64,000 nt of DNA from a virus. Position numbers and translations under genes: made by a program. Where the stretch lies: positions 1-64,000 of the IMG/VR virus record IMGVR_UViG_3300030333_007172; one strand, 5' to 3'. Position 1 is the stretch's first letter, and each line of letters begins with the position of its first letter. Positions 1-64,000 of this stretch are shown one piece after another. Under the pieces are notes generated by a model. The model did not search any database, was not told the origin of the DNA, and was given only the letters and a program-made list of their open reading frames with translations.

Positions 1-3000
1 TCCATTTTTGCATAATCTTCATGTGCGGTGTTCTGCCACCAATGTGCTAAATCATCTTTTGTTACTTTATATTCGAATTCAAAAATATACATTGCGATGG
101 GATCTAGATTTGGATTAGACACAAAATCTAATTGCGGAGGCAATACATATCTTTCCATTTTCTGGGCCAATTTTCTTATGGACTCTCCGGCAGAATCTAA
201 AGAGTCGCTACTAACAATCTCATTATATCTTTCAATGCTAATAAACTTTTTTCTTTCTTTAAGATAAGTTTTGCTCAATGTTCTTTCAATGCTTGGCTCT
301 ATTGATTCAATAATGTAAGGCACAGCCACAACTGCTTCTCTAATTGTTTTTTCTTCTTGAATTTGTCCAAGTCTAGCCTGCTGAGATGTTTTATTAAATC
401 CAAACAAATCTGTTAAAGATTTTACATTTTGATACGCATATGCGCCCTCACCATCAGCGTTATATTTGTTGTAAGCGCTGTTGTTAATTAATACATCATA
501 ATGATATCTTAACCAGTTTTCTGGGACATCTCCAATTTCCATAAAGATGCCTTTATTGGGGCTCTCTGGTAAGTTGCCAAACTGATGCCACATGCCATTT
601 GGTGTACTTGTTGATGCAAATGTAGGTTGTGTTTTATTGTTATCATAATTAATCGGATTAACGCCCTCATCGTTAAAGTTCATCATAGGTGTTTCAAACT
701 TAGGTTGAATAATCCAACGAGAACCAGCCGTTGTTGACAACTGTTTATCTAATATGCCGTCTTTGTTTAGTTCAAATCCTTGAACTTCTTCAACGCCAAG
801 AAGATCTATACTCGCAGATATTTGCATAGCGTTGTGATTAATGTTGTGGCCACCATAAGGTGTGTAGACAGTTTCTACTGCGGGGTCATAAATTAATTTT
901 GATTGATACCCAGGATCACAACGACGATAAATTAACTCTGCTTCAGTTAAAATGTCATTAACAGATTTTGCAGTGCCGTCAGAAGTCCAAACAACGTCTA
1001 CCCAAGCTTCTCCGTTGGTGTAAGGAGGAGTATATATCCAATTGTAACCACTAAGTGAATCAAGTGGGTGATAATCTTGTTGAATTTCACCGTTGCTAGT
1101 GCCAGATTCCCCCGTAATGTTCCGTGGACCTAGAAAAGCTGGTCCAAAAGCAGAAGGGCGACTATACAGAGTAAATGTTTCTTTAAGATTTGTTTGTTGA
1201 CGCGGATCTTGAGGAAGTTCAAAACTGCCGCTTGTATCAAAAATAGAATCGTTAGTATTCCAAAGAGCGCCACCGATATCAGAATAACCATAGTTATTAC
1301 CGGCAGAACTAGATTCTTGAGAGTAAATTCTACCAGTGTTGAGTGATCTTTTAAGTTTAATTCTAGCAGCGTAAGTGCTTCCACTTGGTACAGTAATGTT
1401 GTCTGGCATTACTTGTGATTGTAACTTAGTAAATTGTTTTCCTTCAAGCCAAAAATCTGCCACCTGTCCAAAAAAGTTTTGCGCCATCATAGTATATAAT
1501 TCATCAGAGGAGCCACCAATTAATCCTGCTCGTACTCCTGGAAGAGATGCTGATGGGTGTGGTTCGATATCGGCAATTAAAACATTGTTCAAATACTTTT
1601 CAGGCTGTAATATTGTTTGGAAAGGTAGTCTTTGATCTGCTACTCCACCGATAGGAGGATAGCCAGACGATGACAGAGAGCTAGAAAGTATTCGAGTGCC
1701 AGGATAAATTCCGTAATTCTGAGTTGCTAGGTTTGGAGTATCCATGACTCCATCGACCTCGCCATAAATATTTTGGTATGAAATTTTATTGTGATCAGTG
1801 ATAATTGCGTAATCTACCGCCATTCCAGATTTAATTGAATTATACATAATTCCAGGAGAATAAAGCGCTTGGATAAGCGGCCTTATAATACCGCTCGATT
1901 GTTTGGCTGGAGGTATCAGGTTAAAAATTTCAGAGCCAGATTTTTCGATAGTGGTGCCTGAATTGTTGACAAAGGTGGCGTATAGCCTATCAAGATAGCT
2001 AGATTTAAACTGAGCAGCTAAATCCATGGTTCGTTGCGCAGGGAAAAAGCCTTTATACGGGTTAAATCTTTTAATTGCCGATACTTCAATCATAATCTCT
2101 TTTGCGGCTAATCTTGATTGATCTTTAATATTAAGAAAATCTTTTAAGAATTCAGAGTTGGTATATGTCTTATAAAATTCTGAATTGCTACTGTTCTGAG
2201 AAGTGCCTGGAATTTCAAACCAATTGGTCTTATTGCTTGTATTGTTTAAAAGATCCGAAACGTGTTCACTGATTCTATACTCAGGAACCACTACGTAGTC
2301 TTTTGCAACTTTCATCAATTCATATTTAAAATCATCATAGTTGTTAAACCATGGAGCAGTTGGTGTTCTTTCCCACTGAGTGGTCGTACCCGAAACAACT
2401 AATTTTCCTGCTAAAACATCACTTTGATAAGCTGCTTCTCCACCAAATAATTGTAATTGTTTTGCTGTGTTGAAAATATCTGAACTGGTTAAATTAATCA
2501 ACATACTAGACCGTGAAATACCGGAAGGTGCTACTGTAGAGGCCGGAGATGTTAAGCAATGTTTGCGGGCATAAAGTACGCCGGCCTTGAGTAACATAAT
2601 TTTGTTGCCGACACTAATACTGCCAGTTGCTGGCTGATTTGTGATATGAACGTATTGGTTCTGCAGTTCTCCTGAAGGATCTCTGCTAGCTAAGAAGTTC
2701 TGTTGGGCGTAGTTGCCGAGAGCCATCGCGTCGGTTAAGTCTATGGCACCAGTGCGACTAGTAAAATACAATCCGGCATCTGGACCCCATGCCGACTGAT
2801 CTAATTGAGAGAACCCAAAGGTGGTGTCTACTTCTTCTCCCAGTGTTATTCTATTTGCAATTGACGATCTCCAGAAATAATTTTCATATCCCACTCGCGA
2901 GCGCACATTATTATTAAATTCATTTTTTTCAGAAGGAAATATATTTTCAGTATAAAGAATCCAATTTGAAGCATAATTTCCATTATTTGTAACAATATCA

Positions 3001-6000
3001 TTAATTTGATCAAATGGGCTGTGTAAGCTTTCGCGAGAAATGCCAACAAAATCATTGAATATTTGTTCATTAAAGATAATTTTCTCATTATTTGCTGTTG
3101 CTTTGATCGTATTATTAATTTTATCTATAGTGTTATTAAAATTAAAAATGCCGGGTCGACCTCTCATGGACACTGGATGCAAACTAAAGTTTGCAATATC
3201 TGATATAGCTCCAGTGACTACCGAGATGTAGTTGTTTTTTATCTCATGGCGCATAGTAGCATTGTCTGCTGCTCTTGTTTGTTTCCAAGTTGGCCAGCCA
3301 TATGGTCCATTTCTATGAAGAATTAACGCATTAAATATTCCAGCGGAGGCTTTCCCATCCGTATTATAAGGAGCGGCACGAGATGATATAATATCGCGAT
3401 TAGTGTATTGAAGTTCGCTAGCGCCGTGCTTATACAAAGGGGTGATAGAAGCACTATAGCCAGTAGTATTTTGAGACGCACGACCAGCGCTGGCTGATGT
3501 TCCAATTGGTTCATAAATATGAAAATTAATTCCTGCAAAATCTGTAAACACGTGTTGTGTGCGGGCGGCGGCATCAATAGGTTTACCGGCTCCGAATTTG
3601 CGCGCGCCAGATTGCACGAAAGAAACTGCATCACTAGCAGATACAAACGTCACAGGATCTACATAATCACTGCCTCGTCGTACTAAATAATTGGGTGGAA
3701 AATATCCGAAATGATTATTAACAGTATCAACAGAACAAGTAATCCATGAATAATTTAAATCAGAAACAGGAATCGTATGTTGAACGTAAGAGTTGTCATA
3801 TTTACTTCCGCTTTGAATTGAGCCGTTAGATGTTATTTCTAACGACCTAAGACGATTTCGTGGAATTTTAAACATTGCTGGTTTTTGTTCATACGAGGCG
3901 CCGGGTCCATCACTAGTTGCGCTTGTTCCTGTGACTATTACACTATCGCGGCCAAAACGTCCAGAATGCCGTGTTAAGTGTTGTCGTAAACCAACTGGTC
4001 TATCGTGAATATCGCTAACAATATACCCAAATCCAGCAACTTCAGTTTGTTGATTAGAATCATTAGAGAATCCGGCTTCTAAAACCGGCAAGTTTCTATA
4101 ATTGTTTGTGCTATAAATTGCAAACTCGGACGAACGAAAGTCTTGAAACCCTCGTTGCATTGTTTCAGGACCGCCAGGCGCATTAAATCGAGAAGTTATA
4201 ACTGACTTATTAAAAGTTCCACTACCCACCGTGTAATCTACTGGAATATCCACGTGGTTTTGACCAGCGTCGGAGGTAATCGCAGCTGCATTTTCAAAAC
4301 GAGTTATATAACTACTAGCTACGGTTGCTCCAGACAAAATATTAGGACGAGAAGTGATGGCAAGTGGATATTCTGGTTGATTCTCAATAAAACTGCGTGG
4401 GTTAGAGTAAGCTCCAACAGTGCTTACCACTTCATAGTTGTGTGCGTAATTGCCAAGAATTGTTGAACCAGTAGTAGTCAATATATTTCGAATGTTGACA
4501 GGTCGTTTGGCTGTCTCTTCACGATAATAAACTGCTCTAGGCACGTTATAATTCATAACGCGAGGATCTTTACCACTCGACATGCCTCCGACTGTTATAT
4601 TTTCGCCGCTTTTGACAATTGTAGAATTACCTAAAGTGCCTCTTGCATTTCTATTTTTAGATGTAGCTGTTCCATATTTAGTATTTGTAAGGGTTATAAC
4701 ATTATCACTTCTGGATGTGTTGATGTTAAAATTAGGAGTATTAATAATTGCATTTTGTAGATTAAGTGCAGATGCATTAGCAGATGCGCCAAGAGTCCAA
4801 GATGTTCCAGAACTTACACCAGACGCAGTTACCACGTTGGTCGTAAAAGACATTGCTGGGCTTGATACATCTCCTGGATTTCCATTGACACGCCCTGTTT
4901 GATCGACAATTGAATTTGTTCCTAATTCATAAGTTCCACTTCCGTCAATAGCGTCATTGGCATCATCACCCATTCGATACCATGCATAAAGATTTGATGA
5001 ATCAGAAACATACTTGGAGTGTTTAAATAGATTAGACACGGCGCCGCTCGCATACAGCTCGCTTACTTCGTTAGCGCTCATGCTTACTTGCCAAATAGAA
5101 ACTTCGTCGATGGCGCCACTGACGGCGACATTTCCATTTTCGCCTCCAATAACAGTCATTACGCGATCAGAATTAGCGGTTAATTCTCCATCTACTTTTC
5201 GTTTTAAGTTTAATCTTGAGCCTGCAGCAGTTGGAGGAGCCGTGCTAACGGAAGAATCTTTTAGTACTCCATCCACAAAAAATTTGGGACTCATGCTACC
5301 GGTTAAAGTCGCATCATAAGTTACGGCAATATGGTGCCAAACACCATCTGTAATTACTGCATCGTCAGTTCGAAAGTCTACATTTACAATTCCTCCACCA
5401 TCAGCATTATACCATTGTTGATAGAGGGTTAATTTATTATCGCTTCTATAGCCAACTGCCATAGTGCTAGAAGCGTCTCCTCCGGCCTGAAATATATACC
5501 CAGTGCCGGTTGTGCGGTCGGCTCGGAGCCATGCACTAATCGTACCTTTCTCAATATAGAAGTAATCTAAGGGGTGGCTAGCCGGTAATCCATAACTTGC
5601 TGACATATCTCCGGAGATTGCGATCCAACTATCTGCCTTGTCTTGAAACAAGACTGCTTTTTCATTATCAAACGGTACTTCATATTTAACAGAAGTGTCT
5701 CCATCACTAATTGTTACAAAATCGCCAGCACTTACATTTCCTTCGGCAATTGTAACAATACCAGTGGAAGGACTTGGATCTCTTCCAAGGGCCTCAATAG
5801 GATAATCTGGTCCGACCATGCCGATTGCACCGTTGTTCGTGCCAGCCTTACATTCGCCAAGAAGTAATTTCCATGCTTCTGGCCGAGTCTGCCAAGTATC
5901 TGAGCCGCTGTTAATCGCAATATGTCGGGACTGATGTCCTCCAACTGCATAATTTGTAAAAGGTCCTTGCATTGGGACCTCCATATCAGGACCGTATACA

Positions 6001-9000
6001 TCGTTATGAATATTTGTAACTTGCACATTACCACTAAGTCCAGTCACAATCTGTTTATTATACCCAGACTCTACCGCCCCACTTACAATATTAAATGGGA
6101 AAGCTTGAACAGAGTCAGTATTAGTATACGCAAACCCATCATCCCCGTATCCACGACCAAATTGAACTCTAATGTTTCTTTGTATGTTCTTCTTCAGTTC
6201 AACATCATCAAGAAAATCAGTTATTTTAACCAAATCGCTTTCTAAGGCCAGGAGTACATTTAAAGGAACATAGCGATTTTCAGTGTCACTAATCGGACTA
6301 AATGGGTACAATGAGTTATAAGTAAAACTAATATTTTTATTATTATTAAAGTTTACACCGCCTTTAATCACACCAAACATTTTTCGCAAAGGCTCTACTT
6401 TAAAATTGTATTCTCTCTGAAAGTTTCTATAACCATAAAAATTTCTTTTATATGTAGAGTTATTGACGGTATTTTTAAAATTTGGAGCAGTAGTGTTTAA
6501 GCGGGGAGACGTGTTAATAACATCTCGAAATCTGTTACGCTGAATATCAATTTCGGCATCCCCAGAAGTAATTTCAACAGATCTTCGATCAGCTACTTCG
6601 CGCCAAAATGTTTCATGCTCATTAGTAGGTCGAGGCGAGCGAGGAAGAGTTGTTGAAAAAGTTTCATATGAAAGCCCTAACTGTCCAATACCTGTTATAG
6701 TTCCGTCTATATCAGTTCGAGCGTCTTCAAGTGTAGGATATTTAGTTTGATATTTGTTTCTTTCTAACACATGACTTTCAACAATATCATATGTGTTAGG
6801 GACCAAATCACCTGATGCTGGAATTAACTGGCTAATTACGCTAGCTATTGTACTATCGAACCATTTATAATAAGAAATAAATTTTTCTACTTCTGCCACA
6901 TCGGTGACTCTTCTAAAAAATGAATCTCTTAAGTGCTCAATTTCTTTATAGCGCTCCCTATATCTATTGACTGGGGCGCCAATAAGATTGTTAAAATCTA
7001 CTACCCCAGCGAAGAAGTTTAACATTTCTTCTGAAATTGCCCGATACATACTTTTTTCAATCGTATACACATAACTTGGCACCGTTTCTACGATCCCAAA
7101 AACTTGATCATCTTCTGATAACACTTTTACTGCATCGGATGAAATAACTCTTTCAGGCTCGATAAATTTAAATGTATTTATATCTCTTTTTACTGTTATA
7201 TCGGAAGAAGATGTTACAAATGCATACCCATAGCCAGTATGTTGATATCCGGATGTTTTTCCAAACCATCCAAAAGAATTTCGATCAAGCACAGAACCTG
7301 AGCTGTAATCAGTAACAATAAAATTACCAGTTCCATCAGAGCTGCTTAAGTTTGTAAACTCCCAATTTAAAGCCAGCGTATCTTTATTTAAAATATCTAC
7401 TGAATCGTTAGGATCTAAAGGTGAAACGTTTTTATACGAACCTGAAATGCCGTAATTATCGAGATCATATGCGTGCTCTTCTAGTGAAGTATTGTCAAGA
7501 CTTTTCATCCAATATCTTAGTGACGACGGCCAAACATCAGAATAATCTATCAAGGCGCCTGTTAAGTTTGTTCTAGCAGCGCCTAAATAAAGTCTTTTAG
7601 CCTCTGTTAAAAATCGACTTCCAGTTACGTGATCAATAGTGCCGGTAACTGAAAATTTGTTTTCTGATAATCCCGCATTTACGTTATATCCTTCAAATAT
7701 GACATTATAATCATAAGCTGCTGACGAACTTACAAAAGGTCCATACTTGCTAATTGCCGGCTCGACACGCACAGAGAGATTCCACTGACTATTGTCGTAA
7801 ACGTTTACAAAAATACTACTTGTTAGTTCTGGGAGTGGATATGGAGAGTTCGAGCAAGAAAGTTTAAAGTATGCATTTCTGGACGCATTTGTGCTTTTTA
7901 TAGCGTACACTTGAAAATTAGCGTAATCGTCATCAACCCATGTAGTGTCTACTCCGCTTAAAGAATTTGCGCTAGATGTATTAACACTGTGCATTCCAAA
8001 CAAAGATACTCTGGTATATTTTCTATCGAAATAATCATAGTCATAGAAAAAACGGGGAAACACAATATCGGCCTCTACTGTTATACCGTATTGACTTTCG
8101 TTTGTACCACCAGTAGTAGATGATCCTGAATTATGCGAGCCCGATATATATCCACGTGAGTTGTTGTTAGTTGTATCAACTCTTTGGTATACAACTCCTT
8201 CTCTATTAATTGTTTTATCTAAATTAAGTAACTTTCTTTTTTCTAAAACTTGTTCATAATTGTTGGCTAATTCAAAAGTTTGATTATTAGAATAAGTATT
8301 TATTTTTACTAACGACTCATCAACATTAAAACATCTAAAAACATTTCTAATTGCCTTAAACGTTCCTTTTGATTTGTAAATGTTAGTTAAATTATTGTAG
8401 ATATTAACATATATTGAATTTCTAATATCATTAACGTCTTCTTCAAATAGTTGACTATCATTTCTATTTAAAAACAGCTCCATTACATCAGCATCTACAA
8501 AAGCACTAGGCATGTAGAGCCCTAATGATTGAGGCAGATGGCGCGCAAACGGAATTGGAGTTTCGGATCCACTTGGATAGTATGTGCCTTTTACTTTTGG
8601 AAGAAAAGTGCTTAAAGAAAATACTCTGTCAAAATACGATCCCATAATGTGAGATATAATTTTAAGATTGTCGTTTCCTATATCTTCGTGTTCTTCTATT
8701 ATCCAAGCAGGATTATAGTTCATAAATGCTGTGTTATTTGTAGAGTCGTGTACAGAGCCACTATATTCTAACGAAGTTTTAAGTGCAGCAACAGTTGGAT
8801 GTGAGGAATATACAATTGGGTCTTTGTATTCTTTAATCGCGGCGCCAGCTTCTAAAATTGCAGAACCAGTGGCGCGCGAAAGTGCTCCGTATCCTGTCCA
8901 CTCTCCGTTTGCTATACGTCCGCCATAATCTAAAACAGTGCTATCGGTGGCCGTAACGCCCGTTATACCCTCATTAAATTTGTAATAGATACCTAATGTC

Positions 9001-10205
9001 GTATTTGAAATATCAGTGTTAACGCCGCCTCTAACTTGATCAAACCAATACCGCCCAATATCTTGTCCACTTCTAGCGACTTTCCAAAAACGAAACTCAT
9101 CTATCGAAGCACTAAGTTTTCCAGCACCATTATAGTCATTTAGACCGGCGTAGTTAGTTGCCCCAGAGGGTGCAGTTAAAAGCGAACCAATCCGTCCTAT
9201 GGTTTCAGACTGTTGCAACTCTCCTAATGTTACGTTGTATTCAATATTTGTATCATTTAATATACCATTAAAATAAAACTTAGATACAAAATCACTGCCT
9301 GTATTATACAATACAAATGCGAAATGATTCCAATTTTGCAATGTTCCACTGGCAAAGGTAGCTGCCTGTCCTATAGTAGAACCACTAAGTCCTGTGGTTC
9401 CTGATAATGCAGTAAGCCTAAAGGGACTTCCGGAAACGTCAGCGCCGCCAGACAATTCAATTCTTAAGCGACCGTAATCAGCCGAAGAGCTTAAAGCGCC
9501 ACTTACCCACATATCAAACACTACTTCTTTTGTGCTTTTAGTCTCAGCAAAGTGTTCTTTTTTAAGCCAGAATTCTACCGTTACACCGGTGTCAAAATTA
9601 GATTTAAGGTTAGACTCTCGGGTACCTTTTCCGTAGTCGCTTTCAAGCCCTGCGGTGGTGTAAATGTCTGTATCATATACGTTTGAGTATTGAAATTTAC
9701 TAGAATAATCTTCCGGAACCATTGTAGTCAAGTTGGTAGTGTTTCCACCTATTCCTGGCCCACCTTTAAATGTAATGTACTCTTTTTCGTCAGGAGTTCC
9801 GTATCCTTGCATTTCATACAAGTCAGTTCCGGCGGCTACGTCTCCCCAACCAGTAACTGCTAGATTGATGTATCCGTGGGTTCGCGGGTATAAATTGTCA
9901 AAAACATATTTTTCAACATCCAATAATTCATTGTAAAATTTGTTTATTTCTGCGTCAGAACCATCATAAGGATAATATCCAGATATTCTTTCCATTGCTC
10001 CTTTATAATAATAATAAGCAGATCCGTAACGTGCAAAATTAACTGGATTGCTATAATCTAACGGAGGAACGAACGTATCTTGTTTAATCTTGAGTTGTTC
10101 AAGATTTTGCTCAGATTCTACGTCTTTAAATGCATCTTTTTGATTAGTTTCAGATAGAAGGTTTATGTTATCTTCATTCGTCTCAAAAAGGTCCTTAATA
10201 CTCAT
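1..10205 (-). CDS. Giant LamG-domain virion structural protein (3' end beyond window)
   Basis: The frame is open from an ATG at 10205 to the left edge without a stop, so at least 3,401 residues are present and the C terminus is missing. Two concanavalin A/LamG-like jelly-roll modules are readable, at roughly residues 170-410 and 1500-1770. Each has the usual pattern of a beta-rich stretch, a WHHIAVTYD- or NWNHFAFVLY-type core, an IDEFRFW or IDEVSIW strand, then a YKFNEG or YRMGDD tail. Very large LamG proteins of this kind occur in marine T4-like phages downstream of baseplate genes and are thought to be tail or fibre-associated, host-contact proteins. The start overlaps the end of the upstream gene by about 11 bases. 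Composition is rich in Ser, Asn, Thr and Tyr, as in adhesive fibres. Adhesion is inferred. Confidence 0.85.
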   Translation of the reverse strand, partial: MSIKDLFETNEDNINLLSETNQKDAFKDVESEQNLEQLKIKQDTFVPPLDYSNPVNFARYGSAYYYYKGAMERISGYYPYDGSDAEINKFYNELLDVEKYVFDNLYPRTHGYINLAVTGWGDVAAGTDLYEMQGYGTPDEKEYITFKGGPGIGGNTTNLTTMVPEDYSSKFQYSNVYDTDIYTTAGLESDYGKGTRESNLKSNFDTGVTVEFWLKKEHFAETKSTKEVVFDMWVSGALSSSADYGRLRIELSGGADVSGSPFRLTALSGTTGLSGSTIGQAATFASGTLQNWNHFAFVLYNTGSDFVSKFYFNGILNDTNIEYNVTLGELQQSETIGRIGSLLTAPSGATNYAGLNDYNGAGKLSASIDEFRFWKVARSGQDIGRYWFDQVRGGVNTDISNTTLGIYYKFNEGITGVTATDSTVLDYGGRIANGEWTGYGALSRATGSAILEAGAAIKEYKDPIVYSSHPTVAALKTSLEYSGSVHDSTNNTAFMNYNPAWIIEEHEDIGNDNLKIISHIMGSYFDRVFSLSTFLPKVKGTYYPSGSETPIPFARHLPQSLGLYMPSAFVDADVMELFLNRNDSQLFEEDVNDIRNSIYVNIYNNLTNIYKSKGTFKAIRNVFRCFNVDESLVKINTYSNNQTFELANNYEQVLEKRKLLNLDKTINREGVVYQRVDTTNNNSRGYISGSHNSGSSTTGGTNESQYGITVEADIVFPRFFYDYDYFDRKYTRVSLFGMHSVNTSSANSLSGVDTTWVDDDYANFQVYAIKSTNASRNAYFKLSCSNSPYPLPELTSSIFVNVYDNSQWNLSVRVEPAISKYGPFVSSSAAYDYNVIFEGYNVNAGLSENKFSVTGTIDHVTGSRFLTEAKRLYLGAARTNLTGALIDYSDVWPSSLRYWMKSLDNTSLEEHAYDLDNYGISGSYKNVSPLDPNDSVDILNKDTLALNWEFTNLSSSDGTGNFIVTDYSSGSVLDRNSFGWFGKTSGYQHTGYGYAFVTSSSDITVKRDINTFKFIEPERVISSDAVKVLSEDDQVFGIVETVPSYVYTIEKSMYRAISEEMLNFFAGVVDFNNLIGAPVNRYRERYKEIEHLRDSFFRRVTDVAEVEKFISYYKWFDSTIASVISQLIPASGDLVPNTYDIVESHVLERNKYQTKYPTLEDARTDIDGTITGIGQLGLSYETFSTTLPRSPRPTNEHETFWREVADRRSVEITSGDAEIDIQRNRFRDVINTSPRLNTTAPNFKNTVNNSTYKRNFYGYRNFQREYNFKVEPLRKMFGVIKGGVNFNNNKNISFTYNSLYPFSPISDTENRYVPLNVLLALESDLVKITDFLDDVELKKNIQRNIRVQFGRGYGDDGFAYTNTDSVQAFPFNIVSGAVESGYNKQIVTGLSGNVQVTNIHNDVYGPDMEVPMQGPFTNYAVGGHQSRHIAINSGSDTWQTRPEAWKLLLGECKAGTNNGAIGMVGPDYPIEALGRDPSPSTGIVTIAEGNVSAGDFVTISDGDTSVKYEVPFDNEKAVLFQDKADSWIAISGDMSASYGLPASHPLDYFYIEKGTISAWLRADRTTGTGYIFQAGGDASSTMAVGYRSDNKLTLYQQWYNADGGGIVNVDFRTDDAVITDGVWHHIAVTYDATLTGSMSPKFFVDGVLKDSSVSTAPPTAAGSRLNLKRKVDGELTANSDRVMTVIGGENGNVAVSGAIDEVSIWQVSMSANEVSELYASGAVSNLFKHSKYVSDSSNLYAWYRMGDDANDAIDGSGTYELGTNSIVDQTGRVNGNPGDVSSPAMSFTTNVVTASGVSSGTSWTLGASANASALNLQNAIINTPNFNINTSRSDNVITLTNTKYGTATSKNRNARGTLGNSTIVKSGENITVGGMSSGKDPRVMNYNVPRAVYYREETAKRPVNIRNILTTTGSTILGNYAHNYEVVSTVGAYSNPRSFIENQPEYPLAITSRPNILSGATVASSYITRFENAAAITSDAGQNHVDIPVDYTVGSGTFNKSVITSRFNAPGGPETMQRGFQDFRSSEFAIYSTNNYRNLPVLEAGFSNDSNQQTEVAGFGYIVSDIHDRPVGLRQHLTRHSGRFGRDSVIVTGTSATSDGPGASYEQKPAMFKIPRNRLRSLEITSNGSIQSGSKYDNSYVQHTIPVSDLNYSWITCSVDTVNNHFGYFPPNYLVRRGSDYVDPVTFVSASDAVSFVQSGARKFGAGKPIDAAARTQHVFTDFAGINFHIYEPIGTSASAGRASQNTTGYSASITPLYKHGASELQYTNRDIISSRAAPYNTDGKASAGIFNALILHRNGPYGWPTWKQTRAADNATMRHEIKNNYISVVTGAISDIANFSLHPVSMRGRPGIFNFNNTIDKINNTIKATANNEKIIFNEQIFNDFVGISRESLHSPFDQINDIVTNNGNYASNWILYTENIFPSEKNEFNNNVRSRVGYENYFWRSSIANRITLGEEVDTTFGFSQLDQSAWGPDAGLYFTSRTGAIDLTDAMALGNYAQQNFLASRDPSGELQNQYVHITNQPATGSISVGNKIMLLKAGVLYARKHCLTSPASTVAPSGISRSSMLINLTSSDIFNTAKQLQLFGGEAAYQSDVLAGKLVVSGTTTQWERTPTAPWFNNYDDFKYELMKVAKDYVVVPEYRISEHVSDLLNNTSNKTNWFEIPGTSQNSSNSEFYKTYTNSEFLKDFLNIKDQSRLAAKEIMIEVSAIKRFNPYKGFFPAQRTMDLAAQFKSSYLDRLYATFVNNSGTTIEKSGSEIFNLIPPAKQSSGIIRPLIQALYSPGIMYNSIKSGMAVDYAIITDHNKISYQNIYGEVDGVMDTPNLATQNYGIYPGTRILSSSLSSSGYPPIGGVADQRLPFQTILQPEKYLNNVLIADIEPHPSASLPGVRAGLIGGSSDELYTMMAQNFFGQVADFWLEGKQFTKLQSQVMPDNITVPSGSTYAARIKLKRSLNTGRIYSQESSSAGNNYGYSDIGGALWNTNDSIFDTSGSFELPQDPRQQTNLKETFTLYSRPSAFGPAFLGPRNITGESGTSNGEIQQDYHPLDSLSGYNWIYTPPYTNGEAWVDVVWTSDGTAKSVNDILTEAELIYRRCDPGYQSKLIYDPAVETVYTPYGGHNINHNAMQISASIDLLGVEEVQGFELNKDGILDKQLSTTAGSRWIIQPKFETPMMNFNDEGVNPINYDNNKTQPTFASTSTPNGMWHQFGNLPESPNKGIFMEIGDVPENWLRYHYDVLINNSAYNKYNADGEGAYAYQNVKSLTDLFGFNKTSQQARLGQIQEEKTIREAVVAVPYIIESIEPSIERTLSKTYLKERKKFISIERYNEIVSSDSLDSAGESIRKLAQKMERYVLPPQLDFVSNPNLDPIAMYIFEFEYKVTKDDLAHWWQNTAHEDYAKM

Positions 10206-11736
10206 ATTCCGCTACTCTAAATTTAAATACATATGGTTGCTCAACCCAGGATGAAACACCGTAATCATAAAAAGCGAACTTAAATCCGTATGCATATCCT
10301 GGCTCTAATAGATTCATATCAAAATCGAAATAATTTCCTGAGATATCATGGGACAGCAGAGTGCTTAACTCACTTCCAGTTCCATAAGCGACAGCCTCGT
10401 AGCCATCTAATAACCTATAAACTCGATAAGAGGCACTGTGAACTGTCAAGTTCTCTGGATTAGCATTTGCTATAGTGTAAATAGTTGGGCTCCAGTTTTT
10501 CTTTCTTACATACAAATTAAACCTAGCCGTTTCATTGTTTCTATATTTATCTTTTAAATTTGTAATATTCATATAATAAGTGGGTTCTGTAACAACTTCA
10601 GATGCTCGCATTTCAACTGGCGTAATTGAGCCTGTAAAAAATTCAGTTCGTGTGCCGCCACTACTTGTGTGCCAAACATCAAACAATGTCTGTAAAGGGG
10701 TTGAAGAAGCAGTTATTCCTATAGAGCATGAGTAAATGCCTGTAGAAACATGTCCTCCTGTTAGTGCGGTAGTGCCATCATAAAGAACTAGTTTACTTCC
10801 CGTAGGTGTTGCTGAACCAGAATAAAGATTAACTTTTAAAAGCCCATCTGTTAATCCTGGAATATCTGTGAGACGGCCACGAACATAGTTGTACAAATAT
10901 ATGGTATTAAGATTATCGGCAGCAGGGGCTAAAGAGCTACTATAGTAGAAGTCTCCCCGATCATCTGTAACCCGGTCATCCCACCTAGCTTCTAATACAG
11001 GTCTCTTAAAGAAATATTGTGAACCTCTAGCAAAAAATCTTTTTGTGTAGTAAGACTCGGTTGAGCCATCAAGACGCCAAAGAACACTTCCGCTAGCGCC
11101 AGGATAATCATTTGCTGCAGTAGAAGCAGAAAAATATGCCTCTTGAGATGCCGTAAGTTGAATTCCAACCCCATTATTATCATAAGTTCCTGCAATCCAT
11201 TTTTCAACTAGATCAGAGATATCAATTTTCATGTCCTCAATTCCAGTTGTAAATGTTTGACTATAACTTGGAACACCAGAAGAGGTCAAATAATCTCCTC
11301 CAACTAAATCCCAAGGAATTCCTTTAGAACAAGAAATCCAATTCGCACCAGTGTTTTGATCTACTTGATCTTTGTACCCTTCAAGATCTAATCCTATTCC
11401 CTCTTCCCACGAACGAGAAACTGGATATACCATTAGAGTATAGTTTGTCGGAATTGTTTTTGAACTTTCAGCATCAAAAAGACGCAGGTAAAAGCTAACG
11501 TTTCCACTGGCTGGTAAAGTTCCATTAGTTCGATCTGCAGATATGGAAGCAATAGGAAACTTCACGAGAATTCTAGACAACTCTTGCGAAGATGTTGTTT
11601 CGCGTCCATAAATCGAAAACACTTCCATCACATCTGCTAGTCCAGCGTTTGCGCCTGTACCGCGTGTTTCTAAGTTTGGCTGAAACGCGTTGACGATAGT
11701 AGTATCGGCATCTGCTTTATATCTTTTAATCGCCAT
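10195..11736 (-). CDS. Putative DNRLRE-like virion structural protein
   Basis: A 513-residue protein whose N-terminal ~220 residues resemble DNRLRE-type beta-sandwich domains of surface proteins: a KADADTTI opening, an ILVKFPIASI strand and a YLRLFDAE strand. The C-terminal half is beta-rich and not recognised. The start codon overlaps the stop of the gp6-like gene (TAATG), and its own end overlaps the LamG giant. The position between baseplate wedge and giant fibre-like gene suggests a tail or baseplate-periphery component. The family call is tentative; virion association is inferred from context. Confidence 0.6.
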   Translation of the reverse strand: MAIKRYKADADTTIVNAFQPNLETRGTGANAGLADVMEVFSIYGRETTSSQELSRILVKFPIASISADRTNGTLPASGNVSFYLRLFDAESSKTIPTNYTLMVYPVSRSWEEGIGLDLEGYKDQVDQNTGANWISCSKGIPWDLVGGDYLTSSGVPSYSQTFTTGIEDMKIDISDLVEKWIAGTYDNNGVGIQLTASQEAYFSASTAANDYPGASGSVLWRLDGSTESYYTKRFFARGSQYFFKRPVLEARWDDRVTDDRGDFYYSSSLAPAADNLNTIYLYNYVRGRLTDIPGLTDGLLKVNLYSGSATPTGSKLVLYDGTTALTGGHVSTGIYSCSIGITASSTPLQTLFDVWHTSSGGTRTEFFTGSITPVEMRASEVVTEPTYYMNITNLKDKYRNNETARFNLYVRKKNWSPTIYTIANANPENLTVHSASYRVYRLLDGYEAVAYGTGSELSTLLSHDISGNYFDFDMNLLEPGYAYGFKFAFYDYGVSSWVEQPYVFKFRVAEYEY

Positions 11737-13532
11737 TATCTAACTTTTCCTTGAATATCAGACGTTGGGTATTTAATCTCGAAGATAGCGTTTTTAGGGC
11801 AGATTATATAAGTTCCATCTTGTGAAGTATTGTCGTTAATATCATATGTAACTCCGGAATAATTTCCACCGGCCTTGTTTGTAATCTTAACAGTTACAAC
11901 ATCTAAAACTTCTTGAATATTCTTTAATGTGCTATACACATCAGTCACCATTATTTGTTGTCCAATAAAATATGGGTAAGAATAAGCTACGGCCAAACTA
12001 TTGATGCATTTATTTAACAATGTAAATTTATCTACTCCATCTTTAGCGCGAATAACAAATTCTATTCCAAGATTGATAATATAAGGATCTAAGATATCTA
12101 TAGTATCATTTACCATTCTATATTGGTTTAGCCAAGTTTTTAAATTATTTTTAATAGTTGAGTTACAAGGAGTTAATTTTCCAAATGCATTTTCAGATAT
12201 CACATATACATTTAAATTTCTTTTAAGGGAATCAGGGTCTTTTTGAACCGAACATCTTTTTATAGTTCCAAAGTTACTAGGCATTCTATACACAAGATTT
12301 TCATAGTCAGCTTGCGTTACAGCTCTATTTTGAGTTGGAAATGTATCAATTATTCTTCTTTTCATTTCAGAATTGCTAACACGACCTGCAGAGCCCAGAA
12401 TCGGTCTCTCGTTTACTACCTCTAAAGAATTTTGAACTACTGTTACCGTTGATGGCGTTAGAGAGTTTCGATCTGAGAAAAGATAAGCCGAAGATGCTAC
12501 GCTATTTACTCCTCCTGCTGCGACATTAGAATTTGCCGGATTTGTAATTCGATATACGACTCTTAATGTAGTGTTTGATGGAACAACTCCAAAACTATCG
12601 TTTTTAGAAATTCTAGAGGGATCAAATGTAGTATCTGTTATATAACTTTTTCCAAATACGTTTATAGCAACTTCTTGTGGATCCGCAATTGTGTTTGTTT
12701 CTCCAGACTTTCCGCTTCCAAATTGAATGTACGTAAGTGGTCCTATATTTTCTACAGTGTACTTTCTAGATACTAAAAATGGTCTCATTATAGACGGAAC
12801 ATTGTCGTTCTTATAATTAGAGTTTGTCATTTCACGATATACCATATCTTGAGCTAGATATTCTACCTCATAATACTCATGTCCCTCTCTATCAGTAACA
12901 GAAATAATTTCAGCTATATTAGAATTTGATAATTTTAATCGAAGAAATTTTTGAAAATCTCCCACCTCTATGGTTTCTTGGGCAAATTTGCCAGATACAA
13001 TATTTCCATACGCTTTAATAGCATAGTACGTTGGTGCACCGGAACCCTCATCAACTTGAGACACAATGATGGGATTTCCCGGCTCATTGAAATCTACATT
13101 TTCAGTTAAAACAAACGTTAGTCCTGTGGCTGAATTAAATTGTGTACCCCTCTGTAAAACTGGAATATAGTTAGAGTCCGGTCCCATGCCTGTGGGGCTA
13201 GCCGGCACATTAATATAGAGAGCGACTTCCCCATAAGTCGAAGACCTGCCTTTGGATTTATAGCCTAAAATCCTTCCGTGTCTTACAATATTGCTTGTTT
13301 GAAAAGCTGTGTCTAGAAAACATTCGTTAACATTATAATCTAAATAGAATGAAAGCTGGTCGCCAACATAGGCCACTGCATCTAACATCAAACTTCCAAA
13401 AGAGCCTTCACTAAAATCTTGAAACGTGTCGGGGTAAAATCTCTCGGCAATTTGTAACAAATCATTTTTAATAGAGGCATAATCTCTACTGGTGTAATCA
13501 ATAGGGACAATTTTTTCTTGGTCGTTTGGCAT
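11736..13532 (-). CDS. 6: Baseplate wedge protein, gp6-like (Baseplate J family)
   Basis: At 598 residues this has the hallmark N terminus of T4 gp6-like wedge proteins: a DYTSRDYASIKNDLL segment, then SFGSLMLDAVAYVGDQLSFY and a NECFLDTA motif within the first 75 residues. In T4, gp6 dimers form the inner ring of the baseplate wedge and hold the other wedge proteins. The gene sits directly downstream of the gp25-like gene (17-base gap), the same pairing seen in T4-like phages. A weak SD (AAGGACA) lies about 13 bases upstream. The central domain matches the Baseplate_J pattern. Confidence 0.9.
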   Translation of the reverse strand: MPNDQEKIVPIDYTSRDYASIKNDLLQIAERFYPDTFQDFSEGSFGSLMLDAVAYVGDQLSFYLDYNVNECFLDTAFQTSNIVRHGRILGYKSKGRSSTYGEVALYINVPASPTGMGPDSNYIPVLQRGTQFNSATGLTFVLTENVDFNEPGNPIIVSQVDEGSGAPTYYAIKAYGNIVSGKFAQETIEVGDFQKFLRLKLSNSNIAEIISVTDREGHEYYEVEYLAQDMVYREMTNSNYKNDNVPSIMRPFLVSRKYTVENIGPLTYIQFGSGKSGETNTIADPQEVAINVFGKSYITDTTFDPSRISKNDSFGVVPSNTTLRVVYRITNPANSNVAAGGVNSVASSAYLFSDRNSLTPSTVTVVQNSLEVVNERPILGSAGRVSNSEMKRRIIDTFPTQNRAVTQADYENLVYRMPSNFGTIKRCSVQKDPDSLKRNLNVYVISENAFGKLTPCNSTIKNNLKTWLNQYRMVNDTIDILDPYIINLGIEFVIRAKDGVDKFTLLNKCINSLAVAYSYPYFIGQQIMVTDVYSTLKNIQEVLDVVTVKITNKAGGNYSGVTYDINDNTSQDGTYIICPKNAIFEIKYPTSDIQGKVR

Positions 13533-13549
13533 TATAATGTGTCCTTAGT

Positions 13550-13918
13550 TTAAATAGTTAAATCCAACAAATCTGCTACTCCTATTGATGGGATGGAATA
13601 ACTAATCTTCATTTCCATTCTATTCAAATCGGGTTCACTAGATGTAAAATCAATATTATTAACTTTAATATATGGCATATATAGCTCAACTTGTTCATTT
13701 ATTTTTGCAATTATCTTGCTTTGTGTGGATTCTCCATAAAGACTAAACAAGTATGTTTTTAGGCCCACTCCATATGAAGGTATCATAACTCTTTCGCCAG
13801 GTGCCGTTAATAACAGCATTTTAAAATTTTGTCTAGTTAGACTTTTAAAAGTTTTTATTTGTGCAAATCCATCTATACTACTATAGGTTAAGGGTAACTT
13901 GGTTGATAACGAGGCCAT
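13550..13918 (-). CDS. 25: Baseplate wedge protein, gp25-like
   Basis: This 122-residue protein matches the GPW_gp25 family in length and pattern: an LTRQNFKMLLLTAPGERVM stretch (T4 gp25-type LL.T..GER core) followed by PSYGVGLKTYLF and a C-terminal beta region. gp25 is a sheath-initiator component of contractile tail baseplates, joining wedge and sheath. A strong SD (AAAGGAG) lies 7-8 bases upstream. It lies between the 2178-residue structural gene and gp6, as expected for a contractile-tail module. Confidence 0.92.
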   Translation of the reverse strand: MASLSTKLPLTYSSIDGFAQIKTFKSLTRQNFKMLLLTAPGERVMIPSYGVGLKTYLFSLYGESTQSKIIAKINEQVELYMPYIKVNNIDFTSSEPDLNRMEMKISYSIPSIGVADLLDLTI

Positions 13919-13942
13919 ATAAAACTCCTTTAATTTATATAA

Positions 13943-16900
13943 TTATGTGTCAGATTCTTCTTTAGTGCACAAAACACCATTAGCATTATAAGGATTAGGT
14001 CGTAATTTTCGACGTTTGTACCAGGGAACCACTTCAAATCCGGGCGCCGGAGCAAAAACTTTTCGTAAATTTTGTATTTTTACAGCGCCGGGCTTGCTGG
14101 TTTTTGATACTAATGGATCTCCTGGCTTAAAGTCGCGGGACTCATAATAGGACATAAACAACTTTCTTATTCGTCTTCTTACGTTTACCAAAGTTTCTTT
14201 ATCCCATTTATCCCAATGTAAGCTCCCCCAGTTCCAAAAAGCGTATCCTTTTTCTTTGCGATCTTCTCGCGAGGCCCAACCTTCGCTACCGTAAATAGTT
14301 GTTGTTTCTATTGACTCGCCGGTTTGTGGATCAATTTCGGTTGTTGTTTGTGCTTTGGCGCCTGGTTTATCGTTTAGGTTATCACTTTCATAAGCGCCCG
14401 AAGGAACTGTTACTTCTCCAATAGATGACAAAAATGACATATCGCAATAAATAGCCATAAAAGAAGTAATTTTATTAATTGGAAAAATGAACTGAGTAAT
14501 TGTTTTAAACATAGGATCATCACACAGCTTATTAATCAAACATAGCAATAATTTACTATTCCCTTCTAAAGCTTGCATTTGTTGGCATTTAACATCTAGA
14601 GCATCGATCTCTACTTGAGCTATAGTTTTTTTAGTGTTGTCTGGGAACAGCAATGACATTCTTAAGCCATAACGAACTCCTAATTGTCCTGTTAAAAATT
14701 CTTCATTTGTTGCGCTCGATCTAAATAATTCTAGGGTGCCAGGAAAATGATCTGATATATTATCGCTTGGCTCACCGGTGGCGCGCACCATTTCTACTCC
14801 CTCGCTGGGGCTCATTACAGTTTCGTTTACTTTGATAAATTTTTCTATTACAAATGGTCGCGAGGAAATTTGAGTTACATCTGGCGTATGTGGGTAGCTA
14901 TAGACATCTCCGATGGGTACCGAAATTTTATTTACAAAAGGATTTAAAACATCGTGTTCTTCTTGCATGTGTTCTTCTCCAGTCATATAAATTTTATTTC
15001 CATCATCATCTATATGAATATGATAGTATCCTACATACACATCTCCTAAATTAAGTCCTGAGTTGGGGTTTCTAACTTCTGCTACTGACAGTTCGCCGCC
15101 TGTTGTATATAAATACTCATTTTCGTCAGTGATCCCAATTTGTGAAGTTTCTTCAACTATTTCTTTATCTAAGTCTAGATTTTCACCACCTTGAACAAAT
15201 TTATTAAGAAAGTAATAGTCTAAACGATTATAAGTCGGCTCTATTCCTAAAGTTTTAATATTATTTAAAAACTTATCTCCCATGTAATTTAATTGTTCTA
15301 CGACTAAATCTTTAAAAACTAATTTTGCTTGTTCTTCAGTTCTTTTTACTGCTTCAAAAACTTTTTCTTCTTTAAACAGTCTTAGTCCTTTGGTTTTGTT
15401 AAATTTACGAGTCCATGGCTCGTCTCCTATCTCTATTGCGTCTTTTAAAGATCTTTCAGTATAGAAAGGATACAACTGCTGTGCGCTGTTCAGCGCATCA
15501 CATGCTTCAATTGCTTCCGCACTAGGGTTTATTAAGTCTCCATCATCGGCCCGGCGAGCAAACGTTTGTACTGCTTGCTCTAAAAAAGCATACCAAAATT
15601 CATTTTGTTTAAAAAGGGCAGAAGAATCTTTTAATCCTTCCTCTATTACTTCTATAATGTAACCAGCATATAAGGCTCCAAAATTTGTTTTAAAATCAGG
15701 CTTAAAAGTTAAAAAGGCGGGTAGTGCTTTCATAATATGCGTGCTAATAAATATCCTTAAGGTGGCTGTGATTAGTCCGTCAATTCCTGCTTTCGAATAT
15801 CTTTCTAAAATACGATTGTATGGTACTTCTAAGACACACTCAGGATCCGACGCCAGTCTTTCATCTTCCGGTACGTTTTTATAAACTTCTTGAATTCTTT
15901 CTTCTATATCATCAAAATCAACAAAATCTGCCTCTCGGGGCTTGCAAGGTCCGATATCCGGAAACATTGCTTTAATCATCGCCAACCAGCCTGTATCTTG
16001 TATCGGATGAATATAAAATGGCGGACTAAGATAGCTACCTCCATAATCATCTGGACTTAGATAAATCACTCTGGCGTCTTCACCATTAATATATTGGTCA
16101 TAGCTAACTCCTAAAATACGATCCGAGTTTTTAAGTTTTCGAAATCCTCCGTTTTCTTCATCTTCAACCATGGCATCATAGTAGGGTGTTCCTGCGGGGG
16201 ATGTGGTTTGTCCCTCGGTAACGACATATTCAAAATCTTCTTCGCTTAAATCATCAAAGCCAGCGCCAAATAAAAACGGATCTTCTCTCGATAGCATGTC
16301 GTTGCGTAAGGTATCCATGGCGTAGCTCATAAAATTGTTATATACGCCTTTAAGTGATGTGATTTGATCGCTGTTTAATTGCTCAACGTTCATTTTGTCC
16401 ATCAAGTCCATCAAGAACAATACTTGAGAGGGAGTTGTTGTGGCCTTAGCAAGCGACTCTTGATACCTTTCAAAACTCGTGCTACCCCATACAGTGTCTG
16501 TTAAATGCCAAGGCTCTTGTACTAAAAATTCATATCGTAGCTCAGATTGAATTTCTTGATCATTAGTTGCGTCTGTTGTGGATTCTAGTTTTCTCCAAGT
16601 TCTCCATTTGTCATCTGGTTGGGCAAGATTAAGTAGCTCATATATCGATACACGTGCGTTATTTCCCGGACGGTTTGCGTAACCCGAAGAGGCGCCTTGA
16701 TTTTGAACTTGATGTAAATCACTAGTAAATAAATTAAATTCATACCCAGTTTTCCACGCATACCCTGCTGTTGGCTGTTGACCCGCATTATTATCATGAA
16801 AAGTGAGACTAGCATCGGGAGAAGCTTTTCTACCTTCAATCCGAGTAATAACAGCACCATCCTCCCCATCAACTTTTACCGTATAGTCGGTTGTATATGT

Positions 16901-19900
16901 GACATTGTAGTCAGGAATATCTAACTTAAGTAAATTAACATTTTGAGGCGCATACCAAGTATCCATTCCTGCATCTTTAAATGATTGATATGAAGTTTGG
17001 AGTGGCTGCCAATCGTTTGTATATGAAAAGCTTAAAGAAGCATTGGATAGTTCTGTTCTAAGCCACTCCGCAACATAGTAGGGCAATCCTCCCATTTGAA
17101 TATTTGTAGGCGGAGGATTCATAAAATAAGCAAAAAGATCTCCAGCTGGGGGGCTTGACACTTCAGTGAAAAAATCTACATAACCACCAAAAGGAAAATT
17201 TTCTTTTCTTACATGTACGGAATATGGATATCCGTTTGTATCCGACAGAACTAAGTTAAAAAATCCCCAGTCACTTTCAAACGGTCCAGTACCCAACATA
17301 TCTGTCGCGTAATCAATTTTTAAAGTATCTAAGTCTCCTCCAAGGGCCGAGCCAGCAACCGCTGCAGCTTCATCAGTCATAAAAGGCACGATTCCATTAT
17401 CACATCCGGGATCGGATACTACCGGTGGCATATCCATTCCAGAAGTAGGATTTTGAGCTATATTTGCGGCATCTGCAAGTTCATCAGCCTTATCTTCTAA
17501 TTGCGAATCACACATCTTCTGTATTTGTCTTTCAGTTGCACGATGCTGCAGCATGTTTTGACGGTAATTACAAAATTCTTGTATTTTATCAGGGGAAAGG
17601 CACAAGTTTGGATTAGCCGGCAATTGATCCCCAGGGGGCAGCCTTTCAAGAAAGTCTCTCATATCTGCTTTAGCAGAAGGAGGAAGAACGTTGCCCATAT
17701 CTTTAAAAAAGTTTTTAACAGAATTTTTGTCATTTAAACCAGTTTGAAATTTTGGATATTCTTTTAAAACTTCTTCTGTTGAGTCTAGAAATTCATCAGA
17801 AGGTTCTCCTAAGAAAGCTTCTACCATTTCTTTTCTTGTTACTGCTGAAGATAAATCTTCTGCAAAATTTATAATCTCTGCTTCGTTCGACATCGAAGTG
17901 GAGGTTCCAGTTCCCAAGTTAGAGACTAAATCAGTAATAGCTCTTGATACATCGTTTGCATCGCTATCTGGACCACATAAATGTTCTTTTACTACATTGG
18001 CGAATGTATCTCGACTGTTTAATCCTTGTCCATCAATTAAAATTGGAAGGCCCATTTCAACAGCTTTGCAGGCTGCATTTCCTAGCATAGTGCACATTTT
18101 AACCATTAATTTTTGTAACATTTCTACAATTGCTGTTTGGAGTGCGATTGATACACCATCCCATGTAACACTCCATATATCTCTTGCTTTTGGAATCCAG
18201 CCGTAAGGATTTTGTATAACAGGAAAATAAATGTCGCCAGGATTTCTACAAAATGGAATCTGTATGTCTTTAATCCAATCAGTAAATGTGGGATCTAAAA
18301 CTGGGGGTCTAGGACAATCACCAAGAGCTAAAATTCTTTTCATTATTTGACCACCGGGCATTTTTTCTAATCTATTTAAAAGACTAAATGGATCCGCGAA
18401 ATAATGATCAAGCAAAGCTTGAACATAAGCTTCAAATACATAATTGTTATTTAATGTTGAACCTCTTCCAGTTAAAGTTTCTGCTAAAGTTTTTCTCTGT
18501 CCACTATATAGCTGCAGCTGTGATGGAGTCATATATCTAGTGTCGCCAGGATCCTCTCTTTCGCCACTACCTTCAGGGGCTACATTATCAAAATCTGGTG
18601 TTGTGTCGACAAGCTCTTGTGTCGGCTCGTTTCCTAAACGCCAAAAAGGTTTCATATTAGATAAGTTAATAGGAATCAAAGGGGTTCCTTCTGTGTTTAA
18701 ATTAGACGCTGTGTCTGACACTGACTGCATCCTGCCTCCATTTTTGAAGACATCACCACTGGCTATCTTTCGTTTTGCCAAATCATGTAAGCGAGCCTGA
18801 TCTGACGGGGGCAATCCTAAAAATAAGCTATCAAAATTTTCCCACGACATGCCTCGCAATGTAGCTTCTAAAATTTTACTCATGGCCTCTTCTAAAGGCA
18901 ATTGCTTCATTATACAGTTGGTCATTTCTAAAGCTAAAGCAGTAAAGCCACACAACTTTAGATCACTAAAAACATTAGCGTAAAATTCTTGTAAATTTGG
19001 CGGAGGACCACCTTGAGAAAGACTACCTAACATTACTGTACAAAAGTCTCTTTGCTCAATAAGCTCTGCAAAAGCTTGCTCTTCTGCAAAGGCGAAGAAA
19101 TTTTTATTTTTCTCTCCTTGAGGCGCTTGTGGGTCAAAAACAATTCCAATGTTGGTCCTTTCTTCGGTTTCTTCTCCTAAAGATTTTTTACATATATTTT
19201 TATGAAATTGATAAGCAATAGCATCAACCATACCAAAAGCATCATCTAATAGATCTTGACCCAGCTGTTTTCCTTGATCGCTTAAAATTTTTCCTACACA
19301 ACTTAGTGCTTTGTCGCCATCAGATGCCTCAGCATCAGCATGTCCAAAATTAACTTTTTCTACTATTGCCGGATATGTATAGGTTTTCATAAACTCTATC
19401 CACGGGCTTGGTGTTCTTGCAGTAAGGTCAGATGACATTTTGGACAATTTAGATAAATAACCCATTATAGTAGAATTTTTATAAGGATCTTTTTGTAAAA
19501 GATATTTTAACTGCGCTATATCGTAACTTTTTGGTTTAAGTCCGCAAGTTTCTGTCCATACCCGCAAGCTTAATAGCTGATAGCTGTTATTAAAATTAAA
19601 TTCTAATTTGCTAACTCTATCATTACTCCAGCTCCAAGTGCCGCCAATATTGCCCGTAATATTCATACCTTTTTTATTAAGCCACGCGTCTAGTTCGTTG
19701 AGAACTGATAGCATCAATGACTGTCCTATCCCCCAGTGTCCGTAGCCTTCGAAGCTAAAAACTTTTTGGGTGCTATCAAAAACAAGATTACCTTTATCAA
19801 TTGCTCTATATACTTTGTAATATCCGTTGTACAAGTACAAGCCTTGAGAAACTATTCTAATATTATCTACTAAATCTTGAGCTAGAATCGTAGTGGTATA

Positions 19901-20479
19901 GGCTACTTGCAAGCTTTCTTTGCTGGCAGTTTTTATATTGCCGGCCTTAGCTATATTATCAGAAGTATCTTCTTCGGAAGTTAATATTTCTTCAGATTCT
20001 TCAGCATCGGGAAGTGTATTAAAAACCTCGTACGGAACCGAATATAATAATTTAACTTTAGAAAATGGACGGACATCTAAATCATATTTAGTAAATTCTA
20101 TCGCTTCTCTAACAAGAGATCTAGTTTCAGTTGAGTCTTTTTTGTTGAAGCCAAAAAACAAAGACGACATAGCTTCCTCTATGTAAGAAAGAAAGATCCC
20201 TGCGACATACTCGTCTTCTGCAAGTGGTGTAGTGTGGCTTACGTTTGGTGGATATAGAACAGTTTCCTTAGTGGTTATTGTAGTTTGGTACATACAAATT
20301 TTGCCATTTAACCACGGATCATCAGCAGCTTGAGTGCGCCAACTAGGCACAGGAGCGTTCGGGCTTGGAGTGCAAGAAGGACACTTCTTAGCTGCGGGAG
20401 TATCTATGATGTCATCGCAATGATCCGCAAGAAGGTTGCCATCCGTATCTTGATATTTTAAAAATTTAGATTCGGCCAT
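13943..20479 (-). CDS. 2178-residue putative baseplate/tail structural protein
   Basis: A very long single open frame with no domain I recognise. The N terminus carries clustered cysteines including a CPSC pair near residue 33, and further cysteines recur through the protein. Long stretches look alpha-helical and acidic, alternating with beta-rich, Tyr/Gly-rich parts. It lies between the hub-like genes and gp25/gp6 in a continuous minus-strand run, so a role in the baseplate or tail is inferred. The SD is weak (GAG, about 9 bases upstream). No tape-measure-like repeat, protease or lysozyme motif was seen. Confidence 0.7.
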   Translation of the reverse strand: MAESKFLKYQDTDGNLLADHCDDIIDTPAAKKCPSCTPSPNAPVPSWRTQAADDPWLNGKICMYQTTITTKETVLYPPNVSHTTPLAEDEYVAGIFLSYIEEAMSSLFFGFNKKDSTETRSLVREAIEFTKYDLDVRPFSKVKLLYSVPYEVFNTLPDAEESEEILTSEEDTSDNIAKAGNIKTASKESLQVAYTTTILAQDLVDNIRIVSQGLYLYNGYYKVYRAIDKGNLVFDSTQKVFSFEGYGHWGIGQSLMLSVLNELDAWLNKKGMNITGNIGGTWSWSNDRVSKLEFNFNNSYQLLSLRVWTETCGLKPKSYDIAQLKYLLQKDPYKNSTIMGYLSKLSKMSSDLTARTPSPWIEFMKTYTYPAIVEKVNFGHADAEASDGDKALSCVGKILSDQGKQLGQDLLDDAFGMVDAIAYQFHKNICKKSLGEETEERTNIGIVFDPQAPQGEKNKNFFAFAEEQAFAELIEQRDFCTVMLGSLSQGGPPPNLQEFYANVFSDLKLCGFTALALEMTNCIMKQLPLEEAMSKILEATLRGMSWENFDSLFLGLPPSDQARLHDLAKRKIASGDVFKNGGRMQSVSDTASNLNTEGTPLIPINLSNMKPFWRLGNEPTQELVDTTPDFDNVAPEGSGEREDPGDTRYMTPSQLQLYSGQRKTLAETLTGRGSTLNNNYVFEAYVQALLDHYFADPFSLLNRLEKMPGGQIMKRILALGDCPRPPVLDPTFTDWIKDIQIPFCRNPGDIYFPVIQNPYGWIPKARDIWSVTWDGVSIALQTAIVEMLQKLMVKMCTMLGNAACKAVEMGLPILIDGQGLNSRDTFANVVKEHLCGPDSDANDVSRAITDLVSNLGTGTSTSMSNEAEIINFAEDLSSAVTRKEMVEAFLGEPSDEFLDSTEEVLKEYPKFQTGLNDKNSVKNFFKDMGNVLPPSAKADMRDFLERLPPGDQLPANPNLCLSPDKIQEFCNYRQNMLQHRATERQIQKMCDSQLEDKADELADAANIAQNPTSGMDMPPVVSDPGCDNGIVPFMTDEAAAVAGSALGGDLDTLKIDYATDMLGTGPFESDWGFFNLVLSDTNGYPYSVHVRKENFPFGGYVDFFTEVSSPPAGDLFAYFMNPPPTNIQMGGLPYYVAEWLRTELSNASLSFSYTNDWQPLQTSYQSFKDAGMDTWYAPQNVNLLKLDIPDYNVTYTTDYTVKVDGEDGAVITRIEGRKASPDASLTFHDNNAGQQPTAGYAWKTGYEFNLFTSDLHQVQNQGASSGYANRPGNNARVSIYELLNLAQPDDKWRTWRKLESTTDATNDQEIQSELRYEFLVQEPWHLTDTVWGSTSFERYQESLAKATTTPSQVLFLMDLMDKMNVEQLNSDQITSLKGVYNNFMSYAMDTLRNDMLSREDPFLFGAGFDDLSEEDFEYVVTEGQTTSPAGTPYYDAMVEDEENGGFRKLKNSDRILGVSYDQYINGEDARVIYLSPDDYGGSYLSPPFYIHPIQDTGWLAMIKAMFPDIGPCKPREADFVDFDDIEERIQEVYKNVPEDERLASDPECVLEVPYNRILERYSKAGIDGLITATLRIFISTHIMKALPAFLTFKPDFKTNFGALYAGYIIEVIEEGLKDSSALFKQNEFWYAFLEQAVQTFARRADDGDLINPSAEAIEACDALNSAQQLYPFYTERSLKDAIEIGDEPWTRKFNKTKGLRLFKEEKVFEAVKRTEEQAKLVFKDLVVEQLNYMGDKFLNNIKTLGIEPTYNRLDYYFLNKFVQGGENLDLDKEIVEETSQIGITDENEYLYTTGGELSVAEVRNPNSGLNLGDVYVGYYHIHIDDDGNKIYMTGEEHMQEEHDVLNPFVNKISVPIGDVYSYPHTPDVTQISSRPFVIEKFIKVNETVMSPSEGVEMVRATGEPSDNISDHFPGTLELFRSSATNEEFLTGQLGVRYGLRMSLLFPDNTKKTIAQVEIDALDVKCQQMQALEGNSKLLLCLINKLCDDPMFKTITQFIFPINKITSFMAIYCDMSFLSSIGEVTVPSGAYESDNLNDKPGAKAQTTTEIDPQTGESIETTTIYGSEGWASREDRKEKGYAFWNWGSLHWDKWDKETLVNVRRRIRKLFMSYYESRDFKPGDPLVSKTSKPGAVKIQNLRKVFAPAPGFEVVPWYKRRKLRPNPYNANGVLCTKEESDT

Positions 20480-20493
20480 GTTGTACTCTATAA

Positions 20494-21534
20494 TTAGGTG
20501 GTAAAAACATTTGTACTCGCTACTCTTTTATGTCCTGTTGGTTCTATGTAATCAAGCTTAAAAACTTTCATATTTGCACGAGTCTGATGAAGACTTCCAT
20601 CGACAGAAGATAACATTCTTGCAATAACAGTGGGCGTAAGGGGTGTCGCCGGAGTTGGCAACCCAAAACCAGGCGCTGGCGCGCCAAGAAGTACCCTATC
20701 TTGGCAATATATTAAAACCAAAGTTGAAAGTGCTCCTATTACATTTTCTAATAATCCACTTAGTTCATCAATGGCATCTTGCGTATTAAGCCCTTTGGCT
20801 ACGCCCTGCAGGGCCGGCACAGTTTTTCCCGGAAGACGAACTCCTGCCGGTGAAAGACCTAGCGCAAAGTTATAATTACCATCATAATTTCCAGCAATTA
20901 ACTCAATTGTAGGCGCCAAAGGAAGCGTGTCGCCTTTGGAGGAAACCTCGTGTTGACTACGAGAGCCACCTGTAACAATCTTTACTCCTTGCCTTCCAAT
21001 AATTCTTACTCCATCAGCTTTTACTGCAATGGCTGAACGACCTTTTATGTCTCCAATTCTGCTACCAAAAGCACCCCCATGTTCGTTTCTGGCCAATCCA
21101 AAATCTTCATCTACATTTGACATCTGACTTATATATATTCTTGCGGCGTCGTCAACAAAACTATTATTTACTATATCTCCATCCTGTGGTCCCTCGCCAG
21201 TCGCTATACGACCTGCGTATCTTCCTACTACGATATCAATGCAACTAGAATATTGAGCACCCTTAGAGCCGTAGCCACTTAGAAGATCTGAAGGTCTATC
21301 TGTTCCAAATACTATATTAGCGCGACCATCACCAACACGAGGATTTTTAATTATTTTTTCATTAGGGGCAGCATTAAAAGATATCTCTGGCTCTTGCGGG
21401 GTAGTATGAGCTAGTCCAGAATCTTGAGGAATATAGTTATAATTTTCTACTTCTTCTGCGCGGCGACGAGCAGTTGGTATACGTCGGCGGCGCGCCTCTG
21501 AAAAACCTGAATCATTCCAAATATATCTTGTCAT
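20494..21534 (-). CDS. Putative baseplate spike/hub-associated protein
   Basis: A 346-residue protein with an Arg-rich N terminus (residues 14-27). Its central segment around residues 165-185 reads GRSAIAVKADGVRIIGR then GVKIVTGG, alternating beta strands like those of phage spike or gp5/gpV-type beta-helix ends. It lies directly downstream of the OB-fold/peptidase hub gene and upstream of the 2178-residue gene. A spike or hub accessory role is inferred from the strand pattern and location; no catalytic motif is visible. SD AGAGA precedes the ATG. Confidence 0.5.
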   Translation of the reverse strand: MTRYIWNDSGFSEARRRRIPTARRRAEEVENYNYIPQDSGLAHTTPQEPEISFNAAPNEKIIKNPRVGDGRANIVFGTDRPSDLLSGYGSKGAQYSSCIDIVVGRYAGRIATGEGPQDGDIVNNSFVDDAARIYISQMSNVDEDFGLARNEHGGAFGSRIGDIKGRSAIAVKADGVRIIGRQGVKIVTGGSRSQHEVSSKGDTLPLAPTIELIAGNYDGNYNFALGLSPAGVRLPGKTVPALQGVAKGLNTQDAIDELSGLLENVIGALSTLVLIYCQDRVLLGAPAPGFGLPTPATPLTPTVIARMLSSVDGSLHQTRANMKVFKLDYIEPTGHKRVASTNVFTT

Positions 21535-21550
21535 TATTAATTATTTCTCT

Positions 21551-23263
21551 TTACAACAGAACTTGTGTGGATTCTTCCGGGGGCGCCACTAAGTGTAGAT
21601 GTCCATCATGATAATAGCAATCTCGAATTCCGGGAATCATGTTGATTTCTGGCTCCGCTTCTCCATTATATATGACATCTAGAAGAAAATCTCTATTGGC
21701 AGAGGTGCCCATACTTCCGCCAGAGACTGAAATATCAAAACCAGTTCCAGCCATGTGACCTTTTGTTGGTGGATTGTTTCCATAATATTCATTAAGCACA
21801 GCTAAAGATTCTGCGCTACCGCCTTCTGCGTAATCACATTTAAGCCACTCTGTTATCCAGTTTCTGCCTCCATATAATAGCCATATGTGATAACATTGCA
21901 TTGGCATGTTGATCTTGCCGGAGGACGGGTAACGAATCCACATATCTCGAAAATGCGGGTCGGCCGCGGCTCCAGTGTTGGCTGCATCGCCAGGGGCGCG
22001 GCGCCATGAGGCGGGAACTCCGTGAGGCCAAGTATAATTGGCCCAATTTATTAATTCTTTACAATTTGTTAACGTGTTGCTTGTTTTGCCACGGCAAACA
22101 TCGTCGAGCCAATCAGTGCCATTTTTTTTTGGAGGGGTTTGTAAATTAGGAGTTACTCCCTCGTTTAAATTCTCAACTGCCGATGAATAATTTTGCAGAC
22201 ATTTGCCCAATTGCCAATTCTTGTCAACGTTAGCATTCGTCATGCCTTCTCTAGAAGACCAGTCTCCAATCGCTTGGTACCCCCAGGAACCGGAATGATC
22301 TCCACCACCCCAAAGAGCGTTCCAAGCTCCAAAATTTCTGTTACGCAAGGTCATCATAGCGGAATCTTGAGAAGCTATGCTGCGATATCCAGAAGTTATT
22401 GTAACTTTCCACGGAGTTCCAGAAGTATAGGATATACCAGTTCTTTCCGTGGCGCCGCCAGTACAGCCACGCAAATTTTGTCCATATTTAGCATTGTAGT
22501 GGGGCACAGTGGATACTGTTGATTCAGATAGATGTCGATTTACTGCCGCCATTACAGCATTGAGCCATGCAATTGCCCCTGGAAGAGCTTTGTGGCGGCC
22601 GGGATTTAAAATATATGGTCCGCTAATTCTCTGCAATCTACTTTCTATTGAAACAGAGTCTGTAGGTACTATTTCTCTAATTTCTCCAGTGGTTGATCTT
22701 TCCTCCCTTGGGTTAAATCCTCTGAATGCAGCCGATAAAGAAGCACAATTTGTAGTAGTAGATGCTGAAGAAATAACCGCACTGTTGACGATCCCTTTAA
22801 AAGTTCCATACTGAAGATTGAACTTAACATCGCCAGCCTCTAACTCAACCTCTACTAAGTCTCCTATTGATGGTTTTGCTCCTGTATATCCCACTTCAGA
22901 TATAAATGTTGTATGCATACTTATTAAGTCTAAGGTTGTCTGTGTGTTGACAGACGTGTCTAATCGACACGGATCGGGAAGATAGTGGTGCGGAGAGGGA
23001 AGATCTCCGCCAACAATTCTACCTTTAAATTGAAATCTAGAAACAACTGTTGCGCCATCATCATGACTTCTTCCATAAAAATCATCAATTTGGGTACTGC
23101 TCATAGGCACTGGTTCTGCCAATACAATAGCTTGAAATGTCGTTTGGCTTCCATAAACATCCATACTAATAGCATCACGAGTAGATGCATTATTAGCTTC
23201 AGTGGCCATGTCAGGAGTTGTAAGTTCGCTAGGGTCAATATACCTTCGATTACGTCTTCCCAT
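21551..23263 (-). CDS. Baseplate hub-like protein with C-terminal M15-type peptidase
   Basis: At 570 residues this appears to combine a beta-rich N-terminal region (around residues 120-165, GDLVEVELEAGDVKF, resembling an OB-fold as in gp5-type hubs) with a peptidase-like C-terminal half. The latter has a TSGYRS segment, a GHMAGTGFDISV motif and a final HDGHLHL motif, which together match the zinc ligands and fold of M15 D-Ala-D-Ala carboxypeptidases (HxxxxxxD and HxH). The expected role is local peptidoglycan cleavage during tail penetration, replacing the lysozyme domain of T4 gp5. SD AGGAG is present, and the ATG overlaps the upstream stop (TAATG). Confidence 0.75.
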   Translation of the reverse strand: MGRRNRRYIDPSELTTPDMATEANNASTRDAISMDVYGSQTTFQAIVLAEPVPMSSTQIDDFYGRSHDDGATVVSRFQFKGRIVGGDLPSPHHYLPDPCRLDTSVNTQTTLDLISMHTTFISEVGYTGAKPSIGDLVEVELEAGDVKFNLQYGTFKGIVNSAVISSASTTTNCASLSAAFRGFNPREERSTTGEIREIVPTDSVSIESRLQRISGPYILNPGRHKALPGAIAWLNAVMAAVNRHLSESTVSTVPHYNAKYGQNLRGCTGGATERTGISYTSGTPWKVTITSGYRSIASQDSAMMTLRNRNFGAWNALWGGGDHSGSWGYQAIGDWSSREGMTNANVDKNWQLGKCLQNYSSAVENLNEGVTPNLQTPPKKNGTDWLDDVCRGKTSNTLTNCKELINWANYTWPHGVPASWRRAPGDAANTGAAADPHFRDMWIRYPSSGKINMPMQCYHIWLLYGGRNWITEWLKCDYAEGGSAESLAVLNEYYGNNPPTKGHMAGTGFDISVSGGSMGTSANRDFLLDVIYNGEAEPEINMIPGIRDCYYHDGHLHLVAPPEESTQVLL

Positions 23264-23556
23264 TAATTATCTCCTTTTTGTATTAAATCGAATAAGCTCT
23301 CTTTATCGCTTTCGGTTAACTCTAAACTTTCAGGATTAGATTTTTGCTTTAACGATATAATCTTAACTAACTGCTCGTTGGAGCGCTGCATTGTTTCAAT
23401 GTGTTTTGCTGCAACGGGGCTTAAACTTCTATTGTGTTCAGCATCCAAAGCAATTTGATTGGCGATCTCATTTAAGAATTCTTTAGCAATCTTTCTATCA
23501 TTTCGAATATTATCGAGCGCTTCAGTGATTAGTAAATCTAGACTTTTGTTACTCAC
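23263..23556 (-). CDS. Hypothetical helical protein, 97 aa
   Basis: Begins with GTG overlapping the stop of the sigma-factor gene (GTGA), indicating translational coupling. The sequence is predicted to be almost wholly helical and charged, without Cys, membrane segment or known motif. Its fixed place between the late sigma factor and the hub gene could suggest a small virion-assembly or regulatory protein, but I do not recognise the family. Confidence 0.75.
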   Translation of the reverse strand: MSNKSLDLLITEALDNIRNDRKIAKEFLNEIANQIALDAEHNRSLSPVAAKHIETMQRSNEQLVKIISLKQKSNPESLELTESDKESLFDLIQKGDN

Positions 23557-24263
23557 AGTAAACCATTCTCCCAGTCATTTTTAAAAGTAGAATACCTTTT
23601 TCTAAATTTTTTTAAAGAGTTTACTATCTGCTTAGTATTTAAGCCAGTTATTTCTCTAAGGTATAAATAAATAGCCTTTTTGTTAAAAATGTCAATATCT
23701 TCTTTTGACTCAAAAAGAATGTTAATTGCCTTATAAACTTTAAGATCGTTGTCTTTCATTTGACTTTCATCCCACGAACGTATTTCCTCATAAAACATTT
23801 TCCAGAATTCATCTTCTTCTCGTTCAGTAATATATGATTCAGTTGTAGAAAGGAATTCTTCTTCATGAGATTTTGATATATTATCAAGCTCAACTTCACG
23901 TAAGTTTTTCTTTTGTTGTTTTTTAACCTTGTGTATAAACCAGTTTTTAGTAATCACCGAAAAATAAGAAAAAGCTTTAGACCCTTTTGACGGATCATAT
24001 TTTTCTAAAATTGTCATTAGCCAAATTTTACACTCTTCTCGCAAAGAGTCACAATTTGGAAGATTGGTAAATTTATAAGTAAAAACTATTTTATCAACCA
24101 TTTCATTAAATGCAGGTCCAATATATTCTACATACAATTGAGTACGCTCTCGCATACAATTAGACTTAGTATATTGAATTATTGCGTCTTCATGAACTTG
24201 CGTAAAGTAATAATTCTTTTTAGCTTTGCTTCTGCGCTTCTTCGCTGGCTTCTTCGTCGTCAT
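23553..24263 (-). CDS. 55: Late-transcription sigma factor, gp55-like
   Basis: This 236-residue protein carries a sigma-70 region 2-type core: LREECKIWLMTILEKYDPSKG followed by KAFSYFSVITKNWFIHKVKK at about residues 77-115, the pattern shared by T4 gp55 relatives. gp55 binds host RNA polymerase core and the sliding clamp to recognise TATAAATA-type late promoters. The Lys/Arg-rich N terminus and a C-terminal helix-turn-helix-like segment (YLREITGLNTKQIVNSL) fit. It overlaps the preceding gene by 44 bases in another frame, so the true start may be slightly downstream. Confidence 0.88.
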   Translation of the reverse strand: MTTKKPAKKRRSKAKKNYYFTQVHEDAIIQYTKSNCMRERTQLYVEYIGPAFNEMVDKIVFTYKFTNLPNCDSLREECKIWLMTILEKYDPSKGSKAFSYFSVITKNWFIHKVKKQQKKNLREVELDNISKSHEEEFLSTTESYITEREEDEFWKMFYEEIRSWDESQMKDNDLKVYKAINILFESKEDIDIFNKKAIYLYLREITGLNTKQIVNSLKKFRKRYSTFKNDWENGLL

Positions 24264-24582
24264 CGTTTTCTTCTTCTACGTTGCTATCTTCCTGTGTCTG
24301 CTCTGTAAGCGAATAGATATATTCAAAAGTATCCATTTGCTCATTAAACGAGACTGCGTGCTCTAATAGGTGTTGTAACGTAGGATCTCCATAAAACGTC
24401 TCTAGTTCATATACTACTTTTAAATGTGCAGTAAAACTATTGACCATTTGTTGAAAATCCCCCAACTCTTCAGAAACCGACAACAATCTTACTATTGCGG
24501 CCCTGGCATAGACAAAAACACCTACATTAAACAACACAGACAAGGTTAAGACAGCGGACAAAATTATTTCAAGACGGCTCAT
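24220..24582 (-). CDS. Small membrane-anchored acidic protein
   Basis: A 120-residue protein with one N-terminal transmembrane helix (about residues 5-27) and a long soluble part ending in a strongly acidic tail (residues 98-115, runs of Glu and Asp). A strong SD (AGGAG) precedes the ATG. It overlaps both the zinc-ribbon gene upstream and the sigma-factor gene downstream, so the group is probably co-transcribed. The function is unknown. Confidence 0.8.
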   Translation of the reverse strand: MSRLEIILSAVLTLSVLFNVGVFVYARAAIVRLLSVSEELGDFQQMVNSFTAHLKVVYELETFYGDPTLQHLLEHAVSFNEQMDTFEYIYSLTEQTQEDSNVEEENDDDEEASEEAQKQS

Positions 24583-24832
24583 AGGTCTCCTTTTTTGCTT
24601 CTTCTTGTTGTTGCTTTAGTATCTCTTTGTTCGCTTCAATATATTCTTGTGTAAGAGCACCAATTGGTTCATCTTCATCTGCTTCAGTTTTTATAATAAT
24701 AGCAGAAGATAGCAGCTTTTGCATCTGTCCTTTGGCGCTACACAAGGTACACGTATCTATTTTTTCACTTATAAGGTGAAATATCATTTGTTCTTTTTTA
24801 CAAGCATTACATTGATAGCGATATCGTGGCAT
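24569..24832 (-). CDS. FmdB-type zinc ribbon protein
   Basis: The N terminus opens with MPRYRYQC and shows two CxxC knuckles (C8/C11 and C28/C31), the arrangement of FmdB putative regulatory proteins, followed by a helical Glu/Lys-rich tail. In phages such proteins are small and of unproven function; nucleic-acid binding or transcription modulation is likely. Its ATG overlaps the upstream stop (TAATG), and it lies two genes above the late sigma factor, which supports a regulatory role by context only. Confidence 0.8.
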   Translation of the reverse strand: MPRYRYQCNACKKEQMIFHLISEKIDTCTLCSAKGQMQKLLSSAIIIKTEADEDEPIGALTQEYIEANKEILKQQQEEAKKETYEPS

Positions 24833-25038
24833 TATTCCACGATGTTCTTTAGTTGCTCTTCATTTACTTCTGTATTGTCGAGCCTAACCGTAGGTGGATT
24901 TTTAACCACAAGTCCTTCCTTGTCGTTTTCCAACTTAAATCCTTTAAGCACTGGGACGATATCAGTCTGATGCATAAGTGATTCCTGAAGCGCCATCATA
25001 ATTGCGCCCAGGGCTTGGTTAGATAATTGCATTTCCAT
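24832..25038 (-). CDS. Conserved small phage protein, 68 aa
   Basis: A short protein with an N-terminal helix (LSNQALGAIMMALQESL) and a segment IVPVLKGFKL that I associate with small proteins of marine T4-like phages, without a known function. AGGAG lies 9 bases before the ATG. It is the first gene of the zinc ribbon / sigma factor run and follows the glycan cluster. Confidence 0.78.
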   Translation of the reverse strand: MEMQLSNQALGAIMMALQESLMHQTDIVPVLKGFKLENDKEGLVVKNPPTVRLDNTEVNEEQLKNIVE

Positions 25039-25049
25039 TATAATTTCTC

Positions 25050-26051
25050 CTATTGTTTTTCTACTTGGGTCTTTACCCAGTCATAAGTAATTTCCATTCC
25101 TTCTTGCAAAGGCTGTGATACAACCCATCCGACTTTTTCTTCATATAAAGTATTGTCAGAATTGCGACCATTTACGCCAACAGGGCATCGGTGCCCATAC
25201 TTTGCTTCGAATTCTTCGCCCTGAATGTTATAAATTGACAAATCTTTTCCAGAAATATCAATAACCATTTGGGCAAAATCATTCATTGAAATCATTTCTT
25301 CGGAACCAATATTAACTGGTCCAACAAAATCTGAATGCATTAGACGGTAAGTTGCTTCTACGCATTCATCTACATACAAAAATGATCTTGTTTGGGTTCC
25401 TGGTCCCCAAATTTCTACCGAGGATCCATCTTCTGCTTCGGCAACTTTTCTACAGAAAGCCGCAGGGGCCTTTTCGCGACCCCCAGTCCAAGTCCCACAA
25501 GGTCCAAAAATGTTGTGATATCGAGCGACTCTAACTTCTAGTCCCTTATTCCGCATAAATGCAAGGAACACGCGCTCAGAAAAAAGCTTCTCCCAGCCGT
25601 ACTCTGAGTCAGGGTCTGCTGGATATGCAGAGTCCTCAACGCAGTTTGGATTGTCGGGATCTAGTTGGTTGTGTTCTGGGTACATGCATGCAGAGGACGA
25701 GTAAAATACTCTCTTGACATTTTTCTTTACAGCTTCATGCACTACATTAAGGTTAACCAATGCAGAATTGTGCATAATATCTGCGTCGTTCTCGCCTGTA
25801 AACACGAATCCTGCGCCACCCATATCAGCGGCCAATTGATAGATTTCATCCATCTCTTCATCAATTACAGCAGCGACAACATTTGGATCTCGTAAGTCTC
25901 CAAGTACAAAATCATCTGCAAACTCATGCACGGGATGAAATTCGTTCTTCTTTAGGTCAACTCCGCGCACCCAATATCCTTTGGCTTTTAAAAATTTAAC
26001 GAGGTGTCCGCCAATAAAACCACCTGCTCCGCATACTAATGCCTTCTTCAT
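25050..26051 (-). CDS. GDP-mannose 3,5-epimerase-like SDR
   Basis: This 333-residue extended short-chain dehydrogenase matches plant-type GDP-mannose 3,5-epimerase closely. It has the GAGGFIGGH nucleotide-binding loop (8-16), AADMGGAGF (74-82), SSSACMYP with the catalytic Cys at 122, the YxxxK pair Y151/K155, and GREKAPAAFCRK (191-202) bearing the second catalytic Lys. The family converts GDP-D-mannose to GDP-L-galactose/GDP-L-gulose via a 4-keto intermediate. A cytoplasmic enzyme, it probably supplies an activated sugar to the glycosyltransferases upstream. SD AAGGAG is present. A relative such as a GDP-6-deoxy-hexose reductase cannot be fully excluded, but the epimerase motifs are intact. 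Confidence 0.85.
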   Translation of the reverse strand: MKKALVCGAGGFIGGHLVKFLKAKGYWVRGVDLKKNEFHPVHEFADDFVLGDLRDPNVVAAVIDEEMDEIYQLAADMGGAGFVFTGENDADIMHNSALVNLNVVHEAVKKNVKRVFYSSSACMYPEHNQLDPDNPNCVEDSAYPADPDSEYGWEKLFSERVFLAFMRNKGLEVRVARYHNIFGPCGTWTGGREKAPAAFCRKVAEAEDGSSVEIWGPGTQTRSFLYVDECVEATYRLMHSDFVGPVNIGSEEMISMNDFAQMVIDISGKDLSIYNIQGEEFEAKYGHRCPVGVNGRNSDNTLYEEKVGWVVSQPLQEGMEITYDWVKTQVEKQ

Positions 26052-26060
26052 TTTAACTCC

Positions 26061-26834
26061 TTAAATAGTATATCCCAACAATCTTAATTCAGATGCATAC
26101 GTCTCATTAAGTTTGTCAATGTGTTTAGGATTAATCCAATCTTTCCAATTCTTTTTTTTTCCGACATATACATGTCTACCGTGCAAACCGCTGTGGTGAT
26201 CGCCTTGGGAAAACTCTGTAAATGTTAATTGTAATTTAATTGCTGCTTCTTTGCCAAAGTTATTGTTCATATAACTTCTTTGCTCGTGAGTTATTTCTAC
26301 TAAATATATATCTTCAATAATATCATAAATATAATCTAAATTATCGTTAAATTTTTCATATTGCAGACAAAAAACATTCTTTTCTCCATAAAGCTCTTTA
26401 TAAAGCTTAAGATATTGACTTTGGCTCATCTCGCGGCCGAGGTGCTCTAAAAGCCAATCAAAATGTTGTGCCGGCATATATTGATACATATTATCATTAT
26501 CTGGCCATGGAATCCAATAATCTGGCGCTGGTGGAAAATTGTCAACAGCCACTCTCCATCTTGACACGAGAACATCTCTAGGGTCGCGATAAGTTAGAAA
26601 TACTTGTGGAGGAGCAGCAGCATTATTATTGGTTCTAAAATCAACGGGCTCGTGAGTTTTCCATGCTGTGTGGAAGAGGTGGGACAAAATTCTCCAGGCG
26701 AGAGTGGTGCCAGTTCGAGGGGAACCTGAAAGCACTACTTCTTTGTTGATGAGCGCGTCTGGTTTAATGATCGCATGCGCAATATCGTTATATAGAAGAG
26801 TTTCGTACCCGTCAATTGTTTTCTTTTCAATCAC
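26061..26834 (-). CDS. PAPS-dependent sulfotransferase-like protein
   Basis: The 5'-phosphosulfate-binding loop GSPRTGTT occupies residues 37-44 and the 3'-phosphate motif YRDPRDVLVSRW residues 82-93 (key Arg83 and Ser91), as in Golgi- and bacterial-type sulfotransferases. The likely reaction is sulfate transfer from PAPS to a sugar hydroxyl. The start is GTG within the end of the GDPD-like gene (8-base overlap). The neighbouring glycan genes make a carbohydrate acceptor likely. PAPS would come from the host; no sulfate-activation gene is in the window. Confidence 0.8.
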   Translation of the reverse strand: MIEKKTIDGYETLLYNDIAHAIIKPDALINKEVVLSGSPRTGTTLAWRILSHLFHTAWKTHEPVDFRTNNNAAAPPQVFLTYRDPRDVLVSRWRVAVDNFPPAPDYWIPWPDNDNMYQYMPAQHFDWLLEHLGREMSQSQYLKLYKELYGEKNVFCLQYEKFNDNLDYIYDIIEDIYLVEITHEQRSYMNNNFGKEAAIKLQLTFTEFSQGDHHSGLHGRHVYVGKKKNWKDWINPKHIDKLNETYASELRLLGYTI

Positions 26835-27276
26835 GTCTTGTTTCCATATGTTCTTGCCACAATAGGGGATAATCAGTACATATGCCTGCTATGTGTTGTG
26901 GAATGCTCCTTGGAGAACCTAGTTCTACTACAAATGCATTTTCTATAAAAATGTTAGGGTAGCACCAGATGTCTCCGCTGCTTGTTAATGTCATTTTATC
27001 TTTTTCGTGCCAAAACCAATTTAGTTTACTGTTTTTAAACTTGACAATGCTTTCAAAATTTTTACAATGAATCCACATTTTATCATTAAAAAATAATTCA
27101 TCAACTTTATGTTGAGGTGCATCATGTCCTAAAAAATAATCATTATTTATTACCCACACATCTACTTCAACATCTAGATCCATATTGATTGCTTTTTGTA
27201 TTTGTGAAGGCACATTCTCTATTTTTTCATCTGGGCCATGTAACAAGCCACGATGTGCTATAATTTTAAAAGTCAT
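26827..27276 (-). CDS. Short glycerophosphodiester phosphodiesterase-like protein
   Basis: At 149 residues this is about half the usual GDPD length, but it keeps the family's catalytic landmarks: IAHRG at 6-10, an EN pair near 20, EVDVW near 37 and GHDAP near 49, all from the metal-binding mouth of a TIM barrel. GDPD enzymes hydrolyse glycerophosphodiesters. Embedded between two sulfotransferase genes, it may act on a glycan or phosphoglycerol substituent. The short length may mean a trimmed barrel; activity is uncertain. Confidence 0.7.
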   Translation of the reverse strand: MTFKIIAHRGLLHGPDEKIENVPSQIQKAINMDLDVEVDVWVINNDYFLGHDAPQHKVDELFFNDKMWIHCKNFESIVKFKNSKLNWFWHEKDKMTLTSSGDIWCYPNIFIENAFVVELGSPRSIPQHIAGICTDYPLLWQEHMETRRD

Positions 27277-27877
27277 ATCCGAATTCTTTTATATCGAGTC
27301 TATAGAAGTCTGCCACAGCATAGGCCATTTTTTCATTATAATATTGTCTATAATATCTAGAATCTCGACCATGACCCATTGTTTCGTTAATCATTCTTAA
27401 TGAACCTCTTTCTTTGTTAAGAGCCGTGCAGATGTCTGTGTAAGCTTGTTCTAAGTTTTCAAATCTTCCCACATAATCAGTTTTCATTTCGCCGGCGTAA
27501 GATAAAAAATAAACTTGAGGTTTAAAAAATAAATTCTGACTCCACAAAGAATCTTTTAAGTTTAAACACAAATTTTCAAAATTTCCAAACTCGCTAACTA
27601 ATAGTCGGTTTTCACAACGATGATGTCCCGAATATTGATGATTGCGCTTACGTGTAAAATCTCGCCACAGAGAAGTTAATCTATCCCATGGATTTCTTAC
27701 AATAGAGAATTTATAATAATCGATATGTTTTAAATAATCATGAGAAATAAAATGCTCTAAATTGTCATGATAAAGCGCTGGCTCCTCTGAAATCTGAAAT
27801 CCTAAAGCGTTTGTTAGTGCTTGTGAGGCTGTTTTAGGGATTGGGATGTGTATAAATTTTTCTTCATGGTTAATCAT
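27266..27877 (-). CDS. Sulfotransferase family 2-like protein
   Basis: The protein opens with FIHIPIPKTASQA (residues 8-20, PSB loop), has a SIVRNPWDRLTSLW motif (58-71, 3'-phosphate site) and ends with the YYNEKMAYAVADFYRLDI segment typical of carbohydrate sulfotransferases of the Sulfotransfer_2 family (heparan/chondroitin type). The usual IPKTAST loop appears as IPIPKTAS. It overlaps the genes on both sides by about 10 bases, so it is part of one transcript. The acceptor is presumably the glycan made by the cluster. Confidence 0.82.
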   Translation of the reverse strand: MINHEEKFIHIPIPKTASQALTNALGFQISEEPALYHDNLEHFISHDYLKHIDYYKFSIVRNPWDRLTSLWRDFTRKRNHQYSGHHRCENRLLVSEFGNFENLCLNLKDSLWSQNLFFKPQVYFLSYAGEMKTDYVGRFENLEQAYTDICTALNKERGSLRMINETMGHGRDSRYYRQYYNEKMAYAVADFYRLDIKEFGYDF

Positions 27878-28637
27878 TATTCTTTCTCCGATAAAACTCT
27901 TCTTGTGTTATTTGACGAGGGTAATTCCATTTGGCTCCCCATAAATATTTTTCATAATTTTCAATTGTCAATAACTCTACATTGTAAAGTTCTTGCCAAA
28001 AATCTTCTATATTAATACAACCAAATATTTTCATGTCTCGATATGACAAAGTTTTTAAAACAAGAGGCGCCCACGATGGAGGCGGCACTAAATTACTAAG
28101 GTGGTTTCTAGGTAGCTCGTGGTCTTCTAACCAGTTGTTTGCATAGTTTTGAAGCCCTCCATGATTGCAGTCCCAACGTTGCCAGCTTTTAAGCAATACA
28201 TCAAGAGGTCCGTATAGAAATAAATCACCAATAAACATACTCTTTAAAGATGTCATTTCAGTTACAACCATTTTTGTACCCTCTTCCGTTAAGATTTTGT
28301 GCATTTTATCGCAAATATTAGGAACAAGACTCGGGCAGTCTGCGCGTGATTTAAACGCATGGGTAAAGCCTTGTTGCCGGGCATGCAAGTACCCTAAATA
28401 TACAAAATAGGGATGACCAGAACCAAACTGTTCTTCTCGGATTACGTGCTCCCAGTGGACAAAATCTACTTTCTCTATTGTTTTACGATGAAGTGGCAAT
28501 CCGTGTCCTGTTAATATGATATAAGCCTCTGGATTTAAACGTCTAAAAGTGTCTACTGTTTTTTCTACTATATCCAGCTTTTGTTCTTGTCCGTTTCTTA
28601 TCAACACATGAGTTAAAACTATACAGTTATTTTTCAT
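27870..28637 (-). CDS. WavE-like putative glycosyltransferase
   Basis: A 255-residue protein with an FKSRADC motif near residue 95 and a GDLFLYGP segment near 138, the signature of WavE-type LPS core glycosyltransferases (R-x-D then a G-D/S-x-x-x-x-G strand). The N terminus (CIVLTHVLIRNG) resembles a GT-A Rossmann strand. It is one of three genes here with the R-x-D signature. SD AGGAT precedes the ATG. The donor and acceptor are unknown. Confidence 0.65.
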   Translation of the reverse strand: MKNNCIVLTHVLIRNGQEQKLDIVEKTVDTFRRLNPEAYIILTGHGLPLHRKTIEKVDFVHWEHVIREEQFGSGHPYFVYLGYLHARQQGFTHAFKSRADCPSLVPNICDKMHKILTEEGTKMVVTEMTSLKSMFIGDLFLYGPLDVLLKSWQRWDCNHGGLQNYANNWLEDHELPRNHLSNLVPPPSWAPLVLKTLSYRDMKIFGCINIEDFWQELYNVELLTIENYEKYLWGAKWNYPRQITQEEFYRRKNND

Positions 28638-28647
28638 ATTTTTTTTA

Positions 28648-29808
28648 TTATCCTATAGTCTTTTTCATTCGAGTCATGTGGCGGCCACCATCAAAGCTAC
28701 TCTTTTTCCAAATCTTAATCATACTATCTAATTGAGCTTCGGAAACGTATTTTTCAGGAATAGCAAAGAAATTACAGCAATTGTGCCGAATGGCATACTC
28801 TGCCGTATATTCATCAATCACTAAGGCAGATCTAACGCCATCTAAGTGATTAGCTAGAATATTAACGCCCTGTCCTGTGCGACAGAATCCCATGGCAAAA
28901 TCAGAAGTTTTTTGATTCATTGCTGCAACGGCAGCACTTACATATTCATTGTAATCACAATCTTTTTTAACATATGTGCCGAAATCTATATAAGGAACAT
29001 TGTTTTTTTCTAAAAGACTCTTCGCAACTTCTTTCATGCGAAAGCCTGAGTGATCACAGCACAAAGCAATTGGCTTATCGCCAAATCGGGCCGTAACATG
29101 GTTTACAAAAAACTCTAACTCAGGAGGTGTTCCAAGCACATGCATTTTTTCTACTTGTTCAATTCCCACCTGCATGTCATCAGCTATCATAAGGTTATAC
29201 ATTGGGCAGATATAAAACTCCCCTTTTGTTCTGATGTTGCGCGAAATCATTTCCTCTGCATATTGGACAAACATTCTTCCAGTTTTATAATAATAAACCC
29301 CTACCGCAGCATTTTGACTTATAACATCTTTCTCAGCGGTTCTAATAGCTAAATTATTTTCATCTAACTCGACATAACTGTGTGCTGGGCTATTAGCTTT
29401 AAAGGTCAGAATAAACCCATCTAAATCAGAAGGTATTGTAGCTGGATTAAACTGATTTTCAAAATACACATCTGGGGTATAAATTATAAGAGGCAGATCA
29501 TTGTTGATGTGCTTTTTAGCTAATAAACAGGTTGACACAGAGCCGTCAGTTACTCTGTCAATGACAACAATTTTGATGTCATCGCCAAATTTGTTTCTTA
29601 AAATATCATCTATAGAGAAATTATTAATGTGTTCTAGCCTCACAGCAAAAATAATATTACACTCTGTTGTGTCAATCGACTCCATAGACCAATCTATAAT
29701 ATGCTTATCCTTAGACATGATTAGCGGTTTGGGCATTGTGTACCCTTTATCTAAAAATCTTTGCGCTCTACCAGCTATCGGCAGAAGTAAATTATACTTT
29801 TTGTTCAT
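28648..29808 (-). CDS. Sugar nucleotidyltransferase fused to RpiB-type isomerase
   Basis: Residues 1-235 form a sugar-phosphate nucleotidyltransferase domain: LLPIAGRAQRF (8-18), MPKPL (25-29) and a YTPDVYF metal-site strand near 113. Residues 243-386 form an RpiB/LacAB isomerase domain with CDHSG (251-255), CRTGQG (309-314, retaining the catalytic Cys of the canonical CGTGIG) and RHN (341-343). RpiB enzymes interconvert aldose and ketose phosphates. The fusion suggests that isomerisation and activation of one sugar phosphate are coupled. SD AGGAC is present. The substrate may be a pentose or heptose phosphate; this is inference. Confidence 0.82.
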   Translation of the reverse strand: MNKKYNLLLPIAGRAQRFLDKGYTMPKPLIMSKDKHIIDWSMESIDTTECNIIFAVRLEHINNFSIDDILRNKFGDDIKIVVIDRVTDGSVSTCLLAKKHINNDLPLIIYTPDVYFENQFNPATIPSDLDGFILTFKANSPAHSYVELDENNLAIRTAEKDVISQNAAVGVYYYKTGRMFVQYAEEMISRNIRTKGEFYICPMYNLMIADDMQVGIEQVEKMHVLGTPPELEFFVNHVTARFGDKPIALCCDHSGFRMKEVAKSLLEKNNVPYIDFGTYVKKDCDYNEYVSAAVAAMNQKTSDFAMGFCRTGQGVNILANHLDGVRSALVIDEYTAEYAIRHNCCNFFAIPEKYVSEAQLDSMIKIWKKSSFDGGRHMTRMKKTIG

Positions 29809-30505
29809 TTTTTGTCCTATTAATTAATAAATTTGTGGTTTCTACCATTGCGTTTTTTGTGCTATCAATTAAACCGCGAGAATAGTAATTATTTATAGCA
29901 AAAGCAGCATATATATCACCAGCCCCATTAACGTTTAAATTTTTTAAAGGTTTTTGAGATTCTTTGTGAATTATTTTTCCTTTCTCAATGATTTCAAATC
30001 CGGCCGCATCATGCAACACTAACGGCGTTTTTAAAGTTATATTATTGTATAAAGCTTTTCTTTCTCTAGAGTCAAAGATAATTTTAGCAGATTGCATTAC
30101 ATGCGTGTACATTTCTCTTGATAATTCGGTACAAAAATCTATGCTATAGGGTATTTTAATTTTAGATAACTCACTATAACACTCAATGTCGTCGACATAA
30201 CATACATGCAACCATGCTCCTTGATTAATCGCATTGATAGATTGTTCAGACATTATAGAAGGAGATTGATTAAGAACATAAGAAGTTCTTGTGCTAGTTG
30301 TACGGTCACTAACAATATAAGCTTTCTTTTCTCCCGTTGTAATAGGGTTCAATTTCCAATTGTTAAATTTTACTTCAAAAAAATTGGCTACTCCGCCTTG
30401 TTTTTGAACAATATTAGAACAAGAATTAGTTTCCCCTTCTTTATTTGACTCAACAAACATAATTGTATCCGAATAGTCTTTTCCAAACAAAAATAAATCG
30501 TTCAT
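29792..30505 (-). CDS. Short PfkB-family sugar kinase
   Basis: This 237-residue protein ends with the PfkB signature NVNGAGDIYAAF (residues 191-202, catalytic Asp197), with the anion-hole GAGD intact although the usual DT before it is replaced. The N-terminal sugar-binding half is shortened compared with typical 300-residue kinases. It probably phosphorylates a sugar phosphate feeding the downstream nucleotidyltransferase-isomerase, with which it overlaps by 17 bases. The start has only a weak SD and follows the HAD gene with no gap. Confidence 0.75.
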   Translation of the reverse strand: MNDLFLFGKDYSDTIMFVESNKEGETNSCSNIVQKQGGVANFFEVKFNNWKLNPITTGEKKAYIVSDRTTSTRTSYVLNQSPSIMSEQSINAINQGAWLHVCYVDDIECYSELSKIKIPYSIDFCTELSREMYTHVMQSAKIIFDSRERKALYNNITLKTPLVLHDAAGFEIIEKGKIIHKESQKPLKNLNVNGAGDIYAAFAINNYYSRGLIDSTKNAMVETTNLLINRTKNEQKV

Positions 30506-31033
30506 TTAAAATTTTTCTTTTTTGTCTAAGGCTTCAATCTCTGCCATTGTGCAATCTTTTATCTGTTTTCTTTCTAATAAAATATCAACTAACTTGGCAA
30601 TAACATTATTACCGCCATTGCGAGGAATTATATTCTGTATTGGGCAAAAATGTTTTATAATGTCGGGAGAGTCTTGGGGACAAAAAGCGTGTCCAACTAA
30701 TTTCATGATAGATAAATCAAATAAGTCATCACCAATATACAACATTTCACTTTTGTTTACTTTATAAATTCTTTCAAAATCTACAACAAAATCTGCCTTA
30801 TCTTTGCCTCTAGCAGAGTAAAAATCTATATTTCTATTTTCGGCCATAGCTTTATTAACACGCTCATCACCAGAAAGAAAACATACTTGTACACCGGCGC
30901 CGCGAAGTCTTTTAATTGCTGTAAAATCTTTATCGCAATATGTTTTTGCAAATGGAATACCATCTAGTCCGTAATATTTACGACCATCGGTCATAATTCC
31001 ATCAATATCTAAAATAGCAAGCTTAACACTCAC
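30506..31033 (-). CDS. KdsC-like HAD phosphatase
   Basis: A capless HAD phosphatase of the KdsC/CMP-NeuNAc synthetase C-domain type: DIDGIMTDG (residues 8-16) with nucleophile and acid Asp, LSGD near 54, and GDDLFDLSIMK near 101, followed by the CPQDS and GGNNVIAKLVD tail typical of KdsC. The family dephosphorylates 3-deoxy-octulosonate 8-phosphate or similar sugar phosphates. Its start is GTG, with AGGAAAA before it and a four-base overlap with the upstream gene. Between a kinase and two transferases, it probably acts in nucleotide-sugar synthesis. Confidence 0.82.
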   Translation of the reverse strand: MSVKLAILDIDGIMTDGRKYYGLDGIPFAKTYCDKDFTAIKRLRGAGVQVCFLSGDERVNKAMAENRNIDFYSARGKDKADFVVDFERIYKVNKSEMLYIGDDLFDLSIMKLVGHAFCPQDSPDIIKHFCPIQNIIPRNGGNNVIAKLVDILLERKQIKDCTMAEIEALDKKEKF

Positions 31034-31824
31034 TTTTCCTCCAAATTAAATATAGTTTGTTTTTTTGTTTCATAATCTTCCCAATAAGTTGTCTGTAAAT
31101 GTGTTGCATACTGTAACATTTGAAACCTTAGAGACGTTCTGATAGGTTTTAGATTGTGTCTTAAAAATTGTTTAGCCAGGGTAATTTCTCCCCCTTCGTA
31201 TTGCATTCCCGAGCTTTCTATATAGCAATTAGAATACTTGTCCATTGCACAACTGGCACCAAAAGCAAACTGATCTTCTACGTAAGGATATCCACCTTCC
31301 GTTATCCAATTCATTCTACAGGCGTTGTTTCCTTTGTGGTACAAATTAGTTCCCACATAAATGTTATTTTTATCACTACAGACATCTTTTAATTCACTAT
31401 TGTTTATTTTTTGTTGCATTAAAAAATCCATGCGAGAGCGAATAACAACATCATATACAAAATTGTTTTTTTGCTCAAACTCTTTTTTAAGAAGATTGGA
31501 GCGATATATTGAATAATACATAATAGCGGTTGTACGTGGGTGTATATCGTTTTGATATTGTTTACGAAAGTTCCAATCAGAATTAAAATCTTCTAATAAT
31601 AAAGTAATGTTGGAATTTGGAAATATATTAGCAAACATTTTACTCTTATTATCAGAATCATCCATAATAGAAGAAGAAAATCTAGTGTTGTGAGACTCTT
31701 TATTCTCATCCCATGTATGAATAAAAATATCGCAATCTAAATCCTTACATAAATATTCATTGTAAGAAAAGCCAGAATTTTGAAAATCTCTTATTAATCC
31801 CGAGAGACAAAGGGCTACTTTCAT
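31030..31824 (-). CDS. Putative glycosyltransferase with R-x-D motif
   Basis: A 264-residue protein starting with a Rossmann strand VALCLSGLIRDF, then DIFIHTWDEN near residue 33 and VVIRSRMDF near 125. This combination occurs in uncharacterised glycosyltransferase-like proteins of marine phages and capsule loci. The Arg-x-Asp element resembles that of the two WavE-like neighbours, so the three may share a fold. SD GGATGAG precedes the ATG. The specific reaction is unknown. Confidence 0.6.
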   Translation of the reverse strand: MKVALCLSGLIRDFQNSGFSYNEYLCKDLDCDIFIHTWDENKESHNTRFSSSIMDDSDNKSKMFANIFPNSNITLLLEDFNSDWNFRKQYQNDIHPRTTAIMYYSIYRSNLLKKEFEQKNNFVYDVVIRSRMDFLMQQKINNSELKDVCSDKNNIYVGTNLYHKGNNACRMNWITEGGYPYVEDQFAFGASCAMDKYSNCYIESSGMQYEGGEITLAKQFLRHNLKPIRTSLRFQMLQYATHLQTTYWEDYETKKQTIFNLEEK

Positions 31825-32625
31825 TTACTCATCCTCTCCCGCATAACGATCTCCGCCATTATAATATCCATCCCACCAATATTCGCAATTAAATTTTTGC
31901 CACCACATCTTAATTCGAGGTAGTGGCCTAAAAATACTGTTTCGATGCTTTAAATAAAAATCAAGTGCCTCTTGTCGTTTGGGCGCGCCATCGAGCAAAT
32001 ATTCCTTCCAGTTTTCTAAATGATGTTGTGAATCTTGAAAGAATAATGCGAAATAATTTGCTCCAATATAAATTGGATTTCTTAAATGTCCAGTTTTTGT
32101 TGAAAAATCTACAGGCTCCGGCATAAGCGGCGGCTCATATGAGAGCGGCATGTTAAAAAGTTTGAACAAGTCTTCTTTGTATCCAATAAATACATGATCT
32201 TGAGGATGATAAGGATAGTTTATGTTGGTTGCAATAACAGCAATCTTACTACGTTGAGTTGTTCCGTCTAAACATCTTAGTGTATCTTTGTTGTCATGCT
32301 CTTTAAAGTAATTAATCCATGTTGTCAGCCCTTCCGGAGACATGATCTCATCAGAACGAATCTTAAGAACGACTTCATTAGTACATTGTTTCAAGCCGTT
32401 GCGCGAAGAAATTAGATGTAAATTTAAATTTCCGGGACCTTCGTAGTCAGGAAATTTGTTTTTTAACAAAACCACTCTCTCATCTTTTATATTTGCTTCT
32501 GTAACAGACTCACTATCCCATGTTGAAACTATTACTCTATCCACCATGGGATGATTCACATAGGAATGGGCGGCACTCACTGTCGCCGGCCAAATTCCGC
32601 CTTGTATTATAATATCTATTTTCAT
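31825..32625 (-). CDS. WavE-like LPS-type glycosyltransferase
   Basis: Residues 1-40 (IDIIIQGGIWPAT, then VIVSTWDSE) and the LKIRSDEIMSPEG motif near residue 88 match WavE family proteins of lipopolysaccharide core synthesis. The C-terminal region is Trp/Tyr-rich. The gene is followed directly by its sulfotransferase, kinase and isomerase neighbours in one run, with SD AAGGGAG before the ATG. Transfer of a sugar to a growing surface glycan is the likely role; donor unknown. Confidence 0.75.
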   Translation of the reverse strand: MKIDIIIQGGIWPATVSAAHSYVNHPMVDRVIVSTWDSESVTEANIKDERVVLLKNKFPDYEGPGNLNLHLISSRNGLKQCTNEVVLKIRSDEIMSPEGLTTWINYFKEHDNKDTLRCLDGTTQRSKIAVIATNINYPYHPQDHVFIGYKEDLFKLFNMPLSYEPPLMPEPVDFSTKTGHLRNPIYIGANYFALFFQDSQHHLENWKEYLLDGAPKRQEALDFYLKHRNSIFRPLPRIKMWWQKFNCEYWWDGYYNGGDRYAGEDE

Positions 32626-32997
32626 TTAATCTCCCTTCATAATTCGATGGCTGTCTGAATCAAAATGTTCTGTAGAAAATTCAAACAATTCTGAGTCCTC
32701 TAAGGCAACCATCTGATGGCGTAATCCGCGATAAACATGAAAGTTTTCACCAGCATTTAAAACCAGTTGATTGGCTTTTGTGATATCGTCTTCGTCTGAA
32801 TAATATATCATCATTTTGCCAGATTGTAAATAAAACACTTCGTCTTTTAATTTATGAAAATGCCAAGAGCATCGTTTTCCTTGTTTAAAAAACAAAAGCT
32901 TACCACAGTATTCATTACAATTTACAATCCAACGTTCCCAGCCCCAGCCCTTGTCAACATGCTTCATAGGCAGTATGTGTGTCTGATCTTTGTTCAT
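32626..32997 (-). CDS. Cupin protein, sugar-phosphate isomerase-like
   Basis: I place the start at 32997 because GGAGA lies 10 bases before this ATG and one base separates it from the upstream stop, giving 123 residues; the frame itself extends 18 codons further. The single cupin barrel has the metal-ligand motif HFHKLKDEVFYLQSG and a second histidine in GLRHQM, as in the mannose-6-phosphate isomerase C-terminal/cupin_2 group. It may isomerise a hexose phosphate or be a non-catalytic sugar binder. It lies beside a small HAD phosphatase. Confidence 0.75.
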   Translation of the reverse strand: MNKDQTHILPMKHVDKGWGWERWIVNCNEYCGKLLFFKQGKRCSWHFHKLKDEVFYLQSGKMMIYYSDEDDITKANQLVLNAGENFHVYRGLRHQMVALEDSELFEFSTEHFDSDSHRIMKGD

Positions 32998-32998
32998 T

Positions 32999-33334
32999 TT
33001 ACATTTTCTCCATTTGATCAAAATAATTGTCAGCAGGGAAGCCTTTATCATCGATATAAATGTCGCCGCCTGGTTTACCTAAAAACAGCCGGTGATATTT
33101 AACTCCCCAGCTTTCTAGTTGTTCCTTGGTTGGTTTTTCAAAAAATTGCCATGCAAAAGCTTGTGAGTTGTCAGATCTTCCCATTCCTCGCGCAGTTTGA
33201 AAAATTATTGTGTTTCCTTCATCGTATAATTTGTTTACAATTTTAATTCTTTCTCTTATCGGCTCAGCTTTAGAATAATCACCATCTTCAACTTTCGTGC
33301 AAATTGTGCCGTCAATGTCGAACACATAAATCAT
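32999..33334 (-). CDS. Small capsule-type HAD phosphatase
   Basis: Starting at the ATG at 33334, which has GGAG nine bases upstream (an in-frame ATG 15 bases earlier lacks one), gives 111 residues. The DIDGTIC nucleophile motif lies at residues 5-11, FQTARG near 45 and DIYIDDKG near the C terminus, matching the small BcbF/capsular-polysaccharide HAD group. It overlaps the upstream kinase gene by 23 bases. The probable substrate is a sugar phosphate of the pathway encoded around it. Confidence 0.8.
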   Translation of the reverse strand: MIYVFDIDGTICTKVEDGDYSKAEPIRERIKIVNKLYDEGNTIIFQTARGMGRSDNSQAFAWQFFEKPTKEQLESWGVKYHRLFLGKPGGDIYIDDKGFPADNYFDQMEKM

Positions 33335-34115
33335 GATATTTCTCCACATCTTCTTTGGTTAGTGTATAAGTTCCCATGTGTGATACTGAAATCGAAGCCA
33401 TTTCATTTGCAAGAGGAATTGAGTGTCTAATTCCGCCTTTTCTTAAAAATCCGTATACAAGTGAGGCCAAGAAAACATCTCCAGCGCCACAGACGTCAAA
33501 TACTTCAACTGGGCTCACAATATGATATATAACATTTTTATGTTTGGCACCGTTACTTCCTAAAGTAACGACAAACTCAGAATCATTTGGTTGTTTTTGA
33601 ATTTCATTATACTCTTTTTGATTTATCTTCATAATACAGCTATAAAAACACGATAAGTCTTTCTTTTTAGAGTCTACGACGACTGGAATGTTGTTCTCTG
33701 CGCATTGTTGTGTTATAAGACGACACACTTCAGGCGAAAGAAACCCTTTATCATAATCACTAATAACCACTATATCATAATTTGTCAAGGGATCAATTGA
33801 GCTTATTTCTAATTCTTGTGTTTTTTGTGTTTCGTTAATATCAACTCGAAGCAAGTGTTGATGAAATCGCTCATCTATATACCGGTGCTTTTCAATAGTT
33901 TCTGTATTAGTGTGATAATCAACCTCTATTCCAAACGACTGAAGGTTGGACAAAACGTTAGCAGCCATTCCTGGTCGAGAATCTCGGCGTGTTTCTTTTA
34001 AAACCGGAACGGCCGCTTCTGGGCTTAATCGACTACAGCTACCATAGTGATAAATGTCTTTGCAGCTATCGCCTAGAAGTAATGCTCTGAATTGTTTTTG
34101 TGGTTGAGTATTCAT
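33312..34115 (-). CDS. HldE/RfaE domain I-like PfkB kinase
   Basis: A 267-residue carbohydrate kinase resembling the N-terminal half of bifunctional HldE (RfaE): LLLGDSCKDIYHYG (residues 12-25), RLSPEAAVPVL (29-39), a GMAANV loop and the GAGD catalytic motif (210-213). HldE-type kinases phosphorylate D-glycero-D-manno-heptose 7-phosphate at C1. The usual 320-residue domain is shortened. It overlaps by 50 bases the gene for the matching nucleotidyltransferase domain, so the two halves of HldE appear here as separate, coupled proteins. Confidence 0.82.
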   Translation of the reverse strand: MNTQPQKQFRALLLGDSCKDIYHYGSCSRLSPEAAVPVLKETRRDSRPGMAANVLSNLQSFGIEVDYHTNTETIEKHRYIDERFHQHLLRVDINETQKTQELEISSIDPLTNYDIVVISDYDKGFLSPEVCRLITQQCAENNIPVVVDSKKKDLSCFYSCIMKINQKEYNEIQKQPNDSEFVVTLGSNGAKHKNVIYHIVSPVEVFDVCGAGDVFLASLVYGFLRKGGIRHSIPLANEMASISVSHMGTYTLTKEDVEKYHDLCVRH

Positions 34116-34467
34116 CTATTCTTTCAAAATATCCTAAAACTTTCGCATGCTCAGAACCAATAACAGGTTTGTCTTTCCAATCTGATCCTACAATCATATA
34201 ATCTGGTTGATAATTTGCAACCAAATTTGTCAACTCTTCGTCGCTATCAAATATGCGAACTTCATTTACCCATCGAAAGTTAAGTAAAATAAAACGTCGG
34301 GTTTCTTGTGAATTTATTGGACGACAAAAGCCTTTTAGTTCTTTAACTCGACGGTCAGAATCAATTCCAACCATTACATGGTCGCCCATCATCGCGCAAT
34401 GCTTAAGCATTCTTAAATGTCCGGGATGTATAATATCAAAACAGCCGTTGGTAAAAACTTTAACCAT
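34066..34467 (-). CDS. HldE/RfaE domain II-like nucleotidyltransferase
   Basis: A 133-residue cytidylyltransferase-fold protein with TNGCFDIIHPGH (residues 6-17, the HxGH nucleotide site) and STTKTI near 121, the two landmarks of RfaE domain II, TagD and similar enzymes. It would transfer a nucleotide to the sugar 1-phosphate produced by the downstream kinase. The gene overlaps the kinase by 50 bases and follows the GDP-mannose dehydratase-like gene by 14 bases. The nucleotide used cannot be told from sequence. Confidence 0.85.
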   Translation of the reverse strand: MVKVFTNGCFDIIHPGHLRMLKHCAMMGDHVMVGIDSDRRVKELKGFCRPINSQETRRFILLNFRWVNEVRIFDSDEELTNLVANYQPDYMIVGSDWKDKPVIGSEHAKVLGYFERIDEYSTTKTIQSITSRR

Positions 34468-34481
34468 TGTATCGAAAACCT

Positions 34482-35459
34482 TTAAGTAATTTTGTCACAC
34501 CAATAAGTCAAAAGATCATTGAGAGTTTGTTCCAAAGTTATTTCTGGCTCCCATCCTGTAAGTTCTTTTAGCTCTGATGAATCACCATGTTGATAGTGAA
34601 TGTCAATAGGGCGATAGAACGGCTTATGAATTTTTTGTTCAACGCCTTCAAGCCCACTCAATTCTAAAAGTATATCAGTAAAGTGTTGCATTTTATAGGG
34701 AGTGTCTCCGCATACATTAAACACTTTTCCATTACAACTATCGCGCATCATGGCCAAGTAATAAGCATTAACTGTGTCTCTTACATCCACTACAACCCGA
34801 ACTGATTCTAGATTTCCGATAAGAAGAGTCTTATCCTGCATTCCTTTCATCATTCGTGCTATCTGGAAGGCGTCAGAAGAGATAGAAAAGTTCTTTCCGC
34901 GTCTTGGCCCCGTGTGAGAAAATGCGCGCGTTATAAAGCCTTTAAGCTTACCGTTTTCCATTCTTTCTTGCATGTAAAGATCTGTCGCCACTTTCGATGC
35001 ACCATATGGGTTTGCTGGAAGTAATGTGTCGTCGTGACGAATCTTGCGACCGTCCTGTCCTACGTTTCCGTATACTTCTGAGGTTGAGCAAAACATCATC
35101 TTGCAATCAGGCTGATTATCAGTAATTGCTTGAATTAAATTAGCAGAACCCATAACGTTGTTCTCAAAAGTGCCCAACGGATCTATAAAGCTTGTAGGGG
35201 GGTGCGATTGCGCTGCTAAATGAAAAACTCCATCAAACTCGTGTTCTTGAAAAATCCTATTTAACACTCGAAAGTTAGTTAAATCTCCATACAAAAATTT
35301 AATATCGCCATATACCTCATCAGATACAATATCTCTAATGTCGTTTTCACGACCGTTGCTGCACCTTACTAATCCACTAATTTCGTGACCTTCTTTGTGT
35401 AGCAGATTTGCAAGATGGGGGCCGGCAAAGCCAGTTATGCCAGTAATTAAAAATTTCAT
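34482..35459 (-). CDS. GDP-mannose 4,6-dehydratase-like SDR
   Basis: I start at the ATG at 35459 because it has AGGAAAG upstream and places the GITGFAG nucleotide-binding loop at residues 7-13; the open frame runs 14 codons further. The 325-residue protein shows STSEVYG (125-131) and PYGASK (151-156, Tyr152/Lys156), with RAFSHTGPRRG further on, as in GDP-mannose 4,6-dehydratases (GMD/RMD group). These form GDP-4-keto-6-deoxymannose, the precursor of GDP-fucose, GDP-rhamnose and GDP-perosamine. A reductase such as WcaG is not obvious nearby. Confidence 0.82.
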   Translation of the reverse strand: MKFLITGITGFAGPHLANLLHKEGHEISGLVRCSNGRENDIRDIVSDEVYGDIKFLYGDLTNFRVLNRIFQEHEFDGVFHLAAQSHPPTSFIDPLGTFENNVMGSANLIQAITDNQPDCKMMFCSTSEVYGNVGQDGRKIRHDDTLLPANPYGASKVATDLYMQERMENGKLKGFITRAFSHTGPRRGKNFSISSDAFQIARMMKGMQDKTLLIGNLESVRVVVDVRDTVNAYYLAMMRDSCNGKVFNVCGDTPYKMQHFTDILLELSGLEGVEQKIHKPFYRPIDIHYQHGDSSELKELTGWEPEITLEQTLNDLLTYWCDKIT

Positions 35460-35502
35460 TTTCTTTCCTTTTTTATCAAACATATTTCGATGAACTGTCA
35501 TT

Positions 35503-36273
35503 TTAACTTATAAACAAATAGTCTTTGCGGGCTAGTCTTTGTAGCCAGCTAAAGTTTTCTTCATAACTTCTTTCGGGGTTATTTCTAGAGTAAATTGTTG
35601 GCACACACTTCAGTTCAATTTTTTCAAAAAGATAGAACGTGGAAGTAGATACTGTATCTATTCTATCAGCTTTCTCAAAAACTTGCAACCAATCAAATAA
35701 TAAAAATTGAGGATCCATAAACATATCAACTCTTTTATAGTGAGCAGGAACATTAATTTGTTTGTTTAAGATCTCATTCCATTGTGGTGGTGTTCCAAAA
35801 TTTTTATTAACAAGGTGATATGGAACATTTAATTGTAAGTGATTAAACAGCTTTTCTTCTCTCTCTTCGTTTCTTTTTAGCGTAAAATAGTCTTGCCAAT
35901 TATCGTGAGTTAACGAACACATAGCAAATTTACCATGCATGTTAGCAGCATCGTGGCTATCATATTGACTTATGTGTTGTCCTGCTTTTGAAAAAAAAGA
36001 TCGACGCGTGGGCACATGAATAAATTTAGGACCTTCATATACTTCTTTTAGCTCATGTGAACAGAGTTGCATGAATTCTTTTTTATATTCAAAATCAGAT
36101 TGAATATCTACAAACTCCACTCCTTCAACTTTAATGTAATCGTTAAAATAACTATACGTGTGAGAAATCGGCCATATTACACGGTGCCCCATTTGCGCAA
36201 AATGATGGGCTATTTTAGAACCCAATAAAATATCGCCTAAACCTGACGGCTGTTCAATAAAACAAATCTTCAT
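35503..36273 (-). CDS. GT9/heptosyltransferase-like protein
   Basis: A 256-residue protein opening with ICFIEQPSGLGDILLGSKIA, the glycine-rich N-terminal loop of GT-B glycosyltransferases of the ADP-heptose (GT9) type, and carrying DTVSTSTFYLFE near residue 205 in the place of the donor-site loop. It is shorter than typical GT9 enzymes. The presence of HldE-like genes directly downstream makes a heptose donor attractive but unproven. Confidence 0.65.
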   Translation of the reverse strand: MKICFIEQPSGLGDILLGSKIAHHFAQMGHRVIWPISHTYSYFNDYIKVEGVEFVDIQSDFEYKKEFMQLCSHELKEVYEGPKFIHVPTRRSFFSKAGQHISQYDSHDAANMHGKFAMCSLTHDNWQDYFTLKRNEEREEKLFNHLQLNVPYHLVNKNFGTPPQWNEILNKQINVPAHYKRVDMFMDPQFLLFDWLQVFEKADRIDTVSTSTFYLFEKIELKCVPTIYSRNNPERSYEENFSWLQRLARKDYLFIS

Positions 36274-36275
36274 AA

Positions 36276-36881
36276 TTAAATTTTCTTTTTTGGAGAAATA
36301 AACAAATACCCTTCATGATCATAAATTTGCTTTATATCATGAGTGTCTGCAAATGCTCTCTGTGCAAACCCAATACCATCTGGGTGTGGGAAGTACCCTG
36401 GATAATCTTTATAGTGAGGCCATGAGTTACTGGGATATTGAAATGGCCCGTCGACGTAAATTCTTAAATCATCAATTAAAAAATAATCATTTTTAGTATC
36501 GCGGTTTTTTTTAATAATTTGTATTTCTTTTTCTAAAGGAAACTCAACATTATCATCTTCCCTATCGTGCAAAAAACGCGATCCAGGATCAGAAGGAAGA
36601 TGCGCATCTAACCAAAAAAAACAAGAGTCATGTTGTGATATACTTTGTACTATTTCTTCCATTCTTTCTTCAGAGGATCCAAGCCAAAGTTTAACTCTAT
36701 CCATATGTTTATATTTTTGAGAACCAAAATCATAAAACTTTTGATTAATCTCTACAGAGTGTAATTCTAAAAATTGTTTATATGTCAAAGCGTGATCTAA
36801 ACCGTAACCATTCTCTAGTCCAGTTTCTACAAAACATTGTGCATCAACCCCGCTTAAATCAAAGTGCTTTAAAATCCCCAT
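36276..36881 (-). CDS. Putative SAM-dependent methyltransferase-like protein
   Basis: The 201-residue sequence has FVETGLENGYGLDHAL (residues 17-32) and ELHSVEIN (38-46), which resemble motif I and the acidic end of beta-2 of class I SAM methyltransferases, and FFWLDAHLP (88-96) in the position of motif IV. Similar proteins in sugar clusters are O-methyltransferase-like. SD AAGGAC precedes the ATG. Function assignment is tentative. Confidence 0.55.
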   Translation of the reverse strand: MGILKHFDLSGVDAQCFVETGLENGYGLDHALTYKQFLELHSVEINQKFYDFGSQKYKHMDRVKLWLGSSEERMEEIVQSISQHDSCFFWLDAHLPSDPGSRFLHDREDDNVEFPLEKEIQIIKKNRDTKNDYFLIDDLRIYVDGPFQYPSNSWPHYKDYPGYFPHPDGIGFAQRAFADTHDIKQIYDHEGYLFISPKKKI

Positions 36882-37762
36882 TATATTTGTCCTTTTTCTA
36901 TCATTTTTTGCAAAAAATTAAAAATATTGTATTTTGTATAGTATAAATTTTTTGCTTCTAATACATGCGGTAAACGCTTGTCATAGTCATCATTAGCATG
37001 AATATCTTTAATTTGCTCGACTGTTTGTTCAATTGGTCCGCTAAAATCAATTTCAATAAAAGATTTAGGAGGGTATATGTCCCCTACATTGGGACACCCA
37101 TAGTAAATTGGCACAGTATTACAAACAGTTAAATCAAAAAACTTTTCTGTTAAATAATTTTTATAGCTAGAGTTTTCTATAGCAATTGAATACTGGTAAT
37201 CAACGATGGCTTCCGATTTATTGTAAGGAGAGCCTTTATACCTAGAATCTGTTAATTGCCAACGGCGTCCATAAAAATCAATATCTAAATCAGTTTCTAA
37301 TAACGCTTTAAACAAAGCATGTCTTTTTATATAGTTAAATTTATCTCCGTAATTAGATGAAATAATTGACATTCTTTTTGTTTTTTTAAAATCATTATTT
37401 AAATAAAAGTCATAAGAATCTGTTGATTCTGTAAACATAAACATAGGGTGTTCAATTATGTTAGGTGCTCCGGGATACATACTTTTATCTTGTGCTACAA
37501 CGTACCTGCAATATTTGTGTAAGTCTCTTTGCCAATTAGTAGACCACTCCGGCTCTAACATGAACCCAATCGTTTTATGTGGATTTCTGTAGTATTTGCT
37601 ATTTTTATTATTTAAAGCTCCTAATACAATTAGGTATTCATAATTTACTTCATCTAATTCAAAATAATCATTATCTGGCCAATTGCGAAAAGTTCTTAGC
37701 GCTACATTTTTATCAAAAATTTCATCCCACCAACAAACTATCCATATTTTAGTTTTAAACAT
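36881..37762 (-). CDS. GT10 fucosyltransferase-like protein
   Basis: The C-terminal half contains the conserved alpha-1,3-fucosyltransferase signature of family GT10: FYGRRW (163-168), YQYSIAIENS (189-198), YLTEKFFD (203-210) and VPIYYGCPNVGDIYPP (217-232). GT10 enzymes use GDP-fucose or related GDP-6-deoxysugars, which fits the GMD-like and epimerase-like genes in the same run. The length (293) is normal for bacterial GT10 enzymes. Predicted cytoplasmic. Confidence 0.88.
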   Translation of the reverse strand: MFKTKIWIVCWWDEIFDKNVALRTFRNWPDNDYFELDEVNYEYLIVLGALNNKNSKYYRNPHKTIGFMLEPEWSTNWQRDLHKYCRYVVAQDKSMYPGAPNIIEHPMFMFTESTDSYDFYLNNDFKKTKRMSIISSNYGDKFNYIKRHALFKALLETDLDIDFYGRRWQLTDSRYKGSPYNKSEAIVDYQYSIAIENSSYKNYLTEKFFDLTVCNTVPIYYGCPNVGDIYPPKSFIEIDFSGPIEQTVEQIKDIHANDDYDKRLPHVLEAKNLYYTKYNIFNFLQKMIEKGQI

Positions 37763-38442
37763 TAATATTTATCCCTTAAAGATGATTTAAGTCCTTTTAA
37801 ATTTGGATCCCGAACTGCTGATACACTTCCATGTTCAGTAATGGCTTTGGCCCAATAAACTTCAAAATTAAGTCGCTCAAATCTGTTATTGAATTCCCAG
37901 TCAAGAGGCTCTGTAACCCTATAGGAGCACATGCTCTTGTATAGGCGGCTAATTGCTTCTTTTTTATACATTACGGTGCACAAACCATTTGTAGCAGGAT
38001 GAGATTTTTTTCCAAATATATCTCGATTATCTCCTACTCTTAAGGCAGCTTCACCCATAAAAACACAATCAAATTTTATTTTCTGTTCTTCACATAATGC
38101 AAGAATTTTTTTAATGTATGTAACCGGGTCTTCTTTAAAAATTACATCGTCCTCTAAAATAAGATAATACTCTCCTTCCTCTTCTTCTACAATTTTTTTG
38201 AGAATATTTTGATATTTAATACACAAAGATGCTTCTCCGGGTTTTATTTCTCGATTGTGTTTTTTAATAAACGTTGAAGTGTCGATATAATCATCTCTGA
38301 TGGAGTCTGTCACGTCTTCTTGATCAAATTTTTCCATAAATTCATACGGAATATTTTGAAACCATTTCTCCATTTCAACAATCATATGCTTTTTGCGCTC
38401 TTCAAGCTTTGTATAATGTACTATAAAAATTTTAGATATCAT
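37762..38442 (-). CDS. GT25-like LPS glycosyltransferase
   Basis: The start at 38442 overlaps the upstream stop as ATGA, typical of coupled genes; the frame could begin seven codons earlier. At 226 residues it has the GT25 (Glyco_transf_25) pattern: N-terminal IFIVHYTKLEERK, GEASLCIKY, and YLILEDDVIF (LxEDD metal site) around residue 97, then GEAALR and a Tyr/His-containing C terminus. GT25 proteins add galactose or glucose to LOS/LPS. Confidence 0.82.
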   Translation of the reverse strand: MISKIFIVHYTKLEERKKHMIVEMEKWFQNIPYEFMEKFDQEDVTDSIRDDYIDTSTFIKKHNREIKPGEASLCIKYQNILKKIVEEEEGEYYLILEDDVIFKEDPVTYIKKILALCEEQKIKFDCVFMGEAALRVGDNRDIFGKKSHPATNGLCTVMYKKEAISRLYKSMCSYRVTEPLDWEFNNRFERLNFEVYWAKAITEHGSVSAVRDPNLKGLKSSLRDKY

Positions 38443-39131
38443 TCTTTTACACAAAAAATCCATGCAATAACAGGATAATCAAATTCATTAAAACCAGGAT
38501 TAATTAAATCTTGATAAGTAGGCCAACTTAATTCTTGAAACATTTTGACCGTGTATTCTTTATTTCCCCAGCTTCCCAAAGAAAGTATTTTAAAACCAGC
38601 GGCCTCTGCAATACAACCTAATCCAGTAGGTGTAAAGCCGCTATAGTGGTGAAAAGGTGTCATATGAGGAATATTTACAACTGGCACATTACAATAAAAA
38701 ACTCCCCCAGTTCTCAGATGAGCGTAAACATTCTTAAGGCATTGAATAGGATCATATAAGTGTTCTAAAGTTTGATTTAGCATGCAAAAATCATAATCTT
38801 TTTCTTTTAGATTAAGATTGTGCAAATCGTTATTAATAGGATCTGCTTCATAATTAATTATTGTGCGCCCTTGTTTGTTTAAAAACTCAAATTCAGGATC
38901 GGAGTCGCCATTAAAACAAAGTAATTTATTAAAATTTAATTTGTTTGTTCTTAAAAATTCTTCAAATTCTAAAACAGCTATAACTCTTGCAAAGTCTTTT
39001 CCTTCCCATCTCCATTTATTTACATTTTTATGCATTGGCAAAGGGGTATATTTATAAGGATCAATAAGAATGTTTGTTACGTGATCCAGATAAGTTCTTT
39101 CAACATCTTTATTATTCAGATAGTTTTTCAT
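38439..39131 (-). CDS. Class I SAM methyltransferase
   Basis: A 230-residue protein with LLCFNGDSDPEFEFL (beta-1/motif I, degenerate glycine loop), a YDFCMLNQTLEHLYDP segment near residue 120, and LKNVYAHLRTGGVFYCNVP, the motif IV to VI pattern of Methyltransf_11/23 enzymes acting on sugars. It overlaps the exostosin-like gene by 20 bases. It probably methylates a sugar of the glycan. The first glycine loop is not canonical, so substrate or SAM binding may be altered. Confidence 0.75.
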   Translation of the reverse strand: MKNYLNNKDVERTYLDHVTNILIDPYKYTPLPMHKNVNKWRWEGKDFARVIAVLEFEEFLRTNKLNFNKLLCFNGDSDPEFEFLNKQGRTIINYEADPINNDLHNLNLKEKDYDFCMLNQTLEHLYDPIQCLKNVYAHLRTGGVFYCNVPVVNIPHMTPFHHYSGFTPTGLGCIAEAAGFKILSLGSWGNKEYTVKMFQELSWPTYQDLINPGFNEFDYPVIAWIFCVKE

Positions 39132-39915
39132 TTATAAATTGCCGCCACCAACTAATTTTTAACTTATTTAAATTATATTTGGTTTTTGTTACTTTTTTGT
39201 AAAAATCATTTAGTTTATTATAATCTACTTCGCTCCAGTTGTCAACAAAATAAATTGGAAGATCATCAAACTCTTTCATTTGTACAGTTCTTTTTACTAT
39301 AGGAATTGTACGAAGATAGAGAGCTTCCCAAACACGATGACAATCAACACCATTGCCTCGGGGAGATATTACAAACTTATGAGAAGCTAAATCAAAATAA
39401 TATTGCTCCATAGTTTTTCGTCCACTTACAGTTACCCAGTCACAATTTTTAAATTTATTCCATACAAAAGTTCTTTCATTTAATGAAGTTTCTAAATTAA
39501 AATTCATATAAACAAGCTTGTTTTTTTTAACATCATAATGATTTAGTTTATCAATTAAAGTTGCTTTCTGCAGCGCGCCGGGGACTTGAGAAGAAAATAA
39601 ACCATTTTGAGATGCTGGGGAAGTTCTCAATGTCATATTTTCTAACCCTATGGGTATGGGGATAACTTTATCGCTCTTAACACTTTTGTTTTGAGCAAGC
39701 CAATAAGAACATTCGGGGCCTATTGCATAACGTTGGTTGTCGATATGATAATCACTATTATGTGTAACAAAAACATTATGATTAGTTTGAACAAACGCAT
39801 TTAAATAATCAGTTTTGCAAAAAGTAGCACCAGTTTCATCACAAATATCAATAAATCGATTCCCTGTGATATATTCGTTAAAGCTAATTCTGTGATTGAG
39901 AAAATATTCTTTCAT
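39112..39915 (-). CDS. Exostosin-like glycosyltransferase
   Basis: Residues around 177-205 read HKFVISPRGNGVDCHRVWEALYLRTIPIV, compressed here to its landmarks SPRGNG, D-x-HR-x-WEAL and TIPIV, the donor-site region of exostosin-type (GT47-like) transferases. The N-terminal half is typical of the same fold without a clear motif. It overlaps the neighbours on both sides. A near-consensus sigma70 promoter lies inside the gene (39217-39245). The acceptor is unknown. Confidence 0.75.
   Translation of the reverse strand: MKEYFLNHRISFNEYITGNRFIDICDETGATFCKTDYLNAFVQTNHNVFVTHNSDYHIDNQRYAIGPECSYWLAQNKSVKSDKVIPIPIGLENMTLRTSPASQNGLFSSQVPGALQKATLIDKLNHYDVKKNKLVYMNFNLETSLNERTFVWNKFKNCDWVTVSGRKTMEQYYFDLASHKFVISPRGNGVDCHRVWEALYLRTIPIVKRTVQMKEFDDLPIYFVDNWSEVDYNKLNDFYKKVTKTKYNLNKLKISWWRQFINEKLSE
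39217..39245 (-). promoter_or_regulatory. Consensus promoter inside exostosin-like gene, TTGACA-17-TATAAT
   Basis: Perfect -35 at 39240-39245 and -10 at 39217-39222 with a 17-base spacer inside the exostosin-like gene, reading toward the methyltransferase and GT25/GT10 genes. It also encodes VDNWSEVDYN, so it may be coincidental, but both hexamers are exact. Confidence 0.5.
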
Positions 39916-40661
39916 AGCGTAAGTGTATCGTAAATTTTTTCTATGTAAGGTTTAAAATCATTTAATGGTCTTGGGAGGTGAATATCCACCACATTATCAC
40001 TCCACAGTAATTTGAAAAAATCAAAATTAACAATGCCTTCACGATCCAATCGACGACCGCCAATAAGTTCATTGTTTAACAAAATTTTAAGATTTAATTC
40101 TTGTATTCTTGTAAACATAAAAACTTCATCACTAAACCAAAGTTTTTTATCTTGTAAATGAGGTGGCAATCTAAATTGAAACTTATCGGTATTAAAGTCT
40201 TTTTTAATAATTAACTCTAAAAACTCTGGCCACGAAAGCCCTAAAAACAACTTTTCATATAAAGAGCCGTAACCACAATAGTAGCATAGTGGAAACTGTC
40301 CAAACTCTCTTCTTTCAGGATTTAAATGAAAGAAAGAATCCTCAGTGCAATAAGACTCAATACGCTCTTTATTAAAGAAAGAGCGACTAACAGGAAACAT
40401 ATCTATATCTGACACTATGCATATTTCGTTAGAAAATTTTTGTGTGAAATATATTCTTGCTAGTTGCGCTTGCAGGTGTGTTGGATAAGCTGGTATCTTT
40501 TTAACGTAGAGTATATCATTTTCAAACGAATTCGTTTCTTTTGTGTTGCTGATTAAAATCAAACAAGGGTCTATATTTAGTCTTTTTCTCCAGACATCGC
40601 GAGCGTATGGCCAAAAATCATAATAAAACGGGTTTTCATCACAGGATAACAAGACTTTCAT
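39912..40661 (-). CDS. Putative GT-A glycosyltransferase
   Basis: The only recognisable element is ICIVSDIDMFPVS near residue 81, a DxD metal site with hydrophobic strand as in GT-A transferases, plus an early strand VLLSCDENPFYYDFWP. The C terminus has YSDEVFM-like features (WFSDEVFMF near 175). Four-base overlap with both neighbours fits one transcript. No family name can be given securely. Confidence 0.6.
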   Translation of the reverse strand: MKVLLSCDENPFYYDFWPYARDVWRKRLNIDPCLILISNTKETNSFENDILYVKKIPAYPTHLQAQLARIYFTQKFSNEICIVSDIDMFPVSRSFFNKERIESYCTEDSFFHLNPERREFGQFPLCYYCGYGSLYEKLFLGLSWPEFLELIIKKDFNTDKFQFRLPPHLQDKKLWFSDEVFMFTRIQELNLKILLNNELIGGRRLDREGIVNFDFFKLLWSDNVVDIHLPRPLNDFKPYIEKIYDTLTL

Positions 40662-41452
40662 TATACACTTAAATACCTAAAATTATTAAATTTAGACTCT
40701 CTTGGAGATAGCACCATTCTGTTAAAGTCATGCTTATAGCCATGATCGAATTCAATAATTGTTTGCCAGTCGCCGTATTTAGTGTTTTTTTGTACATTAA
40801 ACATCTGGTGTCTATTGTGCTTGTGTATCATAACAGAAAAAACAGATTGATCTTGCCTGTGTTCTCTACAAGGAGAATCGGGTCCATCCGGCTTTATTAC
40901 TGTCGTGTCTGGAAGTGCCACTTCTGGGTCTAGCATATAATCATACATGTCGCTAACAAACTTGATATTATCATTAGTTTTTTTGTATACTTGAAAGCCG
41001 GCCCAATATTGAGGCATAATTTCTGCCCCAAATGAGCCCATTACTTGTAGTGATTTCTTAGTACACCAATATTGATTTGTTAATTTTGGATGAGTATAAA
41101 CTAAAAATAATGATTCATCAACTAAATCGTTTTTTATCGAATCAGTCTTATTAACAAAACAATTTGCTGAATCTGAGTAAATTAGAGAATCAGAATGATT
41201 TAGAAAACAATCTGCTAACGCATATGTCTTATAGAAAAACACTCTCGGTGAGAGTGCATGTTCACAAACTTCTTTTACTGGGTACAGCTTAACTTGTGAA
41301 CCAAATATCTTACTAAATATTTCTAATTGTTCTTTTTCAGTATTAAAATAGTAAACAAACACATCCCCGTCAAACGAATTAACTTTATAACTTTGTATTA
41401 GGTTAACCGCTTGCGGGATGTAGTCTTGACTTATTACTGTGCATAAATCCAA
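40661..41452 (-). CDS. Putative GT-A-like glycosyltransferase
   Basis: This 263-residue protein opens with CTVISQDYIPQAVNLIQSY, a pattern common to GT8-like transferases that act on existing glycans, followed by SLIYSDSANCFV near residue 90, where a DxD-like acidic site would lie, and GPDSPCREHRQDQSVFS near residue 192. Its close neighbour at 39912 has a similar architecture. The enzyme class is inferred, not proven. Confidence 0.55.
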   Translation of the reverse strand: MDLCTVISQDYIPQAVNLIQSYKVNSFDGDVFVYYFNTEKEQLEIFSKIFGSQVKLYPVKEVCEHALSPRVFFYKTYALADCFLNHSDSLIYSDSANCFVNKTDSIKNDLVDESLFLVYTHPKLTNQYWCTKKSLQVMGSFGAEIMPQYWAGFQVYKKTNDNIKFVSDMYDYMLDPEVALPDTTVIKPDGPDSPCREHRQDQSVFSVMIHKHNRHQMFNVQKNTKYGDWQTIIEFDHGYKHDFNRMVLSPRESKFNNFRYLSV

Positions 41453-43447
41453 TTAAAGCGCTCTTTGTTGGGGCTGCTGCTGTTGTTGCTGGTAAATCTG
41501 CATATAATTTTGAAAAATTTCTCTTTCGTGTTCACGCTTCCAAGAATCGTGTTCTGGATTTGTTGACATGCCGGTTGGGTTAAAATAGTAAACTCCTAAT
41601 ACTTCAGAGTGCTTTAAGAACTTTACTCCGCCAAACGCACATCTAAGCCAAAGATCCCAATCGCCAGCTGACTTATAATGCTGATTAAAATACCCATGTG
41701 TATCATGTAATTCTTTGCGCCACATAGGATTGTTGTGTGGAAGATTTTGTCGTAACATAGCTTCCTTAGAAAATTGTTCAAAATGATACTGCTGACAGTT
41801 GGGTGGCACATCTTCCCAACGTACATTTGCTTCGTGAACAATGTAACTGTCATTGTATACTAGTCCCACTTCTGGGTTGGCGTATAACAACTTAGCTTGT
41901 TTCTCGTAAGCGTCTGGAGGGCGCCTATCATCACAATTTACATTGGTGACATATTCACCCGTGGCCATTTTAATTCCCATGTTCCACGTATCATAGATGC
42001 CTGGATCTTCTTCAAGTCTCTTATAGATAATATTGTTAGGATACTTCTCCACATATTTAAGAATAACCTCTTCGTCAAACTCTTCTCCAGGAGGATTTGC
42101 ATTGAGAATAATCCATTCACATTTTTCTTCAAAAATAGTTTGACGTGTAACATCTTCCATAAGTTGTTCGATATATTCATCAGCTTTAAAAACAGAAGTA
42201 ACCAAAGAAATTTTAGGCAGATCTTTAATATCTACAACTACCTCGCCCTGGATTGGTCCGGTCTGTTCTAGTACAGTATCTACAAATTGGTTATACATGT
42301 TTTCTTCAGAAAATCGTTCTGATAATTGCGCTGCATATTCGCATGCTTGTTTTGTTTTTCCTTCAGAAACATCTAAATATGCTTTTCTAATTTGTTTTCT
42401 AGCAGATTCTACATTAGGTAAACACCACTGAGAACCTTGGGCTATAACCCCTTTCCATTCGGCAGCTTTTTCAATTTCTCCTATGGTGTATTCTACTTCA
42501 TAGAAGTGAGCGTGCCCTTGTTCATCATAAAGAAAATCATTTTGTCCAGACCACCCAGGAGCGACCACTGGCAATCCGCTATAAGCGGCTTCAAAGATTG
42601 GAAGACCATAACCTTCACCATGTGTCAATGTAACAAAAGCATTAACAGAAGGGTGAATATACAAAGAGTGCATTTCTTCATCGGTCATATCACCGTGTAG
42701 AAGATAGAGCTTACATGTATGATCTTCAAACTCTTTTAATAAATTTTTAAGATTGTTATATGTCATCTCTCTATCCATAAAACAATTTTTAGCATGATTT
42801 GTTTTAAGAATAAGTCCTACATTTTCATTTTTAAATTCTTGCATAAAAGCTGTAATTACATTTTTAATATTTTTGCGAGGACCCATCTGGGCAACACATA
42901 AAAAATTAAAATCGGTATCAGTTTTTAACTCTATCTCTGGCAATTCTTCTGCGGTATATCTTTTTACTGGGTAGTTGACTACTCGTATGGGTCTTGTTAG
43001 AGATAGTTTCTGAGCAGGGTTGCTTTGATTAGCATAATGTGTTTGCTCAAAAACATTTTTAGAATGTTGTGAAACAACGACCAATGAACTCATAGTATTA
43101 GATTTAACAAGCCATTCTGGTGCTACCCGATCTGTTTCAATGCCGGCCGTATACCCAATATTAATAGGCGCTAGTGATTCCCATTCATTAGGAATAGTTA
43201 CCTGAATAGACACATCAAACTTTCCGCCATTTTGCACATAATGAACAGTTTTGCCAATTGTGCTATCAATCCATCGTCTTTCTTCTGTGTCTTCATAAAT
43301 CCAAGAAGTTTGCCCCCATTGCAATGGCTGGATGAAAATATCAAAAATATCTTGTCTAGAGCGTAGACTCCGTAATGCAAATCTAGCCTGTTCTCCATAT
43401 CCAGAGCGAGTCAAAATTGGACCTTTGAGTAGTATTTTTTTCTTCAT
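41453..43447 (-). CDS. Fused GT4-GT2 glycosyltransferase
   Basis: I use the ATG at 43447 because it overlaps the upstream stop (TAATG) and begins with the strand KKKILLKGPILTRSGYG; the frame extends 17 codons further. Residues 1-390 are a GT4 (group 1) domain with THGEGYGLPIFEAAYSGLPV as donor-site signature. Residues 410-660 are a GT2 domain with ISLVTSVFKADEYI, a GIYDTWNMGIKMATGEYV segment and NCDDRRPP as metal site. The C-terminal tail is Gln-rich. One protein could thus add two sugars in succession. Confidence 0.85.
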   Translation of the reverse strand: MKKKILLKGPILTRSGYGEQARFALRSLRSRQDIFDIFIQPLQWGQTSWIYEDTEERRWIDSTIGKTVHYVQNGGKFDVSIQVTIPNEWESLAPINIGYTAGIETDRVAPEWLVKSNTMSSLVVVSQHSKNVFEQTHYANQSNPAQKLSLTRPIRVVNYPVKRYTAEELPEIELKTDTDFNFLCVAQMGPRKNIKNVITAFMQEFKNENVGLILKTNHAKNCFMDREMTYNNLKNLLKEFEDHTCKLYLLHGDMTDEEMHSLYIHPSVNAFVTLTHGEGYGLPIFEAAYSGLPVVAPGWSGQNDFLYDEQGHAHFYEVEYTIGEIEKAAEWKGVIAQGSQWCLPNVESARKQIRKAYLDVSEGKTKQACEYAAQLSERFSEENMYNQFVDTVLEQTGPIQGEVVVDIKDLPKISLVTSVFKADEYIEQLMEDVTRQTIFEEKCEWIILNANPPGEEFDEEVILKYVEKYPNNIIYKRLEEDPGIYDTWNMGIKMATGEYVTNVNCDDRRPPDAYEKQAKLLYANPEVGLVYNDSYIVHEANVRWEDVPPNCQQYHFEQFSKEAMLRQNLPHNNPMWRKELHDTHGYFNQHYKSAGDWDLWLRCAFGGVKFLKHSEVLGVYYFNPTGMSTNPEHDSWKREHEREIFQNYMQIYQQQQQQPQQRAL

Positions 43448-44733
43448 TATGCCACCTCCCACAAGTGCCAACGTTCGTATCCCGTGCGTGTATCCCACGA
43501 GCCATGTTCTTCAATAAACGTATCTATCATTTTTACCCAATCTTCTCCAAATTTTTCAAAGTTATAATTTTTATCAACGTGTTGTCTACCTTGAATAGAC
43601 ATCTTTTTATAAACTTTGTCACTAACCTTAATGGCCTTTTTCAAAGTTTCTGTAAAGTCTTTCTGTGTAATTCTATCTTCGTAGATATAAGGCACTTGCA
43701 AAGAACCAATAACTGATTTAGCAGCCGGCTCTATTCCAAATCCAAACCAATTTTCTCCATCAGTCACCTGTTCTTGTAGTCCCCCAGTCATGGTTACAAT
43801 AATTGGAGTCCCACAAGCTAACGATTCCTGTGCTGAAAGTCCAAACCCTTCTGCATCTGAAATGCTAACTGTATAATCTGCAACATTATACAGCGTTGCC
43901 AGTGCCTCTGGATTTAGTTTGTTGGTAGAAAGTAAAACTTGTCCATCAGTTAACTTTAGATGCTCTATAATATGCGGCAAATCTTGTCCGTGAGCATCTC
44001 GCGCGTCTGTATGCATTAGCAGCATTGCTTTATCGTGACCAACTTCATCTAAAAATTCTTTAAACCACCAGATTAAAGTTCCACTTTGTTTTCTTCTTGC
44101 ATTTCTGCTGTTAAAGAAGAATAACTTTTTCTTTCCTTTGCTTAGTTGCTTTGCAACCTCAGCTACAGCTGGATAGTTCTTGTCATTCTTTTTATATTTA
44201 TAATAATAATTAGGATCTACTGCATGTGGCAGATAATAAGATGGCACCTCCGGTGCTACTTCTTCTAATATTTTTTTAGTTACCTTTGAGATACACACCA
44301 CTTCATCTGTAGAGCTATAAAACCTAGAGTTAAAGTGAGGTGCAGGAAAATTGTCCCATACGTGATAATATACTAACGGTACCTGGGCTCTGATTTCGTT
44401 TTCAATTTCCCAAAGCCAGCCATAAAATCTTGGATCTGTCATAAACCATACCATGTCTGGTCTCTCACGAGCCATAATAGAGCGTATTGTTTCTTGATTG
44501 CCGTACCCATCAACTGGATATATAAGCCATCTATCGCCCCACTCTTCTAATCTCTGTGGCTCGTAAGCTTTGTGTTTGACAGCACCACCTAGACTAATAA
44601 CATCATATCTGTCACTTCGCAGTAAAGCCTCAATAACATATTTTGTTTGTGTTCCTACACCCGATGGAGATAGGGGGTGATCAGACAAAGTTAAAATCTT
44701 CTTTCTTTTCATTTGTGTGTTTCCTACGGACAA
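43447..44733 (-). CDS. GT4 glycosyltransferase
   Basis: The 428-residue protein has the GT-B fold landmarks of group 1 transferases: ILTLSDHPLSPSGVGTQTKY at the N terminus, FFNSRNARRKQ in the hinge region and SDAEGFGLSAQESLACGTPII near residue 285 (EGFGL...E catalytic element). An ATG seven codons in (44712) is an equally good start; the first overlaps the nuclease gene by ten bases. It is the first gene of the glycan run. Confidence 0.88.
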   Translation of the reverse strand: MSVGNTQMKRKKILTLSDHPLSPSGVGTQTKYVIEALLRSDRYDVISLGGAVKHKAYEPQRLEEWGDRWLIYPVDGYGNQETIRSIMARERPDMVWFMTDPRFYGWLWEIENEIRAQVPLVYYHVWDNFPAPHFNSRFYSSTDEVVCISKVTKKILEEVAPEVPSYYLPHAVDPNYYYKYKKNDKNYPAVAEVAKQLSKGKKKLFFFNSRNARRKQSGTLIWWFKEFLDEVGHDKAMLLMHTDARDAHGQDLPHIIEHLKLTDGQVLLSTNKLNPEALATLYNVADYTVSISDAEGFGLSAQESLACGTPIIVTMTGGLQEQVTDGENWFGFGIEPAAKSVIGSLQVPYIYEDRITQKDFTETLKKAIKVSDKVYKKMSIQGRQHVDKNYNFEKFGEDWVKMIDTFIEEHGSWDTRTGYERWHLWEVA

Positions 44734-45500
44734 TGTTCCGTTTTATAAAATTTACACCCGTACCCGGAGGTACAGGACAATCTATTTTTAATATAACGCT
44801 TTTTCTTAATATTGTAAAGGGCCATATTCAAAACTTTTAACGCATTTTTAGTTTTTCTTTCACCACTGGTTACTCTAAAAAACTCTACTCTGTTGTTTTT
44901 TGCAGTTCTTTTAAGTAATGCAAAATGAGTTTCAATCGACTTAGGATCTGTTTCTGTAGCTTGCGCAAAGAAATGTTTATACAGTGTTAACTGATAGGTT
45001 ACCATTTTATCGCTTCTTTTCTTTCTATCCCATCCCCACGAACAAGTTTTCCAGTCAAAAATATGGATTTTGCCGTCAGGAGTCGCAACCACAGCATCAA
45101 TAAATCCTTTAAATTTATATTCTTCTTCTCCTTCAATTGGCTCCATAAGCGGCATTTCTACGGCCAAGACTTCAAAATCATAACCAAAATATTCAACTAG
45201 CGCCTCTTCGATTTCTGGGAGGATTTTCTTACCTTGTCCCACCATGTCAGACACGAGTCTATCATCCACATCCACATCGTCGTCCAATGCAGCAATGCAA
45301 TCAGCAAAATTACTAACAAAAAACTCTTCATCGTCAATCTCCTCTTTTAAAAGCTTCTTCTCACATACTGAATGGATTGCTGTTCCAAACGCAGTATATG
45401 CATTGCCTTTAAAGCCGTCAATCTTGTCTACTCTTGTTAGCTTATGGTAAAAAGCACAATGAACCCAATCTTTGAGTTCAGAATACGAAATATGTGGCAT
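44724..45500 (-). CDS. PD-(D/E)XK nuclease with four-cysteine tail (Cas4/RecB-like)
   Basis: The start at 45500 is an ATG with GGGAG five bases upstream; an in-frame GTG lies two codons earlier. The 258-residue protein has SYSELKDWVHC, FGTAIHSVCE, a GFIDAVVATPDGKI segment and IFDWKTC (D-x-K), the active-site layout of RecB-like exonucleases. Together with CTSGYGCKFYKTEHCP at the C terminus this suggests a Cys-rich iron-sulfur cluster site as in Cas4/AddB. Probable role is DNA end processing in replication or recombination. A strong promoter lies directly upstream (45522-45550). Confidence 0.85.
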   Translation of the reverse strand: MPHISYSELKDWVHCAFYHKLTRVDKIDGFKGNAYTAFGTAIHSVCEKKLLKEEIDDEEFFVSNFADCIAALDDDVDVDDRLVSDMVGQGKKILPEIEEALVEYFGYDFEVLAVEMPLMEPIEGEEEYKFKGFIDAVVATPDGKIHIFDWKTCSWGWDRKKRSDKMVTYQLTLYKHFFAQATETDPKSIETHFALLKRTAKNNRVEFFRVTSGERKTKNALKVLNMALYNIKKKRYIKNRLSCTSGYGCKFYKTEHCP

Positions 45501-45521
45501 GTGCACTCCCTAGTATTTACT

Positions 45522-45550
45522 AGTATATCAAGCTTGTGCTTACTTGTCAA
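45522..45550 (-). promoter_or_regulatory. Sigma70-type promoter, TTGACA-17-TATACT
   Basis: On the minus strand the -35 hexamer TTGACA is at 45545-45550 and the -10 hexamer TATACT at 45522-45527 with a 17-base spacer, which fits the housekeeping consensus. It would fire into the nuclease gene with a leader of roughly 10-15 bases, and possibly into the glycan cluster behind it. Confidence 0.75.
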
Positions 45551-46232
45551 GTTTATTTATGTTATGCAACATTGTTAATTTTTTATATAACTGTGGGCTT
45601 ATTTTTTGTAGGTATTTGTGATCAGAGTTAACATAAAAATCTGTGAACGCTGTTGCAAAATATTCTCTTAGCGAAACTGCTGCATATGCATTAATAAAAA
45701 CACCCATACATAAAGAGCGCAGTTTTTCAATTCCTATTTTTTGAAATAAATATTCATCAAATTTTTTATTATATTCAACATCTAAAAACGGAGCTAATGG
45801 TACATTGTGTCCATTGTTTGTCAACAAACTATGCAAATGACGTCGTTTTTCTAAAAATTCATCTTTTACTTTTTGATCTCCATAGATTTCATAACCATAC
45901 ACTGGCTCTAAAGAATGAGAAACTTCGTGAACTATGTCATCAAACAAGTCTGCTTCATCATCCTGGACGTTAGAAATATGCAAAATGCCATCTTTATAAA
46001 AAGCATTAATTCCTCTTTCTTCAAATTCTTCAAACCAACCAATTACTATGATCTCTAATTCAATAAGTAAATCTTCTGGAAGTCTTGCTTCCACGTCGGC
46101 CACTACTTTTTCAACGTCAATTTCGTCGTTTATTAAATCGTCTTTGAAATATACGTGTGTGCCGCGACTTGTATAGAAATCACGATTCTGTTCCATTATC
46201 TGCGCTTGTTTTTGTTTCAAGTGTTGTAGCAT
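45540..46232 (-). CDS. Putative HExxH zinc metallopeptidase
   Basis: A 230-residue protein with IVHEVSHSLEP, His102-Glu103-x-x-His106, the zinc and catalytic residues of many metallopeptidases. A further acidic/His region around residues 95-140 could provide the third ligand. The first ATG has AGGATT upstream and is preferred to a second at codon 13. The substrate is unknown; prohead or host-factor cleavage are possibilities. It overlaps the upstream small gene by 53 bases. Confidence 0.7.
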   Translation of the reverse strand: MLQHLKQKQAQIMEQNRDFYTSRGTHVYFKDDLINDEIDVEKVVADVEARLPEDLLIELEIIVIGWFEEFEERGINAFYKDGILHISNVQDDEADLFDDIVHEVSHSLEPVYGYEIYGDQKVKDEFLEKRRHLHSLLTNNGHNVPLAPFLDVEYNKKFDEYLFQKIGIEKLRSLCMGVFINAYAAVSLREYFATAFTDFYVNSDHKYLQKISPQLYKKLTMLHNINKLDK

Positions 46233-46482
46233 CTTCTAATCCTAGTTCATAGCCGCGCAAAAAGTTTTCCTCTGCAACTGCCAAAAGAAACTCTGGAAAT
46301 TCTGTTGCCATTAGTTGTGCAATCATATCTACAGTTACTTCGTCATTTTCAGGTGAAAGCTTTTCTCCCGCGTAATTTACCAAAAATTGCTTTAGTTCAG
46401 AGTTTGTCTTTACAGGCATCGCTAATGTAGGATTTGTATGGACTTGTTCTTCATTAATAATTGTATCTTTGGTTTCACTCAT
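46180..46482 (-). CDS. Conserved hypothetical phage protein, 100 aa
   Basis: Begins MSETKD and is mostly helical with a motif MIAQLMATEFPEFLLAVAEENFLRGYELGLEDA. I believe the pattern recurs in small T4-like marine-phage proteins, but I cannot name it. A TTGACA-17-TATATT promoter precedes it at 46499-46527, and an AGGAG SD is present. Likely an early-expressed protein of unknown role. Confidence 0.75.
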   Translation of the reverse strand: MSETKDTIINEEQVHTNPTLAMPVKTNSELKQFLVNYAGEKLSPENDEVTVDMIAQLMATEFPEFLLAVAEENFLRGYELGLEDATTLETKTSADNGTES

Positions 46483-46498
46483 TTTTAACTCCTAAAAT

Positions 46499-46527
46499 AA
46501 TATATCACTTATTTTTTGTTTTGTCAA
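46499..46527 (-). promoter_or_regulatory. Sigma70-type promoter, TTGACA-17-TATATT
   Basis: The -35 TTGACA lies at 46522-46527 and the -10 TATATT at 46499-46504 on the minus strand, spaced by 17 bases. It precedes the 100-residue gene, with about 15-20 bases to its start. A 7-bp inverted repeat (46527-46544) abuts the -35 box. Confidence 0.72.
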
Positions 46528-46544
46528 ATAAACGTTTGTTTATT
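46527..46544 (-). other. Inverted repeat AATAAAC-4-GTTTATT at promoter
   Basis: A perfect 7-bp inverted repeat with a 4-base loop lies between the PhoH stop codon and the -35 box. There is no T-run after it on the minus strand, so it is not a normal terminator. It could be an operator or a small stem at the end of the PhoH transcript. Low certainty. Confidence 0.35.
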
Positions 46545-47877
46545 ATAATACTTTGGACGCTAGCGTTGCAATATCAGAACGTTCGCCCTTTTTAAATGTT
46601 ACATGACCAGCCAGTTCTGAGTCTTTAAATTTTTCAACTGCATGTGCTAGTCCGTTAGATATTTCATTGACGTATACATTGTCAATTTGTTCAATATCCC
46701 CTGTTAAAACAATTTTAGAGCCTTCGCCTATTCTTGTAATAATTGTTTTAATTTCATGTTTGGTTAGATTCTGTGCTTCATCTATGATAATAAAAGCATT
46801 TGCAATAGAGCGGCCACGAATATATGTAAGCGCTTCAATCTCAATCTTGCCTTTTTCAATATACATCTCAAGAGATGTTCTATCACCCATTAAAAACTTA
46901 AGGTTATCTTGAATCGGCATCAGCCAAGGAAGCATTTTTTCTTCCATAGTGCCTGGAAGAAATCCAATATCTTTTCCGAGCGGTTGCACGGGTCGAGAAA
47001 CGATCAATCGTGAATATAGATTCTCGTCTGCGCGTAATCCAATAGTCTGCTGCAGACCTGCTGCTATAGCCATCAGCGTCTTTCCACTTCCTGCTCTTCC
47101 GACTAAGGAAACAATTTTTACTTTTGGATTCATTAAAAGGTCAATTGCAAACGCTTGTTCCTTGTTCCTTGACTTAATATTCCAATCTTTGATATCGCTA
47201 TGGATTATTTTTTTCAAAGGAAGGTGGTGCCCTTGGAAGCACGCTAAAGCTGTTTTCTTAGGGTTAGCGTTAGACACCAGCAACAAATATTCATTAAGAA
47301 ACAATTCTTCAGTAATTTCATCTGGATCTAGCCTAACTTCTTCATCATTGTAAAACTGATCAATTGCTGCGTCATCAATAAGATATTCGGTAAACCCTTG
47401 ATAGAGTTCTTCGGAAGATCTAACCGCTTTATCTGTGATGTAATCTTCAGAGAGTAGTCCAATAGAATCACTGATAACTCTCATATTAATATCGCGGCTA
47501 ACAATAATTGTTTTTCTGTTTGGGTTGTTTGCTCGCACGGCCGTTGCAGTCGCAATAATTGCGTGATCTGGAATTCTAACATCTAAATCAGGAGGAAACA
47601 CTGCGTCTTTAAGGCATTGATAGGACATTACTTTTAAAATGCCTTTACCTTTTTCAATTCTAACCCCTGTTTCTAAATTTCCACGGTCTCTAAATTCGTC
47701 TAAAATACGAATAATTTTTCTTGCGTTAGAACCTACAGAATCTTGTCGTTTCTTGTGTTTGTCAACTTCTTCAAGAACTTTTAATGGAATGAAAATATCG
47801 TGATTATCAAACTTAAAAATAGATTCAGCATCAGTAAGATAGACACTTGTATCTAAAACATAATTTTTTTTAGCCAT
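46543..47877 (-). CDS. PIN-PhoH fusion (PhoH2-like RNase/ATPase)
   Basis: Residues 1-150 form a PIN/VapC-type ribonuclease domain with VLDTSVYL (Asp9), an EE pair at 36-37, IPDHAI (Asp104) and SRDIN (Asp129). Residues ~235-444 form the PhoH ATPase with GRAGSGKT (260-267) and FIIIDEAQN (Walker B near 366). PhoH2 proteins of bacteria are sequence-specific RNA helicase/ribonucleases; phage PhoH proteins are usually shorter. The likely role is RNA turnover in the infected cell. The promoter and SD upstream are weak; a CTATTTTAAATAG palindrome lies just before the gene. Confidence 0.88.
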   Translation of the reverse strand: MAKKNYVLDTSVYLTDAESIFKFDNHDIFIPLKVLEEVDKHKKRQDSVGSNARKIIRILDEFRDRGNLETGVRIEKGKGILKVMSYQCLKDAVFPPDLDVRIPDHAIIATATAVRANNPNRKTIIVSRDINMRVISDSIGLLSEDYITDKAVRSSEELYQGFTEYLIDDAAIDQFYNDEEVRLDPDEITEELFLNEYLLLVSNANPKKTALACFQGHHLPLKKIIHSDIKDWNIKSRNKEQAFAIDLLMNPKVKIVSLVGRAGSGKTLMAIAAGLQQTIGLRADENLYSRLIVSRPVQPLGKDIGFLPGTMEEKMLPWLMPIQDNLKFLMGDRTSLEMYIEKGKIEIEALTYIRGRSIANAFIIIDEAQNLTKHEIKTIITRIGEGSKIVLTGDIEQIDNVYVNEISNGLAHAVEKFKDSELAGHVTFKKGERSDIATLASKVL

Positions 47878-47900
47878 GTTGTGAAACTATAACCTTTGTT

Positions 47901-47913
47901 CTATTTTAAATAG
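47901..47913. other. Palindrome CTATTTTAAATAG, possible operator
   Basis: A 13-base palindrome centred on one T lies in the 45-base gap between the sulfotransferase-like gene and phoH. It has the symmetry of a dimeric repressor site, but AT-rich palindromes arise easily by chance. Confidence 0.25.
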
Positions 47914-47922
47914 TCTCGTTTA

Positions 47923-48744
47923 TCAAATAGGGGCATAACCAAGTGGTTTTAAAGTATCCCAGTTTATATTTTCTGTAATCTCATTTATTACTTTATCACC
48001 AAGACGTTGTAGATATTTTTTATTTAAATAATAATCTTTATAATCCCAATTTTTATTTTTGTCTTTGCGATTTTGCGGAGATGGGTCACACCCACTACGA
48101 ATATTTAAAAAAGATGAATTTCTTTTAGTAAGATTGTATTTTGATTCAAATTTTTTTAAAACATCTTCATGATTAAATAATATATCTTCATATCTTACTA
48201 TTTCAACGTCTTGGTTTAACCAGTGACTATATCTTTCATTGTAACTTTGTATTGATTTTTCTAATGATCCATCCGAAATTTTTATGTCACAAGTTTGCAA
48301 CGACATATCGATGTTTATTGGTTTAAAAAATATATATTTATCTGTTTCTGGGTTTTCTGTTGTTCTTGTTGCCCAGTCAAGCATACTAGATATCCAAGCA
48401 TATGGGTTTTTAATATTAATTAATGTGGTAATATTATCTGATATTGCGGCGGCCATTAATTGTTTATGGACTATATTTGGATTATGTTTATTTATCCGCC
48501 ATGGCGGCATGCCCTGTGGGTATTCATTATTGTAAAATTCTGCTTCAATTGCTTCATATGAAATAGATGATAAAGCAGGGTAATTAGGAAAAACATATTT
48601 TTTGTATCCGTCACTGTCTGGATTTAAATCATGTTTCCAAAATAATTTTGACAATATTAAAACATCTTCAAAGTTTTCTTCTAATAAAGCTTGTGTATAA
48701 TTTGTACCGCTTCTGCGTACACCATATTGGTGAAAAAATTTCAT
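47923..48744 (-). CDS. P-loop sulfotransferase-like protein
   Basis: The start at 48744 has GGAG seven bases upstream and excludes seven leading codons that overlap the tRNA. The N terminus reads QYGVRRSGTNYTQALL (P-loop RSGTNY at residues 11-16, as in sulfotransferases), with LINIKNPYAWISSM (about 127-140) in the 3'-phosphate motif position and ending in LKPLGYAPI. This is a third sulfotransferase-like gene, separated from the glycan cluster. The acceptor is unknown. Confidence 0.7.
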   Translation of the reverse strand: MKFFHQYGVRRSGTNYTQALLEENFEDVLILSKLFWKHDLNPDSDGYKKYVFPNYPALSSISYEAIEAEFYNNEYPQGMPPWRINKHNPNIVHKQLMAAAISDNITTLINIKNPYAWISSMLDWATRTTENPETDKYIFFKPINIDMSLQTCDIKISDGSLEKSIQSYNERYSHWLNQDVEIVRYEDILFNHEDVLKKFESKYNLTKRNSSFLNIRSGCDPSPQNRKDKNKNWDYKDYYLNKKYLQRLGDKVINEITENINWDTLKPLGYAPI

Positions 48745-48756
48745 TACTTCTCCTAA

Positions 48757-48832
48757 TGGAGCCACCGAGAGGAGTCGAACCTCCGACCGGCTGATTACAA
48801 ATCAGCTGCTCTACCAACTGAGCTACGGTGGC
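48757..48832 (-). tRNA. trnT: tRNA-Thr (anticodon UGU), CCA encoded
   Basis: Read on the minus strand, the acceptor stem GCCACCG pairs with CGGTGGC, and D-arm (GCTC/GAGC), anticodon arm (GCTGA-TTTGTAA-TCAGC) and T-arm all fold. The anticodon UGU reads ACA. The discriminator T is followed by encoded CCA at 48757-48759. The 5' end overlaps the stop of a small membrane-protein frame by ten bases. Confidence 0.93.
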
Positions 48833-48981
48833 GTTAGTTGTTCTGTAGCATTATCTAATTTTTCTTGTATGTCTAAAATTGATCCACTATACGGCATAAG
48901 ACATGCTAAAAACCACAAATACACCATTGCAGCAATCAATATTGTCATCAATGCTTGAAGTACTAAATCTCCTGTGTCCAT
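48823..48981 (-). CDS. Small membrane protein between two tRNAs
   Basis: A 52-residue frame beginning MDTGDLVLQ has one strong transmembrane helix (about residues 9-30). Its last codons and stop lie inside the tRNA-Thr acceptor stem. I start at this ATG because the longer frame upstream would overlap tRNA-Gly and read tRNA sequence. The SD is weak, which lowers confidence. Confidence 0.5.
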   Translation of the reverse strand: MDTGDLVLQALMTILIAAMVYLWFLACLMPYSGSILDIQEKLDNATEQLTPP

Positions 48982-49008
48982 ATAGTAGATAGGCGAAAAA
49001 ACAAAGAA

Positions 49009-49083
49009 TGGAGCGGGAGACGAGATTTGAACTCGCGACAGCCACGTTGGCAACGTGGGGCTCTACCACTGAGCTACTCCCGC
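49009..49083 (-). tRNA. trnG: tRNA-Gly (anticodon GCC), CCA encoded
   Basis: On the minus strand GCGGGAG pairs with CTCCCGC, the D-arm (GCTC/GAGC), anticodon stem CCACG/CGTGG with loop TTGCCAA and T-arm fold well. The anticodon GCC reads GGC and GGU. CCA is encoded at 49009-49011. It lies just downstream of a Thr-rich lipoprotein gene and upstream of a tiny membrane-protein gene. Confidence 0.93.
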
Positions 49084-49089
49084 AAAGAG

Positions 49090-49118
49090 CCGGTTTTTCT
49101 GCGTCCAAGGAAAACCGG
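49090..49118 (-). other. Hairpin CCGGTTTT...AAAACCGG next to tRNA-Gly
   Basis: An 8-bp inverted repeat with a 13-base loop sits seven bases from the mature 5' end of tRNA-Gly. There is no T-run on the minus strand, so a processing signal or stability element is more likely than a terminator; another weak CCGCC/GGCGG repeat lies at about 49126-49147. Confidence 0.45.
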
Positions 49119-49160
49119 TAAACCCCCGCCTACGTGACGTTCGGCGGCCACGTATCGTTA

Positions 49161-49385
49161 TTAGTCCGACGATACAGCGGATTCACTGGTATTATCAGTG
49201 GTCTTTGCAGGAGTCTCAGTTGTATTACTAGTAGTTGTTGTAGTGTTTTCAGTGTTACCTGTTGTATTACTAGTTGTCTCACTAGTAGTTTCCGTGGTTG
49301 TTTCAGTTTCTGCTGCAGTAGTTGTGTTTGTTTCTGTTTCGGTACAACCCGCCAAAACAGCCAACGCGATGATTGTTCTATACAT
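49161..49385 (-). CDS. Threonine-rich small lipoprotein
   Basis: A 74-residue protein starts MYRTIIALAVLAGC, a signal peptide with lipobox LAGC (Cys14), followed by a low-complexity tail of Thr, Glu and Asn (about half Thr). AGGAG precedes the ATG. The predicted product is a lipid-anchored, Thr-rich stalk that would be exposed or periplasmic in the host. Candidate roles are superinfection exclusion, an outer spanin, or cell-envelope modification; none can be chosen. Upstream stop and start overlap (TAATG). Confidence 0.75.
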   Translation of the reverse strand: MYRTIIALAVLAGCTETETNTTTAAETETTTETTSETTSNTTGNTENTTTTTSNTTETPAKTTDNTSESAVSSD

Positions 49386-49600
49386 TATTTCTCCTTTTTA
49401 TAATCTTGCCAATCAAGCCAAAAACCAAGAGCGACCATAAAATGCATTATGGCCGAGCTTGATAATTCTATTATATCATGGTAGTCATTAAGATGCAAGT
49501 GGACATGTCCAACAATCCAAAAAGGAATTGCAAACTGTTGACTGTACCAAATTAACGCGAACTTGCTAAATTTAGCTGTCGACTCTTTCTGTAAGATACT
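49385..49600 (-). other. Open frame with no usable start: membrane-like segment
   Basis: Between the lipoprotein gene and the 55-codon coiled-coil gene, one frame is open for 71 codons, ending TAATG on the lipoprotein start. It encodes an aromatic, His-containing membrane-like stretch (KFALIWYSQQFAIPFWIVG ... HFMVALGFWLDWQDY) but has no ATG, GTG or TTG before about its middle. It is in the +1 frame relative to the upstream coiled coil. It may be a frameshifted C-terminal half, or a sequencing or assembly indel. Confidence 0.45.
49470..49498 (-). promoter_or_regulatory. Possible promoter, TTGCAT-17-TATAAT
   Basis: The -10 TATAAT (49470-49475) is perfect; the -35 TTGCAT (49493-49498) is poor, with a 17-base spacer. 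It would transcribe the lipoprotein gene and perhaps the tRNAs. Weak support. Confidence 0.35.
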
Positions 49601-49739
49601 TTACATCCTGTGCTACGGTTTCTTTAAACCGATTTGTATCGCTACGCAACGTTGATACCTCATCAACAAGTTGACTTACTCTTCTTTGTAGTTGTCCAAG
49701 TTGCGTACGCAGTTCTTTTACTTCTTTGGTGGTACTCAT
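49572..49739 (-). CDS. 55-residue coiled-coil protein
   Basis: A short gene, too small for many automatic calls, with a strong AGGAG SD and an ATG at 49739. The heptad pattern KELRTQLGQLQRRVSQL ... DEVSTLRSDTNRFKETV makes a long coiled coil. It is directly behind the promoter at 49818-49846. The stop TAA lies just before the frame open toward the lipoprotein gene, so the two may once have formed one coiled-coil plus membrane protein. Confidence 0.75.
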   Translation of the reverse strand: MSTTKEVKELRTQLGQLQRRVSQLVDEVSTLRSDTNRFKETVAQDVKYLTERVDS

Positions 49740-49817
49740 TATTTCTCCTTTATATTGAGCATCTATAAATCAATTCACACAATAGAAAACCTATTGAGGA
49801 AAATATTATCAATTCTA

Positions 49818-49846
49818 AGTATAACTTATAATTCATGCGCTGTCAA
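49818..49846 (-). promoter_or_regulatory. Sigma70-type promoter, TTGACA-17-TATACT
   Basis: -35 TTGACA at 49841-49846 and -10 TATACT at 49818-49823 with a 17-base spacer on the minus strand. It drives the coiled-coil gene, lipoprotein gene and probably both tRNAs, indicating early expression by host RNA polymerase. Confidence 0.75.
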
Positions 49847-49849
49847 ATA

Positions 49850-50101
49850 TTATTTTTCAATCCACACGATTGCATAAGAATTGTTATTTTTTTTAAGAGC
49901 AACAAAAGTTTCGTTAATTTTATTTAATGGTATTAAATTTTCTTTTAGAATTTTTACAGCTTTTTTAGAAGAACCGGAAACCCAACTTAGTTCTTGTACT
50001 TGGCAACTTTTTTTTACTATAGCTTTGTTTTTACTTGGGTAAAAAAAATTGTTGTGTCCAATTTCTGATACGTAGCACACTGTGTTTTTAGGTAATATCA
50101 T
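49850..50101 (-). CDS. Hypothetical protein, 83 aa
   Basis: The ATG at 50101 overlaps the HNH gene stop (ATGA) and is preceded by GGGA; longer starts exist at 50113 and 50128. The sequence is Lys/Asn-rich with alternating beta strands (VCYVSEIG, AIVWIE) and no known motif. Function unknown. Confidence 0.65.
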   Translation of the reverse strand: MILPKNTVCYVSEIGHNNFFYPSKNKAIVKKSCQVQELSWVSGSSKKAVKILKENLIPLNKINETFVALKKNNNSYAIVWIEK

Positions 50102-50601
50102 GTTTTTTCCCATAAATAGTTTTTCCATAGATCATTTATTTTATTTTTTTTCACTCTTCTCAATACAGTTGGCTTAGGTTTTTGTGGAATTTTTAACAAA
50201 TTCATCTTACACTCATGAAGCAAACGTGAGCCTTTTTTTTGATTACATTTTTTACATGCAGTAACAAGATTTTCCCAAGTATTTTCTCCGCCGCGTGATT
50301 TAGGTATTATATGATCTAAAGTTAATTCAAGTTCTGGAAATTTTTTAGTGCAATATTGACACTGATAGTTATCTCTCCACAGTATATTTGTGCGATTTGG
50401 TGCAAGATTATTAAAGTGGTATTTTACATATCTTTTTAATACTATAACTGCGGGCAATTTAAATGATTGTTTTGCAGATCTTATATCTGTTTCATAGGAT
50501 TCAATGGCCATGGCTTTACCAACAATGCACAACACTAAAGCTTCCAAAGAATCAATTAGTTCTAGCGGTCGAAATGCTGAATCTAATTTAAGTGATAACA
50601 T
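50098..50601 (-). CDS. HNH endonuclease
   Basis: A 167-residue protein with the HNH_5-type zinc-finger nuclease: CQYC (81-84), LTLDHIIPKSRGG (94-105, catalytic His97), NLV (111-113) and CKKC (116-119). The N-terminal ~75 residues resemble the leading part of free-standing HNH nucleases found in cyanobacteria and their phages. It probably acts as a homing endonuclease or host-DNA nuclease. An AGGA site lies upstream within a small hairpin. Confidence 0.85.
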   Translation of the reverse strand: MLSLKLDSAFRPLELIDSLEALVLCIVGKAMAIESYETDIRSAKQSFKLPAVIVLKRYVKYHFNNLAPNRTNILWRDNYQCQYCTKKFPELELTLDHIIPKSRGGENTWENLVTACKKCNQKKGSRLLHECKMNLLKIPQKPKPTVLRRVKKNKINDLWKNYLWEKT

Positions 50602-50609
50602 ATATATAT

Positions 50610-50640
50610 ATTTCCTGGTTGCTAAAGTAACTAGGGGTTT
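50610..50640. other. Short hairpin followed by T6 on the plus strand
   Basis: CCTGGTT and AACTAGG pair (one G-T) with an 8-base loop; on the plus strand it is followed by GG and six T's. As all genes are on the minus strand, a plus-strand terminator makes little sense; on the minus strand the stem covers the AGGA site of the HNH gene and could limit translation. Confidence 0.35.
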
Positions 50641-50652
50641 TTTACGTAAATT

Positions 50653-51159
50653 TTATTTCTGTGATACTCTTGGCTTTGTTCTAACTGGTGCAGTTTTTTC
50701 TGGGGAGTCAAAATCTCTTACTCTTTCTACAAGATCAGAAGAACTTGCTAATTTTTTGTCTCCGCCTACTGACCATAATAATTGAACTCCTAAATCCTCA
50801 CACACTTGCTGTTCAGGAGTATTAGTTCGTCCACGATCACCGCCATTTGCAAAATAATCAGGACGATGGCGCTGAATAGCTTCACAAACAGTATCGTCAC
50901 CATCATTAACTGAATCAACTAAAACAACTCCTTTAATAGCGTTTAAAATTTCCGCACGTTGTGAAAAGGTCATAAACACAAATCCTTTCTTTCTAAACAA
51001 CCAATCATCAGAGTTGGCAATAACAATAACATCTCCGTACTCAGCTGCAGCACGAATCAATCGAATGTGTCCTGCATGAACTGGATCAAATCCTCCAGAC
51101 ACCATTACTGTCTTTTTGCGATTGCTGTTTGGCCAACCATCACTTCTTCCGTCACTCAT
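50653..51159 (-). CDS. Cytidylyltransferase-fold nucleotidyltransferase
   Basis: The N-terminal GGFDPVHAGH motif (residues 22-31, HxGH) and a later GGDKKLASSSDLV segment (SSS near 139) define a RfaE-II/TagD-like nucleotidyltransferase. It is 168 residues, longer than its relative at 34066 because of a charged C-terminal tail. Adjacent to a small protein gene and phosphomannomutase, it may use a sugar or alcohol phosphate. The start overlaps the upstream gene by eight bases. Confidence 0.78.
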   Translation of the reverse strand: MSDGRSDGWPNSNRKKTVMVSGGFDPVHAGHIRLIRAAAEYGDVIVIANSDDWLFRKKGFVFMTFSQRAEILNAIKGVVLVDSVNDGDDTVCEAIQRHRPDYFANGGDRGRTNTPEQQVCEDLGVQLLWSVGGDKKLASSSDLVERVRDFDSPEKTAPVRTKPRVSQK

Positions 51160-51373
51160 TTGTATTTTTTCCTTTTTTAGTTTTAGTTTGTGGTGGATAA
51201 TAAGATTTTACTTTAAACTTAGATCCGCCAGGACCGCATCGTTTTATTTTAACAAGTAATTTGTTATCAGTATTCATAGATAGCAAGACTGCTCTATAGC
51301 TGTCAGCCTCTTCATAAGTATCAAAGATACCTTCTTGTTTCCAACTTTTATTATTTTGTTTATTTGGATCCAT
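51152..51373 (-). CDS. Small conserved phage protein, 73 aa
   Basis: Contains IFDTYEEADSYRAVLLSM and VKIKRCGPGGSKFKVKSYY, which I associate with small uncharacterised proteins of marine T4-like phages. The C terminus is Lys-rich. The gene fills the gap between the nucleotidyltransferase and phosphomannomutase genes with overlaps of a few bases. Function unknown. Confidence 0.7.
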   Translation of the reverse strand: MDPNKQNNKSWKQEGIFDTYEEADSYRAVLLSMNTDNKLLVKIKRCGPGGSKFKVKSYYPPQTKTKKGKNTNE

Positions 51374-51374
51374 T

Positions 51375-52172
51375 CTATCCTCCTAATTCTCTAAGAATGT
51401 AATAGTCAATAATCTCAATTGTTTCTGGTGGGCCGCTTGTTTCAAATGCACGGTCTTTAGTTTTTAAAGCTGAGAATATTTCAAAATCGTTTCCGTCTAT
51501 TCCGCAGCGATCACCAACAAACCAAAAATCCCATTTACTTTCATCAAAGTGGGTCAAAGCATACGTCTTATCCCAACCAGTAGGGTAGATATCAAAAGAT
51601 GTATTTCCGCCTAATTTAATTGTTAGTTCAATACCTTCTTGTACAGCAAAAAATTTTAGTTCTTTAATAAATTTATTTCTAATTTTATGCAATTTATCTA
51701 AAGCTTTAAATTCGTCTCTACTTTCTTGATTTGCATTTCTTCCGATTGGGCACCAATTTATCATTGAGTCTCTGTTTTGCACGAAATGTCCAGAAAGAGG
51801 TATATTATATTCATTAACAAGTTCAGATTGAAATGTACAAATCATTTTCATAAGCATATTAAAATGATTCTTGCCAATTCTTTTAATCATAGAGGTAGTT
51901 GAGAGTGTTTGAAAAATAATTTCTTCATCACCATGAGGAATAATATATTCAGTGCCATTACAAGGCAATAGGTGGCAGTTATTGCGAACTATAGGATCAT
52001 TTAAAACAGGCCATAATTGCTCTTTAATATATTCTACGCCTGAACCTGTAACGAAACCTATTTCTGCATGTCTTGCTAATTCTCGAAGCGCTCGCATCAT
52101 TCTTTTTTGGATGGGTCTGCGAGCTTCAGTTAATGTTCCATCTACATCAAATAAAACTAAGGTTTCTTTCAA
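51375..52172 (-). CDS. Eukaryotic-type phosphomannomutase (HAD fold)
   Basis: This 265-residue protein matches the alpha-phosphomannomutase family otherwise typical of eukaryotes: DVDGTLT nucleophile (Asp9 and Asp11), the cap motif SGHFVQNRDSMINWCPIGR (127-145), GGNTSFDIYPTGWDK (188-202), and GD(220)/GNDFE (227-231). It converts mannose 6-phosphate to mannose 1-phosphate, the entry to GDP-mannose, which the glycan cluster needs. The start is TTG (52172) with GGAAG eight bases upstream. Most bacteria use the unrelated PMM/PGM of the alpha-D-phosphohexomutase family, so this gene is unusual. Confidence 0.88.
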   Translation of the reverse strand: MKETLVLFDVDGTLTEARRPIQKRMMRALRELARHAEIGFVTGSGVEYIKEQLWPVLNDPIVRNNCHLLPCNGTEYIIPHGDEEIIFQTLSTTSMIKRIGKNHFNMLMKMICTFQSELVNEYNIPLSGHFVQNRDSMINWCPIGRNANQESRDEFKALDKLHKIRNKFIKELKFFAVQEGIELTIKLGGNTSFDIYPTGWDKTYALTHFDESKWDFWFVGDRCGIDGNDFEIFSALKTKDRAFETSGPPETIEIIDYYILRELGG

Positions 52173-52173
52173 T

Positions 52174-52266
52174 TTACTTCCGGTTTAAAAAGTCAATAAA
52201 GCTAAGTGTGTATAAAAGCAAAATATACGAACAAATTGCAAGTAAACTATAAAGTATCTCTATCAT
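52174..52266 (-). CDS. 30-residue membrane microprotein
   Basis: ATG at 52266, overlapping the end of the 53-residue gene, to a stop at 52174. The product has one hydrophobic helix (ILYSLLAICSYILLLYTLSF) and a short basic tail FLNRK. It is too small for usual gene calls. The stop precedes the TTG start of phosphomannomutase by one base. Moderately supported by the compact arrangement. Confidence 0.5.
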   Translation of the reverse strand: MIEILYSLLAICSYILLLYTLSFIDFLNRK

Positions 52267-52408
52267 TTTGAAAACTCATTAGATAAGTTTGCATTTTTAC
52301 GTTTAATGCTTGTTCGCGTAATTTTGTTTGTTTATGATACTGTATTAATTTAACACCAAAATAACCAAGTGTCAAGATATTTATAAAAATATATATTGAG
52401 AGTCCCAT
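52247..52408 (-). CDS. 53-residue membrane protein
   Basis: Starts at the ATG at 52408 with AAGGAT about nine bases upstream. The N-terminal ~22 residues form a membrane helix (GLSIYIFINILTLGYFGVKLI) followed by a charged helix. It overlaps the 30-residue gene. No function recognised. A possible promoter lies inside it. Confidence 0.6.
   Translation of the reverse strand: MGLSIYIFINILTLGYFGVKLIQYHKQTKLREQALNVKMQTYLMSFQNDRDTL
52347..52375 (-). promoter_or_regulatory. Possible promoter inside small gene, TTGACA-17-TAAATT
   Basis: -35 TTGACA at 52370-52375 and -10 TAAATT at 52347-52352, 17 bases apart, within the 53-residue gene. It could express the membrane microprotein and phosphomannomutase. 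The -10 is imperfect. Confidence 0.45.
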
Positions 52409-52425
52409 AGCGCCATCCTTTTTGG

Positions 52426-53412
52426 TTATGCGCCAGTGTCCTCATCTTCTGGAAAATAACGATAACCAATTTCTACTAAGTCATTCCCGCCTGGTATGAC
52501 TGTAAAATAAATAGTATTGTCTGTAGAAGAATAGGTCCAATCGTAATTTAATGAGCCATTAATAAAAACACGGATAGAATCCTCAACTGGTTCGTAGGTT
52601 AACGGCCATGATTCTGCTGGTTCCAATCTAGAAGATGCATCATTTACGCCAGGAGACCAGTCATCAGAACAAATATCTACTATAGTGCCTCCAAAATAGT
52701 TAGTTGCCTCCATATATCTATATCCAATATTGTAGACACTAGGCGGTCTCTCGCATGCTGAATCAGCTTGTTCTACGTTTACTATGCTTGCTATATAAGC
52801 TGAACCATTTCGTTGGGAACCAAACCACGAAGTAAATTGACTAACTAATGGAAAATAATCATCGCTTTGGTCTTCTTCGTCTGAAACAAATACAACTAAT
52901 AAAGCTGCATCTGGGCGAAGCCATGTTTGTGCATAGGTATTGTTGACTAGATATTCATAAGCTGCATCAAAGCCTTCTTCTCGGTGTCCTCTACCCATTA
53001 AAGTATACATGTCAATGGCATCTTGAATAGTATCTCCAGGCACAAGAGGAAACTGTGCTTCAAGTGAAGCTTCTACTGGATCATTTGACATCATTGCTAA
53101 ACGCCAACCAGAGGATGGAAGCGCCAACATCATTGCTTCAATACCTGCTAACAATTCTTCGTCATAAATACTCATTGAACCGGATGTGTCAATTACCCAT
53201 ATAATGTCAACACCATCAACACTTTGAGGTTGAATAAAAGAATCTATCCAAATTTCACCGGGATCAGTTGGTACTTCTTCGTATACATAAACTGGCACCT
53301 CTTGGTAAACTACCTCAGTTGACCCTCCGGTGACAATACTATAATCTGGCGAGCAGCCTGTTAAAACGGCTACTGCAAAAGCCAATAATAGTTTTACATA
53401 TTTTTTTGCCAT
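52426..53412 (-). CDS. VWA-domain lipoprotein
   Basis: A 328-residue protein with signal peptide and lipobox LTGC (Cys20), a linker rich in Val/Glu/Pro, then a von Willebrand factor A domain with MIDAS DTSGS (Asp75, Ser77, Ser79) and an FVSDEEDQSDD segment near residue 175. A C-terminal beta-rich part follows. Similar lipoproteins occur in free-living Gram-negative bacteria but are unusual in a phage. It would be exported and lipid-anchored during infection; cell-surface binding or exclusion of other phages is possible. Confidence 0.8.
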   Translation of the reverse strand: MAKKYVKLLLAFAVAVLTGCSPDYSIVTGGSTEVVYQEVPVYVYEEVPTDPGEIWIDSFIQPQSVDGVDIIWVIDTSGSMSIYDEELLAGIEAMMLALPSSGWRLAMMSNDPVEASLEAQFPLVPGDTIQDAIDMYTLMGRGHREEGFDAAYEYLVNNTYAQTWLRPDAALLVVFVSDEEDQSDDYFPLVSQFTSWFGSQRNGSAYIASIVNVEQADSACERPPSVYNIGYRYMEATNYFGGTIVDICSDDWSPGVNDASSRLEPAESWPLTYEPVEDSIRVFINGSLNYDWTYSSTDNTIYFTVIPGGNDLVEIGYRYFPEDEDTGA

Positions 53413-53432
53413 CCCTATTAGTACGTAGTGTA

Positions 53433-53912
53433 CTAATCGGATTCAGTCTTTTTTTGCTTCATTATAATTGAGTGTAGTTGTCCTGGCGATAGATCTGTTT
53501 GGTTGTAAATTTTAATTACTTTCCAATCAACTACCCCTGAAATTCTAAGCGCATACGCGATCCATTCACTACAATACCACTTGTTTTTTCTTTTAATATT
53601 AAATGGCAAAAATTGTGACAGAATCATGCCGATCCAATCGTATTTACATTCTTTAGTTTCTTCAAAAAAATCTAAAATAATTTCTTTTTGATTTTCATCA
53701 ATTTCAAGTGATACAAAATCCCACTTATCCAAATCAAAATCAGTTTTTGTTCTTTTGGCCACTTCACCAGTTAAAAAAGGACTAATACTAATCCAAGTAT
53801 AATTGTCAGGCATAACTAACTCTGCATGGCTATACGGACTCTTTGTCCACCAACGCACAATACGGTTTTGCCAATTTCCTTTGGCTTTATAAAAAGCCAC
53901 TTTAACTTTCAT
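53433..53912 (-). CDS. Permuted papain-like (NlpC/YiiX-type) hydrolase
   Basis: I use the ATG at 53912 (159 residues) since it sits nine bases from GAGGAG, whereas the longer frame begins with TTG. SHAELVM (catalytic His near 29) and KWYCSEWIAYAL (catalytic Cys near 114) define a permuted NlpC/P60 cysteine hydrolase of the YiiX/YebB kind, with His before Cys. Such enzymes cleave amide or ester bonds in peptidoglycan or lipids. Its translation seems to be controlled by the hairpin at 53922-53960. Confidence 0.78.
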   Translation of the reverse strand: MKVKVAFYKAKGNWQNRIVRWWTKSPYSHAELVMPDNYTWISISPFLTGEVAKRTKTDFDLDKWDFVSLEIDENQKEIILDFFEETKECKYDWIGMILSQFLPFNIKRKNKWYCSEWIAYALRISGVVDWKVIKIYNQTDLSPGQLHSIIMKQKKTESD

Positions 53913-53921
53913 ATACAAAAA

Positions 53922-53960
53922 CTCCTCATTAATAACTATAACATGTTTATCAATGAGGAG
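53922..53960 (-). terminator. 14-bp hairpin with T5, overlapping a ribosome binding site
   Basis: On the minus strand CTCCTCATTGATAA pairs with TTATTAATGAGGAG (14 bp with one G-T, 11-base loop) and is followed by TTTTTG. It lies 24 bases after the FKBP stop and can end that transcript. Its 3' arm contains GAGGAG, the SD for the papain-like gene, so read-through RNA would have that SD hidden in the stem. Confidence 0.75.
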
Positions 53961-53983
53961 AAATATAAAATTTTATTTTTTTT

Positions 53984-54415
53984 TTAGTCTTCGATTTCCA
54001 CTACTTCAATTTCAAAATTAAGATCTTTGCCTGCTAATGGATGATTCATATCCAATGTTACATTAGTGTCTGTGTGTTCTGTAATTGTGGCAATAAATGT
54101 TCCTGCTGGTCCAGTTCCTTGGATTGCTTGACCAACGTTAAAAACAAAATCTGGACCAAAAGCTTCTTTAGGTACAACTTGAGTTGCTTCTGGGTTGTGT
54201 GCCCCATACGCATTTTCAGAAGTTAAAGAAATTTCTTTAGTTTCTCCCTCTGTCATACCTACAATTGCTTTTTCAAAAGCCGGCAATAGTTGACTATTTC
54301 CCACTAAAAAACTAAGTGGAGTACCTCGTGCACGAGAACTATCAAACTCAGTACCATCCAACAAAGTACCGATGTAGTGAATTTTTACGTTGTTTCCAAC
54401 TTCGACTGTTTTCAT
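53984..54415 (-). CDS. SlyD-like FKBP peptidyl-prolyl isomerase
   Basis: The 143-residue protein begins VEVGNNVKIHYIGTLLDGTEFDSS, the standard FKBP entry, has FEKAIVGMTEGETK, an inserted flap (residues ~70-120) as in SlyD, and ends with LDMNHPLAGKDLNFEIEVVEI, the SlyD closing strands. It would be a folding helper for proline isomerisation with chaperone flap, in the host cytoplasm. No metal-binding His-rich tail is present. It lies close to an Hsp20 gene. Confidence 0.9.
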   Translation of the reverse strand: MKTVEVGNNVKIHYIGTLLDGTEFDSSRARGTPLSFLVGNSQLLPAFEKAIVGMTEGETKEISLTSENAYGAHNPEATQVVPKEAFGPDFVFNVGQAIQGTGPAGTFIATITEHTDTNVTLDMNHPLAGKDLNFEIEVVEIED

Positions 54416-54615
54416 TATTTTTTTCCTTTATTTTTTTGTCGACTTGTGACTGCTAATTCTATTTCTTCTGTTGGTAAATCCATATCTTCTTTAAGATCTA
54501 AAAGTGCCTTTTCAATTTCATCAGTTACTTCGCAGTCAATATCCTCTTCTATCTCATATGTTTTTTCCTTAGAATAGTATATGCGATTTTTAATATTTTG
54601 TATAAATTTATTCAT
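54415..54615 (-). CDS. Hypothetical acidic protein, 66 aa
   Basis: A helical acidic protein (CEVTDEIEKALLDLKEDMDLPTEEIEL) with a basic C terminus. It starts four bases after the Hsp20 stop and overlaps the FKBP start by one base. No domain recognised; the arrangement suggests co-expression with the folding genes. Confidence 0.65.
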   Translation of the reverse strand: MNKFIQNIKNRIYYSKEKTYEIEEDIDCEVTDEIEKALLDLKEDMDLPTEEIELAVTSRQKNKGKK

Positions 54616-54618
54616 AAT

Positions 54619-55104
54619 TTAATTAATCTCTACTGTTCTTACAACGGGTTCAGCATTTGTTGGTACAACTTTTGGCAATCTTAAAGTAAGAATTCCGTTT
54701 TCAAAAGTTCCAGTTACCGAGGTATCATCAAGATTGTCTCCTAAACGAAACGAGCGCGCAAAAGCAGAGCGCTTAACTTCGCGCTTTACATATTGTGCAT
54801 CTTCTACGTCTGAACGTTGATTACTTTCAGCTTTAATAGTCAAAACTCCCTCAGCAATTTCTACTGAAACATCTTCTTTGGTTAAGCCTGGAATTGCGGC
54901 CTCAATTTCAACTCTATCATCGAAATTTACAACATTGCACTTAGGATAAGAACCTTGTACAAAAAAGTCTTGTCCAAACTCCTGATGTAGTGTGGGGAAC
55001 ATATCACCCATCAAACTATTAAAAATTTCATCAAATGGAGTTAGGAATTCCCGCTTGGAAAGTGTACGCGCGGGATGCGCACTTCTACGAATAATATTGC
55101 TCAT
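54619..55104 (-). CDS. Hsp20 small heat shock protein
   Basis: A 161-residue protein with an alpha-crystallin domain from about residue 55: YVKREVKRSAFARSFRL and GVLTIKA, ending in the GILTLRLPK motif followed by the short V-x-I-type tail (VRTVEIN). T4-like phages of marine cyanobacteria also carry Hsp20 proteins. It would hold unfolded proteins during capsid and tail assembly. A TTGACT-16-TATATT promoter lies upstream. SD AAGGAGAAA is strong. Confidence 0.93.
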   Translation of the reverse strand: MSNIIRRSAHPARTLSKREFLTPFDEIFNSLMGDMFPTLHQEFGQDFFVQGSYPKCNVVNFDDRVEIEAAIPGLTKEDVSVEIAEGVLTIKAESNQRSDVEDAQYVKREVKRSAFARSFRLGDNLDDTSVTGTFENGILTLRLPKVVPTNAEPVVRTVEIN

Positions 55105-55170
55105 TACTATTTCTCCTTATCTTTTTTAGTATAAAGCTGTAAACAGTCGCATTGATCTGCTTACCTTATA

Positions 55171-55198
55171 AATATAACCATATTTTATTATTAGTCAA
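55171..55198 (-). promoter_or_regulatory. Promoter TTGACT-16-TATATT for hsp20
   Basis: -35 TTGACT (55193-55198) and -10 TATATT (55171-55176) on the minus strand are spaced by 16 bases. It precedes hsp20 with a leader of about 60 bases. Near-consensus. Confidence 0.5.
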
Positions 55199-55219
55199 TA
55201 CTTTTTTTACTTTTTTGCC

Positions 55220-55516
55220 TTACTCTAAAGGAATATCTTTAATCTGATAATGAATTTCGTTGGTTACTGGATTAATAATAATATCAACAGTAGGTGGCGA
55301 AAATTCGGTGCATCTAATTTCAGTTGTTTCATTTGTTTTTCGTACATAAAGCCTATCCCCTTCAGAAATATCGCAGGGTATTAACTCTATTGGTAAGTGG
55401 GTGTCAAATGTTCCAACATTTTCATATGCAAAAACAATATGAGCTAAATCATCCTCAACTTTATCAACTGTGCCGATAAAATTTGAAATTAAAACCATAG
55501 TAATTATATTAAACAT
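55220..55516 (-). CDS. Hypothetical protein, 98 aa
   Basis: The start at 55516 is preferred because AGAGGAAA lies eight bases upstream, just after the tmRNA CCA end; a longer frame would read into the tmRNA. The sequence begins MFNIITMVLIS (short hydrophobic strand) and continues with beta-rich, charged sequence containing one or two cysteines (IPCD, IRCT). Signal peptide or membrane insertion is not clear. Function unknown. Confidence 0.65.
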   Translation of the reverse strand: MFNIITMVLISNFIGTVDKVEDDLAHIVFAYENVGTFDTHLPIELIPCDISEGDRLYVRKTNETTEIRCTEFSPPTVDIIINPVTNEIHYQIKDIPLE

Positions 55517-55531
55517 TATTTCCTCTTTAAA

Positions 55532-55922
55532 TGGTGGAGACGGCGGGAGTCGAACCCGCGTCCACAATAAGTCCAATTTTAGTCATTCACAAGTTTATTT
55601 GATTTTTGCTGAGTAACTTAATCTCATGCCGTCCGTTCTTTAAAAATCAAAAAAAACGGGGTGATTAATCAACTGGCAAGCTAAACCCTCACCCTATCCC
55701 AATTGATATGTTTTGGTAGTTATAAGATACCGCTTACTACCCTGTTGCAGTACCTGCTCAAATTGGATAGAAGGCTTTGAGCGGCCTCCCGATTAAGCTG
55801 CTAAAGCAGCTGCTTCGAAATGGTTGTTGTTATTTGCAACTATTGTTTTTGAACTGTTAAGGTCGTATCTAACCTACTTGCACTATTCCTCTTTCTTACT
55901 CTGTCGAATCCTTTTCGTCCCC
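55532..55922 (-). ncRNA. ssrA: tmRNA (ssrA), one-piece, tag ANNNNHFEAAALAA
   Basis: The minus-strand RNA begins GGGGACG and ends CGTCTCC-A-CCA, a 7-bp acceptor stem with encoded CCA. The 3' part holds the T-arm (GCGGG-TTCGACT-CCCGC) and the 5' part GGATTCGACA, the conserved D-like region of tmRNA. The reading frame at 55793-55837 encodes ANNNNHFEAAALAA followed by TAA, with the ALAA end required by ClpXP. The unpermuted form is unlike the split tmRNA of alphaproteobacteria. It lies five bases after a methyltransferase gene. Confidence 0.95.
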
Positions 55923-55926
55923 TTTT

Positions 55927-56598
55927 TTAACGTTTTACAAACGGCATAATCCATGTTTGCAATTCTTGTGCCGATGTAGCAAAAGGCTCATCCGGCACTA
56001 AATTATGTTTATCTAGTGTTGCTTGGATTTCTGGCCAAAAAATTTCTTCTCCCCAATCATGCACAGCGATACAATCACCGCTTTTTAATAGCGGCGCGTA
56101 CATGTTAAATTCTCTGGCCTTATCTCCACCATCACAAAAAATAAAAGTTTTAAAATCGGCGACATTCTCAGTTATGTGTTTACGAGCTGGTTCGCTAAAT
56201 ATATCTTCTTGAGAAAAGTTAATATACGGAGATATCTCTGTTAATTTTTCGTACCAATGTCCACACCCTTCATGCTCTCTTTTATACCAAGTATCTTGTG
56301 GAAAAAGTTCATAAGTTTCAAAAAACATTTTTTCAGTAACAGCAGCATAGTTTGCTAAATAAACACTTAAACTGCCTTTTTGGCTTCCTATTTCTACCAT
56401 ATATTCAAAATTATGCGCGTCAAAGTAATACTCAAACCATGGAATAGCTAGCCAATTTTGTGACATACCGCCTCCCATTAATTTTTGATTAATAATAGAA
56501 ATATCACCTATTGTCATAATTTTTTCTTTGTATAACTGTTTTGGAATTAACTCGCTATTTCCATGCATGTTTTGTAATAGATTTTTATCATATTTCAT
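55927..56598 (-). CDS. SAM-dependent methyltransferase-like protein
   Basis: Residues ~65-80 read MVEIGSQKGSLSVYLANYA (motif I), with TYELFPQD (acidic end of beta-2), then FIFCDGGDKAREFNMYAPLLKSGDCIAVHDWG (motif IV and V), the pattern of cephalosporin-hydroxylase/sugar O-methyltransferase-type proteins. The end of the gene lies five bases from the tmRNA. The substrate is unknown, and membership of the glycan pathway is only possible. Confidence 0.7.
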   Translation of the reverse strand: MKYDKNLLQNMHGNSELIPKQLYKEKIMTIGDISIINQKLMGGGMSQNWLAIPWFEYYFDAHNFEYMVEIGSQKGSLSVYLANYAAVTEKMFFETYELFPQDTWYKREHEGCGHWYEKLTEISPYINFSQEDIFSEPARKHITENVADFKTFIFCDGGDKAREFNMYAPLLKSGDCIAVHDWGEEIFWPEIQATLDKHNLVPDEPFATSAQELQTWIMPFVKR

Positions 56599-56813
56599 GT
56601 TGTTTTTCTTTTCTTTTTAACAATAACACCCATGGGAGTACCATCCTCAGCATCTAACCATATAGTTATTTCTTTTTTAGTTTCTTCTTTTTGAATTTTT
56701 GAATGATTGATTTCTTTTTTAGCTTTTTTTAAAGCTGCATTTTCAGAACTGTGGGAGCTAACTAAGTCACCTTGAATAAACCTTCCGTTCCATTTATATA
56801 CTTTCCAACTCAT
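56595..56813 (-). CDS. Hypothetical protein, 72 aa
   Basis: I start at 56813 (GAGAGAG upstream); the longer frame overlaps the HTH gene. The product contains SWKVYKWNGRFIQGDLV and a C-terminal beta segment ITIWLDAEDGTPMGVIV with a basic tail. Small beta protein, function unknown; overlaps the methyltransferase gene by four bases. Confidence 0.6.
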   Translation of the reverse strand: MSWKVYKWNGRFIQGDLVSSHSSENAALKKAKKEINHSKIQKEETKKEITIWLDAEDGTPMGVIVKKKRKTT

Positions 56814-57165
56814 TTTCTCTCTCTTCGAAATAATTATCAACTTTATATCTGCTTAGAGTTTTTTTAAAATCACCGTAAGTCATTCCTAAAAATCTTGCAG
56901 CATCTTTTTTAGAATTTGTAGTTGAGATGGCAAATTTTAAAAGTGCATCTTTAATAATAGAACTAGAGTTTCTCCAAATGTCAAATCCATATAATCTATT
57001 TTTAAAATGCCTTGCTGATAATTCTAATTTAATAGCAATCAGATCTTCTAAAGTTAAGTTATTAATTAAAACCAATAAACTATCATTTACAAGGTTTTGA
57101 TCTTCTAAATAACTTATTACACTTTTATTAATAGTAGTAGATTTATTAGCTTTCATAACTTTCAT
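56794..57165 (-). CDS. Fis/HTH_8-like DNA-binding protein
   Basis: The 123-residue protein has a C-terminal helix-turn-helix of the Fis/NtrC type: ALLKFAISTTNSKKDAARFL followed by MTYGDFKKTLSRYKV (residues ~75-110). Its N-terminal helix region may mediate dimerisation. A consensus promoter lies directly upstream, so it is likely expressed early and may regulate the accessory region. The start codon choice is between codons 1 and 4. Confidence 0.7.
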   Translation of the reverse strand: MKVMKANKSTTINKSVISYLEDQNLVNDSLLVLINNLTLEDLIAIKLELSARHFKNRLYGFDIWRNSSSIIKDALLKFAISTTNSKKDAARFLGMTYGDFKKTLSRYKVDNYFEERENELESI

Positions 57166-57181
57166 ACGCTGTCACAACTTT

Positions 57182-57210
57182 ATTATAACGTTGGTGTAAA
57201 CACGTGTCAA
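57182..57210 (-). promoter_or_regulatory. Consensus sigma70 promoter, TTGACA-17-TATAAT
   Basis: Perfect -35 (57205-57210) and -10 (57182-57187) hexamers with the ideal 17-base spacer on the minus strand, ahead of the HTH gene. The strongest promoter seen in the window. Confidence 0.85.
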
Positions 57211-57217
57211 GTACTTT

Positions 57218-57991
57218 TTATAAATTTAATTCAAGATCGTTTTCATCGTCGCTAGCGCCCATATCGTTCATTTCTTGACCTTGGACTGCGCTATCATACG
57301 CTTGATTTGTTGGTTCGTCAACTTCGGGAGTAATTTCTTTTTCAAACTTATCAAAATATAATTTTAAATTAGCAATTAAGTAATCATAAAATAATTCTTG
57401 ATCTTCAGTATTAGAAAGCAAATCGAAAGAATCTACAATACTTGTTTGAATTTTTTTGAAAGCGTTATAAGCAACATTACGACCAGTTTCATCAGCCCCT
57501 TCTAACCCAAATTCATCGCGAGGGTCTTCTTCTTCAACATCTTCATCATCAGATTTTTCAGCATCTGTACGAATATCAATAAATTTATCGTCATCAGTGA
57601 TATCAACATCGATGTCTTCTTCTAATGCGCCACTTTCATCAGCGGCCTTTTCATTAGCTTCTGCAGGAGTTAATGCTCCAATCACAGCATTGATAATATG
57701 TGAGCGAAATGATTTTCTTTGCTCTGGATCTGTTGTAAGAAGCTTAAAATCGGTTTCTAAAACAGGAATAATCTTTTTTAAAAGATCTTCTAACACATTG
57801 ATACCAGTAGATTTGTTAGGTGTAGGCTCGTTGTCTGGAACTGTAGATTCTTTTAATAATCTTACTTCGTGCTTTAAAAGTCCACGAATTACATCTCGCA
57901 GTTTTTCTTCATCTAATTTTTGTTTTGCCTTGACAACTTTAATTGCTCGGCGTATACTTTCTCTTAGTACTTTTTCTTCTTTTGCGTTCAT
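57218..57991 (-). CDS. Acidic virion-associated hypothetical protein, 257 aa
   Basis: A charged protein with an N-terminal helix (RRAIKVVKAKQKLDEEKLRDV), a middle segment rich in Asp/Glu (EEDIDVDITDDDKF, KSDDEDVEEEDP) and a helical C terminus. Similar proteins in marine T4-like phages are annotated as structural. It directly follows the ligase/NMNAT gene (four-base overlap). Scaffold or internal protein is possible, but no family is recognised. Confidence 0.65.
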   Translation of the reverse strand: MNAKEEKVLRESIRRAIKVVKAKQKLDEEKLRDVIRGLLKHEVRLLKESTVPDNEPTPNKSTGINVLEDLLKKIIPVLETDFKLLTTDPEQRKSFRSHIINAVIGALTPAEANEKAADESGALEEDIDVDITDDDKFIDIRTDAEKSDDEDVEEEDPRDEFGLEGADETGRNVAYNAFKKIQTSIVDSFDLLSNTEDQELFYDYLIANLKLYFDKFEKEITPEVDEPTNQAYDSAVQGQEMNDMGASDDENDLELNL

Positions 57992-59979
57992 CGAATAAGT
58001 CCCTTTTCCATAATTAGTCTCATAACTTCATCAGTGGTATTATTTTCTGCGATTCCTAAAGTTCTTTTCATTACCTTATCTTTCTTTTTGTCTTTTTTCG
58101 GAACAACGTTTCCTGAATATCCTACGTTGCTTCCGCCGGCCCCAGAAGAAATTTCGTTAAGTCCAGTATTGATTCCTAAAATAGATAGAAAATCAAAAAC
58201 ATTATCATCACCAGTAAAGTCTTCTAAAAGCTCAATAGCTTCTTCATCTTCATCTGCAATCCCAAGAAGATATCGCATATCAGATGCGTGAAATTGTCTT
58301 GGATCTTTGCCGGCGCCTTTAACGCTTGGCATTTCTTCACGAATTGGTGACTGATTTAACAAATCCATATAATAAGAGGAGTGGTTAATTGGATCTACAG
58401 CAGAATTTTGAAGAGGAACCATTTTGACTCCCGGCTTTAAATACTTTTCAGCCGTTTGAAAACGAGCAGCATCATTACCTTTCGACGAAACACCAAGAAT
58501 TACAGTATCCCCTTCATGCAATGGACCTTCGCTACCAATAAAATCATATGTAGCTGATATCGGAGAGGCATGATCAGAAATCTGCACTTGCACATTTGGA
58601 AGATGAGATACTAACGACTCCCACATACGCTCAGAGTCTTCGGCAGTGATTTCTCTACCATTTGGTAATCTACGTCCGCTTTTAAGAGGTCGAGAAATTA
58701 AAACAACAACTTCATCGGCCATGTCAGAATATTTTTCAACCATTCCTAAATGTCCTCTGTGCGGTGGCTTAAAAGCGCCAGGAACAATTGCAATTTTTTT
58801 AGCTTCTACATCAACTGGCTCACCAACTGGATCAGCATCTTCGTCATCTAAAGCCGGCTCATCTTCTTTCATTATTACTGGCTGCTGTGGTGCTTGACCA
58901 AATCCGCCACCAAGGTTACCTAAAATAAACTCTCCAGTAATCTTTACAGGATTCGGACCAAAAAGCTTATCATCACGAATAACAACACCTTCATGGTTCA
59001 TTACGTCGCCCATCGGACTCGTTAAACCTCCTAGAACTTTGTTACCTAATAATCTAGTAGCATGCATCATTACAGCACCATAAATTGCTGCTTCAGCATC
59101 ATTGTCTTCAATTAAATCTACGATTGGTACTTTTTGTTGCAGAATATTCAGATAAAGTTGCTTATGAAGCGGATGAGTTTTTGATCCGTCCTTTAACTTG
59201 ACTGTTTTATAACGCGGATTAGTGGCCTCAGATAACCACTCACCTAAAGACTTAGTAATCTCGCGATCATCTGAAATTTTAACAGTAAATGGCTCTGAGA
59301 GTACGTCACTGTACTCAATGTCAGCCATTTTCTCGGTCGGCACACTACCATATACCTGAAATCCTCGCTCGTTTGCAATTGGGTTAAGCTTTTTAACAAG
59401 CTTTTCCATAACACCGGGGTCATAAGGTATTTCTGTGCTCGGAGCTTTCACGCCTTCAGGACGTTCCATTCCAGGTCTTTCAATACCTTTTGCAGCCCCA
59501 GATTTACCAATTTTGTGATAAAATTGATTTAGCCCGTGAATAGCAAGGAAATTTTCATCATATTCGGTAACGTTTGTTGTCCCTTCTACATATTCAGTAT
59601 TTAAAAATCGAGAAGGATCATCCCACATGCCCAATGCAACTAACTCTGATTTTATTGAGGGTAACGCTTCGTTTAAAATTGACAACAAAGTTTTGATTGC
59701 CGGCCGCATTCCATGTCCTTCTGGAAAACGGTCATCAACGCGGGACATCGTGATTCCTTCGATGTCTATTGGTTTGAGAGAACCACGGTCTACCGCAAAT
59801 TGTTTCTGTTCATCGCCGACAACTTTAAACGATACGTTTACGCCGTCTATTTTAACCGATCCTGCCCCTTGTTTTTCTACGTAGGTCTTAGCCCTTTCAA
59901 AAAAATCAAGAAGGTCAGAGCCTGTGTTAACCCACCCTAAATCAAAAGGATGGGCCATGTGTCCAGCTGCACCACCCAT
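57988..59979 (-). CDS. Ligase-like nucleotidyltransferase fused to NMNAT-like domain
   Basis: Residues 1-360 have covalent nucleotidyltransferase (DNA/RNA ligase superfamily) motifs: SVKIDGVNVSF with Lys43 (motif I), NTEYVEG (127-133), EGVVIRD (330-336, motif IV) and PVKITGEFI (344-352, motif V). Residues ~394-560 have a nucleotidylyltransferase with GAFKPPHRGH (401-410). The C terminus, ~570-663, is variable and basic. The combination recalls NAD-synthesis or RNA-repair proteins; marine T4-like phages carry relatives annotated as cytidylyltransferases. Activity is inferred from motifs. Confidence 0.75.
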   Translation of the reverse strand: MGGAAGHMAHPFDLGWVNTGSDLLDFFERAKTYVEKQGAGSVKIDGVNVSFKVVGDEQKQFAVDRGSLKPIDIEGITMSRVDDRFPEGHGMRPAIKTLLSILNEALPSIKSELVALGMWDDPSRFLNTEYVEGTTNVTEYDENFLAIHGLNQFYHKIGKSGAAKGIERPGMERPEGVKAPSTEIPYDPGVMEKLVKKLNPIANERGFQVYGSVPTEKMADIEYSDVLSEPFTVKISDDREITKSLGEWLSEATNPRYKTVKLKDGSKTHPLHKQLYLNILQQKVPIVDLIEDNDAEAAIYGAVMMHATRLLGNKVLGGLTSPMGDVMNHEGVVIRDDKLFGPNPVKITGEFILGNLGGGFGQAPQQPVIMKEDEPALDDEDADPVGEPVDVEAKKIAIVPGAFKPPHRGHLGMVEKYSDMADEVVVLISRPLKSGRRLPNGREITAEDSERMWESLVSHLPNVQVQISDHASPISATYDFIGSEGPLHEGDTVILGVSSKGNDAARFQTAEKYLKPGVKMVPLQNSAVDPINHSSYYMDLLNQSPIREEMPSVKGAGKDPRQFHASDMRYLLGIADEDEEAIELLEDFTGDDNVFDFLSILGINTGLNEISSGAGGSNVGYSGNVVPKKDKKKDKVMKRTLGIAENNTTDEVMRLIMEKGLIR

Positions 59980-60233
59980 TATGAATCCTCGTTTTTGTTT
60001 TCTTCTAAAATAGTAAGCCTTTCTTCAAGAATCTGAAGTTCATTTTGCATTTGACGTGCAGACCGGCGCGCCTCTCTAAGATGCTGTTTAGCTATAGATA
60101 AACGTCGCTCTTCAGTCATAGACCTTGGTTTTATTCCTGCGATTATTTCCTGTAAACCCTGAAGATAAGTAAAAATACTTCTTTCTTTAGAATTTTCATG
60201 CAAATAATCAAACCACTCTTGATTATCAAACAC
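59979..60233 (-). CDS. Coiled-coil phage protein, 84 aa
   Basis: The GTG start at 60233 has GGAG nine bases upstream. The product contains an aromatic N terminus (EWFDYLHEN), TYLQGLQEIIAGIKPRSM and a long helical/coiled-coil end (RRLSIAKQHLREARRSAR ... LEERLTILEE). I have seen this composition in T4-like marine phages without function. Confidence 0.7.
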   Translation of the reverse strand: MFDNQEWFDYLHENSKERSIFTYLQGLQEIIAGIKPRSMTEERRLSIAKQHLREARRSARQMQNELQILEERLTILEENKNEDS

Positions 60234-60252
60234 AATGTACTCCTATTTTAGT

Positions 60253-60534
60253 TTACTTAGACTTTGTAGATTTAGCGCGGGGCTTTCGATTAGATTTTGC
60301 CTTTGCTTTTGGCTTAGGTTCTTTTGCTGCTTCTGGCTCAGAAAGTTTTTCAGGCTCTGTGCAATCTGGCTCGTCACAGCATTCCTCTTCGGGCTCAGGC
60401 TTGGCTGCTTTGGGGCGCGCCTGTGGGGCGGGTTGAGATACTTCTTCGGCCGCCTCTGGTTCCGCTGGGGCTGACGCTTCTTTTTCTGCTGCAACTTTTG
60501 CTAAAAGCCAATGTTTCTTCCATACTTTACCCAT
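60253..60534 (-). CDS. Low-complexity Ala/Pro/Lys-rich protein
   Basis: A 93-residue protein begins MGKVWKKHWLLAKVAAEKEA and continues with Ala/Pro/Glu runs and a Lys-rich basic tail (KPKAKAKSNRKPRAKS). CC and CDEPDC cysteines occur in the middle. It has GGAG ten bases upstream inside the preceding gene. Possibly a DNA- or virion-packaging accessory; function unknown. The competing frame at 60243 is a shadow. Confidence 0.7.
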   Translation of the reverse strand: MGKVWKKHWLLAKVAAEKEASAPAEPEAAEEVSQPAPQARPKAAKPEPEEECCDEPDCTEPEKLSEPEAAKEPKPKAKAKSNRKPRAKSTKSK

Positions 60535-61681
60535 TTTTCTTCATCTCCTTGAGTCTAAGTACAAGCGCTTGAGCTAATTTTGCCGCTCTTTGCTCTTGCA
60601 ATTTTCGCTCTTCGTTTACATAAGCTTTATCGCCTTTCTTTTCGCCGCGACCTTTTCCACTATGTTTAAGATCATCATCTTTCTTAGTGGTATAGTCTTT
60701 TTCACCCTTGTGAGTCTTAGAATCATCACCTTTAGACTCGCCATCATCTTTTTTGCCAGGAGGATGACCGTGACCTTCAGCTAGCGATGCGTTTGTGACT
60801 TGAATGTCTTCTGCTGCAACGTTTTCAAGAATTGTTCCATCTGCTAACTTCATGTCGTAATGTGTAACTCGACCAAGTTCTTTATTATAATTATGATTGA
60901 CTGCTTCAGCCATTTCAACGGAGCCGTTATAAGAAACGCCACCGTGATGCACGCAATAATGATTAGGAGCAAAAACATCATCTTCAGTCTCTTCTAAAGG
61001 ACGTACTCTTCGCGCAGAATCACGACCAGCAACTCTGTCGGGGGAGTCTTTTCTGCTCTTCTCATCAATTTGTTCATCTTCCTCTAAAGCACCACCAGAT
61101 TTAAGAGCTTTTTCTTCTTCATCTTCTCTTTTTTTAGTGCCTGTAAAATCGGCTGGATCTTTTTCAGAATCGGCCTCGTTTAATTTATTAAGGGAAAAAC
61201 TAAAACCCCATTTTTCTGTAAGAAGAGTGTTAATCTCTCCATTTTTCCAATCTTTTGTAGACATCGAACTTTTAACTCCTTTTTGTAAATGTTCATTATA
61301 AATAGTACCTTTTATACTGTCTTCCCAATCTCTAAAAACTATTGACGCTTGGTAAGCTTCAATTTCCATATTTCTTAGATGAGAATCTTTCTGCGCATAC
61401 CCTTGTTCACCCATCCCTTCTGTATTATCAAAATCTCCGTTACATTTTTGTGTATGGTGCATTAACTCGTGCGCCAACGAGCGCATAATATCTTTAGGGT
61501 GTCGATTTGTAGTATAAAGAGTGATGGCTTCATTCTCCGGATCGTAGAAACCAGTTTTGCCTAACGGATTAGCCGCGTTCTCAGCATCTTGTTTCAGAAA
61601 TAACTTTGGTGGACGGTCAAAGCCCATTTTTTCTTTTGCAAAAGGCATAAATTGTTTAATTAGGGCTTTTAAATCGTTCAT
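60527..61681 (-). CDS. HExxH metallopeptidase with charged C-terminal region
   Basis: Residues 66-80 contain SLAHELMHHTQ (His71-Glu72-x-x-His75). The N-terminal ~150 residues form a compact domain with a further Glu in EIEAYQAS (third-ligand candidate). Residues ~170-384 are strongly charged, with His/Gly/Lys/Asp-rich repeats (GHGHPPGKKDDGESKGDD) and a helical end. The role may be virion maturation or host-protein cleavage. It overlaps the TK-VOC gene and the next gene by a few bases. Confidence 0.72.
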   Translation of the reverse strand: MNDLKALIKQFMPFAKEKMGFDRPPKLFLKQDAENAANPLGKTGFYDPENEAITLYTTNRHPKDIMRSLAHELMHHTQKCNGDFDNTEGMGEQGYAQKDSHLRNMEIEAYQASIVFRDWEDSIKGTIYNEHLQKGVKSSMSTKDWKNGEINTLLTEKWGFSFSLNKLNEADSEKDPADFTGTKKREDEEEKALKSGGALEEDEQIDEKSRKDSPDRVAGRDSARRVRPLEETEDDVFAPNHYCVHHGGVSYNGSVEMAEAVNHNYNKELGRVTHYDMKLADGTILENVAAEDIQVTNASLAEGHGHPPGKKDDGESKGDDSKTHKGEKDYTTKKDDDLKHSGKGRGEKKGDKAYVNEERKLQEQRAAKLAQALVLRLKEMKKNG

Positions 61682-62568
61682 GTGTCTAAAAATACCTCTT
61701 TTTGATTATCAGAGTACCAGATATACTCTAAATAGTTCCCAAATGGGTCTTTTACATAAACTCCAGTTGTTCCATCACGATGTTCTACTCTAATGCCTTC
61801 ATGAAGGTCTAAATTCTCTTTTTTCTCAACTAAAACTCCAAAATGTTGATGTGGATAATGTTTTTCATCAATTAGTGCAATATTTGTGTTTGAAAGACGC
61901 ATTCTAATGTATTTTGGGTCTCGAAAAGTAACTTTTCCGTTTAATTGACGAGTATACCACTCTTCAGCTTCTTTCAAATTACTTACACGTAACGCTATGT
62001 GATCAACACAGCTTTTTTTAGTGTTTTCAAAACAATTATGATGTTGCCAACATCGAGGTTCGTACAGTTCTGCGCCACCAACTGTAATTTCTTCTAAATT
62101 ATCTACTTTTCTGTGTGTGTAATATGCATCTGCTCCGCAAACGGTACAAACAGCCGCACATTTCTCGATTTTAGTGGCCCAAGGAAACATTACTTGTACT
62201 TCATCAAAAATATTACCACTAGCAGATAACTCAAGTGAAGATACTACAATGGTTTTACCAATTTTAAATAAATTGATTAAAGTTTTACCAATTCCAGGAA
62301 TCATAAAGGCTTCATCAACAGCAATAACGTCATATTGCTCTAAATTACAAATTTTAGCTAAATCTTGACCACTTTCTACTAATTTTGCTTTAATTTTTGC
62401 ACCAGAATGTGTACAAATTTCAGATTCTGTGTATCGATTATCAATTTTAGGTTTAAATGCGACAATTGAACGTTTTTGATATTTATATCGTTCTAACTTT
62501 GCTAGCATTTTTGTTGTTTTAGACCCAAACATAGGGCCGCAGTAAATAATAAACTCTGGATTTTGCAT
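61678..62568 (-). CDS. Thymidine kinase fused to glyoxalase/VOC domain
   Basis: Residues 1-185 are a type II thymidine kinase: GPMFGSKTTK (11-20, P-loop with the usual Gly before Lys replaced by Ser), DEAF (85-88) and zinc ligands at Cys141, Cys144, Cys173 with His176/177. Residues 187-290 form a VOC (glyoxalase/dioxygenase) domain: VDHIALRV (His190), HQHFGVLV (His242) and GNYLEYIWY (Glu281). The kinase salvages thymidine for dTTP. Fusion with a VOC domain is unusual. SD AGAGAA precedes the ATG. Confidence 0.88.
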   Translation of the reverse strand: MQNPEFIIYCGPMFGSKTTKMLAKLERYKYQKRSIVAFKPKIDNRYTESEICTHSGAKIKAKLVESGQDLAKICNLEQYDVIAVDEAFMIPGIGKTLINLFKIGKTIVVSSLELSASGNIFDEVQVMFPWATKIEKCAAVCTVCGADAYYTHRKVDNLEEITVGGAELYEPRCWQHHNCFENTKKSCVDHIALRVSNLKEAEEWYTRQLNGKVTFRDPKYIRMRLSNTNIALIDEKHYPHQHFGVLVEKKENLDLHEGIRVEHRDGTTGVYVKDPFGNYLEYIWYSDNQKEVFLDT

Positions 62569-62831
62569 TATTGTTCTCTATCGTTTTCTTTGCGAGAAAC
62601 CAATCGTAAACTCATGGTAAATAACTCTAATTCCACTCTTGAACCACTCAGTGGTAGAACTGTTGCTATAGAAACAACACGATTAGATTTTATTTGATTA
62701 ACTAATCGTGTAATAACTCCATAAAGATAATTCCATTGATGTTCATCGCTATTCCATGTTGACCATTCTACTATATCACCAATTTTAAAATCTTTGGAGA
62801 CCAAACTACCAAAATCTTCTTTTTTATCCAC
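62568..62831 (-). CDS. Small SH3-like conserved phage protein
   Basis: An 87-residue protein with FKIGDIVEWSTWN and RVVSIATVLPL and VELELFTMSLRLVS, an all-beta pattern I associate with T4-like marine phages. GTG start with SD-like context. Function unknown; the GDIVEW strand resembles the opening of SH3-like folds. Confidence 0.7.
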   Translation of the reverse strand: MDKKEDFGSLVSKDFKIGDIVEWSTWNSDEHQWNYLYGVITRLVNQIKSNRVVSIATVLPLSGSRVELELFTMSLRLVSRKENDREQ

Positions 62832-63024
62832 GATAACTTACTATCCACGCACATATATTTTTAACTAGTAGTTGATTCATAAGCTCAATTGCTTGTTCTT
62901 CTGAATCATATGGCCCGTCTGCGCTCATTTTGTTCGCAGTATCTTCATAGCGGTGAACAAAATACAAAATTCTATTCGATTTCGATTGACCCGCTGCTAT
63001 GTAGGTTCTCTTCGGCTTCTTCAT
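62824..63024 (-). CDS. Small conserved phage protein, 66 aa
   Basis: Basic protein with ILYFVHRYEDTANKMS and DGPYDSEEQAIELMNQLL. It overlaps both neighbours by 8 and 53 bases. Probably a compact beta-alpha fold, but no family is recognised. Confidence 0.65.
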   Translation of the reverse strand: MKKPKRTYIAAGQSKSNRILYFVHRYEDTANKMSADGPYDSEEQAIELMNQLLVKNICAWIVSYRG

Positions 63025-63205
63025 TTATATCATAAATAGCACTTCCTGATGTTATGATATCGTAAGTTTTTAGTTTTTTGTTATAAACTACTTTTTGTTT
63101 GTCTTTTAAATCTAAAATTTTTCGTTGTCGTGTATTGACATTAATAATTTCAATAGTGGCCGTCAATCTTCGATGATTTCTAGATTTTTTTCTTCTGCGT
63201 CCCAT
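62972..63205 (-). CDS. Basic small phage protein, 77 aa
   Basis: Starts MGRRRKKSRNHRRLT (strong positive charge), continues with beta strands (TATIEIINV, KKLKTYDIITSGSAIYD) and an acidic end. Start overlaps the stop of a 50-residue membrane gene (TAATG). Possibly nucleic-acid binding by charge; unproven. Confidence 0.65.
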   Translation of the reverse strand: MGRRRKKSRNHRRLTATIEIINVNTRQRKILDLKDKQKVVYNKKLKTYDIITSGSAIYDINEEAEENLHSSGSIEIE

Positions 63206-63357
63206 TATAATCTAAGTTTTGGCGAATCTATTATGGTAGCAGTTATTGTCGCTAATAAGGTTATTGCTGTAAACTCAAAACCAAAAATTCCGTAAAGAAT
63301 CCATCCTCCTAAAATTACAGTTGTATACTTCCATACTTTTCCAAATGTAAATAACAT
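63205..63357 (-). CDS. 50-residue membrane protein
   Basis: ATG at 63357 overlaps the upstream stop (TAATG) and the stop at 63205 overlaps the next start. The product is hydrophobic over two segments (TTVILGGWILYGIFGFEF and ITLLATITATII) with short polar ends. It is too short for usual calls. Function unknown; the continuous overlap pattern supports it. Confidence 0.62.
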   Translation of the reverse strand: MLFTFGKVWKYTTVILGGWILYGIFGFEFTAITLLATITATIIDSPKLRL

Positions 63358-63653
63358 TAATTAAATCCTAAATCTAATATCTCTTCTTTGTCTATTAATA
63401 CAATTTCATTTGCGTCTACATAAATCATAACTCTTCCCTGCTCATCTTCTTCGTCGCTAACAATATATCCCTTTGTTCCTCTGCTGATTCTTATCATTGT
63501 TTTGGTATTTGGCTGATAACACCAAATATAGCCTGAACCACGTATAAAAATTTCTGGGATTAGGTCCCCATCTTCTTCTGTGATTTTACCAGCTATCTGT
63601 TTTAATAGCTTTTTAAAAAAGTTTTTGTCGTATGTTATATTCTGTGACATCAT
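63357..63653 (-). CDS. Hypothetical protein, 98 aa
   Basis: An alpha/beta protein (FFKKLLKQIAGKITEEDG ... YIWCYQPNTKTMIRISRG ... IVLIDKEEILDLGF) with no known motif. It precedes the membrane microprotein gene with an overlap of one base. Role unknown. Confidence 0.7.
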   Translation of the reverse strand: MMSQNITYDKNFFKKLLKQIAGKITEEDGDLIPEIFIRGSGYIWCYQPNTKTMIRISRGTKGYIVSDEEDEQGRVMIYVDANEIVLIDKEEILDLGFN

Positions 63654-63688
63654 TGTAACTAGATGCCCACATATGGTTCAAACACGTA

Positions 63689-64000
63689 TCATCCTTGAAA
63701 GTACTTAGATAATGCTAGCGCGGTGGCCATCAAAAACTGAACTACTGCAAAAATAGTGATAGCTTTTGTCTTAAAAGTCTTTAAATCCTCAATTTCTTGT
63801 ATGGCTGTTTTTAATTGTGTTGGAGAAGCAATTTCATCAATTTTTTCTTTCCACTCTTTGAGATCTTGAACTCGATCTTCTTTTGCCTTTAGTTCAGTCA
63901 ATTGATTTTTAACATCTTGAAGCTCTGTTCTGAGTCCTTCAATTCCGTTAGCTAAAGTCTCTAGTTGTTGTAAAACTAATCGAGAATATTGATCCCAACT
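63689..64000 (-). CDS. Coiled-coil protein with C-terminal membrane helix (5' end beyond window)
   Basis: The frame is open from the right edge to a stop at 63689, so the start lies beyond the window. The visible part is a long coiled coil with Leu/Glu/Gln heptads, then a hydrophobic C-terminal helix (AITIFAVVQFLMATALALS) ending in KYFQG. A similar coiled-coil plus membrane design occurs near 49385-49739. A tail-anchored role in the membrane is likely; function unknown. Confidence 0.7.
   Translation of the reverse strand, partial: SWDQYSRLVLQQLETLANGIEGLRTELQDVKNQLTELKAKEDRVQDLKEWKEKIDEIASPTQLKTAIQEIEDLKTFKTKAITIFAVVQFLMATALALSKYFQG

Follow-up and report, generated by a model that had tools for sequence, protein, structure and literature searches.

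A T4-type phage genome was found to carry, at positions 25050-44733 of the minus strand, a single run of 25 tightly packed open reading frames (ORFs) with phage genes on either side. Judging from their domains, these ~25 neighboring genes probably serve to make and attach unusual sugars, which would be sulfated, and a set of four activities that includes a fused enzyme probably makes a predicted sugar building block. The window analyzed comprised 64,000 nt (positions 1 to 64,000 of IMG/VR record IMGVR_UViG_3300030333_007172). We put at about even the chance that the run represents an island for glycan biosynthesis in a T4-type marine phage lineage, with a rare-sugar route at its core and a virion acceptor slightly favored. 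A first-pass annotation of this DNA had proposed a phage-encoded glycan island with sulfotransferases, which our analysis supports, in one minus-strand run of about 22 overlapping genes. The count was 25, and 16 of the 25 junctions did overlap, including that with a PDDEXK nuclease gene at the border; the widest gap was 14 nt.

The island is part of the phage genome. On one side lies a gp55-like late sigma factor gene (23553..24263, minus strand; phrog_234, E = 3.5e-6) and on the other, also on the minus strand, a Pfam-annotated group at 44724..47877 consisting of the PDDEXK nuclease, a weakly metallopeptidase-like ORF (peptidase matches under the Pfam cut-off), a small ORF and PhoH. The run extends into the PDDEXK gene through a 10-nt overlap with the glycosyltransferase (GT) family GT4 gene at 43447..44733. 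Since six related uncultured phages, compared over 40-kb stretches, have a similar island in the same place, between PhoH/PDDEXK and the gp55-like sigma gene, with PDDEXK and PhoH equally placed in 6/6, we conclude that it belongs to the phage. The T4-like affiliation given earlier agrees with baseplate-wedge and gp55-like PHROG matches in the window's phage and with Gp23-type capsid genes in 3/17 records searched, all three from relatives; the window's own 98-kb record yielded no Gp23-type capsid gene. The capsid of one such relative (G012) was nearest to those of an uncultured phage, Flavobacterium phage immuto and Microcystis phage Mel-JY01, all at <60% identity, and not to those of marine cyanophages, and the lineage is therefore probably distinct from that of the cyanophages. 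Megablast of 22000-46900 against 50,697 phage records returned no match. By eye, a small ORF at ~24833-25040 carries the run on towards the sigma gene.

At the core of the island, and forming its best-conserved part, are four genes, all on the minus strand. The first (28648..29808) encodes a fusion of a sugar nucleotidyltransferase (NTase; ~residues 1-240) and an RpiB-type isomerase (residues 247-383). Its isomerase half matched LacAB_rpiB in Pfam (118.7 bits) and exceeded the cut-off of subfamily TIGR00689 (103.8 vs 88.3 bits), placing it in the RpiB/LacA/LacB class, while scoring under the ribose-5-phosphate isomerase B equivalog TIGR01120 (94.6 bits, cut-off 138.65); the NTase half was identified by rmlA_long (31 bits) and by alignment. 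The adjoining ORF at 29792..30505 was without Pfam or NCBIfam match, but its profile matched PfkB kinases (best E = 1.2e-4) and its predicted fold agreed. The signatures of PfkB kinases are GG..N and GAGD, and both were invariant among 14 sequences of this short type, so that profile, predicted fold and motifs all point to a PfkB kinase. A KdsC-like HAD phosphatase follows at 30506..31033 (Hydrolase, 27.8 bits, cut-off 26.4, and alignment), under the KdsC cut-off of TIGR01670 (72.2 bits, cut-off 106.95). Lastly, a protein of 149 aa (26827..27276) appears to be a miniature GDPD. No Pfam family matched it at E 0.01 and the best Foldseek match (E = 2.7e-3, itself a GDPD) missed the limit of E 0.001, but a profile from 20 relatives matched a GDPD in the PDB (E = 0.0018) and the predicted fold superposed on GDPDs with Z 11.3 and rmsd 3.0 over 143/149 residues. 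The GDPD barrel carries the motif HR, ExD, H, and these residues were invariant in the 20 sequences. Fold model and motif thus agree with the first-pass label of a GDPD-like protein, though one ~70-100 residues shorter than its best structural matches.

To assess conservation of this module, 42 loci were examined, all selected by the fusion, of which 29 remained after collapsing fusions ≥95% identical. Among the 27 non-redundant loci with >1.8 kb of upstream sequence, PfkB lay upstream of the fusion in all 27, and 26 had HAD no more than 4 kb away. Within 9 kb downstream of the fusion, GDPD was found in 26/29 loci (absent there in 3/29) and a sulfotransferase in 12/29, and a split-transketolase pair adjoined the fusion in 9/29. 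Several loci lacked a recognized short kinase, the slot being filled by an ORF that resembles PfkB and has a GAGD-type motif; the sole one scanned, from G012, was a full-length PfkB (E = 6e-16). The arrangement was not invariant: L021 had no HAD adjoining the kinase, extra genes were inserted in L009, L011, L012, L029 and others, and L031 was rearranged. Transketolase_N occurred in 12/19 phage records (the halves scanned were Transketolase_N and Transket_pyr) and APS kinase, the enzyme that produces the sulfate donor, in 5/19, near GDPD within the island. Neither was found in the window's record, a fragment, or in the two cyanophages with a related module; among the window's relatives, by contrast with these cyanophages, a split transketolase is present in many and APS kinase in some. 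In each of two pairs of relatives the fusion shows purifying selection (dN/dS 0.018 and 0.017), comparable to PhoH (0.014 and 0.029). Like this selection, the domains, gene order and phage location are matters of direct observation.

In the searches made, the fused enzyme appeared almost only in phages. When 84,980 species genomes were scanned with two short patterns, 134 stretches came up and a single relative was recovered, L047. This is a 16-kb contig of a Crocinitomicaceae MAG; its HAD, kinase and fusion share 76-92% identity with those of SynMITS9220M01, and we take this cyanophage-like contig to be phage sequence. The full-length search covered 395 Bacteroidota genomes at E 1e-25, scoring ≤4 candidates per genome, and found matches in eight: the fusion in one (the L047 genome), the NTase half alone in three and the RpiB half alone in four. 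Diverged fusions can escape such searches.

The remaining genes, again all on the minus strand, surround the module with further glycan functions. Over Pfam's curated cut-offs were six GT-type proteins (GT4; GT4+GT2; GT10; GT25; RXYLT1_C/GT47-like; WavE), two sulfotransferases, two nucleotide-sugar SDRs, RpiB, one PfkB, CTP_transf_like, one methyltransferase and one HAD, with a cupin barely over. The claims of diverse GTs, two sulfotransferases and nucleotide-sugar enzymes are thereby upheld, while only one of the several methyltransferases claimed has support (38439-39131), so that of the "methylated, sulfated" polysaccharide once proposed the second adjective fits the sulfotransferases present and the first leans on a single gene. 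Any roles given to six further ORFs are putative: four had no Pfam family at E 1 (35503..36273; 36276..36881, also without NCBIfam; 39912..40661; 40661..41452) and two others, possible GTs, fell below the Pfam cut-off, namely a weakly WavE-like protein (27870..28637; E = 0.049), relatives of which adjoin the fusion in other loci, and a DUF7796-like protein (31030..31824; 22.6 bits, cut-off 27). The SDR at 25050..26051 is closest to plant GDP-mannose 3',5'-epimerase (GME), aligning over residues 4-333 (2c59, E = 3e-93; next family E = 3.5e-23), and epimerase activity is predicted; of 146 records, 40 phage rows were listed, 37 of them at >50% identity. The sulfotransferases lie at 26061..26834 (Sulfotransfer_1, 40.5 bits, cut-off 22) and 27266..27877 (Sulfotransfer_2, 51.8 bits, cut-off 22). 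Beyond the module are a WavE-type GT-like protein (31825..32625; 39.5 bits, cut-off 27), the cupin (32626..33051; Cupin_2, 27.3 bits, cut-off 27.2; phrog_7851), ~70% identical in two cyanophages, and a small HAD resembling the capsule phosphatases EcbF/BcbF (32999..33349; TIGR01689, 33.8 bits, cut-off 162). The phrog_1238 label of the latter (E = 3.4e-28), phosphoheptose isomerase, is probably misleading, since its Pfam and NCBIfam matches are HAD-type. Next come a PfkB kinase resembling HldE domain I (33312..34115; PfkB 68 bits), under that equivalog (TIGR02198, 158 bits, cut-off 345), a cytidylyltransferase-like protein resembling HldE domain II (34066..34467; 64.7 bits), also under its equivalog (TIGR02199, 103 bits, cut-off 181.5), and a GDP-mannose 4,6-dehydratase (GMD)-like SDR (34482..35501; GDP_Man_Dehyd 217 bits; TIGR01472 123 bits, cut-off 415). 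These are followed by a GT10 fucosyltransferase-like protein (36881..37762; 60 bits, cut-off 23.9), a GT25 (37762..38463; 37.8 bits, cut-off 24), the SAM methyltransferase (38439..39131; Methyltransf_23, 36.5 bits, cut-off 27) and an RXYLT1_C/exostosin GT47-like protein (39112..39915; RXYLT1_C 32 bits, cut-off 27). At the conserved pole of the island, the two-domain GT4+GT2 protein (41453..43498; Pfam) is equally placed in the six relatives at 40-53% identity, and the GT4 protein (43447..44733; Glycos_transf_1, 53.9 bits) is 56-64% identical in them.

Taken together, these domains suggest a pathway in which RpiB would turn a ketose phosphate into an aldose phosphate, to which the PfkB kinase would add a phosphate at C1, the HAD phosphatase would take off the distal phosphate and the NTase fused to RpiB would activate the product to a rare NDP-aldose. 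In some relatives, the split transketolase beside the fusion may be the source of the ketose phosphate. In the window, the GME could supply GDP-L-galactose/L-gulose and the HldE-like and GMD-like enzymes further sugars, from which soluble GTs would build a glycan to be sulfated by the sulfotransferases. We infer both this order of reactions and the sulfation; as a first guess, given RpiB in the module, the product sugar may be a pentose. The same step order holds for heptose (GmhA-HldE-GmhB) and lincosamide octose activation, in which isomerase, PfkB-type kinase, HAD phosphatase and nucleotidyltransferase are likewise in one locus. Unlike the heptose pathway, however, the module has an RpiB-type isomerase, fused to an RmlA-like NTase, in place of the SIS-type GmhA, and a KdsC-like HAD in place of a GmhB-like one; SIS families were absent among the Pfam matches of the 25 ORFs, and neither HldE equivalog was represented in the window.

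Glycan ("LPS") islands are a class already known from T4-like cyanophages, and the window conforms to it in having contiguous GT and nucleotide-sugar genes between phage core genes of a myovirus. Among the matches listed, the GME of S-SSM7, S-SCSM1, Bellamy and SynMITS9220M01 was 56-59% identical to the window's, and Bellamy and SynMITS9220M01 also have the NTase-RpiB fusion (51-52%), HAD, a diverged PfkB, the cupin and GDPD; the sulfotransferases and HldE-like pair set the window apart. The description of the island as far larger than typical was overstated, considering that a cyanophage with 13 glycan/LPS-type genes has been published and that Bellamy, which has core genes in common with the window, carries an unbroken row of 29 annotated CDS that starts with an epimerase and ends with a GT, many of them labeled hypothetical. 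The suggestion of an undescribed system thus does not hold for the island class; it may hold for the narrower HAD/PfkB/NTase-RpiB (/split transketolase)/GDPD module, which the first-pass annotation had not named. The Bellamy annotation calls the module genes no more than phosphatase or hypothetical protein, and titles and abstract openings, the scope of our literature search (supplements and subscription journals lying outside it), described neither fusion nor module, which is apparently undescribed.

The acceptor is the least certain part of the proposal. A simple hydropathy scan, as opposed to a trained predictor, called no membrane span in the 25 ORFs and a lone single span in the islands of the six relatives, in an SDR of G007; with no membrane protein predicted in the window's island, virion proteins are mildly favored over a host lipid-linked glycan, although a soluble island is also compatible with use of host export machinery. 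Our literature searches furnished no usable precedent for virion glycosylation. The same module could instead serve to place phage sugars on host LPS, capsule or S-layer through host flippases and polymerases, blocking superinfection or grazing; only the acceptor would differ. This is the published reading of cyanophage LPS genes, and two Bacteroidota polysaccharide loci (G309, G096) have a related NTase (30-36% identity) adjoining or close to GDPD-like and HAD genes (labels by eye), one of them also near ABC-exporter-looking genes (by eye). In those loci, however, the NTase is not fused to RpiB, the HAD is apparently of another type and no PfkB matched our queries. Gtr-type serotype conversion involves multi-span membrane proteins; going by the hydropathy calls, neither the window's island nor those of the relatives show any sign of a phage-borne flippase, polymerase or Gtr-type protein, and we regard remodeling of the host surface as a real possibility, if a somewhat doubtful one. 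A more specific version of the virion reading, which we think rather unlikely, is that at least two marine T4-type phage lineages make a phage-specific NDP-aldose, unknown from hosts, by way of a ketose source (e.g., split transketolase), the RpiB-NTase fusion, PfkB, the KdsC-like HAD and the mini-GDPD, and display it in a sulfated non-host glycan on virion fibers as a camouflage or adhesion-tuning coat.

Other explanations seem less likely. In one, the module would make an NDP-pentose for a phage GT to put on modified bases, as in the proposed arabinosyl-hmC of RB69. The module resembles RB69/Thanatos DNA pentose modification in linking a phage NTase with a sugar-phosphate isomerase: RB69 reportedly pairs an NTase-like protein with a sugar isomerase, and a related phage uses a pentose pyrophosphorylase (literature drawn on throughout: PMC9602691, PMC6024577, PMC12838424, PMC12945683, PMC11360552). 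That isomerase is of SIS type, whereas the window has RpiB in an island full of other glycan genes, and sulfotransferases and many GT types fit DNA hypermodification poorly. Thymidylate-synthase-family genes, a family that includes dCMP hydroxymethylase, were absent from 18 of 19 records (most of them fragments), among them the fragment G000, and from both complete cyanophage genomes with the module, this family being the base-modification chemistry covered by the search. We consider DNA hypermodification very improbable. We give equally little credence to a role of RpiB, kinases and transketolase in pentose-phosphate flow and nucleotide supply; SynMITS9220M01 has, close to its module, genes for 6-phosphogluconate and glucose-6-phosphate dehydrogenase, and cyanophages carry pentose-phosphate genes, but RpiB is fused to a sugar NTase in 42/42 loci (selected by that fusion) and the fusion sits among GTs. 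The first-pass annotation had itself named a host polysaccharide locus with an assembly break as a refuting case and a gene-order search in other phages as a check. Island G+C is slightly under that of the rest of the window (35.1 vs 36.9%), but phage genes on both sides, gene overlaps, including that at the PDDEXK border, and recurrence of address and core order in other phage contigs led us to reject mis-assembly, to which we assign almost no weight.

Glycan islands in phages are generally listed as "LPS genes" with neither product nor acceptor demonstrated, and their scale may be under-reported, since one ocean-wide survey reportedly disregarded metabolic genes where a contig bore such an island. 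The module offers a small testable handle, with three soluble proteins, four predicted activities and a product readable by mass spectrometry, and its relatives in two cultured cyanophages make virion and cell glycans directly examinable. A phage-only sugar, if such it is, would be a marker for infected cells.

A single transcript over the run is plausible. Late-promoter-like TATAAATA sites showed no enrichment in the window (10 vs 8.9 expected), the ATAAATA core occurred 32 times (33.7 expected), and between 25000 and 44900 the numbers of sigma-70-like sites (88 vs 78.7 expected) and terminator-like sites (15 vs 10.1 expected, sd 3.2) were uninformative. Outside the island, at 47923, where Pfam gave no sulfotransferase, a third sulfotransferase candidate was noticed by eye alone.

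The island occupies the minus strand at 25050-44733 with 25 ORFs, overlaps at 16 of 25 junctions (that with the PDDEXK nuclease counted), and a widest gap of 14 nt, in agreement with the overlapping minus-strand run reported in the first-pass annotation. That annotation had estimated ~22 genes, including several methyltransferases and two sulfotransferases; both sulfotransferases stand, but a single methyltransferase was counted. The remaining ORFs encode six glycosyltransferase-type proteins, two nucleotide-sugar SDRs, two PfkB-type kinases, two HAD proteins, an NTase-RpiB fusion, an HldE-II-like nucleotidyltransferase, a cupin, and a GDPD-like protein, and six have a weak assignment or none. 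Island G+C is 35.1%, vs 36.9% in the remaining window, with a minimum of 30.6% at 38-40 kb, and promoter-like sites occurred at chance level only. Both flanks are of phage type: on one side lie a gp55-like sigma factor, a baseplate wedge protein, and ORFs of great length, on the other the PDDEXK nuclease and PhoH. Adjoining PhoH, the ORF at 47923-48765 (minus strand) resembles by eye a third sulfotransferase, a label to which Pfam gives no support, and Thr and Gly tRNAs lie at 48757-49083.

Gene order in other phages had been proposed as a check; 40-kb stretches of six uncultured relatives (G001, G002, G007, G008, G009, and G012, of which G002 is closely related to G012, and G007, G008, and G009 are alike) have a common order: PhoH, peptidase-like ORF, PDDEXK, GT4, GT4-GT2, variable genes, HAD, PfkB, NTase-RpiB, transketolase halves, sulfotransferase, GT, GDPD, SDR, and sigma. 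As in these relatives, both island poles and the HAD-PfkB-fusion module are retained in the window, which covers bases 1-64000 of a virus record that is 98,058 bases long and may, by its classification, be a fragment. The middle of the window's island has GT25, GT10, methyltransferase, HldE-like, and GMD-like genes and its far end a GDP-mannose 3',5'-epimerase-like SDR (GME, 25050-26051); in their place, G012 carries UDP-GlcNAc 2-epimerase, GT-D-like, GNAT, DegT, and transketolase genes. Island genes showed dN/dS values of 0 to 0.29 in two pairs of relatives, G012/G002 and G009/G008; the fusion gave 0.018 and 0.017, close to the PhoH values of 0.014 and 0.029, with many dS values of the second pair above 1 and rough, and one gene lacking a value. 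The island is phage-borne, real, and conserved, and is probably functional.

Using the fusion protein (28648-29808) as query, 39 IMG/VR loci were retrieved, and the cultured cyanophages Bellamy and SynMITS9220M01 and a bacterial-genome contig (L047) brought the set to 42. Collapsing fusions at least 95% identical left 29 loci, 27 of them with >1.8 kb upstream. With neighbors recognized by blastp (E 1e-4, 55% coverage), a PfkB gene lay upstream of the fusion in all 27 and a HAD gene within 4 kb in 26, the exception being L021. L007 and L037 had too little upstream sequence to be counted; L037 nonetheless has PfkB and HAD. A GDPD gene followed within 9 kb downstream in 26/29 loci (exceptions L017, L027, where it lies upstream, and L029). 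Extra genes interrupt the module in some loci (L009, L011, L012, L029), and L031 is rearranged. A sulfotransferase gene lies in the same 9-kb downstream range in 12/29 loci and a transketolase pair adjoins the fusion in 9/29; Transketolase_N is present in 12 of 19 records, with no transketolase in the window's record, Bellamy, or SynMITS9220M01. APS kinase occurs in 5 of 19 records, inside the island in some relatives. In the phage glycan island of G009 (stretch L063, 10038-10982), the APS kinase (226.7 bits) runs on into a HAD-like stretch within a single protein of 315 aa.

The short PfkB-type kinase (29792-30505) had no Pfam or NCBIfam match; its profile matches PfkB kinases (best E 1.2e-4), its model (pLDDT 95) matches ketohexokinase and ribokinase in Foldseek (best E 1.4e-12), and GG..N and GAGD do not vary across 14 short-kinase sequences. 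In several loci a different PfkB-like ORF takes this slot, and a scan of one such substitute identified it as a full-length PfkB (E 6e-16). Kinase activity seems to have been kept while the gene was swapped, which argues for a pathway. Among single-enzyme models, the RpiB domain scored best with rpiB (94.6 bits, below the equivalog cut-off), ahead of actinobacterial ribose-5-phosphate isomerase (67), LacA (57), LacB (53), and erythrulose-4-phosphate isomerase (42 bits), making a pentose the first guess for its sugar. The HAD domain (30506-31033) also fell below the single-enzyme cut-off. For the GDPD-like protein (26827-27276), Foldseek alone gave nothing at E 0.001; 143 of 149 residues align with a PDB match (Z 11.3), it is shorter than its PDB matches, and H8, R9, E37, D39, and H51 are unchanged in 20 sequences.

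Heptoses and the lincosamide octose are activated in four ordered steps by an isomerase, a C1-kinase, a phosphatase, and a nucleotidyltransferase, the lincosamide route including octulose 8-phosphate and GDP-octose. The same four activities are predicted for the module. The split transketolase adjoining the fusion in several relatives could be the source or chain-lengthener of the ketose phosphate, for which the window's phage and the two cyanophages might instead draw on the host; GME would lead to GDP-L-galactose/L-gulose. Sulfotransferases in the window, together with APS kinase within some relatives' islands, point to glycan sulfation. RB69 has a nucleotidyltransferase-like protein paired with a SIS isomerase for arabinosyl-hmC; a role in DNA modification is unlikely here, since thymidylate-synthase-family genes occur in just 1 of 19 records. 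As to where an activated sugar might be transferred, none of the window's 25 ORFs gave a membrane-span call, and the relatives' islands gave a single one (an SDR of G007), so that the island encodes no obvious flippase or exporter of lipid-linked glycans. The near-absence of spans fits a cytoplasmic acceptor, e.g., fibre proteins, but flippases of the host could also do the work.

Glycan islands like that of the window's phage are already known from T4-like cyanophages: PMC9602691 gives 13 cell-wall genes, GME and GMD included, for S-SCSM1, and P-SSM2 and S-SSM7 as earlier cases. From epimerase to last glycosyltransferase, Bellamy has 29 and SynMITS9220M01 26 consecutive annotated CDS, many "hypothetical", and both runs share with the window the fusion, HAD, PfkB, GME, cupin, and GDPD. 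The proposal of an undescribed system must therefore be narrowed from the island class to the core module, which is apparently undescribed within the literature searched. Two Bacteroidota loci group GDPD-like, HAD, and related unfused nucleotidyltransferase genes (labels by eye), a co-location suggesting that loci of this kind may have been the origin of part of the module. Among the bacterial species genomes searched, the fusion was found only once, on L047 (PACT01000001.1), a cyanophage-like contig of 16 kb from a Crocinitomicaceae MAG. The HAD, kinase, and fusion of L047 share 76-92% identity with those of SynMITS9220M01, and the contig probably represents phage DNA that was binned with a reference genome. 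The capsids closest to that of G012 belong to an uncultured phage, Flavobacterium phage immuto, and Microcystis phage Mel-JY01; Rhodothermus RM378 ranks lower. Identity is <60% in every case, and no match spans 80% of the G012 capsid; a Gp23 gene was found in only 3 of 17 records searched.

Elsewhere in the window, the minus strand carries a phage-borne tmRNA gene at 55532-55922 (Rfam tmRNA, 126.7 bits, full length; ARAGORN tag ANNNNHFEAAALAA) and, at 57988-59979, a gene for a 663-aa protein, a stretch of which matches a nicotinamide-nucleotide adenylyltransferase PHROG (E 1.7e-5). Just beyond the window, four consecutive minus-strand genes (64067-66898 of the virus record G000; 67-2898 of stretch L002) encode proteins with a common N-terminal tag of the type M-K-x-L-x-E-N-W-R-K-Y-L-x-E; one product weakly matches a protein kinase and one an alpha/beta-hydrolase, both below Pfam cut-offs. 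Since the tag resembles the sequences that direct internal proteins of T4 into the capsid for packaging, these proteins may be packaged and injected.
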